Shown here one piece after another: positions 1 through 35,798 of a stretch of 35,798 bases of DNA. The first letter of the stretch is position 1, and every line of letters begins with the position of its first letter. The stretch lies in assembly GCA_017530275.1 (NCBI GenBank), contig JAFXMP010000245.1, forward strand, positions 1 through 35,798, written 5' to 3'. Source of the stretch: Clostridia bacterium (GTDB taxonomy: Bacteria; Bacillota_A; Clostridia; Christensenellales; Aristaeellaceae). The notes beneath the pieces were generated by a model that did not search any database, was not told where the DNA came from, and saw only the letters and a program-made list of their open reading frames with translations. The position numbers and the translations under genes were made by a program.

Positions 1-378
1 CGGGATAAGCTGATCAAGGGCATTTTGGATGCTGTTCCTTACACCCGATTGAATGGCCATTCCCTGAAACGCCTGCCCGGCAACGTGAACGTGTCCATTC
101 AGTACATCGAGGGCGAAGCGCTGCTTTTGCGCCTGGATTTAGCGGGTATCGCCGCTTCCTCAGGCTCCGCCTGCACCAGCGGCAGTCTGGACCCCTCCCA
201 CGTGCTGCTGGCCATCGGCCTGCCCCATGAGGTGGCCCACGGCAGCCTGCGCCTGTCCCTCACCGACAGCAACACCGAGGAAGAAGTGGACGAAGTGCTG
301 CGGGTCCTGCCCAAGATCGTGGAAACCCTGCGGGCCATGTCGCCCATGTATGATGATTTTATCCACAGTGCCAAGTGA
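1..378 (+). CDS. Cysteine desulfurase (NifS/IscS type), C-terminal part
   Basis: The reading frame is open from the first base of the window, so only the last 125 codons are present. Seen: the motif SGSACTSGS, whose Cys codon is at 172-174. In NifS/IscS enzymes this is the active-site loop cysteine that receives sulfur from L-cysteine as a persulfide. It is followed by a typical small-domain C-terminus (SHVLLAIGL, then a GSLRLSL segment). Known for the family: a PLP-dependent cytosolic enzyme that supplies sulfur to the scaffold protein, here encoded by the NifU-like gene at 777. The PLP lysine lies upstream of the window. The gene ends 398 bp before the scaffold gene, an unusually large gap for this pair. 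A group II (SufS-like) enzyme is less likely because the loop is the longer class I type. The choice between nifS and iscS as a name is open. Confidence 0.9.
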   Translation, partial: RDKLIKGILDAVPYTRLNGHSLKRLPGNVNVSIQYIEGEALLLRLDLAGIAASSGSACTSGSLDPSHVLLAIGLPHEVAHGSLRLSLTDSNTEEEVDEVLRVLPKIVETLRAMSPMYDDFIHSAK

Positions 379-390
379 AAAAAGGGTGTG

Positions 391-440
391 CTGGGGCCTC
401 CGCGGCCCCAGACCCCGCGCCAAAGGATTTCATCCTCTGG
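391..440 (-). repeat. Double-hairpin intergenic element, copy 1
   Basis: Two adjacent hairpins: CTGGGGCC at 391-398 pairs with GGCCCCAG at 404-411, and CCAAAGGAT at 420-428 pairs with ATCCTCTGG at 432-440 (one mismatch). Read on the minus strand, the order is the same as in copy 2 at 649-691: a CCAGRGGAT/ATCCYYTGG hairpin, then a G/C-rich hairpin. The two copies therefore face each other in the gap between the desulfurase and scaffold genes. No run of T follows, so a simple intrinsic terminator is not indicated. Confidence 0.6.
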
Positions 441-517
441 ACACCAAGAGGCGAATTAACTTGGCAGGGAAAAATCAACAGCATTCGCCTGTTCATGCGG
501 AACTGCGAAAGATGGGA

Positions 518-561
518 GCTTCTGGCCCAAGAAAGCCGCTTTCAGCGGCCGGGCCAGAAGC
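518..561. repeat. Nested stem-loop between the two double-hairpin elements
   Basis: An outer 11-bp stem (GCTTCTGGCCC at 518-528 with GGGCCAGAAGC at 551-561) encloses an inner hairpin (GCCGC at 535-539 with GCGGC at 545-549, loop TTTCA). It lies midway between the two oppositely oriented double-hairpin elements, giving the 379-776 gap a symmetrical palindromic layout. The rest of the gap shows no convincing gene. The strand in use is unknown. Confidence 0.6.
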
Positions 562-648
562 ACAGCGGCGACCGACAGGACCGTTTTCCTCAAGCAGCAG
601 CGGGAGTCAACCTTGCTCACCGGTATTGTTTTTCCGCAGGAGCGGGGT

Positions 649-691
649 CCAGGGGATTCAATCCCCTGGTAGGGTGCGGGGCAAAGCCCCG
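649..691 (+). repeat. Double-hairpin intergenic element, copy 2
   Basis: CCAGGGGAT at 649-657 pairs perfectly with ATCCCCTGG at 661-669 (loop TCA), followed by CGGGGC at 677-682 with GCCCCG at 686-691 (loop AAA). The arrangement matches the reverse complement of the copy at 391-440, with changes on both sides of the first stem. It ends about 85 bp upstream of the scaffold gene start. Confidence 0.6.
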
Positions 692-776
692 CCGTCCCTT
701 AGCGGCGATATGCGATCAGTAACTTGTAAAAAACAGAATTTACATAGATAAATAGATAATAGGAGGAAATGAAGCC

Positions 777-1163
777 GTGTACAGCGAAAAAGTAATGGAT
801 CACTTTGAAAACCCCCGCAACGTGGGCGAAATTCCCGACGCCAATGGCGTGGGCACGGTGGGCAACGCCAAGTGCGGCGACATCATGCGCATGTATCTGA
901 AGGTGGAAAACGGTATTATCGAGGACGTGAAGTTCAAAACCTTCGGCTGCGGCGCGGCCATCGCCACCTCGTCCATGGCGACGGAAATGGTGAAGGGCAA
1001 AACCTTGAAGGAAGCCCTGCAACTGACCAATAAAGCCGTGGCGGAAGCCCTGGATGGGCTGCCCCCGGTAAAAATGCACTGTTCCCTGCTGGCGGAGGAG
1101 GCTATCCACGCCGCGGTGGAGGATTACTTGAAGAATCATCCGGAGGAAGCGCCCGAGGACTAA
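777..1163 (+). CDS. Fe-S cluster assembly scaffold, NifU/IscU N-terminal type
   Basis: A 128-residue protein of the IscU/NifU-N family, on which Fe-S clusters are built in the cytosol from sulfur given by the desulfurase encoded just upstream. The three ligand cysteines are C33 (AKCGD), C58 (GCGAA) and C102 (MHCS), and the conserved Asp35 follows the first Cys. The C-terminus lacks the NFU and [2Fe-2S] domains of full NifU, so this is a stand-alone scaffold. The GTG start at 777 is chosen because AGGAGG lies at 761-766 and the next residues (YSEKVMDHF) are the family N-terminus. The 398-bp palindromic gap to the desulfurase may mean separate transcription. No clear sigma-A promoter was found in the gap. 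Confidence 0.93.
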   Translation: MYSEKVMDHFENPRNVGEIPDANGVGTVGNAKCGDIMRMYLKVENGIIEDVKFKTFGCGAAIATSSMATEMVKGKTLKEALQLTNKAVAEALDGLPPVKMHCSLLAEEAIHAAVEDYLKNHPEEAPED

Positions 1164-1202
1164 GGCTCCATTAATGAAGCGTATAGAAGGGAGGACAGGC
1201 GC

Positions 1203-1511
1203 ATGTCCGAAGTGTATTCGATAGACCAGCTCAAGCACGTGCTCGTCCCGATCTTCCAAAGGAACAACATTCGGAAGGCCGTTTTATTCGGGTCTTACAG
1301 CAAGGGGCAGGCGACAAAGTACAGCGACGTGGATTTGCTGGTGGACAGCGGACTGCGCGGCCTCGCTTTTTTCGGCCTCTTGGACGACGTATGCGAATCT
1401 CTTCACTGTCCTGTGGATTTGATCGACGCATCCGATGTGATTCCCGATTCCCGCGTTGACCGGGAAATCAAAAAAACAGGGGTGGTCATCTATGAACGAC
1501 GGAAAATTTGA
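1203..1511 (+). CDS. mntA: MntA-like antitoxin, minimal nucleotidyltransferase
   Basis: A 102-residue minimal nucleotidyltransferase (MNT). The catalytic signature is complete: G30-S31 followed by D42-x-D44 (YSDVDLLV), the metal-binding pattern of pol-beta-type nucleotidyltransferases. Known for MntA/HepT pairs (type VII toxin-antitoxin systems): MntA neutralises the HEPN toxin by adding AMP groups to a tyrosine next to its RNase motif. The next gene encodes exactly that partner and overlaps this one by 20 bp, so the two are probably translated together. The ATG at 1203 follows GGGAGG at about 1190-1195. The pair sits between iron-sulfur and hflX genes with no mobile-element remnants visible. 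Confidence 0.88.
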   Translation: MSEVYSIDQLKHVLVPIFQRNNIRKAVLFGSYSKGQATKYSDVDLLVDSGLRGLAFFGLLDDVCESLHCPVDLIDASDVIPDSRVDREIKKTGVVIYERRKI

Positions 1512-1818
1512 CCAGATTCGCAGGAAAATGCTGGAGCACATTCGGCATACGATGGAATACTGCGGGAATGTCACAGAAGAAGAATTTTTGTTGAACCGGA
1601 TGCTCCAGGAAGCCTGTATATTCAATGTGCTTCAAGTAGGAGAATTGGCCGCAAAAGTGATTGAGTATCATTTGGATCAGGAGCATCCTGAAATGATGTG
1701 GCGGCAAATGCGCGGAATGCGAAACCGCATCGTTCATGATTACGAAGGAATAAGGCTGGGCATTGTTTGGGACACCATTCAGCATGATTTTCCTGACCTG
1801 CTGAGGAAGCTGCAATGA
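1492..1818 (+). CDS. hepT: HepT-like toxin, HEPN-domain RNase (DUF86)
   Basis: A 108-residue all-alpha HEPN protein of the DUF86/HepT family. The RNase signature is intact: R77-x4-H82-x-Y84 (RNRIVHDY). Arg and His form the RNA-cleaving site of the dimer, and the Tyr is the residue that MntA modifies in characterised systems. The ATG at 1492 is preferred over an in-frame TTG at 1456 because it gives the usual family N-terminus and length and overlaps the antitoxin gene by 20 bp. All catalytic positions are present, so the toxin is predicted to be active when unmodified. The stop codon (1816-1818) is followed by a 140-bp gap before the likely hflX start. Confidence 0.87.
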   Translation: MNDGKFDQIRRKMLEHIRHTMEYCGNVTEEEFLLNRMLQEACIFNVLQVGELAAKVIEYHLDQEHPEMMWRQMRGMRNRIVHDYEGIRLGIVWDTIQHDFPDLLRKLQ

Positions 1819-1958
1819 CAGAATGGCCTGTTCTTTGTAAATTCTTCTCAAATTCCCGCTGTCAGGAAGGAAAAAACCATAAGCACAGCGAATTTCAGAA
1901 GGGATTCTGTACAGAATCCCTTTTCATGATGAAATATGCAAAACCGCAAGGAGAAACC

Positions 1959-3752
1959 ATGCCGGACATTCACGGAAACATTACGGGCATCCGGGACAGC
2001 GAGCTTGCGGAGCTGAAAGCCCTGTACGACTGTCCTTTTGAATGGAATGAATACGCGCCGCGTGAGCTGATTTTAGAGCTTGCGCGGCATTCGTGCGCTT
2101 TGAACCGGGAAATCGCGGTGTACGTGAGCCGGGACGGGGACGTGCTGGATGTGACCGTGGGGGTCATCGACAGCGTGCCCCTGCTGGACCTGCATTTGCG
2201 TAGGAACAGCAAGAGATTATCCTGCGTGCGCTGCATCCACACCCATCCCGGCGGCAGCGCCCAGTTATCCGACGTGGATATCGCCGCCCTGCGCTCCCTC
2301 ATGCTGGACAGTATGTGCGCCATCGGCGTATCAGGCGACGGGCACGTGACCGGAGTGAGCGCCGCGTTCCTGACGGAACGGGTGAACGGCCTGCCCGGCG
2401 TGGAAATTTCAGAGATTTACCCCCTGAAAAAGCTGCCCCAGGAAGCCTGGATGCGGGAAATCGAGCTGTCCGACCAGCGGGTGACGCAGGGGGACGCGGG
2501 GGATATGACCGAGCCGCCGGAGCGCGCCGTGCTGGTGGGCATCGATTCGGAAAAATCCCTGGACGAGCTGGCCGCATTGGCGGAAAGCGCCGGGGCCCAG
2601 GTGGTGGGCCGGTTCTTCCAGAAGCGCCTCAAGCCGGACACCGCCACCTTCGTGGGCAGCGGCAAGGCCCAGCAGATGCAGCTGGACGCCCAGGCCCTGG
2701 AAGCCGACCTGGTGATCTTTGACGACGAGCTGACCGGGGCCCAGACCCGCAATTTGGAAGAGATCATCGGTGTGAAGGTCATCGACCGCACCACCCTGAT
2801 CCTGGATATTTTCGCCCAGCGCGCCCAGAGCGGCGAGGGCAAATTGCAGGTGCAGCTGGCCCAGCTCAAATACCGTTCCGGGCGGCTCATCGGCCAGGGT
2901 CTGATCCTGTCCCGCCTGGGCGGCGGCATCGGCACCCGGGGCCCCGGCGAAAGCAAGCTGGAAATCGACCGCCGCCGCATCCGGGAGCAGATCACCGCCC
3001 TGAAACGGGAACTGGACACCCTGCAGAAGCAGCGCCAGCTTCGCCGTAGGAACCGGGAAAAGAACGCCATCCCCATCGTTTCTCTGGTGGGGTACACCAA
3101 TACGGGCAAATCCACCCTGCTCAACACCATTACCGGCGCGGGGGTGTACGCGGAAAACAAGCTGTTCGCCACCCTGGATGCTGTGTCCCGCAGGGTGGAG
3201 CTGCCCGACGGCGGCGAATTCTTGCTGGTGGACACCGTGGGCTTTATCAGCAAGCTGCCCCACGAGCTGGTGGAAGCGTTCAAGTCCACTTTAGAAGAAG
3301 CGGCCCTTTCGGACCTGCTGGTGATCGTTTCCGACGCCGCCTCCCCCGATACCCCGGAACAGCATCGGGTGGTGGAGGAAGTGCTTGCCCAGATCGGGGC
3401 CGACACCCAGCCCCGCATCGACGTGCTGAACAAAAGCGACCTGATCCCCGCCGGCGAAGAAGTGCTGCCCATCATGCCGGGCGCCCTGCGGATTTCCGCC
3501 AAGACCGGCGCAGGCCTGGACCGACTGCTTTCCGCCATCGCGGGCGAGCTGCGCAAAAAAGAGCAGCAAATGACTTTGCTTGTGCCCTTCGACCGCTACG
3601 CCGTCATGGGCGAGCTGCGCCAAAAAGGCCGGGTGATCGATGAAACCTATGAGGACACCGGCACCCGGGTCACGGTGATGCTGCCCGGCGACGCTGCGGG
3701 GCAGATCGGGGCGAAGTATGGGGACATGGTACAAAAGAAAGTGGAGAGTTGA
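1959..3752 (+). CDS. hflX: GTPase HflX with N-terminal JAMM-like domain
   Basis: A 597-residue ribosome-associated GTPase. HflX splits or rescues stalled 70S ribosomes and binds the 50S subunit. Seen: the HflX glycine-rich linker (GGGIGTRGPGESK), an alpha-helical charged segment, P-loop GYTNTGKST at 378-386, DTVGF, NKSD and SAKTG. Before the HflX core lie about 170 extra residues containing CIHTHPGGSAQLSDVD, which fits H94-x-H96-x7-S104-x2-D107, with an upstream candidate Glu51 (NREIAVYV). That is the full JAMM/MPN metal-site pattern. I recall clostridial HflX proteins with a similar extension, but its role is unknown to me. The ATG at 1959 follows AAGGAG at 1948-1953. An upstream in-frame ATG at 1815 would add 48 residues of unconvincing sequence. 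The last codons and stop lie inside repeat element A. Confidence 0.93.
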   Translation: MPDIHGNITGIRDSELAELKALYDCPFEWNEYAPRELILELARHSCALNREIAVYVSRDGDVLDVTVGVIDSVPLLDLHLRRNSKRLSCVRCIHTHPGGSAQLSDVDIAALRSLMLDSMCAIGVSGDGHVTGVSAAFLTERVNGLPGVEISEIYPLKKLPQEAWMREIELSDQRVTQGDAGDMTEPPERAVLVGIDSEKSLDELAALAESAGAQVVGRFFQKRLKPDTATFVGSGKAQQMQLDAQALEADLVIFDDELTGAQTRNLEEIIGVKVIDRTTLILDIFAQRAQSGEGKLQVQLAQLKYRSGRLIGQGLILSRLGGGIGTRGPGESKLEIDRRRIREQITALKRELDTLQKQRQLRRRNREKNAIPIVSLVGYTNTGKSTLLNTITGAGVYAENKLFATLDAVSRRVELPDGGEFLLVDTVGFISKLPHELVEAFKSTLEEAALSDLLVIVSDAASPDTPEQHRVVEEVLAQIGADTQPRIDVLNKSDLIPAGEEVLPIMPGALRISAKTGAGLDRLLSAIAGELRKKEQQMTLLVPFDRYAVMGELRQKGRVIDETYEDTGTRVTVMLPGDAAGQIGAKYGDMVQKKVES

Positions 3753-3858
3753 GAGCGGAGAGTTGAGATATACAGGTGTGTTTTCCGCCTGCTGAAAGTA
3801 TACGATGTGAGTTGAAAACCATATAAATCTCAACTCTCAACTCCCCACTCTCAACTCC
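3741..3858 (+). repeat. Heptamer-arm hairpin element A (TTGAGAG type)
   Basis: The left arm, at about 3741-3769, is built from GAGAGTTGAGAG-like units. The right arm, at 3829-3858, is the complementary CTCAACTC series. Between them is a 60-bp core ending in CCATATAAATCTC, the mark of the family, so this copy is in forward orientation. The core also has GTGTTTTCCG and GCTGAAAGT, shared with element E. The left arm overlaps the last four codons of hflX, and the right arm ends 19 bp before the next gene. Six other copies occur in this window. Confidence 0.85.
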
Positions 3859-3877
3859 TTGTAATACGGAGGCCGCG

Positions 3878-4555
3878 ATGCTTGCGAAACTGTTGAGTCT
3901 GCTCCTGACCCTCCTTTCCCTGGGCCAGACCGCGGTGGAAGCCTATGTGAACGAAGCCTGCCTGGGTGGCAACCTGTTCTTAGTGAATCGGGATTACGCG
4001 ATTACGGCGGATTATGTGCCCAATGATCTGGTAACGCCCAAGGTGCTGGGCGGCAATGACACCACCATGATGCGGGCGGAAGCGGCAGGAGCGCTGGAAG
4101 AGCTGTTCGCCGCCGCCAAGGAGGAAGAGGGGTATGTCCTGGTGGCCGTTTCCGGCTACCGCAGCTATGGTAAGCAGGCTTCCATTCACCAGCGGAAGAT
4201 ACAGACCGTGGGGAAAAAAGAGGCCCTGCGGGTGTCCGCCCCGGCGGGGTGCAGCGAGCATCAGTTGGGTTTGGCCATGGACGTGGGCCGCAAAAGCAAC
4301 ACCAACCTGAGCAAGTCCTTCGGCGATTCCCCGGAAGGCCAGTGGGTGGCGGAAAACGCTCACCGCTTTGGCTTTATCATCCGGTATAAAGCCGAATGGG
4401 AGGACGTGACCGGCTACATGTACGAGCCCTGGCATATCCGCTACGTAGGAAAAGATCACGCCGCCCGCATTTATGAATTGGACATACCCTTTGAATACTA
4501 TGTTGCCCAGCTTCGCGCGGCCCAGGCCGCATTAGCGGGGGAGGGGGCTGAATGA
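3878..4555 (+). CDS. D-alanyl-D-alanine carboxypeptidase, VanY/peptidase M15B-like
   Basis: A 225-residue exported zinc carboxypeptidase. An N-terminal hydrophobic stretch (LLSLLLTLLSL) serves as signal peptide or anchor. The M15B zinc signature is complete: S126-E-H128-x6-D135 (SEHQLGLAMD) and E183-P-W-H186 (EPWHIRYVG), together with the substrate-side SGYRS segment. Family role: removal of the terminal D-Ala from peptidoglycan stem peptides outside the membrane. The ATG at 3878 follows a GGAGG at about 3868. Its stop overlaps the next, paralogous gene by 4 bp (ATGA), so the two form a coupled pair. No vanR/S, vanH or vanA-like gene is present, so this looks like wall remodelling rather than glycopeptide resistance. 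Confidence 0.9.
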   Translation: MLAKLLSLLLTLLSLGQTAVEAYVNEACLGGNLFLVNRDYAITADYVPNDLVTPKVLGGNDTTMMRAEAAGALEELFAAAKEEEGYVLVAVSGYRSYGKQASIHQRKIQTVGKKEALRVSAPAGCSEHQLGLAMDVGRKSNTNLSKSFGDSPEGQWVAENAHRFGFIIRYKAEWEDVTGYMYEPWHIRYVGKDHAARIYELDIPFEYYVAQLRAAQAALAGEGAE

Positions 4556-5364
4556 TGATCAAACGGCTGACGCTGCTTTTTCTTTCCGTGCTGCTGTTGT
4601 TCAGCGCGTTTTCTGCCTTGGCGGAAGGGATGCCGGACTGGGAATATCCCCTGGAGCCGGAAATTTTGCACGACTACGATCAATATATCACCCTTGCCAA
4701 CAGGAAAAACCTGCTGTCCAGCGATTACGAGCCCAATGATTTGGTGAACACTACCTGCAAAAAATCCTCCGACGCGGGTACGCCCCAGCTTCGTCAGGCA
4801 GCCAGCGACGCCATCAACGCCATGTTCGCCGCCGCCTTAGAGGACGGGCTCACCCTGTATCTGAAAAGCGCCTACCGCACTTACCAGACCCAGAAAACCA
4901 TGTACAATAACCGGCTGGATAAGCTGGGCCGGGACGACGGGCTGGTATCCTATCCCGGCGCCAGCGACCATCAGACCGGCCTTGGCGCGGACATTCTCAA
5001 TTACGAATGGACGAAAAAGGACGGCATGAACAAGGAGTTCGCCAAGACGAAGGAAGCCCAGTGGATGGAAGCCCACTGCGCGGAGTTCGGTTTCATCCTG
5101 CGCTACATGTCCGATAAGGAGGAAATCACCGGCATCAAGTTCGAGCCCTGGCATTTCCGCTACGTGGGCAGGGAAGCCGCCGCCTACATCATGGAAAACC
5201 ACCTGTCCCTGGAGGAATTCACCGAAGAATGGCAGGCGTATATCGCCGATTGGGAAGCCCGGGGCGGCAATTTTCGGGAACTGATCATTCAGCGGGCCAA
5301 GGTCAACTCCGTCACGGTGCTGGACGATGAGGACGGGGAGGAGGAGCTCTCCATCTTTTATTGA
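4552..5364 (+). CDS. D-alanyl-D-alanine carboxypeptidase, VanY/M15B-like paralogue
   Basis: A 270-residue second copy of the M15B family. It has a clear signal peptide (a hydrophobic run ending FSALAEG). The zinc residues are H140 and D147 in SDHQTGLGAD, and H201 with catalytic E198 in EPWHFRYVG. It shares with the upstream gene the YEPNDLV/YVPNDLV segment just after the leader, so the two arose by duplication. It differs in having a longer C-terminal tail ending in an acidic stretch (DDEDGEEE). The start overlaps the upstream stop (ATGATG at 4552-4557, either ATG possible). It probably acts on wall peptides at the cell surface. The differing tails and loops suggest different substrates or timing, which is an inference. 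Confidence 0.9.
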   Translation: MMIKRLTLLFLSVLLLFSAFSALAEGMPDWEYPLEPEILHDYDQYITLANRKNLLSSDYEPNDLVNTTCKKSSDAGTPQLRQAASDAINAMFAAALEDGLTLYLKSAYRTYQTQKTMYNNRLDKLGRDDGLVSYPGASDHQTGLGADILNYEWTKKDGMNKEFAKTKEAQWMEAHCAEFGFILRYMSDKEEITGIKFEPWHFRYVGREAAAYIMENHLSLEEFTEEWQAYIADWEARGGNFRELIIQRAKVNSVTVLDDEDGEEELSIFY

Positions 5365-5383
5365 GGGAAATCGCAAACAGCAT

Positions 5384-5500
5384 GAGAGTTGAGAGTTGAG
5401 CGTGTAGAGTTGAGATTTATATAGTCCATCAAAAGCAGGAGTCTCTTGGGATAAAACGATATCATCTCCACTCTCAACTCTCAACTCCCCACTCTTCTCC
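5384..5500 (-). repeat. Heptamer-arm hairpin element B (TTGAGAG type, reversed)
   Basis: The left side (5384-5416) reads GAGAGTTGAGAGTTGAG and continues into GAGATTTATATAGTCC, which is the family mark in reverse. The right side (5464-5500) is the complementary CTCAACTC series. Its core, read on the minus strand, is nearly the same as that of element F (GATATCGTTTT, then AAGAGACTCCTGCTTTTGAT). It fills the gap between the second carboxypeptidase and the exonuclease gene and ends 16 bp before the latter's ribosome binding site. Confidence 0.85.
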
Positions 5501-5531
5501 ATCATTACAGCAACAAGGGAGGCTAACAAAG

Positions 5532-6650
5532 ATGCTTTCCCTTCGGGATAAGCTCAAGGCCGCCGGGGCCGCGAAGCCCAAGGCGGCAAAACCCGCGCCC
5601 AAGGACTGCATAGTGAAGGAGGCGTTTTTTCCCCTTTCCCTTTTTTCTCTGCCGCCGCAGATATCCGGCGCGTGCTTGGAAATGATGCAGGGCTTGCCCT
5701 ATGCGGATTTCCGCCGGGAAGAAATTTGTTTCCTGGATACGGAAACCACGGGCCTGTCCCACGGGGTAGGAACGGTGGCCTTTTTGGTGGGTATCGGTTT
5801 TTTTGACGGACAGGGTTTCACAGTGCGACAGTATTTGATGCGGGATTACGACGAGGAAGCCCTGCTGCTGTCCCATGTGGCGGAGGAAATGGGAAAACGC
5901 CGCATGCTGTGCACCTTCAACGGGGCCACCTTCGATCTTCCCCTGTTGGAAGCGCGGTTTACCATGCAGCGCATGCGGGAGCTGTACCCGAAAAAACCTC
6001 ATGTGGACCTGCTGCCCGCCTCCCGCAGGGTATGGAAGCTGCGGCTCAAAAAGTGCAATCTCACCAGCCTGGAGGAAGCGGTGCTGGGCCTTCATCGGGA
6101 AAACGACCTGCCGGGGGCGCTGGTGCCGGAGAGGTACTTTTCTTTCCTGAAAACCGGGGATTTTTCCCTGCTCACCGATATTTTGGACCACAACGCCCAG
6201 GATATCGTGTCCCTGGCCCATATCCTGGACCGGCTCATGCGTCTGCACGATATGCCCCTGCTGGCCCAGGCTCCGGAGGACATGTTCAGCTTAGGCCGGG
6301 TGTACGAAAAACGGGGGAAAAACGAAAAAGCCCGGGTGTGCTACCGGGCGGCGGATCAGGGCAGCGTGTCCATCCTGGCCCGGGGCCGCATGGCGGAAAG
6401 CTTCCGCCGGGAGGGCGACTGGGAGGCGGCGGCCAAGGTGTACAGCCGCATGATCGCGGACCGGCAGGGCGGGGCGGGCCCGCTGGTGGCCATGGCAAAA
6501 ATCTGCGAGCACAAAAGAAGGGATATCCCTTCTGCCATCGAATATACAAAAAAAGCCATTATCTTAGCGTCGGATCAGCCAGACGCCGATATGGCCCCGC
6601 TGCAAAAGCGATTGGAACGCCTGCTGCTGAAAGCAAGGAGAAAGGATTAA
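5532..6650 (+). CDS. YprB/MrfB-like 3'-5' exonuclease with TPR tail
   Basis: A 372-residue protein with an RNase H-like DEDD exonuclease domain (about residues 50-235) and a helical TPR-like C-terminus. Exo I is FLDTETTGL with D69 and E71, Exo II is CTFNGATFDLP, and Exo III is HNAQDIVSL. Bacillus subtilis YprB (MrfB) has this architecture and works with the helicase YprA (MrfA) in repair of mitomycin-type DNA lesions. No YprA-like helicase gene is in the window, so the partner, if any, is elsewhere. The ATG at 5532 follows GGGAGG at 5518-5523. The stop lies 5 bp before the following TPR gene, with which it forms a two-gene unit. The general call (DEDD exonuclease) is firm; the Mrf role is inferred from family. 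Confidence 0.85.
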   Translation: MLSLRDKLKAAGAAKPKAAKPAPKDCIVKEAFFPLSLFSLPPQISGACLEMMQGLPYADFRREEICFLDTETTGLSHGVGTVAFLVGIGFFDGQGFTVRQYLMRDYDEEALLLSHVAEEMGKRRMLCTFNGATFDLPLLEARFTMQRMRELYPKKPHVDLLPASRRVWKLRLKKCNLTSLEEAVLGLHRENDLPGALVPERYFSFLKTGDFSLLTDILDHNAQDIVSLAHILDRLMRLHDMPLLAQAPEDMFSLGRVYEKRGKNEKARVCYRAADQGSVSILARGRMAESFRREGDWEAAAKVYSRMIADRQGGAGPLVAMAKICEHKRRDIPSAIEYTKKAIILASDQPDADMAPLQKRLERLLLKARRKD

Positions 6651-6655
6651 CGGCA

Positions 6656-7357
6656 ATGGGAATCATGGATGGGTTCAAAGCCCGGAAAGCTCTTACGGAT
6701 CATCAGAAAGGAAAATACGCCGAGGCCAAGGCGGCCTATGAGCAATTGTACGCGGGGGGCTATGTGTCCGCCGCCTATATGCTGCCCTACAGCGTGCTGC
6801 TGCTGAGGGAGGGCGGGGAAAAAAATTACCTGAAAGTAAAAGAGATCCTGAAAAAAGCGGAAAAGGCCCCGGACCTGAATCCCTCCCGCCGTCAGGAACT
6901 GCTGATGGATTACGCCGTGGCCCAGTATAAGTTAGGGGAATTGGAAAAGGCCATCAATCTACTGGAAGCGTCCCACCGCAAAGGCGCCTGCGGGATCACT
7001 TATCAAGCGCTGGGCTTCCTGTACATCGAAGCGGGGGACGCGGAAAAAGCCTTGGCATACAATCAGGAGGCCGTGGAATATGACGACGAGGACCCTGTGG
7101 TGCTGGACAATATGGGCCAGACCTATTACCGCCTGCTGAACGACAAGGAAAAAGCCAAGGAATACTTCGACAAGGCCCACGCAATCAAGGATACCCAGAT
7201 CGATACCCTGTATTTCCTGGCCCAGTACGATAAGGAAGCGGGCAATAAGGAAGAAGCCCTCAAAAAGCTGGAAACCGCGCTGGAGGGCCGTTTCTCTCCC
7301 CTGAACTATGCCACCAAGGAAAAGGTGCAGGCGGAGATCGACGCGCTGAAGCAATGA
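6656..7357 (+). CDS. Tetratricopeptide repeat protein
   Basis: A 233-residue soluble helical protein with successive TPR-like helix pairs. Recognisable units are AVAQYKLGELEKAINLLEAS, ALGFLYIEAGDAEKALAYN, NMGQTYYRLLNDKEKAKEYF and FLAQYDKEAGNKEEALKKL. No signal peptide or catalytic motif is seen, so it is probably a cytosolic protein-binding scaffold. The ATG at 6656 follows AAGGAGAAAGG and lies 5 bp after the exonuclease stop, so it is cotranscribed and may bind that enzyme, which has a TPR tail itself. An alternative ATG three codons further in is possible. Specific partner unknown. Confidence 0.8.
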   Translation: MGIMDGFKARKALTDHQKGKYAEAKAAYEQLYAGGYVSAAYMLPYSVLLLREGGEKNYLKVKEILKKAEKAPDLNPSRRQELLMDYAVAQYKLGELEKAINLLEASHRKGACGITYQALGFLYIEAGDAEKALAYNQEAVEYDDEDPVVLDNMGQTYYRLLNDKEKAKEYFDKAHAIKDTQIDTLYFLAQYDKEAGNKEEALKKLETALEGRFSPLNYATKEKVQAEIDALKQ

Positions 7358-7400
7358 ATGTGAGTCGATGAAATTCTGTCCGCAGCCTCAAAGGCCGCAA

Positions 7401-7417
7401 CTCCCCTTCATGGGGAG
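7401..7417. terminator. Small hairpin between convergent genes
   Basis: CTCCCC at 7401-7406 pairs with GGGGAG at 7412-7417 around loop TTCAT. It lies between the ends of the convergent TPR (plus) and nnrDE (minus) genes, where a two-way terminator would be expected. Neither side has a proper T-run, so the call is weak. Confidence 0.3.
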
Positions 7418-7431
7418 ATTGCTTCCTTGCT

Positions 7432-9018
7432 TCATTTGTACTGGTTCCATTGTTCCGCTTCATGGAGGCAGGAAATCAACTGGTCAGTGGTCAGCTCCCG
7501 CTGACCGTATTTTTTTTCGCCTACGATTCCCGCCATGCCATGCCACAGGCAGGCCAGGGCGGCGGCTTCCAAGGGGGAAGTTTGAACGAAGAGAGCGGCC
7601 AGAATGCCCGTCAACGCATCGCCGCTGCCGCCTTTTGCCAGGGCGGGGGAACCCACGGTGTTCAGCCTGAATTGCGGGCCGTCCTCCCTGATCGAACAAA
7701 TCACGGTCACATCGCTTTTCAGCACAGCGGTGCAATCGTATTTTTCCGCTAAGGCTTTGGCGGCGGCTATGCGGTCAGCCAGGATTTCTTCCGTGTTTTT
7801 GTTCAGCAGCCGGGCGGCTTCCCCGGGGTGGGGTGTGATGACGGCATTTTTGCCCAACTTCATGGGATGCTTTGCCAGCAGGTTCAAGGCGTCCGCATCC
7901 CAGACGGAAGGCTTGTCCCGGTTCCACAGGGTTAAAATATTCTGCAAGACGTTTTCGCTCTGGCCCAGGCCGCAGCCCAGAGCCAGCACGTCGTAAGCGG
8001 GGGGATTCTCTTTTGCTTCGGCAATATCCCGGCACATGGCATTGGGAACTATCGTCTGCAAAATGGGTACGATATCCTTTTCACAGGCAACCGTGGTGAG
8101 ACCCGCCCCGGCGGTGACCGCGGCCTTTGCGCACATGGCGGCGGCCCCGGCCATGCCCAGTTTCCCAGCGTAAATCAGCACCCGGCCGCAGTCGCCCTTA
8201 TGGGCGTTTATGTGACGGTCTGCCATCAACCGCAGGGCGGAAGGTTGGAGCGTTTCGCAGTCCAGTTCCAAATCATCCAGCAAAAGCGCGTCGCTGTTGC
8301 AGGACATCATGTCCCACAGGCCGATGTCCGCCACCACAATCTTGCCCACCGCCTCCCGTTCTTTGGTCAGGTACAGGCCGGGCTTGGGGGCGTTGAAGGT
8401 CACGGTCACGTCGGCGTGAACAAAGGGCCATTCCGCTTCCCCGGTTTTTCCGTTGATGCCGCTGGGAATGTCCACGGCGACGACAGGGGGCATATGAGCT
8501 ATCCCTAAATGAAAATCATGGTACGGAGCCAGCGCCATGCGGGACAGCAGCGGGCTGTCGATGCATCCCCGGAAGCCCGTGCCCAGCAGGGCGTCCACAT
8601 AGCCGTCAAAGGGCTGATCGGGGCTTTCCCCGTCAAAGGGCAGCTCCTCCTCCGGCAATTGAGCCAGATTCAGAATCTTTTCTTCCCGCAGCACCAGATG
8701 AAGCCAGCGAAGATTGGTCTGCGCGTCCTGGGTTTTCGGTTCCCCATACAGCCATACGGTGGGATACCCGCCCCGCATTATGAACAGCCGGGCGGCGGCA
8801 AAGCCGTCCCCGCCGTTGTTGCCCGTGCCGCAGAGGAACAAAACCCGCTTTTCCGCGCAGCTTCCGCCCAGGGCCTTTTCCAGTTCATCCACCACCGCGA
8901 TAGCGGCGTGCTCCATGAGCAAAAGGCTGGAAACGCCCAAGGCAAAGGCTTTCTGCTCTGTGCGGCGCATGTCCTCAGGCGTGAGCACCGTGAAGCTATC
9001 CTGCTGCATGAATTCCAT
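7432..9018 (-). CDS. nnrDE: Bifunctional NAD(P)H-hydrate epimerase / ADP-dependent dehydratase
   Basis: A 528-residue metabolite-repair enzyme. The N-terminal half is a YjeF_N epimerase domain (LCGTGNNGGDGFAAARL), which interconverts R- and S-NAD(P)HX. The C-terminal half is a ribokinase-like dehydratase domain (HKGDCGRVLIYAG, ITPHPGEAARLL, GSPALAKGGSGDALTG), which uses ADP in bacteria to dehydrate S-NAD(P)HX back to NAD(P)H. The GGSGD nucleotide-site loop is intact. The ATG at 9018 directly follows the acpS stop (TAAATG), so translation is coupled. acpS and nnrDE are neighbours in many Bacillota, which supports both calls. This is the last gene of the minus-strand operon. Confidence 0.93.
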   Translation of the reverse strand: MEFMQQDSFTVLTPEDMRRTEQKAFALGVSSLLLMEHAAIAVVDELEKALGGSCAEKRVLFLCGTGNNGGDGFAAARLFIMRGGYPTVWLYGEPKTQDAQTNLRWLHLVLREEKILNLAQLPEEELPFDGESPDQPFDGYVDALLGTGFRGCIDSPLLSRMALAPYHDFHLGIAHMPPVVAVDIPSGINGKTGEAEWPFVHADVTVTFNAPKPGLYLTKEREAVGKIVVADIGLWDMMSCNSDALLLDDLELDCETLQPSALRLMADRHINAHKGDCGRVLIYAGKLGMAGAAAMCAKAAVTAGAGLTTVACEKDIVPILQTIVPNAMCRDIAEAKENPPAYDVLALGCGLGQSENVLQNILTLWNRDKPSVWDADALNLLAKHPMKLGKNAVITPHPGEAARLLNKNTEEILADRIAAAKALAEKYDCTAVLKSDVTVICSIREDGPQFRLNTVGSPALAKGGSGDALTGILAALFVQTSPLEAAALACLWHGMAGIVGEKKYGQRELTTDQLISCLHEAEQWNQYK

Positions 9019-9396
9019 TTACCCGTTCCTTTCCGCGACGCACACCGCCGCCGCCGTGCCGCCCTCGTGAGTGACGGAGAGAAAAAATCGATCAGCTTTG
9101 CGTTCTTTCGCTAACGCTGTCCAGTTTCCCCGCAATTCGTAATACGGCGCGCCGGCTGCGTCATGCAGTACGCAAATATCCCGCAGTTCTCCCCCGGAAA
9201 TGCCGATCCCCAGGGCCTTGGTCAGGGCTTCCTTGGCGGCGAAAATTCCCGCCATGGATTGAGCCGCGGCCTTTCCTTTGGCTTGAATATAGCTTTGTTC
9301 CTCCGCGCTGAAAAAACGGGTGAGAAAACGCCCGTCAGAAAGCAGTTTTTCCATGCGCGAAATTTCACATAGGTCGATGCCGATGCCCGCGATCAT
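9019..9396 (-). CDS. acpS: Holo-[acyl-carrier-protein] synthase
   Basis: A 125-residue enzyme that transfers 4'-phosphopantetheine from CoA to a serine of acyl carrier protein, activating fatty acid synthesis. Seen: the N-terminal GIGIDLCEI, with the metal-binding Asp, and FAAKEALTKALG, with the conserved Glu and Lys; the C-terminal LSVTHEGGTAAAV is also typical. Length is normal for AcpS. The ATG at 9396 overlaps the stop of the upstream peptidase gene by 4 bp (ATGA), and the stop abuts the nnrDE start. The same frame stays open far upstream through the peptidase gene, but that part is an overlapping frame and not a fusion. Confidence 0.93.
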   Translation of the reverse strand: MIAGIGIDLCEISRMEKLLSDGRFLTRFFSAEEQSYIQAKGKAAAQSMAGIFAAKEALTKALGIGISGGELRDICVLHDAAGAPYYELRGNWTALAKERKADRFFLSVTHEGGTAAAVCVAERNG

Positions 9397-10346
9397 GGTT
9401 TTGTATACATTAGCGCGTTTGCGATTGCCCGCGCCGTCACTTCGGCCGCCGCCGCGCACAGCTTTACAAAATTTACTTCCGCGTCGGTTCGGCCCGTGGC
9501 CAGGGCGAACAGGGTGTCGCCGTCCATTTGGGTGTGCACTGGACGGATGGTGCGGGCCAGGCCGTCGTGGGAAACGTCGGCCAGGCGGTTCGCCTGCTCC
9601 TTGGTCAGCTTGCAGTCCACGGCCACCACGCCGATGGTGGTGTTGCTGCCGGGAGCGGGAATGCGGATCTGCTGGGGCACGGGGGCGTGGCCGTAGAGCA
9701 GGCCCTCGGCCAGCACGCCGGTACCGTCCGGCATATGGGCGCAGCCCAGCACCTCTCCGGTCTCGGGGTGGTACACGTCGCCCACGGCGTTGACCGCCAC
9801 CACCGCGCCTACGGTGACGCCTTCGGGCAGGGTGATGGACGCGGAGCCGATGCCGCTGTCCTGGGGCACGGAGCCAGGCACCAGCTTGCCTACCGTGGCC
9901 CCCGTTCCCGCGCCGAATTTGCCCTGCTGTATGCCCTTCTGGGCGTTCATGCAGGCGGTGCGGCCCATGGCCGCGTCGGGTCGGATGTGGGGGTCGCCCA
10001 CGTTCAGGTCGTACAGCACGGCGGCGGGCACGATGGGAACGCGGGCCACGCCCATATCCATGCCGCAGTCCATCTGCTCCAAATAGCGCATAACGCCGCC
10101 AGCCGCGTCCAGGCCGAAGGCGCTGCCGCCGGAGAGCACCACGGCATTGACCGTTTCCACCAAATTGCCGGGGCGCAAAAGGTCGGTTTCCCGGGTGCCG
10201 GGGGCCGCGCCGCGCACGCTTACGCCGCCAACGGCCCCTTCCTTGCGGCACAGCACCACCGTCACGCCCGTCTTGCCGCTGACGCTCTGGGCCTGGCCCA
10301 CCCGGATGCCATGCACCCGGGTAATATCGCCGGGAAAAGGATTCAT
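9393..10346 (-). CDS. P1-family (S58, DmpA/BapA-like) peptidase
   Basis: A 317-residue Ntn-fold protein of the DmpA/P1 family, whose characterised members are aminopeptidases or beta-aminopeptidases matured by self-cleavage. Seen: the N-terminal HGIRVGQA, the substrate-side GGSAFGLDAAGGVMRYLE, GAGTGATVGKL, and DSGIGSASITL, which holds the likely self-cleavage serine region before a VGAVVAVNAVGDV strand. There is no signal peptide, so it should be cytosolic. The ATG at 10346 follows GAGGTGA and lies 14 bp after the DUF1905 gene. The 4-bp overlap with acpS indicates one transcript. The natural substrate cannot be told from sequence. Confidence 0.88.
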   Translation of the reverse strand: MNPFPGDITRVHGIRVGQAQSVSGKTGVTVVLCRKEGAVGGVSVRGAAPGTRETDLLRPGNLVETVNAVVLSGGSAFGLDAAGGVMRYLEQMDCGMDMGVARVPIVPAAVLYDLNVGDPHIRPDAAMGRTACMNAQKGIQQGKFGAGTGATVGKLVPGSVPQDSGIGSASITLPEGVTVGAVVAVNAVGDVYHPETGEVLGCAHMPDGTGVLAEGLLYGHAPVPQQIRIPAPGSNTTIGVVAVDCKLTKEQANRLADVSHDGLARTIRPVHTQMDGDTLFALATGRTDAEVNFVKLCAAAAEVTARAIANALMYTKP

Positions 10347-10360
10347 GGTATCACCTCGTT

Positions 10361-10669
10361 TTATTTCATGGGGGAGATCACCACATGGACGGTATCTCCC
10401 GGCTGTTTGCCGATGGCCTGCCGGATGGCTTTCAGCACGCCGATGATATAGCAGATTTCCCCCGCTTCGTCCTGGACGCCCATGTTCACGATGCTGCCGT
10501 CGTAGGGCTGACCATCGAAGGCGGCATGCACCTTCACCCGTCCCTTGCCGAATTCCTCCCGGATGTTCCAGGGAAAAATCACATACGCGCCGCCCTTGTC
10601 CGGCACCTCGTGCAGCACGGCGTCGAACGCGTACGCGCCGTTTTCGTCACGTTCCTTCAACATGTTCAT
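10361..10669 (-). CDS. DUF1905 domain protein
   Basis: A 102-residue protein matching the DUF1905 pattern: an initial F-x-A strand (YAFDAVLHEV), GGAYVIFPWNIREEFG, a KVHAAFDGQPYDGSI barrel segment, and a GDTVHVVI ending. The family is a small beta-barrel of unknown function, often beside YdeI-like proteins. The start overlaps the end of the upstream hydrolase gene by 23 bp (an ATG at 10663 is also possible), and the stop is 14 bp from the peptidase start, so it belongs to the minus-strand operon. No function is claimed. Confidence 0.75.
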   Translation of the reverse strand: MNMLKERDENGAYAFDAVLHEVPDKGGAYVIFPWNIREEFGKGRVKVHAAFDGQPYDGSIVNMGVQDEAGEICYIIGVLKAIRQAIGKQPGDTVHVVISPMK

Positions 10670-11516
10670 TCAGCCACAGGGTCAAATCGGCGGAAACTTC
10701 CTCCCGATTCAGTTCATTGAACAGCTCATGCCGGGCGTCGGGGTACAATTTGACGGTAATATCCTTCATGCCTGCCTTTTTGAACTGTTCCGCCACCTGG
10801 CGGACGCCCGTGCCCATCTGGCCTACCGGGTCTTTGTCCCCGGACATGAAGTAGACGGGCAAATCCTTGGGCATGGAAGACAGGCGGCTTTCATCGGTCA
10901 GGGCCAGCAGGCCGCCGAAGAAATCCGCGAACGCGGAGCCGGTGAAGCAGAAGCCGCACAGGGGATCGGCCACATACTTGTCTACCTCTTTTTCGTCCCG
11001 GCTCAGCCATTCAAAGCCGGTGCGGCCCGGGGCGAAGGGCTTGTTGTTGCCCGCGAAAGCGATATTGTTGACGAAATTGGCTGGCTTCTTTTGGGGGGCC
11101 AGCTTCGCCATTATCCGCCCGGACGCGCACAGGGCCTTGGGATAAAAGCCCGTACCGGAGAGAATGAGGCCGTCCAGCTCCTTGCCGTACCGCAGGGCGT
11201 ATTCCCGGGCCAGAAAGCTGCCCATGGAATGGCCCAGCAGGAAGAAAGGAACGCCGGGATGCTGTTTTTTGACATCCTCAGAAACATCGTGGGCGTCCTT
11301 CAAAATCACTTCCCAACCGTCTTTATCGGCAAAATAGCCCAGCAGTTCCGCTTCCGGCCCGTGGCCCCGGTGGTTGCGCCCGCACACCAAAAAGCCCGCT
11401 TCATTCAGGGCTTTCGCCATGCGGTCATACCGGTCGATATGCTCCGCCATACCGTGGACGATCTGCACGATGGCACGGGGCGCGGCGGAGGGAGACCAAA
11501 TCCTGTAAACTTCCAT
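10647..11516 (-). CDS. Alpha/beta hydrolase, lysophospholipase/monoacylglycerol lipase-like
   Basis: A 289-residue serine hydrolase of the Hydrolase_4 type. The nucleophile elbow is GHSMGS. The likely triad is completed by the Asp in MSGDKDPVG and the His in DARHELFNE. The oxyanion-side segment is HGMAEHIDRYDRMA, followed by RNHRGHG. Members cleave lysophospholipids or monoacylglycerols, but substrate is not predictable here. The ATG at 11516 is chosen because GGAGG (11524-11528) precedes it at good spacing; longer in-frame starts would translate repeat element C. First gene of the five-gene minus operon that ends with nnrDE. Confidence 0.88.
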   Translation of the reverse strand: MEVYRIWSPSAAPRAIVQIVHGMAEHIDRYDRMAKALNEAGFLVCGRNHRGHGPEAELLGYFADKDGWEVILKDAHDVSEDVKKQHPGVPFFLLGHSMGSFLAREYALRYGKELDGLILSGTGFYPKALCASGRIMAKLAPQKKPANFVNNIAFAGNNKPFAPGRTGFEWLSRDEKEVDKYVADPLCGFCFTGSAFADFFGGLLALTDESRLSSMPKDLPVYFMSGDKDPVGQMGTGVRQVAEQFKKAGMKDITVKLYPDARHELFNELNREEVSADLTLWLNEHVEGT

Positions 11517-11536
11517 ATGCGCGCCTCCAGAAAAAA

Positions 11537-11628
11537 GAGTACTGAGTTCAGAGTGCAGATTGAATAGTGTGTACAATTTGGATAGCTCTCATTGACCGGC
11601 TATATAAATCTGAACTCTGAACTCTCAA
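11537..11628 (+). repeat. Heptamer-arm hairpin element C (TTCAGAG type)
   Basis: Left arm at 11537-11560 is GAGTACTGAGTTCAGAGTGCAGAT. Right arm at 11609-11628 is TCTGAACTCTGAACTCTCAA. The core ends TTGACCGGCTATATAAATC, the family mark in forward orientation. The heptamer in both arms is TTCAGAG rather than the TTGAGAG of elements A, B and F, and the two arms match each other. It lies between the trpS 3' end and the hydrolase 5' end, both on the minus strand. Confidence 0.82.
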
Positions 11629-11651
11629 ATCCCTGTCAGTTGAACGAGCAA

Positions 11652-12665
11652 TTACCCTTGATACAGCCCGACCTTCTTATAGACCTTCCGCAGGGTCTTC
11701 TGGGCCAGATACGCCGCCCGTTCGGCGTTGCGCTTCAGCATGGCGTTCATGCCGTCCTTGTCGGCGATGATGGCGTTGTAGCGCTCCTGAATGGGGGAGA
11801 GCTCGGCGATCACCGCTTCGGACACGGCCTCTTTCAGCGCGCCGTAGCCCAGGCCGGACAGGGAAGCGACGGTTTCCTCCATGCTCTGCTTTTTCAGCAC
11901 GGAAAGAATGGTCAGCAGGTTGCTGACGCCGGGCTTGGCTTCCGGGTCGTAGCGGATTTCGCCGTCGCTGTCGGTGACGGCGCGCTTGAGCTTACGGCGG
12001 ATGTCCTCGGGCTTGTCCAGCACGGCGATGAAGGTGTCCTCCGGGTCGGACTTGCTCATTTTCTTGGTGGGCTCGGCCAGGCTCATGATTTTCGCGGTGG
12101 CCTTGGGAATGTAGGGCTCGGGAATGGTGAACACGTCGCCGTAAATGCTGTTGAAGCGCTGGGCGATGTCCCGACAGATTTCCACGTGCTGCTTCTGATC
12201 CGCGCCCACGGGCACGGTGTCGGTCTGGTACAGAAGGATGTCGGAGGCCATGAGCACCGGATAATCGAACAGGCCCGCGTTGATATTATCCGCGTGCTTG
12301 GCGGATTTATCCTTGAACTGGGTCATGCGGGACAATTCGCCCATGTAGGTGTAGCAGTTCAGAATCCATGCCAGCTCTGCGTGGGCGGGCACGTGGCTTT
12401 GGCAGTAGATGATATTTTTATCCGGGTCCAGGCCGCAGGCCACGTAAATGGCGGCCAGGGACAGGGTGCGCTTGCGCAGCTCGGCGGGGTTCTGGCGCAC
12501 GGTGAGGGTGTGCAGGTCCGCCATGCAGTAAAGGCAGTCCGCGTCGTCAAAGAGGGTAAAGTTCCGCAGGGCCCCGATGTAATTGCCCAGCGTCAGATTG
12601 CCGGAGGGCTGGATGCCCGAAAATACGACCTTGCGCTTTTCAATGGTTTTTTCCTGATTTTCCAT
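11652..12665 (-). CDS. trpS: Tryptophan-tRNA ligase
   Basis: A 337-residue class I aminoacyl-tRNA synthetase that charges tRNA-Trp. Seen: the N-terminal [19 protein letters not shown], where the HIGH-equivalent is GNYIGA, the [10 protein letters not shown] signature loop, and the GADQKQHVE motif typical of TrpRS. Length is normal. The ATG at 12665 follows AAGGGGAATG and lies 21 bp after the BMP-family gene, so it could be cotranscribed with the upstream sensory genes. No T-box is visible in that short gap, unlike metG in this same window. An internal promoter in the upstream gene is possible but not seen. Confidence 0.96.
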
Positions 12666-12686
12666 GGTTTCATTCCCCTTCTGTTT

Positions 12687-13877
12687 TCAGTTTTCAACCT
12701 CGATCACCCCGTCCAGCACGTAATGGAAGGAGGGGGCGGAGGAATTTTCGTTTTCGATGTAGCCCTTGCTCAGGTCGATGGTGTCGGCGGGATTCTCCGG
12801 GTCCGTGCCGGTGTAATTTCCCTTGAATACGGCGACGCTGCCCTTGCGGAAGGCTTCGGTGAGCTGGGTGATTTTTTCGCTGGTGCCCTCTGCGGCGATA
12901 TATTGGTTGAGTTCCAGAATTTCCACCCAGTTTTTGTCCAGCCCGGCGCTCATATCGTTGCCGTGCGCCCGGCCGTCCACCGTCCCTTCGATGGGCTTAT
13001 GGGCCAGCGCCGCGCCCACCGCCCCGGTGATGTAGGGCGTCCAGTTGATGCGGGTGCTCACCAGGGAAACGGAGGGGGCCAGATCGAGCGTGCTCTGGTT
13101 ATACCCTACGTGAACCACGGTAAGGAAACTGGAGGCTTCCTCGCAGGCCACGGCGGGGCCGGTGGTGTTGGTGTGCTGGGAGATCACCACGCAGCCTTCC
13201 CGGATCAGTTCCTGGGCGACGGCTTTTTCCTTGATGTAGTTGCTCCAGGTGTTGGTATAGCGCACCTTCATGGTGGCGTTTGGCACCACGGAACGCACGC
13301 CCAGCAGGAAAGCCGTGTAGCCGGAAATGACCTCGGCGGTGGGGAAGGCTCCCACGAAGCCAACCAGCGCCTTATCAGCCCCGATCACACCGTTTTCCAT
13401 GAGCTGCCTGAGCTTCATGCCCGCCGCTACGCCGGTGACATAACGGCCCTGGTAGATTTCCCCGCTGAACGTATGGTAGTTGGCGGGCTCGGCGCTGGAA
13501 GCGTCGCTGCCCACGGAAATCTGGCAGAAATCCACTTGGGGATACTCCAGAGCCATTTCCCGCACCTGGGTGCTGTCGTTATTGATGAAAATGATGGCGC
13601 AGCCCTTTTTCACCAGCTCCCGCAGGGGCTCTTTCGTTTCGCTGGCCCGCACGTTGCTGCGGGACAGGATATGCACCTGATCGGGGTACAGCCTTTCCAG
13701 CGCCTCCTGGGCCTGCATAAAGCTGTAGGTAAAGGGCGTGCTTCTGTCGTTTTCGTAGATGAAGCCCACTTTCAGCGTCGTTTCCGTATTATTGGGGGTC
13801 CAGGCGTCGTACACGAAGCTGAAAGCCAGCAACACTGCCAGGGAAACGAGCAGCGTGGTGATATAATACTTTTTCAT
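12687..13877 (-). CDS. BMP-family (PnrA/Med-like) substrate-binding protein
   Basis: A 396-residue protein with an N-terminal membrane segment (about residues 5-24) lacking a lipobox cysteine, so it is probably anchored by that helix. The rest is a two-lobed BMP/Med periplasmic-binding fold: LKVGFIYEND at the start of lobe 1, VGFVGAFPTAEVISGYTAFLLG at the hinge, and GCVVISQHTNTTG in lobe 2. Characterised relatives bind nucleosides for ABC uptake (PnrA, BmpA). Here there is no permease or ATPase gene next door. Instead the gene follows the HD-GYP sensor gene by 18 bp and is probably cotranscribed with it, which suggests a role as ligand-sensing partner. That role is an inference; the fold call is firm. 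Confidence 0.85.
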   Translation of the reverse strand: MKKYYITTLLVSLAVLLAFSFVYDAWTPNNTETTLKVGFIYENDRSTPFTYSFMQAQEALERLYPDQVHILSRSNVRASETKEPLRELVKKGCAIIFINNDSTQVREMALEYPQVDFCQISVGSDASSAEPANYHTFSGEIYQGRYVTGVAAGMKLRQLMENGVIGADKALVGFVGAFPTAEVISGYTAFLLGVRSVVPNATMKVRYTNTWSNYIKEKAVAQELIREGCVVISQHTNTTGPAVACEEASSFLTVVHVGYNQSTLDLAPSVSLVSTRINWTPYITGAVGAALAHKPIEGTVDGRAHGNDMSAGLDKNWVEILELNQYIAAEGTSEKITQLTEAFRKGSVAVFKGNYTGTDPENPADTIDLSKGYIENENSSAPSFHYVLDGVIEVEN

Positions 13878-13895
13878 GCCGTTTCACCTCCGCCC

Positions 13896-16800
13896 TTACT
13901 GCGCTTTGGGTTCTTCTTTGGGTTCTTCTTTGCGCTCTTCTTTTGGCTCTTCCTTGGGCCTGTACAGGGCGTTCATGTCGATCTGCCCCTCGTCGATCAG
14001 CTGGAGCAGGATGTCCGCCATTTGGGGATCAAACTGGGTGCCGCGTCCCTTTTGGATTTCTCCCAGCACATAGCTGAAATCCATCTGCTTGCGGTACACG
14101 CGGTTGGCGGTCATGGCGTCGAAAGCGTCGGCCACACCGATGATGCGGGCGAACAGGGGGATTTCCTCGCCCTTCATGCCGTTGGGGTAGCCCCTGCCGT
14201 CGTAGCGCTCGTGATGGTGCAGGGCTCCTTCCACCACATGATCGATGAGGGTGAAATCCTTCAGGATTTCCGCGCCGCGCAGGGTATGGGATTTCATTAC
14301 GGCGTATTCCTCGTCGGTCAGCTTGGCGGGCTTATTCAGGATGCTGTCCGGGATGCCGATTTTGCCGATGTCGTGCATCAGGGCCGCTTTCCGAATGCTT
14401 TCGCAGTCCTGCTCCGACAGGCCCAGGCGGCGGGCGATCATGACGGAATACTGGCTTACCCTTTGGGAATGCTGGCTGGTGCGCTCATCCTTGGCGTCGA
14501 CGGCCTTGGCGATGGCGAAGATGGTTTCGTTGCCCATCTGAATCTGCTGCCTGGCCAGGGCCAGTTCCCGCTTCTGGATGTCCAGGGTGCGCTGCACCTG
14601 GGTGCGCACGATGTACCAGGTGAACCAGGAAACGGCCAGGATCAGAACGGCCAGCATATAGATCACGAACCAGGGATTATCGTAGAATGCCTTTTCCTTG
14701 ACCAGGCTGTAGGTCCTTTCGGCGATGGGGGCGTCCCTGCTGCTGTTCATCACAGCCAGATGGAAGGTGTAGGAGCCGGAGGGCAGGTTTGTATACACGA
14801 TGGTGCTCAGGCTGCTTTGGGGCATCACGGCCCATTGGGTATCAAAGCCTTCTATATAGAAGCCCACCAGGGGGTCCTGGATGGAATAATTGATCACTTC
14901 CGGATACAGGTCGATCTTGTAGGCGCTGCGGCTGAGCAGGATGGAATTGCCGTCGCCCATGTACACGTATTCTCCGTCCTCCTTGACGGAGGATACCATC
15001 ATGCGGTAGGAATGCACGCCATGGTCGTACCGGTCCGGGCTGATGACGTACACGCCCGTGTCGCAGGGCAGAAACAGGCTGTCGGTGTCCGGATCGTAAT
15101 AATTCCAGGAGTTGGCCGTCAGGCTGCTGGTCAGGCCCCGCCGGGAGTCCAGCAGGTCGTATTGGATATCGTTTTTGCCGGACAGCAATTCATTCCGATC
15201 CACCGCGAAAATGCCCGCGCTGCTCATGACGAACAGTTCGTTTTCGTTCCTGATCCATACGTCGTAATTATTGAAATAAGGGAAATTATCCAGGGTGCGC
15301 ACGCTGCCTTCGCTGTCCATATAGCATAGGCCGTTGCTGGTGACGATGAACAGGCCCCCGGTTTCTTTATCCTTCACGGTGCGCAGGATCACCTCGCTGC
15401 TTAAGCCGTCGCTGCGGGTGATCATCCGGGTCACCTGGCCGTCCCTAAGCTCGGCGATGCCGTCGCCGTCTGTGCCCACCAACAGGCGGCCGTCCTCCAT
15501 CTCCGTGGCGGTGAGGATCATGGAGTTGATCAGGCCCTCGGCATAGCCGATGCTGCGCTGCACCGCGTGGTCCCGGATAAAGCTGATGCCCGTATCGCCG
15601 CCCGCTAAGATGGTGCCGTCGGAAAGCTGGGTCACCAGCCGGGCGCGGTTGCCGAAGGAGCCGCTTTTGGCGTTGTACCAATACTGCGTCCCGTCCGACT
15701 CCACTTCCATCAGGCCGCTTCCGTAGGTGCAAACCCACAGATGGTCGCTTTTGTCCACATACATGCAGCGGATGCGGGAGCCGGAAAGCAGCGCCGTCAG
15801 GTCGTTTTCAATGGCGGCGCGGCAGTCGCCGTCCACCACGTCCAGGCCCTTGTCGGTGCCGATATAGTAAGCGCCCTGCCATTTTACGATGGTGTTCACC
15901 ACCCGGCGGGCCATGCCGGCGGTGCTGTACACATCCCGGAAGGCGGAGGGGGCCATGCGCAGCAGGCCCAAACGGGAGGAAGTGAACCACAGGTTGCCCT
16001 GGTAGTCGATCAGCATATTGTCGATGGAGTTGTTGAAATCGTTGGTGTTGATCCGGTGAAAAACGTTTTCCCGATCCAGGTAGCCTATGCCGTTGTCCGC
16101 GCTGACGAACAGCTCGCCGTTGTCCAGCCAGCTTAAATCCTTCAGGCTGGTCATCCCTTCGCAGATCATCATCCCGGCGGGTTCAAAATACCCTTCGGAA
16201 ATATCGAAAATGTAAATATGGTTGGAGGTGGTGCCTACCAGCAGGCGGCCCCTGGCGTCGAAGCAGCAGGATTTATACACCTCCTGGCTGTTGGTGATCT
16301 GGCGGGAGCTTAAAATGCGCCCTTCCTTCATCAAAAACAGCCGGCCGTTGGAGGTGACGGCGGCCACGTGGCCCTTCTCATCGGCGGCCACGTCGTCGGC
16401 GTAATTGACTTCAAACAGGGTGCTTTCGGTTTTGAGGCCGCTGTTCAGGGTAAGCACCTGCATGCTGCTGGTGGTGCCCACGTAGTAATAGCCGTCGGCG
16501 CTCTGAATGATGGAACGCACGGAATTGGAGGGCAGGCCCTGATCCTGATCCACCACGTTGGCGATTTTTTCCCGGATGCAGATCGACAGGCCGTTGTCGT
16601 TGGTGCCGATCCACAGGCGGCCTTCCGCGTCCACGTACAGGCAGTTCACATTGCGCACGGACTCAAAATTGTCCATCCATTGAAATTCCCGGCCGTTGTA
16701 GCGGTACAGGCCCGCGTAGGTGCCGATCCACAGGATGCCGTCGTTGGTCTGGGCGATATCGTTGGCTTCGCCGCAGGGCAGGCCGTTGCTGCTGCTGTAC

Positions 16801-17534
16801 ACGGTCTGCACGTAACCGGTGTAATTATTGGGGCCCGAGGGCTGCTCGTCCGCCCGGGCGGAGGCCGCCGCGCCGAGGCTTATCAGCAGGGCCAGCAGGG
16901 CGCACAGGGCCTTGACGCCCTTCCCTTCGGGCTTTTCGTTCTTCTGTTCATGGCCGTTTTCCGGACCGCGGCCCCGTTTTTTCATCAGCCAGTGGAACAC
17001 GCGCAGGGCCAGATACAGCATGAGCAGGGTGACCAGCCGGTCCAGAAAATCGATATAAAATTCGCCCGCGATGATGCACAAAAACCAGGGCACGCCTTTT
17101 TCCTGCAAAAAGAGGATCACGCCGTCGCCCCAGAGATTGCTGGTCATGCCGCCGTAAAACAGCACGTTCAGCACCGTGGCGATGGCCGCGGAAAGCAGCG
17201 TGGCCGTGGACACCACGCTCATGGTGCCAAACAGGGTGTCCATTTTCCGCTTTTTCGCCGCGAAGCCCACGATCAGGCCCACGGTGGCCCCGGTGAGCCC
17301 GTAAATATAGGAAACGTGGTTTTTCATGCCGAAGAGCAGATTGCCCGCTATGCCCACGATGGCGCCGCACACCGGCCCCGCCGTGTAGGCGCACAGGGCG
17401 GTGCCGAAGCAGTCGAGCCACAGGGGCAGCTGAAAATGGTACGCGAATAACCGGAAGAAAAAGTTCAACATGATGCAGAACGCAATAAATAACGCAAACA
17501 GGGACAGCCTGATATTTTTGAATTTCATCTTCAT
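13896..17534 (-). CDS. Membrane sensor: N-terminal TM domain, beta-propeller, Y_Y_Y, HD-GYP phosphodiesterase
   Basis: A 1212-residue multi-domain protein. Residues 1-185 form a multi-pass membrane domain. A charged linker and a second hydrophobic segment (about 206-226) follow. Residues about 240-860 are two-component-regulator-type propeller blades (repeats such as GILWIGTYAGLYRYNG and GRLWIGTNDNGLS). About 870-935 is a Y_Y_Y-like domain, and about 950-973 a further TM helix leading to a cytosolic linker. About 1015-1180 is a canonical HD-GYP domain (HDIGKIGIPD, HHHERYDGRGYP, DAFDAMTANR, GTQFDP), the type that degrades cyclic-di-GMP. The C-terminus is a Lys/Glu/Pro tail. The propeller should face outside. 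It sits between two orphan solute-binding protein genes with gaps of 18 and 28 bp, which suggests ligand-bound partners act on the propeller. Confidence 0.9.
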   Translation of the reverse strand: MKMKFKNIRLSLFALFIAFCIMLNFFFRLFAYHFQLPLWLDCFGTALCAYTAGPVCGAIVGIAGNLLFGMKNHVSYIYGLTGATVGLIVGFAAKKRKMDTLFGTMSVVSTATLLSAAIATVLNVLFYGGMTSNLWGDGVILFLQEKGVPWFLCIIAGEFYIDFLDRLVTLLMLYLALRVFHWLMKKRGRGPENGHEQKNEKPEGKGVKALCALLALLISLGAAASARADEQPSGPNNYTGYVQTVYSSSNGLPCGEANDIAQTNDGILWIGTYAGLYRYNGREFQWMDNFESVRNVNCLYVDAEGRLWIGTNDNGLSICIREKIANVVDQDQGLPSNSVRSIIQSADGYYYVGTTSSMQVLTLNSGLKTESTLFEVNYADDVAADEKGHVAAVTSNGRLFLMKEGRILSSRQITNSQEVYKSCCFDARGRLLVGTTSNHIYIFDISEGYFEPAGMMICEGMTSLKDLSWLDNGELFVSADNGIGYLDRENVFHRINTNDFNNSIDNMLIDYQGNLWFTSSRLGLLRMAPSAFRDVYSTAGMARRVVNTIVKWQGAYYIGTDKGLDVVDGDCRAAIENDLTALLSGSRIRCMYVDKSDHLWVCTYGSGLMEVESDGTQYWYNAKSGSFGNRARLVTQLSDGTILAGGDTGISFIRDHAVQRSIGYAEGLINSMILTATEMEDGRLLVGTDGDGIAELRDGQVTRMITRSDGLSSEVILRTVKDKETGGLFIVTSNGLCYMDSEGSVRTLDNFPYFNNYDVWIRNENELFVMSSAGIFAVDRNELLSGKNDIQYDLLDSRRGLTSSLTANSWNYYDPDTDSLFLPCDTGVYVISPDRYDHGVHSYRMMVSSVKEDGEYVYMGDGNSILLSRSAYKIDLYPEVINYSIQDPLVGFYIEGFDTQWAVMPQSSLSTIVYTNLPSGSYTFHLAVMNSSRDAPIAERTYSLVKEKAFYDNPWFVIYMLAVLILAVSWFTWYIVRTQVQRTLDIQKRELALARQQIQMGNETIFAIAKAVDAKDERTSQHSQRVSQYSVMIARRLGLSEQDCESIRKAALMHDIGKIGIPDSILNKPAKLTDEEYAVMKSHTLRGAEILKDFTLIDHVVEGALHHHERYDGRGYPNGMKGEEIPLFARIIGVADAFDAMTANRVYRKQMDFSYVLGEIQKGRGTQFDPQMADILLQLIDEGQIDMNALYRPKEEPKEERKEEPKEEPKAQ
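13906..13953 (-). repeat. Four 12-bp tandem units at the 3' end of the HD-GYP gene
   Basis: Four consecutive 12-bp units, the first two identical (TTGGGTTCTTCT on the plus strand at 13906-13917 and 13918-13929), the next two diverged. On the coding strand they give a repeated acidic-basic EEPK-type tail. Being in frame, unit gain or loss would change tail length by four residues without a frameshift. Confidence 0.8.
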
Positions 17535-17562
17535 TCCCCCTTTGCCTGCCCGCGCGCCTTCT

Positions 17563-18489
17563 TTAGTATTTCTCGGCTGCCAGCAGGGCGGCGAGCTGTT
17601 CGTATTCGTTATACCAGGCCTGATACTGGCCGGAGGAAAGCACCTCGTCGATCACGCCGTTGACGAAATAGATCAGTTGCAGTTCGCCCTTGCGTCCGGC
17701 GATCCGGTCACCCTCGAACTGTTCCTCCAGATCGAATTGGATGCCCTCCGCCAGGGTCAGGCCGCAGGAGGGATGGTTCTGGATGTAGGCAAGGGCCGTT
17801 TCGATGTCCACCGTGGCGGCATCGGCCACGCCCTCCCGCACGGCGCCGTACACCTGCTGCATGGTGGAAAGCCGGCGGAATTCTTTATAGGCAAGCACAT
17901 GCTCCGCCGTCTGGCTTTCCTGGAGGGAGCCGCTTTGGGCCACGATCACCCGGCCGCTCAGGTCGTCAATGCTTTTGATCTCGTCCCGGTCGGCTTTGCG
18001 GATGAGCATGCCGCTGCTCACCGTGGTGCCGGAATAGTAATAGCCTTTGGAAAGCGTCGTCATCACCGCCCGGGAGGGGGTGTAGGCTAAGGCGGAAACG
18101 GCTAAATCACATTCGCCGTCCGCCACGGCGAACAGCACCCGGGAAAATTCCATGGGCACGATTTCTAATTCCACGCCCATGCGCTCCGCAATGAGCTTGG
18201 CCAATTCCACGTCCGCCCCCACGTACCGCTCCTGGCCCGTTTTGGAAGGATCAATAAATTCCTGGGGCGGGAAATAGGGCTCCATGGCCACCAGCAGCTT
18301 TCCCCGCAGGCGGATGCGCTCCAGGGCCCCTGCGGCATCCTCCGGGATGCCGTGGGATACGTCCATGGAATTATCTACGTAATTCCATTCGTTTTCCATA
18401 TAGATTTCTTCCGCTTCCTCCGCCGACACGGAGACGGAAAAACAAAGCAGCAGCGCAAAGAACCATAGAAACAGCATTTTATATTTCAC
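17563..18489 (-). CDS. Extracellular solute-binding protein, family 3
   Basis: A 308-residue amino-acid-type substrate-binding protein. The signal peptide ends near SVSVSA/EEAEE; there is no lipobox, so it is probably released or loosely held. The SBP_bac_3 pattern is clear: LRGKLLVAMEPYFPPQEF, GADVELAKLIAERMGVELEIV, DLAVSALAYTPSR, SIDDLSGRVIVAQSGSLQE. There is no ABC permease or ATPase next to it. The GTG at 18489 is chosen because GAGGTG lies 6 bp upstream and the signal peptide then starts properly; a longer start at 18540 would add 17 residues. It is the first gene of the sensor operon, 28 bp ahead of the HD-GYP gene, and may signal to it. Confidence 0.87.
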   Translation of the reverse strand: MKYKMLFLWFFALLLCFSVSVSAEEAEEIYMENEWNYVDNSMDVSHGIPEDAAGALERIRLRGKLLVAMEPYFPPQEFIDPSKTGQERYVGADVELAKLIAERMGVELEIVPMEFSRVLFAVADGECDLAVSALAYTPSRAVMTTLSKGYYYSGTTVSSGMLIRKADRDEIKSIDDLSGRVIVAQSGSLQESQTAEHVLAYKEFRRLSTMQQVYGAVREGVADAATVDIETALAYIQNHPSCGLTLAEGIQFDLEEQFEGDRIAGRKGELQLIYFVNGVIDEVLSSGQYQAWYNEYEQLAALLAAEKY

Positions 18490-18544
18490 AGCGTTCACCT
18501 CATCGCTTTGGTCGGCAAAAAAACCGAAAAAACGGCGCAAGTCT

Positions 18545-18568
18545 ATTATATCAGCATTCGTGAAAAAA
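18545..18568 (-). promoter_or_regulatory. Promoter of the sensor operon (extended -10)
   Basis: On the minus strand the sequence TGATATAAT gives a perfect -10 (TATAAT, 18550-18545) preceded by the extended-10 TG. The -35 region is poor (TAGCTT at 17-bp spacing), which fits an extended -10 promoter. It lies about 55 bp upstream of the solute-binding protein start. Confidence 0.55.
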
Positions 18569-18630
18569 AGCTACTATAAATGTGGACTTGATTACGATTT
18601 TGGATTTGGACGCCGAGAACGCCGAAAAAG

Positions 18631-18662
18631 AAAAAATAAAAAACGGGGGCCAAACCGGCCCC
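18631..18662 (-). terminator. Intrinsic terminator downstream of the SH3-protein gene
   Basis: Read on the minus strand, GGGGCC (18662-18657) pairs with GGCCCC (18651-18646) around loop GGTTT, followed by CGTTTTTTATTTTTTC. This is a good Rho-independent terminator, about 155 bp past the stop of the SH3-protein gene and upstream of the sensor-operon promoter. Confidence 0.75.
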
Positions 18663-18735
18663 ACGCTCAGATTGTCGATAAAGTCCCCCGGGGAAGTATG
18701 AAGAGGCCGCAGCCCCTTCATCAATAATCCGCAGG

Positions 18736-18803
18736 CGGCGGCGTGTACGCCGCCGAGGAGCGTCCATGCCGCAGCGTGTCGAAAATTCTTTTTCGACACG
18801 CTG
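18736..18803. repeat. Two perfect hairpins 3' of the SH3-protein gene
   Basis: CGGCGGCG at 18736-18743 pairs with CGCCGCCG at 18748-18755 (loop TGTA). CAGCGTGTCGAAAA at 18772-18785 pairs with its exact complement at 18790-18803 (loop TTCT), a perfect 14-bp stem. Neither has a T-run on the minus strand. They precede the real terminator at 18631-18662. No convincing gene lies in 18569-18816. Confidence 0.7.
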
Positions 18804-18816
18804 AACGGAACGGAGA

Positions 18817-20250
18817 TTACGGAAATTGCAGGTAGCGGCTCATGACGTAGCCGGTTTGGTTTTTGTATTTCACCATGGTCCAGCCCTCGCCCCGGAGCAG
18901 TACTTCCACCTTTTCCCCTTTGGAAAGAGTCCGCGCCACCACGGCGGTTTTGCCGGGCGCTTCCCGCATTTTTACGCGGGACGTGGTTTTGGCTGTGATA
19001 CCCAGGCTGTCCACGGGCTCCACCACGCCGTCGTTGTAGAGGGTGATCAGGCGTCCGCCGTCCGTCAGGCAGATCAGCTTGTCCGGGTAATCCTGCTCCG
19101 CGTCATGATGGCCCTCCACGCCGACGAGGGTGAGCTCCGTGCCGATGGGCAGGGTTTCTTCGCCCTGCCAGGAGGTACGGTACTGGTCGCCGCCGTTGCC
19201 CGCGTGCAGCAGATATTTTGTGCGGATGCGGGTACAGCCATTTTTTACCTGCTCCGCTGCCGCACCAAAGGCCAGATACTGCGTCTGCACCGCGCCGGAA
19301 TAAAACGTACCGTCCGTTTCGCCGGTGATATAGATAAAGGCCCAGTCATCGGTGCGGTTCACCACCTGCACCTTGGCTCCGGCGCACAGCTTGCAGTTCA
19401 CGGCGGCGTCCTTGCCGGCAAAGGAGCGCACGTTCAGCCGGTCCAAGAGCTTGCTGCTTTTGACCGTGGCGTACACCCGGCTGTGGTCGCCGTCGGGGTC
19501 TAAAAAGCGGGCTTCCAGGAAGCCGCCGCCCACCAGCTGCACCCAGTTTCCCATCGCGGCCAGCACCGTCACCTGCTCCCCGTCCCGGGCCTGCCAGTAA
19601 GAGCAGCTGTCGCTGTACCCGGTGGCGGAGCCGCCGCGCATGATCATCCCGCCGCCGGTATAAACGGTGCGGGTATCAGCGGTTTCAATGCCCCACAGTT
19701 CGTCGTTGGCCTGGGCGTAGGTAAGGGCTTGTACCTTCCGCAGGGCGGACCTGGGCATGAAGCCGGAAAGCGTGTAGCTGCCGAAATTCACATAGTAATC
19801 ATCCCCGAATTCGCCGCACACCAGGGCCAGGGTGCCGGGGGCGTGGCGGGCGTTCAGGTGCTTGTGGCCGGGGGTGGAATACAGGGGCGCGTCCTGCGCA
19901 TTCACTTCCGCCAGGAAGATTTGGCAGGGCATTTGCGCTTCCAGCGCCGGACTGTTGACGCTGCCCACATCCCATCCCTTGGGCAGTTTTTTTTCGGCCT
20001 TGCGCTGATTCAGCCATACGGTGTATTCCGCCGTGAGGGCGCAGCCATACAGGCCGTTGGTGGGCTCCAAATCCAGGCTGGAATTGAAGCCGTTGTACAG
20101 GACGCCCGCCTGCCTGTTGCCGCTGCTGGACGTGTAAACCGCGATGCCCCGTCCCTCCGCCGCCACCGTCAGGGGGTTCCACCCCGCCTGTGCGGGCAGA
20201 ACGGGCAGCAAAAGGGAAAGCAGCAGGGCCAAGGCAAGAAACTTTTTCAT
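18817..20250 (-). CDS. Secreted multi-SH3-domain protein
   Basis: A 477-residue exported protein. The signal peptide (KKFLALALLLSLLLPVLPAQAG) is clear. The body holds several bacterial SH3-like segments: a YYVNFGSYTLSGFMPRSAL unit, a LNVRSFAGKDAAV unit, and a C-terminal unit VKMREAPGKTAVVARTLSKG ending in GYVMSRYLQF. Such domains bind peptidoglycan or mediate surface contacts. No catalytic domain is visible, so an enzyme role is not claimed. The ATG at 20250 follows GGAGG at about 20260-20264. It is a single-gene unit with its own terminator, downstream of the metG terminator. Confidence 0.82.
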   Translation of the reverse strand: MKKFLALALLLSLLLPVLPAQAGWNPLTVAAEGRGIAVYTSSSGNRQAGVLYNGFNSSLDLEPTNGLYGCALTAEYTVWLNQRKAEKKLPKGWDVGSVNSPALEAQMPCQIFLAEVNAQDAPLYSTPGHKHLNARHAPGTLALVCGEFGDDYYVNFGSYTLSGFMPRSALRKVQALTYAQANDELWGIETADTRTVYTGGGMIMRGGSATGYSDSCSYWQARDGEQVTVLAAMGNWVQLVGGGFLEARFLDPDGDHSRVYATVKSSKLLDRLNVRSFAGKDAAVNCKLCAGAKVQVVNRTDDWAFIYITGETDGTFYSGAVQTQYLAFGAAAEQVKNGCTRIRTKYLLHAGNGGDQYRTSWQGEETLPIGTELTLVGVEGHHDAEQDYPDKLICLTDGGRLITLYNDGVVEPVDSLGITAKTTSRVKMREAPGKTAVVARTLSKGEKVEVLLRGEGWTMVKYKNQTGYVMSRYLQFP

Positions 20251-20331
20251 GGAAAACCCTCCTTGATTGTTCATTTCAATATCTATGACAATTCAAAAGA
20301 GCGTTTTGTTACACAATATAGCAATTTTGAT

Positions 20332-20363
20332 GAAAACACCCGGCATGAATGACCTGCCGGGCA
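20332..20363 (-). terminator. Intrinsic terminator downstream of metG
   Basis: On the minus strand, GCCCGGCA (20362-20355) pairs with TGCCGGGT (20345-20338), followed by GTTTTC. It lies about 110 bp past the metG stop, after the palindrome at 20413-20459, and upstream of the SH3-protein gene. Confidence 0.65.
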
Positions 20364-20412
20364 TTGAATTGAAACTTATTATATTCACAAGAGCGGCTTT
20401 CTCGGAAAGGGG

Positions 20413-20459
20413 TCTGGGGGAAACCGTTCTTTCGCCTCGAAAGAGCGGTTTCCCCCAGA
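20413..20459. repeat. 22-bp-stem palindrome, copy downstream of metG
   Basis: The left arm (20413-20434, beginning TCTGGGGGAAACCGTTC) pairs along all 22 positions (one G-U) with the right arm (20438-20459), leaving a 3-nt loop. The flanks GGCTTTCT and AGAAAAGCTC are also shared with the second copy at 22649-22695. Its edge is 10 bp from the metG stop codon. Confidence 0.85.
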
Positions 20460-20469
20460 AAAGCTCCAC

Positions 20470-22488
20470 TTAGCCGATCTCCGCGCCGTCGGGCATGATG
20501 GGATCGGCGGTGAGCAGGCGCAGGGTTTCGCTTCCGTCTTCATTCACCTTCGCGGCGGACAGCAGCATGCCCTGGCTTTCGATGCCCATGATCTTCCGGG
20601 GGGCCAAGTTGGCAAGCAGGATCAGCTTCTGGCCTACCAAATCCTCGGGATCGTGGAACTTGGCGATGCCGGAAAGCACCGTGCGTTCCTCATCGCCTAA
20701 GGACAGGCGGAATTTCAGCAGCTTTTCGCTCTTTTCCACCCGTTCGCAGGTGATCACGCGGGCCACCCGGAGCTTGATCTTCTCGAAATCGTCAAAGCCG
20801 ATGCAGCCCTCGGGGATCTCGACCTTCTTCTTTTCTTTCTTTTCGGGCTTCTGCTCCTTCTTTTCGGGCTGGGGAGCGGGCTTTTCTTCCTTCTTTTCCT
20901 CCTTGCCGCTCAGGGCCTCCAGTTCCTTTTTCACGTCGATGCGGGGGAACAGGGCTTCGCTCTTGCACACCTTGATTCCGGCGGGCAGCAGGCCGAAGGA
21001 AGAAAGAGAATCCCAGGTTTTCAGCTTTTCGTCCTGTACGCCCAGCTGTTCAAAGATGCGGGCGGGGGTGGAGGGCATGAAGGGCTGGATCAGCACGGCC
21101 ACGAAGCGCACGCACTCCGCTAAGGTCAAAAGCACATTTGCCAGCCGGTCCTTCTTTTCCGGGTCCTTGCCCAGCACCCAGGGCTGGGTCAGGTCGATGT
21201 ACTTGTTGCATTCGCCGATGACCTTCCAGATTTCGGCCAGGGCCTGGGAGAACTGGAGCTTGTCCATCTGCTCGGATACCAGGGCGGGCAGGGCGGCGCA
21301 GTGCTCTTTGAGGGGATTGTCCTGCGCTTCGTCCACGGCGTCCGTCCAGGCGGGGGTCACGCCGTCAAAGTATTTTTCGATCATGGCCACGGTGCGGGAC
21401 ACCAGATTGCCCAGGTCGTTGGCCAAATCGGCGTTCATGCGGGTCAGGAAGGATTCGTTTGTATAGTTTCCGTCCGCGCCGAAGGGCATTTCTCTCATGA
21501 GGTAATAACGCAGGCTGTCCACGCCGTAGCGGGCCACGATGGGCTGGGGATAGACTACGTTGCCCTTGGATTTGCTCATGCGGTCCGCGCCGAAGAGCAG
21601 CCAGCCGTGGCCGAACACCTGCTTGGGCAGGGGCAGGCCCAGGGCGTGGAGCATAATGGGCCAATAAATGGTGTGGAAGCGCACGATCTCCTTGCCCACC
21701 AGATGCACGTCGGCGGGCCAGTACTTCTGGAACAGCTCGTCGTGATCGGTGCCGTAGCCCAGGGCGGTGATGTAGTTGGACAGGGCGTCGATCCACACGT
21801 ATACGGTATGCTTTTCGTCAAAGTCCACCGGGATGCCCCACTTTACGCTGGTGCGGGAAACACACAGGTCCTGCAGGCCGGGCTTTAAGAAATTGTTGAG
21901 CATTTCGTTGGCGCGCTTGGCGGGCTGGATGAAATCGGGATGGGTCTCGATGTAATCGATCATCCAATCCTGATATTTGCTCATACGGAAGAAATAGCTT
22001 TCCTCCTTCATAGGCTGGCAGGGGCGGCCGCAGTCGGGGCACACCTTTTCCCCGTCCTTTTCCACAAGCTGGGTGGGGGTCCAGAAGCTTTCGCAGGGGG
22101 TACAGTACATGCCTTCGTACTCGGCCTTGTAGATGTCGCCCTGGTCGTAGAACCGGCGGAAGATTTTCTGCACGATCTTCGTGTGCCGCTCCTCGCTGGT
22201 GCGGATGAAATCGTCGTATTCGATGTTCATCAGCTTCCACAGCTCTTTTGTTTCGTCCACGATCTTGTCCACGTATTGGATGGGGGAAACGCCAGCCTCG
22301 GCGGCTTTCTTTTCGATCTTCTGGCCGTGCTCGTCGGTGCCGGTGAGGAAGTAAGTATCATACCCCTGCATCTTCTTGAAGCGGGTCATGGTGTCCGCTG
22401 CCACGGTGGTGTAGGTGTGGCCGATGGTCATGTTGCCCGAGGGGTAGTAAATGGGCGTGGTGATGTAGTAGGTCTTTTTGTCAGCCAT
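20470..22488 (-). CDS. metG: Methionine-tRNA ligase with C-terminal tRNA-binding domain
   Basis: A 672-residue class I synthetase that charges tRNA-Met. Seen: YYPSGNMTIGHTYT, with the HIGH-equivalent, a four-cysteine zinc knuckle (CTPC and CPDC pairs), the DRMSKSKGNVV signature loop, an anticodon-binding helical domain, then a Lys/Glu/Pro-rich linker (about residues 525-560) and a Trbp111/EMAP-like tRNA-binding OB domain (about 565-672). This long form is usual in Bacillota. The ATG at 22488 follows AGGAGAGG. Expression is predicted to be controlled by the T-box leader upstream, whose specifier codon is AUG. The gene is bracketed by two copies of a long palindrome. Confidence 0.97.
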   Translation of the reverse strand: MADKKTYYITTPIYYPSGNMTIGHTYTTVAADTMTRFKKMQGYDTYFLTGTDEHGQKIEKKAAEAGVSPIQYVDKIVDETKELWKLMNIEYDDFIRTSEERHTKIVQKIFRRFYDQGDIYKAEYEGMYCTPCESFWTPTQLVEKDGEKVCPDCGRPCQPMKEESYFFRMSKYQDWMIDYIETHPDFIQPAKRANEMLNNFLKPGLQDLCVSRTSVKWGIPVDFDEKHTVYVWIDALSNYITALGYGTDHDELFQKYWPADVHLVGKEIVRFHTIYWPIMLHALGLPLPKQVFGHGWLLFGADRMSKSKGNVVYPQPIVARYGVDSLRYYLMREMPFGADGNYTNESFLTRMNADLANDLGNLVSRTVAMIEKYFDGVTPAWTDAVDEAQDNPLKEHCAALPALVSEQMDKLQFSQALAEIWKVIGECNKYIDLTQPWVLGKDPEKKDRLANVLLTLAECVRFVAVLIQPFMPSTPARIFEQLGVQDEKLKTWDSLSSFGLLPAGIKVCKSEALFPRIDVKKELEALSGKEEKKEEKPAPQPEKKEQKPEKKEKKKVEIPEGCIGFDDFEKIKLRVARVITCERVEKSEKLLKFRLSLGDEERTVLSGIAKFHDPEDLVGQKLILLANLAPRKIMGIESQGMLLSAAKVNEDGSETLRLLTADPIMPDGAEIG

Positions 22489-22522
22489 GGGAAATCCTCT
22501 CCTTTTCTGCCTGATGCGGCGG

Positions 22523-22874
22523 ATATGAAAACCCCCGCACCGATTTGTCGATGCAGGGGCGTAAGATTACGCTGTACCACCCTGATTCGCGCATTGCCCG
22601 CCAGTAAGCGATATGGGGTCATCCCTTTATGGCTTTCTTGGAAGGGGGTCTGGGGGAAACCATTCTTTGGCCCCCAAAGAATGGTTTCCCCCAGAAAACT
22701 CATTCTCAAATGCGCCTTCATTGCGGCGGATATCGGCGCCGCCCGGCGGGGGCTGAACGTGCTTGCCCCCGCATGCTCCAGGGCCATGTTCCCCCGCCGT
22801 CCGCCGCCGCGCTTCCACCCTTCGCGGCTCTCTTGAGGCGACCTTGCCGGGTACTCTCCCTTTCCTCGCATGTA
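22523..22874 (-). promoter_or_regulatory. T-box riboswitch of metG, AUG specifier
   Basis: Read on the minus strand in order. AGTA box of the specifier loop at 22855-22852. Apical AGAGAGCCG hairpin region at 22833-22807. GAAC followed by the specifier ATG at 22787-22785. T-box proper CAGGGTGGTACAGCG at 22584-22570. Finally a terminator with a 12-bp stem (22560-22533) followed by TTTTC. The Met specifier matches the downstream metG gene. Uncharged tRNA-Met should bind and favour the antiterminator. The region between stem I and the T-box is occupied by the long palindrome at 22649-22695 instead of recognisable stems II/IIA. Confidence 0.9.
22649..22695. repeat. 22-bp-stem palindrome, copy inside the metG leader
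   Basis: The left arm (22649-22670, beginning TCTGGGGGAAACCATTC) pairs perfectly over 22 positions with the right arm (22674-22695), loop CCC. Compared with the copy at 20413-20459, the inner stem differs (CATTCTTTGG versus CGTTCTTTCG) with matching changes on the other arm. On transcription it would form a very stable hairpin in the middle of the T-box leader. Confidence 0.88.
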
Positions 22875-22880
22875 CTGTTT

Positions 22881-22909
22881 ATCTTACCCATTTTCTCTTG
22901 GATTGTCAA
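22881..22909 (-). promoter_or_regulatory. metG: Sigma-A promoter of metG
   Basis: On the minus strand TTGACA (22909-22904), 17-bp spacer, TAAGAT (22886-22881). Transcription should start near 22874, right at the 5' end of the T-box structure. It is back-to-back with the MATE gene promoter. Confidence 0.8.
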
Positions 22910-22916
22910 GCGATTC

Positions 22917-22945
22917 TTGCGTTTCTTGCCAAAATCCCTTATAAT
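22917..22945 (+). promoter_or_regulatory. Promoter of the MATE transporter gene
   Basis: TTGCGT (22917-22922), 17-bp spacer, perfect TATAAT (22940-22945). It lies 38 bp upstream of the MATE start codon and is divergent from the metG promoter with only 7 bp between the two -35 boxes. Confidence 0.65.
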
Positions 22946-22982
22946 GGCTGTTGCCCATTTTTCTGTGAAACGGAGGACTTGC

Positions 22983-24341
22983 ATGCGCGCCACCGATATG
23001 ACCCAGGGACGCCCGGCTCGGCTGATCATGGCGTTCGCTCTGCCCATGATGGCGGGGAACATCTGCCAGCAGCTTTATACCATCGTGGACGCGGCGTTCG
23101 TGGGCCGGTTCGCGGGCATCGACGCCCTGGCGGCGGTGGGCGCGGCGGATTGGCTGTGCTGGCTGTTTCTGGGTGTGGTCATGGGCTGCACCCAGGGCTT
23201 TTCCGTGCTCATCTCCCAGCGTTTCGGGGCGCAGGACGAAAACGGCGTCCGCCGGGCGGCGGCGCAGTCCGTGGTGCTCACGGCGCTGATTTCCCTCGGT
23301 GTGATCCTTTTGAGCCAGTCGCTGATGGTTCCCATTCTGCGGGCGCTGGGCACCCCGGAGGATATTTTCATTCAGGCGGTGCTCTACCTGCGCATCATCA
23401 TGTGCGGCGTGCCTATTTACGCGGCGTACAATGAGATGGCCGCCATGCTGCGGGCGGTGGGCGATTCCAAAACGCCGCTGTACGCCATGCTGATCGCTTC
23501 CGGGGTGAATATCGCTTTAGACGGGCTTTTTGTGATCGTGTTCCGCTGGGGCGTGGCCGGGGCCGCTTCCGCCACCCTGATCGCCCAGGGGAGCGCGGCG
23601 CTGTACTGCCTGAATCTGGTGCGCCGCATGCCTGCCCTGCGCTTTGGAAAAGAAGATTTGAAATGGGACGGCGCTCTGGCCCGCCGCCTGATTTACTTGG
23701 GTTCGCCCACCGCGGCCCAGAACGTGATCATCGGCCTGGGCGGCATGGCGGTGCAGCGGGTGATCAACAGCTACGGCAGCATATTCATCGCGGGCTTTAC
23801 CGCCACCAATAAGCTGTACGGCATTATGGAAATGGCCGCCGTATCCTACGGCGGGGCTATCGCCGCCTACGTGGGGCAGAACTACGGGGCCGGGCAGAAG
23901 GAGCGGCTGAAAAACGGCGTCCGGTCCGGGGTGATCATGGCCCTGATCACCTCCTGCGCCATTGCGCTCGCGCTGTTCCTTTTAGGCAGGCCGGTGCTTT
24001 CCCTGTTCGTGGACCCGGAAGCCGCCCAGCGGGAAGAAGTGCTTTCCGTTGCCCTGCGCTATCTCCACTTCATGCTGGCGGGACTGTTCATCCTGTATCT
24101 GCTGTATGTGTACCGCAGCGCCCTCCAGGGCATGGGGGACACGGTGACGCCCATGCTGTCCGGCGGCGCGGAAATGGTGATGCGCGTCGGCGTGGCGCTG
24201 CTGCTGCCCCTGCTGCTTGGACAGGACGGCATCTTCTTCGCCGAGCCCGCCGCCTGGGCGGGGGCGGAGGTGCTGCTCATGGTCACGTATTACCGCACGA
24301 TCAGAAAACTGTCCTTCCCAGAAACACAGAAGGCAGGATAG
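22983..24341 (+). CDS. MATE family efflux transporter
   Basis: A 452-residue polytopic membrane protein with about twelve hydrophobic segments in two similar halves. The N-terminal MTQGRPARLIMAFALPMM and LYTIVDAAFVGRF motifs are typical of MATE (NorM/DinF-like) cation-coupled multidrug exporters. Also seen are GDSKTPLYAM in half one and GMGDTVTPM, the equivalent in half two. The ATG at 22983 follows GGAGG at 22972-22976 and a good promoter. The frame is open further upstream into the metG leader, but that part is non-coding. It could export drugs, metabolites or lipid precursors; substrate unknown. Confidence 0.93.
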   Translation: MRATDMTQGRPARLIMAFALPMMAGNICQQLYTIVDAAFVGRFAGIDALAAVGAADWLCWLFLGVVMGCTQGFSVLISQRFGAQDENGVRRAAAQSVVLTALISLGVILLSQSLMVPILRALGTPEDIFIQAVLYLRIIMCGVPIYAAYNEMAAMLRAVGDSKTPLYAMLIASGVNIALDGLFVIVFRWGVAGAASATLIAQGSAALYCLNLVRRMPALRFGKEDLKWDGALARRLIYLGSPTAAQNVIIGLGGMAVQRVINSYGSIFIAGFTATNKLYGIMEMAAVSYGGAIAAYVGQNYGAGQKERLKNGVRSGVIMALITSCAIALALFLLGRPVLSLFVDPEAAQREEVLSVALRYLHFMLAGLFILYLLYVYRSALQGMGDTVTPMLSGGAEMVMRVGVALLLPLLLGQDGIFFAEPAAWAGAEVLLMVTYYRTIRKLSFPETQKAG

Positions 24342-24342
24342 C

Positions 24343-24455
24343 AGTGTTCAGCGTACAGAGTTCAGCGTGCAGTTTTATTTTGCCCAAACAATAAGCTGCA
24401 TTCTTTGGGGATCACTATATAAACTGAACTCTGAACTCTGTACTCTGTACTCTCT
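24343..24455 (+). repeat. Heptamer-arm hairpin element D (TTCAGAG/GTACAGA type)
   Basis: Left arm at 24345-24372 contains GTTCAGCGTACAGAGTTCAG. Right arm at 24424-24455 contains CTGAACTCTGAACTCTGTAC and a further CTGTACTCTC. Both arms combine TTCAGAG and GTACAGA units. The core contains TATTTTG near the left arm and ends CACTATATAAACTG, forward orientation. It lies between the MATE and tex genes, 22 bp ahead of the tex ribosome binding site. Confidence 0.82.
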
Positions 24456-24493
24456 AAAATGAAATTTCCTATCCTTAAGGAGGATTCTGCTTT

Positions 24494-26644
24494 ATGAACT
24501 TCATCACCATTCTCGCAAAGGAATTTAATTCGAGGCCGGAACACGTGCAGGCCGTGATCGAAATGTTAGACGCGGGGAACACCATCCCCTTCATCGCCCG
24601 CTACCGCAAGGAAAAAACCGGCTCCATGGACGATCAGTTGCTCCGCGATTTAGCGGAGCGGCTGGAATACCTGCGCAATCTGGAAAAGCGCCGGGAGGAA
24701 ATCGCAAAAGCCTTGGAAGAACAGGGCGTGCTGACGGACGAACTGACCCTGGCCCTGCAAAAGGCCCAAACCCTGGCCGAATTGGAGGACATTTACCGTC
24801 CCTTCCGGCCCAAGCGCCGCACCCGGGCCACCATCGCCAAGGAACGGGGATTGGAACCCCTGGCCCTGTGGCTGCTGCTGCAATTGCCCAAGGGGGACGT
24901 GAACGCGGAAGCAGAAAAGTATGTGAACCCGGAAAAGGAAGTGCCGGACGCGGAAAGCGCCCTGGCCGGGGCAAGGGACATCCTGGCCGAGCAGGTCAGC
25001 GACGACGCGGCCCTGCGCAAGGAGATCCGGGAAATGCTGCTGCGGGAGGGCGTGATCGAAACCAAGGCCGCTAAGGAAGAAGACAGCGTATACAGCATGT
25101 ACTACGATTACAAAGAGCCCGTGCCCAAAATAGCGGCGCACCGGATTTTGGCTATCAACCGGGGCGAGCGGGAGGAATTTTTGAAGGTATCCCTCATCGC
25201 CCCGGAGGGCAAGGCGGAGCTTTCCGTGCGCAATGCCTTCGTGCGGGGCCACGCCCCTGCCTCCGAGCAGGTGGCCCTTGCCTGCGACGACGCATGGGAA
25301 AGGCTGCTGTTCCCCTCCCTGGAACGTGAAATCCGAAACGAGCTCACCGACCGGGCCAACGTGCAGGCCATTCACGTATTCTCCCAGAATCTGCATCAGC
25401 TGCTCATGCAGCCCCCCATCAAAGGAAAGGTGACCTTGGGCGTGGACCCCGGCTTCCGCACGGGCTGCAAGCTGGCCGTCATCGACGAAAACGGTAAGGT
25501 GCTGGACACCGGCGTGGGCCATTTCACCCTGCCGGGAGCCGAGGCCGGAAAAGCCGCTGCGGCGAAGCTCATTAAGGGATTCGTCAAAAAGTACGGCGTC
25601 ACCGCCATCGCCATCGGCAACGGCACCGCCAGCCGGGAAAGCGAGCAGTTCATCGTGTCCCTGCTGCCGGAACTGCCCGGCGTGGCTTACATGATCGTCA
25701 GCGAGGCCGGGGCCTCCGTTTATTCCGCCAGCAAATTGGCGGCGGCGGAATTCCCCGATTTCGACGTGACCCAGCGCAGCGCCGTTTCCATCGCCCGGCG
25801 CATGCAGGACCCCTTGGCCGAGCTGGTGAAGATCGATCCCAAGGCCATCGGCGTCGGCCAGTACCAGCACGATCTGAAACAGAACGAATTGACCGCCGCC
25901 CTGGACGGGGTGGTGGAGCAGTGCGTGAACGCCGTGGGCGTGGAAGTCTCCACTGCCTCCGCCGAATTGCTCTCCCACGTGGCGGGCATCGGCCCGGCTT
26001 TAGCCAAAAATATCGTGACCTATCGGGAGGAAAACGGCATTCCCTCCCGCGCTGCCCTGAAAAAGGTGCCCAAGCTCGGCCCCAAGGCTTTCGAGCAGTG
26101 CGCGGGTTTCCTGCGGGTGATGGACAGCAAAAACCCCTTGGACGCCACCGCCGTCCACCCGGAGAGCTACGACGCCGCCAAGCAGGTTTTGTCCACCTTG
26201 GGCTATGAGGCCAAAGACGTGAAAAACGGCGGCCTGCCCGGTATCGCCCTGAAAGCCAAAGAGTACGGCGTGGATAAGCTGGCGAAGGAACTGGACATCG
26301 GCCTGCCCACGCTCAACGATATCCTCTCCGAATTGCAGAAGCCGGGCCGCGACCCCCGCGACGAGCTGCCAAAGCCTGTGCTGCGCACCGACGTGCTGGA
26401 TATGAAGGATTTGCAGCCCGGCATGGAACTCACCGGCACGGTGCGCAACGTGATCGATTTTGGCGCGTTCGTGGACATCGGCGTGCATCAGGACGGTCTG
26501 GTGCATATCTCCCGCATGGCCGACCGCTTCATCAAGCATCCCTCCGAAGTCGTCAAGGTGGGGGATATCGTCAAGGTCTGGGTGGTCAGCGTGGACGAAA
26601 AGAAAAAGCGCATCGCCCTGACCATGGTGAAGGGGAGACAGTGA
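24494..26644 (+). CDS. tex: Tex-family S1 RNA-binding protein
   Basis: A 716-residue cytosolic nucleic-acid-binding protein. Domain order seen: Tex N-terminal helical domain (FIARYRKEKTGSMDD), YqgF/RNase H-like domain (GVDPGFRTGCKLAVID), helix-hairpin-helix repeats (AGIGPALAKNIVTYREENG, VPKLGPKAFEQCAGFLRV), and a C-terminal S1 domain (GTVRNVIDFGAFVDIGVHQD). Tex proteins bind RNA and DNA and associate with the transcription machinery; the bacterial role is incompletely defined. The ATG at 24494 follows AAGGAGG at 24477-24483. Length is normal for the family. Elements D and E flank the gene. Confidence 0.96.
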   Translation: MNFITILAKEFNSRPEHVQAVIEMLDAGNTIPFIARYRKEKTGSMDDQLLRDLAERLEYLRNLEKRREEIAKALEEQGVLTDELTLALQKAQTLAELEDIYRPFRPKRRTRATIAKERGLEPLALWLLLQLPKGDVNAEAEKYVNPEKEVPDAESALAGARDILAEQVSDDAALRKEIREMLLREGVIETKAAKEEDSVYSMYYDYKEPVPKIAAHRILAINRGEREEFLKVSLIAPEGKAELSVRNAFVRGHAPASEQVALACDDAWERLLFPSLEREIRNELTDRANVQAIHVFSQNLHQLLMQPPIKGKVTLGVDPGFRTGCKLAVIDENGKVLDTGVGHFTLPGAEAGKAAAAKLIKGFVKKYGVTAIAIGNGTASRESEQFIVSLLPELPGVAYMIVSEAGASVYSASKLAAAEFPDFDVTQRSAVSIARRMQDPLAELVKIDPKAIGVGQYQHDLKQNELTAALDGVVEQCVNAVGVEVSTASAELLSHVAGIGPALAKNIVTYREENGIPSRAALKKVPKLGPKAFEQCAGFLRVMDSKNPLDATAVHPESYDAAKQVLSTLGYEAKDVKNGGLPGIALKAKEYGVDKLAKELDIGLPTLNDILSELQKPGRDPRDELPKPVLRTDVLDMKDLQPGMELTGTVRNVIDFGAFVDIGVHQDGLVHISRMADRFIKHPSEVVKVGDIVKVWVVSVDEKKKRIALTMVKGRQ

Positions 26645-26682
26645 GGGCGCCTCGTATATCCCTTAAGTTTGTGGATTATAAT

Positions 26683-26800
26683 GAGTGTGGAGTTTGGAGT
26701 GTGGAGAGTGGAGTTTTATATAGTTTTCCACTTTCAGCCGGCAAAAGCAGTAGACGAAAAACACGAACAAAATATAACTCCACACTCCACTCTCCACACT
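26683..26800 (-). repeat. Heptamer-arm hairpin element E (GTGGAGA type, reversed)
   Basis: The left side (26683-26713) is built from GAGTGTGGAG and GTGTGGAGAGTGGAG units and continues into TTTTATATAGTTTTCC, the reversed family mark. The right side (26777-26800) is CTCCACACTCCACTCTCC-like. Both arms use GTGGAGA-type units, unlike any other full copy here. The minus-strand core shares TATTTTGTT with element G and GCTGAAAGT with element A. It lies between tex and murG. Confidence 0.83.
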
Positions 26801-26849
26801 TTTCTTAACACTCCCCACTGAATGAAACGGCATGAAGGAGGAAGCGAGA

Positions 26850-27917
26850 TTGAAGCGCATCGTATTGACCGGCGGGGGCACGGCGGGGCACGTGACGCCC
26901 CACATGGCGATTTTGCCCCATCTGCTGAAAGAGGGCTATGACGTGCATTATATCGGCACGGAAAACGGCATCGAGCATCAAATGATGAGCCTGCCGGGGG
27001 TCACTTATCACGCGGTGAAAAGCGGCAAGCTGCGCCGGTATTTCGACTGGCAGAACTTTATCGACCCTTTCCGGGTGATTCATGGGGCCTTTCAGTCCGC
27101 GCGGCTCATGGGCAAGCTCAAGCCCGACGTGTGCTTTTCCAAGGGCGGCTTTGTGTCCGTGCCGGTGGTGGTGGGCGCGTGGCTGCATCGGGTGCCCGTG
27201 GTGTGCCATGAAAGCGACCTGACCCCCGGTTTGGCCAACAAAATCTGTTCCAAATTCGCCCGGCGCGTGGCGACAACTTTCCCGGAATGCGCCAAGGCAT
27301 TGGGAAATAAAGGCGTGTTCACCGGCACGCCCATGCGGCCCGAGCTGTTTTCCGGCACGCGGAAAAAGGGCCTGAAATTGGCTGGGTTTTCGGGGAATAA
27401 GCCAGTTTTGCTCATGATGGGCGGTTCTATCGGGGCCCAGAAGGTGAACGAAGCCCTGCGGGCGGCCCTGCCCCGGCTCCTGGAAACAATGGACGTGCTG
27501 CATTTGACTGGCAAGGGCAATTTGGACGAGAGCTTGAACGCCCTGCCGGGTTACAAGCAGTTTGAGTTCCTGTCCGGCGACCTGCCCGACGCCCTGGCCT
27601 GCGCTGATTTGGTGCTCTCACGGGCAGGCAGCAACGCCATCTGCGAGTTCCAGGCCCTGAAAAAGCCCATGCTGCTGGTGCCCTATCCCAAGGGAGCCAG
27701 CCGGGGCGACCAGATTTTGAACGCGGAATCCTTCCGCCAGCGGGGTCTGTGCCATGTGCTGGCCCAGGAAAACATGACGGCGGACACGCTGTACAGCGCC
27801 ATCCTGGAATTGCAGAAGGACAAGGACAACCTGATTCGGAACCTGACCCAGGCCCCGCCCGCCGACGGCACCCTGCCCGTGCTCAAGCTGATCCACGAAG
27901 CGGAGAAAAAAGCGTGA
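26850..27917 (+). CDS. murG: UDP-GlcNAc:lipid I N-acetylglucosaminyltransferase
   Basis: A 355-residue GT28 glycosyltransferase that turns lipid I into lipid II on the inner face of the membrane during peptidoglycan synthesis. Seen: the N-terminal glycine-rich loop LTGGGTAGHVTPH, LMMGGSIGAQKVNE in the hinge, and the donor-site segment LSRAGSNAICEFQALKKPML. The TTG at 26850 is chosen because AAGGAGG (26835-26841) sits 8 bp upstream and the protein then begins LKRIVLTGGG as usual; the ATG at 26832 would place the ribosome binding site inside the coding region. It stands alone here, away from other mur/fts genes, and has its own terminator. Confidence 0.95.
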   Translation: MKRIVLTGGGTAGHVTPHMAILPHLLKEGYDVHYIGTENGIEHQMMSLPGVTYHAVKSGKLRRYFDWQNFIDPFRVIHGAFQSARLMGKLKPDVCFSKGGFVSVPVVVGAWLHRVPVVCHESDLTPGLANKICSKFARRVATTFPECAKALGNKGVFTGTPMRPELFSGTRKKGLKLAGFSGNKPVLLMMGGSIGAQKVNEALRAALPRLLETMDVLHLTGKGNLDESLNALPGYKQFEFLSGDLPDALACADLVLSRAGSNAICEFQALKKPMLLVPYPKGASRGDQILNAESFRQRGLCHVLAQENMTADTLYSAILELQKDKDNLIRNLTQAPPADGTLPVLKLIHEAEKKA

Positions 27918-27938
27918 GCGTATAACCAAATCGCTGAA

Positions 27939-27966
27939 AGCCTTTCCTGAACGGAGGGGCTTTTTT
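27939..27966 (+). terminator. Intrinsic terminator of murG
   Basis: AGCCTTTCC (27939-27947) pairs with GGAGGGGCT (27953-27961, two G-U pairs), followed by a run of six T (27961-27966). It lies 21 bp after the murG stop. Confidence 0.85.
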
Positions 27967-28025
27967 GCGTGTGTATAGTTTTTCTTCCTTCCGCGCATCC
28001 TGAATCCCGAAAGGAAGGATCGCTT

Positions 28026-28265
28026 GTGCGGAAATTGCGGATGATCGCGGGCGTGCTGGCTTTAGTCTTAGTCCTGCATACGGTGGGCGGGGCGCTGGGA
28101 GAGTATCGCTGGACGGGGGAAGGAAACCGCGCCTTGTGGGGCGTGATGTACAAAGACGCTTTGCTTTTGGCGAAAGCGGACGGAGAAATACCGGAGGACG
28201 AAACCGAAGTGGTTTTCGTCTGGCCGCTGTGGGACTGGCTGCTGCGCTTTTTGGGCTTTCAATGA
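28026..28265 (+). CDS. Small exported or membrane-anchored protein, unknown
   Basis: A 79-residue protein I do not recognise. An N-terminal positively charged start and hydrophobic segment (MIAGVLALVLVLHTVGGALG) look like a signal peptide or single TM anchor. The rest is short, with a Trp-rich C-terminal end (VFVWPLWDWLLRFLGF) that could be amphipathic. The GTG at 28026 follows AAAGGAAGG at good spacing; an upstream ATG at 27969 lies within the murG terminator region and is less likely. There is no strong promoter or partner gene. Codon use resembles its neighbours. Confidence 0.5.
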   Translation: MRKLRMIAGVLALVLVLHTVGGALGEYRWTGEGNRALWGVMYKDALLLAKADGEIPEDETEVVFVWPLWDWLLRFLGFQ

Positions 28266-28334
28266 TTTTTCCCGCTTGCTTTTCCCAGGCACATGCTTTA
28301 TTATAAAAATGAGGTAACTATTCAGTCGCTAATT

Positions 28335-28465
28335 GGACGCTTTCAATCAGAGTTGAGAGTTGAGATGATATCGTTTTTTTCCAAGAGACTCCTGCTTTTG
28401 ATTGACGATATAAATCTCAACTCTACACTCTCAACTCTCAACTCTTTTGCTGACATAAAGTGCCC
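28335..28465 (+). repeat. Heptamer-arm hairpin element F (TTGAGAG type) with outer inverted ends
   Basis: Left arm at 28349-28366 (AGAGTTGAGAGTTGAGAT), right arm at 28412-28444 (TCTCAACTCTACACTC and onward). The core reads GATATCGTTTT, then AAGAGACTCCTGCTTTTGAT, and ends GACGATATAAATC. It is the near-identical forward version of element B's core. Outside the arms, GGACGCTTT (28335-28343) and AAAGTGCCC (28457-28465) form imperfect inverted ends like those of element G. The rest of the 264-bp gap before the U32 gene holds nothing else recognisable. Confidence 0.85.
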
Positions 28466-28529
28466 TTTATATCAGGACGACTGAACAATTACAGTGTCCC
28501 GTAATTCTTTTGGAAACCTGGAGGAAAGC

Positions 28530-29753
28530 ATGGCTTTACCGGAATTGCTGGCCCCGGCAGGGGGCATGGCCCAATTAAAGGCCGCGCTGCGCTTTGGGGC
28601 GGACGCGGTATACGGCGCGCTGCCCGCGTTCGGCCTTCGGGCCTTCGCGGGAAATTTCACCTGGGAGGAATTAGAGCAGGCCCTTTCCCTGGTACACCGC
28701 CGGGGAAAGAAATTTTATCTCACTTTGAACATCCTGCCCTATGAGGATGAATTGCCTGCCCTGATCGATACGGCCCGCCGGGCCTGGGAAATGGGCGTGG
28801 ACGCGGCGCTGGTGAGCGATTTGGGCGCGTTCCTGGCTCTGCGGCGGGAAGTGCCGGACCTCAAGCTGCATATCAGCACCCAGGCTAATACCCTGAACGC
28901 CGAGGCCGCCCGATTTTATTATGAACACGGGGCGGAGCGGATCGTGCTGGCCCGTGAGCTGTCCTTGGAACGCATCGCCGCCCTGCGGGAAAAACTGCCC
29001 CCCGCGCTGGAAATTGAAGCCTTCGTTCACGGGGCCATGTGCATGAGCTATTCGGGCCGGTGTATGCTGTCCGACCATTTGACGGGCCGGGGCGGCAACC
29101 GTGGAGCCTGCGCCCAGCCCTGCCGGTGGGAGTACGCTTTGGTGGAGAAAAAGCGCCCTGGTGAATACTGGCCCATCGAGGAGGATGAAAGGGGCACTTA
29201 CCTTTTGTCCGCCTACGATCTGAACATGCTATCCTATCTGCCGGAACTGATCCGGGCAGGCGTTGCCAGCCTCAAAATCGAAGGCCGCATGAAAACGGAA
29301 TACTACGTGGCCACCGTAGTGGGGGCTTACCGCCGGGCGCTAAACGCTCTGGCGGAAAGCGAGGAAGCCTACCACGCCATGGTGCCGGAACTGGAAGGGG
29401 AGCTCCGTAAGGCCAGCCATCGGGATTTCAACACGGGCTTTTACTTCGGCGCTCCCGAACCCGCGGCCGGGGCGGCAGGCTTTACCCAGGATATGGAGTA
29501 TGTGGCCCGGGTGGAGGACTGGCGAGACGGCGTGGCTACCCTTCACGTGAAAAACCGCTTTTATGTGGGCGATACCCTGGACCTGCTGCGTCCCCAGGGC
29601 CCCGTATCCTTCCCGGTGGAAAGCATCACGCTGTGCGATACCGGCGAAAAGGCCGATACTGTTTCCATCGCCGGGCAGCGGGTGATGATCCCCTCGCCGC
29701 CTGCCGAGGAGGGGGATTTCCTGCGGGGCCCCAACCGGAACCACCGGGGGTAA
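28530..29753 (+). CDS. Peptidase U32 family protein (YrrO/RlhA-like)
   Basis: A 407-residue U32-family protein. The N-terminal PELLAPAGGMAQLKAALRFGADAVYGA is the family's TIM-barrel start. Four conserved cysteines are at C171, C178, C194 and C198 (MCMSYSGRC, then GACAQPC). In characterised members such as RlhA and UbiU/V these bind a [4Fe-4S] cluster. Despite the name, proven bacterial members are tRNA/rRNA or ubiquinone hydroxylases. In an anaerobe an RNA-modifying role is most plausible (inference). The ATG at 28530 follows GGAGG at 28520-28524; a GTG at 28494 would add 12 residues. The short C-terminal beta domain (about 320-395) is typical. Confidence 0.9.
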   Translation: MALPELLAPAGGMAQLKAALRFGADAVYGALPAFGLRAFAGNFTWEELEQALSLVHRRGKKFYLTLNILPYEDELPALIDTARRAWEMGVDAALVSDLGAFLALRREVPDLKLHISTQANTLNAEAARFYYEHGAERIVLARELSLERIAALREKLPPALEIEAFVHGAMCMSYSGRCMLSDHLTGRGGNRGACAQPCRWEYALVEKKRPGEYWPIEEDERGTYLLSAYDLNMLSYLPELIRAGVASLKIEGRMKTEYYVATVVGAYRRALNALAESEEAYHAMVPELEGELRKASHRDFNTGFYFGAPEPAAGAAGFTQDMEYVARVEDWRDGVATLHVKNRFYVGDTLDLLRPQGPVSFPVESITLCDTGEKADTVSIAGQRVMIPSPPAEEGDFLRGPNRNHRG

Positions 29754-29783
29754 CTATCATGCTGCATAGCCGTAGACATGAAT

Positions 29784-29815
29784 GAACACTTTTCACTTTC
29801 CGATTGAAAGTGTTC
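29784..29815. repeat. Compact palindrome resembling the outer ends of elements F and G
   Basis: GAACACTTT at 29784-29792 pairs with AAAGTGTTC at 29807-29815. An alternative inner stem is CACTTTC (29794-29800) with GAAAGTG (29806-29812), loop CGATT. The outer arms resemble the GGACACTTT/AAAGTGTCC ends of element G, but no heptamer arms are present. It sits just after the U32 gene, directly upstream of the XRE promoter, and could be a terminator or operator instead. Confidence 0.45.
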
Positions 29816-29844
29816 TTGCACAGAGGCCGTCCCTGTGGTATGAT
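29816..29844 (+). promoter_or_regulatory. Sigma-A promoter of the XRE gene
   Basis: TTGCAC (29816-29821), 17-bp spacer, TATGAT (29839-29844). Start of transcription should be near 29851, some 23 bp before the start codon. The palindrome at 29784-29815 ends exactly at the -35 box. Confidence 0.75.
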
Positions 29845-29873
29845 GAAAGAAAAATGAAAAGAGGCGTTGTCAC

Positions 29874-30380
29874 ATGGCACAGAAGAAGGTTGGGGAACTG
29901 ATCAAGGAAGCCCGCGCTAAGAAGGGCTTGAGCCAGGAAAAGCTGGCCGGGATGATCGAAGGACTGTCAGCTTCCGAATTGAGCAAGGCGGAACGGGGAG
30001 AAAAAGACCTGACTGCGGCGGAATTGAAGGCCATCGCGAAAATCTGCGGGGTCACCCAGAAATCCCTGCTGGAAGCGGCGGGCCTGACCACTGCTGCAAA
30101 GCCCACGGCATCCACCGCGAAAAAGCCTTCCACCACCGCAAAAACGTCTTCCACTACCGCCGCTAAAAAGACTTCCACTGCATCCAGCGGGGAAAAACTG
30201 ACTGCCGCGGAAAAGAGATTCCTGGAACTATACCGTGCGGCCAGCAGCACGGTTCGGAAAAACGCCGAAGCAGTGCTCAAAGGCACCAAAAAGGTGCAGG
30301 AAGAAACCGAAGCGGACGGTTTGGTAGGCAGCCTGCTGGGCGGAGCCCTGGAGGCGCTGACTGGATTGGGGAAAAAGTAA
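29874..30380 (+). CDS. XRE-family DNA-binding protein with Ala/Thr/Lys-rich linker
   Basis: A 168-residue protein. Residues 5-65 form an XRE/HTH_3 domain (VGELIKEARAKKGLSQEKLA, ELSKAERGEKDLTAAELKAI). Residues about 72-105 are a low-complexity Ala/Thr/Lys/Ser/Pro stretch with repeated AKK and TTA units, probably disordered. About 107-140 is a helical segment, and the end is a Gly/Leu-rich helix (VGSLLGGALEALTGLG). No enzyme domain is seen. The ATG at 29874 lies behind a good promoter, with a GAGG-like site (29860-29864) upstream. It is a single-gene unit with its own terminator. It could be a transcription repressor or, given the histone-like linker, a more general DNA binder. Target genes are unknown. 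Confidence 0.85.
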   Translation: MAQKKVGELIKEARAKKGLSQEKLAGMIEGLSASELSKAERGEKDLTAAELKAIAKICGVTQKSLLEAAGLTTAAKPTASTAKKPSTTAKTSSTTAAKKTSTASSGEKLTAAEKRFLELYRAASSTVRKNAEAVLKGTKKVQEETEADGLVGSLLGGALEALTGLGKK

Positions 30381-30393
30381 AAAGCTATGTCGC

Positions 30394-30426
30394 AAGCCCT
30401 GTCCTTCGCTGGAGCAGGGCTTTTCA
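30394..30426 (+). terminator. Intrinsic terminator of the XRE gene
   Basis: AAGCCCTG (30394-30401) pairs with CAGGGCTT (30415-30422), with a short inner TCC/GGA extension, followed by TTTT. It begins 14 bp after the XRE stop. Confidence 0.85.
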
Positions 30427-30466
30427 TTCAGCGAAAGAAAAAACACATGCGCGTGATTGATAGTGA

Positions 30467-30700
30467 AATCGTCTCGGAGCACGGGGGGCTGGGCGCGGCA
30501 GCAGGAGGACATTCGTTTCATCGAAGTTGGAGAAGGCTGCATGGGCGGGCATTCCCCTATTATCTTCCAAAACCTATGCCACCAATGAAGGAATTGTCCT
30601 GGTAAAACACACAGGTATGCCCCTGGTGATTCTCCGGCCCGGCGGTTCCCTGCTGATTTGGGCGGACGGGGTCAAGGCAGAAAGAAAGGATTGCGAATGA
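30467..30700 (+). pseudogene. fdhD: Probable remnant of fdhD (C-terminal part)
   Basis: This frame is open from 30467 to a TGA at 30698-30700 but has no good start or ribosome binding site. From about 30512 it reads FVSSKLEKAAWAGIPLLSSK, then YATNEGIVLVKHTGMPLVIL and RPGGSLLIW. This follows the C-terminal pattern of FdhD, the sulfurtransferase that activates formate dehydrogenases (S-S-x-x-x-E/K-K-A-A-x-A-G-I-P-x-L-x-S, then A-T, then L-V, then R-G). The catalytic N-terminal two-thirds are missing and replaced by sequence with stops. The last codon overlaps the GH3 start (ATGA). No formate dehydrogenase or molybdenum gene is nearby. A short real gene starting at an internal ATG (30616) is possible but unlikely. 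Confidence 0.55.
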
Positions 30701-32907
30701 AAGAACAAGAATTGACTGCTCTGATGAACGATCTATCCCTGGAAGAAAAGGTGATGCAGCTGGTGCAGCTGCCCGGCGTGGCCTATGAAAGCGGCGCGGC
30801 GGTGACCGGTCTGCTGGGCGATTCGGCCAACGCCCAAACCCTGCGTTTGGCGGGCAGCACCCTGGGGATCTGGGGTGCGGAGAAGCTGAACCGGCTGCAG
30901 CGGCAATACATGGAAAACCATCCCCACCATATCCCGCTGCTCATGATGCTGGACGTGATCCACGGCCACAAAACCGTGTTTCCCTGCCCTTTGGGCCAGG
31001 GCGCTTCCTTTGACCCGGAATTGACGGAGCAGGCCGCTGCCGTGCAGGCACAGGAGGCCGCCGCAGACGGCATTCACGTCACCTTTTCTCCCATGGCCGA
31101 TCTGAGCCGGGACGCCCGCTGGGGCCGAGTGATGGAATCTACGGGGGAGGATAAGTACCTGAACGGCTGCATGGCCGCCGCCATGACGCGGGGGTATCAG
31201 GGAAAGGATTTGACGGACGGGGATTCCGTGGCCGCGTGCGTGAAGCACTTCGCCGCCTACGGTGCGGCGGAGGCGGGACGGGATTACCAGAATACGGAAT
31301 TGTCAGAGCACACCCTCCGGGAGCAGTATTTGCCCGCCTATCAAAGCGGGGTGGATGCGGGGGCGCGCTTGGTCATGTCTTCCTTTAACACCTGGGACGG
31401 CGTGCCCAGTTCCGCAAGTCCCTGGCTCATGAAAACGGTGCTGCGGGAGGAAATGGGCTTTTCGGGCGTGGTGATTTCGGATTGGAACGCGGTGGGCGAG
31501 CTGGTGAATCACGGCATCGCCAAAGACGAAAAAGAAGCCGCCCTGCTGGCCATGCGGGCGGGCATCGATATCGATATGTGCTCTGGCTGCTACGAAAAGC
31601 ATCTTCAAGAATTGGTTGAGGAAGGAAAAGTATCTCTGGAAGCGCTGGACGCGGCAGTACTGCGGGTGCTGCGGCTGAAAAATGAATTGGGCCTGTTTGA
31701 AAATCCCTTCCACGGCGCGGCCCCGGAAAAGGCAAAAGCCGTGCTGGGCGCGCCCATGCATCGGGCTTTGGCCCGAAAAGCCGTTGCCGAATCCCTGGTT
31801 CTGCTGAAAAACGAAGGAGAATCCCTGCCTTTGAAAGGAAAGAAAATCGCCTTCATCGGCCCCTACGCGGATCAGAAACACCTGCAAAGCGCTTGGGCCA
31901 TTTCCACAGACAGGGAAGACAGCGTTACCGTTCGGCAGGCGGCGAAGGAAGCATTTGAAGGTCAGGAGGATGAGCTTCGCTTCGTGCCCGGCTGCCTGAT
32001 GCTGAATGAAGGGACGAACACCTCCCTGGAGGTTTTTACCTGCCCGGACTGGGAAAAAGAAAACGACCGGCTGCTTTCGGAAGCCAAGGAAGCGGCGGCC
32101 TGGGCCGATACGGTGGTGCTGTGCTTGGGCGAGCACTTCCTCCAGACCGGCGAAAGTGCCAGCCGGGTAGACATCAACCTGCCCAGGGTACAGACGGATT
32201 TGCTGGCCGCTCTGCGTCCCTTGAGCAAGCGTCTTGCGACGCTGGTTTTCTGCGGACGGCCTCTGACCCTAAAGGAAGAAAGCGAATTATCCGACGCCCT
32301 CATGATTTGCTGGCTCCCCGGCACCGAGGGCGGACATGGGATCATGGACGTGCTCACGGGCAAGGAAGCGCCTTCCGGCAAGCTGCCCATGAGCTTCCCC
32401 CGTCACGTGGGGCAGGAACCGCTGCATTACGATCAGTACAGGACCGGACGTCCCCGGCCCAAGGACGGTATCGGCAGCTTTACTTCCCATTATTTGGACT
32501 GCCCCAATGAAGCCCTGTACCCCTTCGGCTATGGCCTGACCTACACCGATTTTAGGGTTTCGGAAGTTCGCTTGAGCAGTGAAAAACTGTCCCAAACAGG
32601 TGAAATCACCGCCGCCGTCACCTTGAAAAATGCTGGAAAAACCGCCGGAACCGCCGTGCTCCAGATGTATATCCGCGATTTGGTGGGCAGCCGCGTGCGT
32701 CCGGTAAGGGAATTGAAGGGCTTCCGGCGGGTGACGCTCCAGCCGGGGGAGGAACAGGAAGTCACCTTCACCATTGACGAACCTATGCTCCGCTTTTGGA
32801 CCATCAACCGCCGCATGGAAAGCGAACCAGGGGATTTCCAATTGTGGATCGGCCTGGACAGCACCACAGAGAATGCTGCTTTTTTCAAGCTGACGGACAA
32901 TGATTGA
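30697..32907 (+). CDS. Glycoside hydrolase family 3 beta-glycosidase (BglX-like)
   Basis: A 736-residue GH3 enzyme without signal peptide, so probably cytosolic. Domain order: TIM barrel (HVTFSPMADLSRDARWGR, KHFAAYGAAEAGRDY), with the nucleophile Asp262 in GVVISDWNAV; alpha/beta sandwich (ALARKAVAESLVLLKNEGES, KKIAFIGPYAD); and a C-terminal fibronectin-III-like domain (VTLKNAGKTAGTAVLQMYIRD, ELKGFRRVTLQPGEEQEVTF). The closest named pattern is BglX, a beta-glucosidase, but beta-xylosidase or other activity cannot be excluded. The ATG at 30697 has a weak AAAGGA site; a TTG at 30658 would add an unlikely basic stretch. No transporter or regulator of sugars lies beside it. Confidence 0.93.
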   Translation: MKEQELTALMNDLSLEEKVMQLVQLPGVAYESGAAVTGLLGDSANAQTLRLAGSTLGIWGAEKLNRLQRQYMENHPHHIPLLMMLDVIHGHKTVFPCPLGQGASFDPELTEQAAAVQAQEAAADGIHVTFSPMADLSRDARWGRVMESTGEDKYLNGCMAAAMTRGYQGKDLTDGDSVAACVKHFAAYGAAEAGRDYQNTELSEHTLREQYLPAYQSGVDAGARLVMSSFNTWDGVPSSASPWLMKTVLREEMGFSGVVISDWNAVGELVNHGIAKDEKEAALLAMRAGIDIDMCSGCYEKHLQELVEEGKVSLEALDAAVLRVLRLKNELGLFENPFHGAAPEKAKAVLGAPMHRALARKAVAESLVLLKNEGESLPLKGKKIAFIGPYADQKHLQSAWAISTDREDSVTVRQAAKEAFEGQEDELRFVPGCLMLNEGTNTSLEVFTCPDWEKENDRLLSEAKEAAAWADTVVLCLGEHFLQTGESASRVDINLPRVQTDLLAALRPLSKRLATLVFCGRPLTLKEESELSDALMICWLPGTEGGHGIMDVLTGKEAPSGKLPMSFPRHVGQEPLHYDQYRTGRPRPKDGIGSFTSHYLDCPNEALYPFGYGLTYTDFRVSEVRLSSEKLSQTGEITAAVTLKNAGKTAGTAVLQMYIRDLVGSRVRPVRELKGFRRVTLQPGEEQEVTFTIDEPMLRFWTINRRMESEPGDFQLWIGLDSTTENAAFFKLTDND

Positions 32908-32908
32908 A

Positions 32909-33052
32909 GGACACTTTAAGTTACAAAAGAGTTGATAGTTAAGAGTTGAGAGTTGAGATGTATTTTGTTATAGAATCGATAGGGACTCAGTTTGACCGAC
33001 TATATAAATCTCCACTCTCCACTCTCAACTCTCATTCTGATTTAAAGTGTCC
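32909..33052 (+). repeat. Heptamer-arm hairpin element G (mixed type) with perfect 11-bp inverted ends
   Basis: Outer ends GGACACTTTAA (32909-32919) and TTAAAGTGTCC (33042-33052) are perfect inverted repeats. Inside is a left arm of GAGTTGATAGTTAAGAGTTG-like units (32929-32958). The core contains TATTTTGTT and ends TTGACCGACTATATAAATC. The right arm (33011-33034) uses CTCCACTC units next to the core and CTCAACTC units further out, so the arms match only in part. It lies between the ends of the convergent GH3 and LysR genes. Confidence 0.85.
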
Positions 33053-33077
33053 TTTTTTGATGAAGTCCGGATCGCCT

Positions 33078-33956
33078 TTACTCCGTCGTGCTGCGGAACA
33101 CCTGCCGGGCAACCTCGATGAACTGTTCCAGCAGGGCGGAACGAGGTTCCCGGTATACCAGGCCCACGGCCCAGCGCATATCCAGCCGCAGGGGCACGGC
33201 CTTGAGAGGAAGAAACTGACTGGCGCAGTGGGGCGGGATCAGGCCCACGTGCCCGTCCTCAAAGGAGCGCACCATGGTGTAGAAATCCACCGTCCGGATG
33301 TCCTCACTGAGCCGTATGTCCGGATAGCGTTCTTCCACGTATTCCCGAAAGCCGGGAATACGGTCGAACCGGTACACGATGATATGCTGTCCCCTGAGAT
33401 CGTCCAAGGTCAGTTCCTTCCGGGAAGCCAGGGGATGGTTGGGCGATAGAAGACAGTCCCGGCCTTCCCATATCAGCGCTTCAAAATCGCGTCCGGCGGC
33501 ATGGGCTTTGGGGCAGTCGAAATATTCGATGGCGTCCAGGGCTCCGCTGTCCAGGTCGCTGAAAAGCTGCTCCTCGCTTTCCATCACCGGTTTTTGGATC
33601 ACATTGGGGTATTTTTGATAAAATTGTCCGCTGACGCGGGGGAACAGATCGGGCTGCAAGCCCAGGATCGCGCCGATGCGGATGCAGCTGTTCAGAGAAT
33701 CGATTTCCCGGCACTTGGTCAAAAGCAGTTCCATCCGGGACCGCATTTTCTGGATTCCGTCCAGAAAAGCCGCCCCGGCAGGCGTTAAGCGGATCCCGCT
33801 GGGGTCTCTGTCAAAAAGTCTGAACCCGATTTCCCCTTCCAGCCGCTTGATCTGCTGCTGCAGGGCGGGCGGAGAAATGAACAGGGCTTCCGCGGCGGCG
33901 TTCATGCTGCTGTATTTGGAAACGGAAATGAAAGTATCCAGATTCTTGGTGTTCAT
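33078..33956 (-). CDS. LysR family transcriptional regulator
   Basis: A 292-residue LysR-type regulator. The N-terminal winged helix-turn-helix is clear (residues 1-60: LDTFISVSKYSSMNAAAEAL, SPPALQQQIKRLEGEIGFRL, FDRDPSGIRLTPAG). The linker helix and a two-lobed effector-binding domain (about 90-290) follow. The ATG at 33956 is chosen for the GAGGGGG site upstream and the standard N-terminus; the longer frame to 34055 runs through its promoter. It is divergent from the FAD reductase gene with overlapping promoters around one dyad, the usual arrangement for a LysR protein controlling its neighbour. The effector is unknown, perhaps the reductase substrate. Confidence 0.93.
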   Translation of the reverse strand: MNTKNLDTFISVSKYSSMNAAAEALFISPPALQQQIKRLEGEIGFRLFDRDPSGIRLTPAGAAFLDGIQKMRSRMELLLTKCREIDSLNSCIRIGAILGLQPDLFPRVSGQFYQKYPNVIQKPVMESEEQLFSDLDSGALDAIEYFDCPKAHAAGRDFEALIWEGRDCLLSPNHPLASRKELTLDDLRGQHIIVYRFDRIPGFREYVEERYPDIRLSEDIRTVDFYTMVRSFEDGHVGLIPPHCASQFLPLKAVPLRLDMRWAVGLVYREPRSALLEQFIEVARQVFRSTTE

Positions 33957-34004
33957 GCTTCCCCCTCGTTGCGTTGGATTGGTGAAAAGGTTTTCCTTTC
34001 CACC

Positions 34005-34033
34005 ATTATACAAGAAAAATTCTTCTGCTGCAA
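34005..34033 (-). promoter_or_regulatory. Promoter of the LysR gene
   Basis: On the minus strand TTGCAG (34033-34028), 17-bp spacer, perfect TATAAT (34010-34005). Its -35 box lies inside the dyad at 34023-34039, so the regulator could repress its own gene. Confidence 0.75.
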
Positions 34034-34039
34034 GCGGAA
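34023..34039. promoter_or_regulatory. Candidate LysR operator
   Basis: TTCTGCTGCAAGCGGAA is an inverted repeat (TTCTGCT and AGCGGAA around GCA, one mismatch) and fits the LysR pattern T-N11-A (TTC-N11-GAA). It covers the -35 regions of both divergent promoters. Confidence 0.55.
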
Positions 34040-34051
34040 ACGTTTTATAAT
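34023..34051 (+). promoter_or_regulatory. Promoter of the FAD reductase gene
   Basis: Perfect TATAAT at 34046-34051, with a poor -35 (TTCTGC at 34023-34028, 17-bp spacing). A weak -35 under the candidate operator fits a promoter that needs activation by the LysR protein. A small GCCG/CGGC hairpin (34066-34078) follows in the leader. Confidence 0.65.
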
Positions 34052-34099
34052 GCATGTATAAAAAAGCCGTTATTCGGCAAATAGAAAGGGGTTTTTTCT

Positions 34100-35798
34100 A
34101 TGGAAAAGAAAATTTCCCGCCGTTCCTTCCTGAAGGGCGCGGCTGTTGGCGCCGCGGGGCTGACCATGGCGGGCGTGGGCCTGAAAGCTTCCAACGCCAA
34201 GGCAGAAGAAGCCATCGCCTGGGATGAAGAATACGACGTAGTCGTGCTGGGCTACGGCGGCGCTGGCGCTAATGCCGCAGTTGCTGCCTATGAGAACGGC
34301 GCGAAGGTGCTGCTGGCTGAAAAGGCTCCCGAAGGGGCTGAGGGCGGCAACACCGCCGTTTCCGGCCAGTTCGTTATGGCCACCGACGATCCTGACGGCC
34401 TGTATGATTACCTGACCACCCTGATGGGCAAGTTCCAGAACTGGGATCCCGAAGCGGTCCGTGCCTACTGCGAAGGCTGCGCCGAGAACTACGCCTGGAT
34501 GACCGGCCCCATGGGCGGCGATCCCGCTATCATTTCTCCCGTTGAGCATCCCTCCGCCGGTATGGAAGCCCGCAACAACGACTGGAAACTGGCTGGCAGC
34601 GAAGGCAATCTGGCCGACCCGTACAAGCTGGGCAGGAACGATTACTGGTATTATAACTGGGCCGAGTTCCCCGAAATCCCCTCCAGCAAGCACTGCCTAT
34701 GCCTGACCGCCACCGGCACCCGCTTCGACCGCGGCTACTACAACCTGTGCCAGAACGCCGTGAAAGCCCGTCCCATCGACGTGTGGTTCTCCGCGCCCGG
34801 CAAGAAGCTGATCACCGACGCGGACGGCTGCGTCATCGGCGTGATCATCAACAAGGACGGCAAGGATCTGAAGGTCAAGGCTAACGGCGGCGTCGTGCTG
34901 GCCTGCGGCGGCTTTGAGCACAACCAGGAAATGATCGCCAGCTACCTCCAGATGCCCTATGTGCATCAGCAGGGCGGCCTGTACAACGACGGCGACGGCA
35001 TCAAGATGGCCTTGGGCGCCGGCGCTGACCTGTGGCATATGTCCAACTCCGCCGGTTTCACCTGGACCCACAAGCGGCCCCACCTGGACGCTGTGAGCCT
35101 GTTCGGCGGCCCCAACGCCAGCAGCGGTATTTATGTTGGTCTGGGCGGCGACCGGTTCATGAATGAATCCGCCGCGACCCGTCATGGCCGCATCTACATC
35201 GGCGGCCGCTGGATCTCCATCCCCATGCCCCTGCCCGCTTACCTGGTGCAGGATTCCGATCAGCTGGCCGCCGGCAAGAAGCTGGTCAGCGCCTTCTCCG
35301 ACGGCTATGTGGACGAGCTGGCTACCGGCGAAGTGCTGATGGGCGAAACCCTGGAAGACTTGGCCGAAGCCATCCGCAACTCCGAAGGCGGCAAGGATGC
35401 TCCCGATTTCAGCACCGAGCGCTTCGTGGCCACGGTGAACGCTTACAACAAGCGCTATGATGCTGGCGAAGACGCCGACTACGGCCGTCCCTTCAGCACC
35501 ATGGTGCCCGTGAAGAAGGGCCCCTTCTACGCCACCAAGATCGGCCCCACCTATTTCAACACCCAGGGCGGCCCCCGCAAGAACAAGTTCGGCCAGGTCA
35601 TCAACACCGACGGCCTGCCCATCGAAGGCCTGTTTGAAGCCGGCGAAATGGGCTCCATCTTCTGCGACATGTACAACGGCTCCGGCAACCTGGGCGAGGC
35701 CATGGTGTTCGGCCGCATCGCCGGTACCAACGCCGCCAAGCGCGCCAAGGGCGAATTCAAGAGCGAAGAAACCCCCGTTACCACCTGGGTGGGCGAAA
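34100..35798 (+). CDS. Tat-exported FAD-dependent reductase (flavocytochrome c/fumarate reductase-like), 3' end cut
   Basis: The frame is open to the last base of the window, so the gene is incomplete (566 codons seen). The N-terminus is a Tat signal (SRRSFLKGAA, R7-R8) with probable cleavage after A35 (SNAKA/EE), so the folded flavoprotein is exported. The FAD-binding Rossmann motif is G51-Y-G-G-A-G56, followed by LLAEKAPEGAEGGNT. The C-terminal FAD-site segment FEAGEMGSIFCDMYNGSGNL is present. This is the FAD_binding_2 fold of fumarate, urocanate and related enoate reductases. No FMN-binding or haem domain is seen in the part available. The ATG at 34100 has GAAAGGGG upstream. Probable role: extracellular anaerobic electron disposal onto an unknown organic acceptor, under LysR control. 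Confidence 0.88.
   Translation, partial: MEKKISRRSFLKGAAVGAAGLTMAGVGLKASNAKAEEAIAWDEEYDVVVLGYGGAGANAAVAAYENGAKVLLAEKAPEGAEGGNTAVSGQFVMATDDPDGLYDYLTTLMGKFQNWDPEAVRAYCEGCAENYAWMTGPMGGDPAIISPVEHPSAGMEARNNDWKLAGSEGNLADPYKLGRNDYWYYNWAEFPEIPSSKHCLCLTATGTRFDRGYYNLCQNAVKARPIDVWFSAPGKKLITDADGCVIGVIINKDGKDLKVKANGGVVLACGGFEHNQEMIASYLQMPYVHQQGGLYNDGDGIKMALGAGADLWHMSNSAGFTWTHKRPHLDAVSLFGGPNASSGIYVGLGGDRFMNESAATRHGRIYIGGRWISIPMPLPAYLVQDSDQLAAGKKLVSAFSDGYVDELATGEVLMGETLEDLAEAIRNSEGGKDAPDFSTERFVATVNAYNKRYDAGEDADYGRPFSTMVPVKKGPFYATKIGPTYFNTQGGPRKNKFGQVINTDGLPIEGLFEAGEMGSIFCDMYNGSGNLGEAMVFGRIAGTNAAKRAKGEFKSEETPVTTWVGE

What the first reader, a model, noticed from the sequence alone, without database searches (positions are those of the whole stretch)
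3741..33052. Seven intergenic hairpin elements whose tandem-heptamer arms differ between copies but match within a copy
Elements at 3741-3858, 5384-5500, 11537-11628, 24343-24455, 26683-26800, 28335-28465 and 32909-33052 all have a left arm of tandem heptamers, a 45-70 bp core ending in a CTATATAAA(TC)-like mark, and a right arm complementary to the left. The heptamer is TTGAGAG in A, B and F, TTCAGAG (with GTACAGA) in C and D, and GTGGAGA in E. Arms thus change together. Either the folded structure is selected or the arms are copied from one another, for example by intrastrand gene conversion or hairpin-templated repair. All are in gaps between genes, in both orientations. I know of no named family with this rule, but I cannot search.
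Basis: partly seen in the sequence, partly recalled or inferred. Interest (0 to 1): 0.78.

Follow-up and report, generated by a model that had tools for sequence, protein, structure and literature searches.

The report
Heptamer-armed mobile hairpins between bacterial genes
Some gut bacteria carry many short mobile hairpins between their genes, each built from copies of one 7-letter DNA word facing inward from both sides; different words can occupy the same gap in closely related genomes, which points to a repeat system I could not find described.

Summary
The seven elements are real: each folds better than nearly all shuffles (z -2.6 to -6.7). They belong to a repeat family of gut Clostridia/Christensenellaceae MAGs (12 places in 150 kb of one genome; 17 of 120 genomes drawn from its taxonomic family), without an Rfam match. 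Periodic inverted repeats there are almost all period 7 (34 of 38; none in 2.1 Mb of shuffles). I sorted seven heptamer words; copies of five share an outer repeat, AAAGGACACTTTAA. Empty sites and dispersed copies at up to 98% identity indicate mobility; no target duplication or responsible transposase was found. One gap can hold different words in relatives (6 of 15 sites). 'Arms change together' holds for word class (120 of 127). Letter 5 covaries between arms; letter 4 does not in class II and hardly in class I. At 14 orthologous sites arms changed singly (7), both unmatched (5) or in transfer-like fashion (2). I read them as MITE-like mobile elements whose arms are tandem binding sites for one protein per word.

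The parts
3741..3858 (-). Element A, class I word (AGTTGAG/AGTGGAG); left arm overlaps the upstream stop codon; TATA mark next to the arm on the 3858 side (strand by best model score)
   Evidence: absent in G002 and G001:C270 at the same locus, class III in G006, class II in G007
5384..5500 (+). Element B, class I; ATTTATATAGT box next to left arm; apparently decayed outer repeat before it
   Evidence: absent in G005, class IV in G002, G006 and G001:C270, II in G004, V in G007
11537..11628 (-). Element C, class II (AGTTCAG/AGTGCAG); box next to the arm at the 11628 side
   Evidence: no ortholog row
24343..24455 (+). Element D, class II; starts one base after the TAG stop ending at 24341
   Evidence: empty site in G001, G002, G003 and G005
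26683..26800 (+). Element E, class III (GTGTGGA)
   Evidence: the same gap in G001, G003 and G005 holds a different hairpin, GGGGGAAAACC...
28335..28468 (-). Element F, class I, with outer repeats GGACGCTTTCAATCAG (28335-28350) and CTGACATAAAGTGCCCTTT (28450-28468)
   Evidence: empty site in G002 and G003; G003 alignment
32908..33055 (-). Element G, class I, with outer repeats AGGACACTTTAAGTTAC (from 32908, directly after the TGA stop) and CTGATTTAAAGTGTCCTTT (33037-33055)
   Evidence: G002 has the same left junction followed by class IV heptamers

Best explanation
These are short non-coding mobile elements (MITE-like), about 110-160 bp. From outside in they have, when complete: outer inverted repeats (AAAGGACACTTTAARTCAG), an array of about four heptamers, an AT box (ATTTATATAGT/ACTATATCAT in classes I and II), and a core of about 50 nt in all. 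Shown: dispersed copies, empty sites, an outer repeat shared across words, invariant period 7, frequent position just after stop codons, and one word class per element. Inferred: each word is a tandem array of binding sites for one trans-acting protein (transposase or accessory protein), so both arms must carry the same word while the letter the protein does not read varies freely. Words turn over because new elements replace, or re-enter, gaps that tolerate a hairpin after a stop codon.
For: Mobility: 12 class IV copies in G001 match one G002 copy at 92-98% (others down to 78%), aligned with non-homologous flanks; class I copies in G005 match window B at 78-88%; empty sites. Shared ends: outer-repeat matches beside 43/122 class I, 10/89 II, 33/58 IV, 2/21 VI, 2/9 VII, 1/11 unclassed, 0/3 III and 0/3 V elements, against 0/316 at control positions (class I and IV sets were partly fetched by this repeat or by similarity). 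Recognition rather than pairing: letter 5 covaries (innermost unit CG 32, GC 22, 1 of 55 unpaired) while letter 4 is unpaired in 23-31 of 55 and matches at chance in class II. Period 7 holds across words.
Against: No autonomous partner found: of 31 outer-repeat hits in G002 I read 20 stretches; 18 showed a proper partner arm nearby, one (L330) showed its second outer repeat instead, and one lies at a contig end. No target duplication seen in young copies or filled/empty pairs. Y1_Tnp transposases are missing from 8 of 12 carriers searched, so that class is not the general mobiliser; no other transposase class was searched for. Class III, V and most II, VI and VII copies lack a recognisable outer repeat. 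Two sites look like arm-to-arm transfer. Class I letter 4 shows a weak between-arm match (P 0.016 and 0.004), and in mixed-word copies letter 5 matches in register more than shuffled (edge units included).
Confidence: 0.5

Rival explanations
1. Hairpin-templated copying: the arms form a stem, and repair or template switching rewrites one arm from the other, so words spread from arm to arm.
For: At site L163:14853 the unit pattern TG,TG,TGGG,TG is the left arm in G002 and G005 but the right arm in G001 with a collinear core, and G003's right arm looks hybrid. At site A the innermost unit differs as TG/TG against GG/GG in both arms. In L004 and L337 a rare unit sits in both arms, one register apart.
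Against: Letter 4 matches at chance in class II. 7 of 14 orthologous sites differ in one arm only, 5 of them by whole heptamers (hand count). TGGG in third place is common in class I, so parallel states cannot be excluded.
Confidence: 0.2
2. Selected RNA or DNA hairpins after stop codons (mRNA 3' end protection, attenuation, nucleoid sites): the fold is needed and the sequence is free, so any hairpin can fill the place.
For: Location: in 15 of 19 usable tandem gaps the arm lies within 50 nt of the upstream stop (crude ORF calls; 7 elements in other gaps, 7 overlapped by ORF calls and element C not counted). One gap is filled by different words in relatives, or by another hairpin. Covariation at letter 5.
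Against: Letter-4 mismatches persist in about half of unit pairs, and many orthologous gaps are empty. Of 31 terminator-like hits in the two stretches scanned none lies within the arms or cores; one overlaps the outer end of F. That scan only sees loops of 3-8 nt.
Confidence: 0.2
3. Plain low-complexity slippage repeats: heptamer microsatellites grow by polymerase slippage, and the inverted pairing is incidental.
For: Heptameric repeats are reported as over-represented in many bacteria, and polymerase slippage has been proposed as the cause (PMC4692102, passages). Whole-heptamer indels are seen here.
Against: Inverted pairing at a modal core of 49-51 nt, shared outer ends and boxes, dispersed copies and no period-7 pairs in shuffles.
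Confidence: 0.05

Closest known systems
Intergenic heptameric simple repeats: GGGAATC in Xanthomonas, GGGGA(T/C)T in Nostoc (PMC4692102, passages read)
   Same: 7-nt unit, intergenic, length and sequence variation between relatives at the same gene pair; some form inverted repeats
   Different: Here arrays are regularly paired as inverted arms around a core of about 50 nt, with an outer repeat shared by several words and evidence of mobility
TAACTGA direct repeats of Beggiatoaceae, Cyanobacteria and Bacteroidetes (PMC4679880, abstract and section 10 read)
   Same: Heptamer direct repeats, intergenic, 7-nt indels, other heptamers mixed in
   Different: Direct repeats, in the main genome mostly near start codons; no paired arms, outer repeats or word exchange in what I read
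MITEs, in particular BrickBuilt of Porphyromonas gingivalis (PMC4596501, abstract and outline read)
   Same: Short, non-coding, intergenic, inverted ends, tandem repeats inside
   Different: 23-nt unit in one array; here 7-nt words lie in both arms and differ between copies; no target duplication or parent transposase found here
REP elements and TnpA_REP (search listings only; rest recalled)
   Same: Many intergenic palindromes per genome
   Different: Mostly GTAG/CGTC-tagged palindromes of 20-40 bp; Y1_Tnp is missing from 8 of 12 carrier genomes here
pSM19035 parS heptads bound by Omega/ParB (PMC9499535, passages read)
   Same: 7-10 contiguous 7-bp repeats, one RHH dimer per heptad, low affinity for a single repeat: a model for what heptamer arms could do
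   Different: Word WATCACW; plasmid partition and promoter sites; no homology shown

Membership tests
MITE | Short non-coding element with terminal inverted repeats | tested here: met
   Outer repeat beside part of classes I, II, IV, VI and VII, 0/316 at control positions; not seen for III and V (3 each); F and G in the window
MITE | Multiple dispersed, closely similar copies and empty sites | tested here: met
MITE | Target-site duplication (usual, not universal) | tested here: not met
   None seen by eye in class IV and class I copies or in 16 filled/empty pairs; several of those alignments were poor
MITE | Autonomous parent element with the same ends | tested here: inconclusive
   20 stretches around outer-repeat hits in G002 read: 19 short elements, 1 at a contig end; other genomes not searched this way
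REP/TnpA_REP | Co-resident Y1 transposase | tested here: not met
   PF01797 in 4 of 12 carriers searched (G003, G017, G097, G118), absent from the other 8; rings in 5 of 14 control genomes
Heptameric intergenic repeats | Unit length of 7, mostly intergenic | tested here: met
   27 of 34 elements lie in called gaps, 7 overlap ORF calls
Intrinsic terminator | GC-rich stem followed by a T run | tested here: inconclusive
RHH heptad sites (Omega/ParB) | WATCACW word | tested here: not met
   Words differ (classes)
RHH heptad sites (Omega/ParB) | Bound by an RHH dimer per heptad | not testable with these tools
   Needs a pull-down or DAP-seq
Rfam families | Match to a curated RNA model | tested here: not met
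   0 matches in the window at gathering thresholds

The most novel reading that the evidence does not exclude
A mobile repeat system with an exchangeable 7-letter address: a shared outer repeat and an inner AT box frame a heptamer array whose word differs as a module in both arms at once, either because each word has its own cognate DNA-binding protein (a specificity code) or because an unknown polymerase or template-switch reaction writes the same word into both arms. Inverted heptamer arrays with several words in 19 of 44 IMG/VR stretches chosen for another heptamer suggest it may reach beyond this clade, with the caution that AT-rich words can pair with themselves.
Probability: 0.25. Interest if true: 0.82.

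Novelty: new variant of a known kind. Interest (0 to 1): 0.6.

Why it matters
Heptamer repeats have been noticed in many bacteria, but a 2015 paper found no detailed literature on them (PMC4692102, passage). This clade gives a setting in which they are framed, mobile and sorted by word, with orthologous sites that show presence and absence, different words and single-heptamer indels. It makes testable why the unit is 7, what reads the words, and whether inverted arms exchange sequence.

Tried and rejected
Arm-copying as the general rule: rejected on unit-level tests and ortholog pairs, but kept as a rival because of two sites.

Inversion of the element at L163:14853: rejected, since the core is collinear (0.80 same against 0.45 inverted, G002 against G001).

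REP/RAYT as general mobiliser: rejected, Y1_Tnp missing from 8 of 12 carriers. Autonomous copy with the same outer repeat: not found in the 20 G002 stretches read, around 21 of 31 hits. In one search the automatic partner search failed for L335 (contig end) and gave a wrong pair for L330, which one search shows to have both outer repeats about 125 bp apart.

Mixed-word elements as a register test: 47 of 196 copies counted as mixed, most by edge units. Same-register letter-5 matches exceeded within-arm shuffles (124 of 155 against a mean of 108.4, sd 2.9). This speaks for arm matching; I give it little weight because edge units drive it.

Arm-class concordance is partly built in, because that scan requires complementary arms; the fair count is (153 parsed; 14 dropped for core length or N; 139, then 127 after removing similar cores; 7 of the 127 nominally discordant).

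Same-gap counts: 47 site-by-genome rows at 15 of 20 query elements; 5 elements had no row. By hand: 15 same word, 14 different word, 10 empty, 8 other. 'Other' is partly a miss of the script: G003 at L163:14861 and G005 at L164:17291 do carry class I-like elements. Rows are not independent, and G001 is probably a chimeric MAG, so only 'different word at 6 of 15 sites' is used. Chance co-occupancy was judged against 34 elements per 368 called gaps, but gaps differ in tolerance, so this does not prove replacement.

Literature: 8 searches listed no paper that describes these elements by title or abstract start. Six arm strings occur in no held paper. The library lacks most subscription journals.

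Full report
WHAT IS THERE. All seven elements exist. They fold better than dinucleotide shuffles (z -2.6 to -6.7; for G, 2 of 200 shuffles did as well) and the window has no Rfam match. The mark-plus-arm pattern occurs 5 times in the window and never in 100 shuffles. B and F are near copies in opposite orientation.

WHERE ELSE. The other 8 are single hits in unrelated taxa; one of these, L072 from a horse-feces Bacteroidales MAG, also has a period-7 inverted repeat, the other seven look like chance. Of nine stretches hit in viral contigs, one (L123) carries such elements. A covariance model from 55 copies matched all 11 genomes asked, at or next to the 150-match scoring cap in seven of them (both strands counted; G006 had 96, G009 36, G010 2, G011 6). 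It gave 12 places in 150 kb of G002 and 7 in 231 kb of G006. In 120 genomes drawn from the taxonomic family of G002, itself and G006 included, 17 matched and 103 did not (stricter filters).

ANATOMY. From 153 parsed copies the commonest core length is 50 (then 51 and 49) and the commonest arm is four heptamers. Class I and class II cores of 50 nt share ATTTATATAGTCG-TCAA and a GG-TTC stretch. A word-blind scan for inverted repeats in the window, 150 kb of G002 and 231 kb of G006 found 124; of 38 with periodic arms, 34 had period 7. In 834 kb of loci selected for class I/II elements, 178 of 187 periodic ones had period 7. Five roughly dinucleotide-preserving shuffles of the same sources (2.1 Mb) gave 205 inverted repeats and none of period 7. 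The words I sorted are I GAGTTGA, II GAGTACA, III GTGTGGA, IV GGTAGGA, V GTGAGGA, VI AAAAGTG and VII TTAGGGA. Outside the heptamers, aligned copies of class IV in G001 and class I in G005 show a common outer inverted repeat, AAAGGACACTTTAARTCAG. It is found beside 43/122 class I, 10/89 II, 33/58 IV, 2/21 VI, 2/9 VII and 1/11 unclassed elements, 0/3 III, 0/3 V and 0/316 control positions (classes I and IV enriched by how they were fetched). In G002, 31 outer-repeat matches occur against 0 for the reversed pattern; in the 20 stretches I read, the hits with at most one mismatch all have heptamers next to them, while one extra two-mismatch hit does not.

MOBILITY. Twelve class IV copies in G001 match one G002 copy at 92-98%, others down to 78%; their flanks differ. 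Relatives lack A (G002, G001:C270), B (G005), D (G001, G002, G003, G005) and F (G002, G003), with alignable flanks. No target duplication was seen. Several insertions lie directly at or after a stop codon, for example TAA|AGAACAC, GATTGA|AGGACAC and TATTAA|AGTGAAAAG. In 15 of 19 usable tandem gaps the arm lies within 50 nt of the upstream stop (crude ORF calls; element C left out because its flanking calls were on the wrong strand). Searches for a partner failed: PF01797 is in 4 of 12 carriers and absent from 8, and the 20 outer-repeat stretches read in G002 are short elements except one cut by a contig end.

DIFFERENT WORDS AT ONE SITE. At L162:5665 the gap holds word IV in G002, VI in G001, I in G003 and II in G005, with flanks 88-98% identical. 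At L164:17291 it holds II, IV and I. At window B it holds I, IV, II, V or nothing. At window G, G002 shares the left junction GATTGA|AGGACACTT but continues with word IV instead of I. In all, 6 of 15 sites with data show a different word in some relative. At E, three relatives hold another kind of hairpin. I saw no orthologous element with a conserved core and a changed word class, but the search for them could only see class I/II-like arms.

DO THE ARMS CHANGE TOGETHER? At class level, 120 of 127 non-redundant copies agree (66 I/I, 54 II/II). At letter level, the fifth letter covaries (innermost pair CG 32, GC 22, one of 55 unpaired; outer units less strictly, 4, 10 and 19 of 55 unpaired) while the fourth is unpaired in 28, 31, 23 and 25 of 55 from the innermost unit outward. 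Re-pairing arms at random gives the same letter-4 match in class II (P 0.17; best register P 0.51); class I shows a small excess (P 0.016; best register P 0.004), which may reflect sub-families. Per-unit tests gave one of eight with P about 0.02 (class I, innermost). Among 18 listed ortholog pairs I set aside one with identical arms and one mis-parsed; the rest fall at 14 sites: 7 differ in one arm only, 5 in both without matching, and 2 (site A and L163:14853) look like matched change or transfer. At L163:14853 the left-arm pattern of G002 and G005 is the right-arm pattern of G001, with a collinear core.

READING. A free fourth letter with a strict fifth letter is what one expects if a protein reads the word in both arms, and not what one expects if perfect pairing or arm-to-arm copying keeps the arms alike. 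A known precedent for unspaced 7-bp arrays is RHH protein binding at pSM19035 parS (PMC9499535, passages); this is an analogy only. Inward-facing promoter-like matches at B, F and G are made by the class I word plus the AT box; totals (5 against 3.1 and 4 against 2.9 in shuffles) do not clearly exceed chance.

KNOWN OR NEW. Heptamer repeats as such are known (PMC4692102 and PMC4679880, parts read), and so are MITEs with internal tandem repeats (PMC4596501, abstract). I found no account of paired heptamer arms with exchangeable words in searches. I file it as a new variant of a known kind, MITE-like but not a proven MITE.

Noticed in passing
window 20395-20462 and 22631-22698: A second hairpin family, TCTGGGGGAAACC...GGTTTCCCCCAGA (88% alike). 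Its second copy has many matches of 82-100% in the capped list, in all seven genomes searched (one listed for G004). A similar GGGGGAAAACC hairpin sits in the gap of element E in G001, G003 and G005.
   Followed up: partly
L162:9806-9916 (G002): Another repeat of about 110 bp with dozens of matches of 85-97% in G001, G003, G004 and G005; its sequence was not examined.
   Followed up: no
G001:C25 and G001:C270: Two versions of one locus in the same MAG, one with the same score against the window as G003: the MAG is probably chimeric.
   Followed up: partly
L344-L387 (IMG/VR stretches): In 44 stretches chosen for an AATTATG array, 41 of 49 periodic inverted repeats have period 7, in 19 of the stretches, with several words (AATTATG, AATTGAC, GAGTTATG and others); the architecture may be widespread, but selection favours heptamers and AT-rich words pair with themselves.
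   Followed up: partly
L072:2241 (Bacteroidales MAG, horse feces): A period-7 inverted repeat with a class I-like word outside the Clostridia MAGs; transfer, contamination or parallel origin not resolved.
   Followed up: no
window 3878-5364: Two adjacent D-alanyl-D-alanine carboxypeptidase-like genes (family name from recall) share a 71% identical 104-nt stretch, apparently a tandem duplication.
   Followed up: no
window 3750-3752: Element A supplies the stop codon of the upstream HflX-like gene (name from recall); in the two relatives without the element the gene ends four codons earlier.
   Followed up: partly
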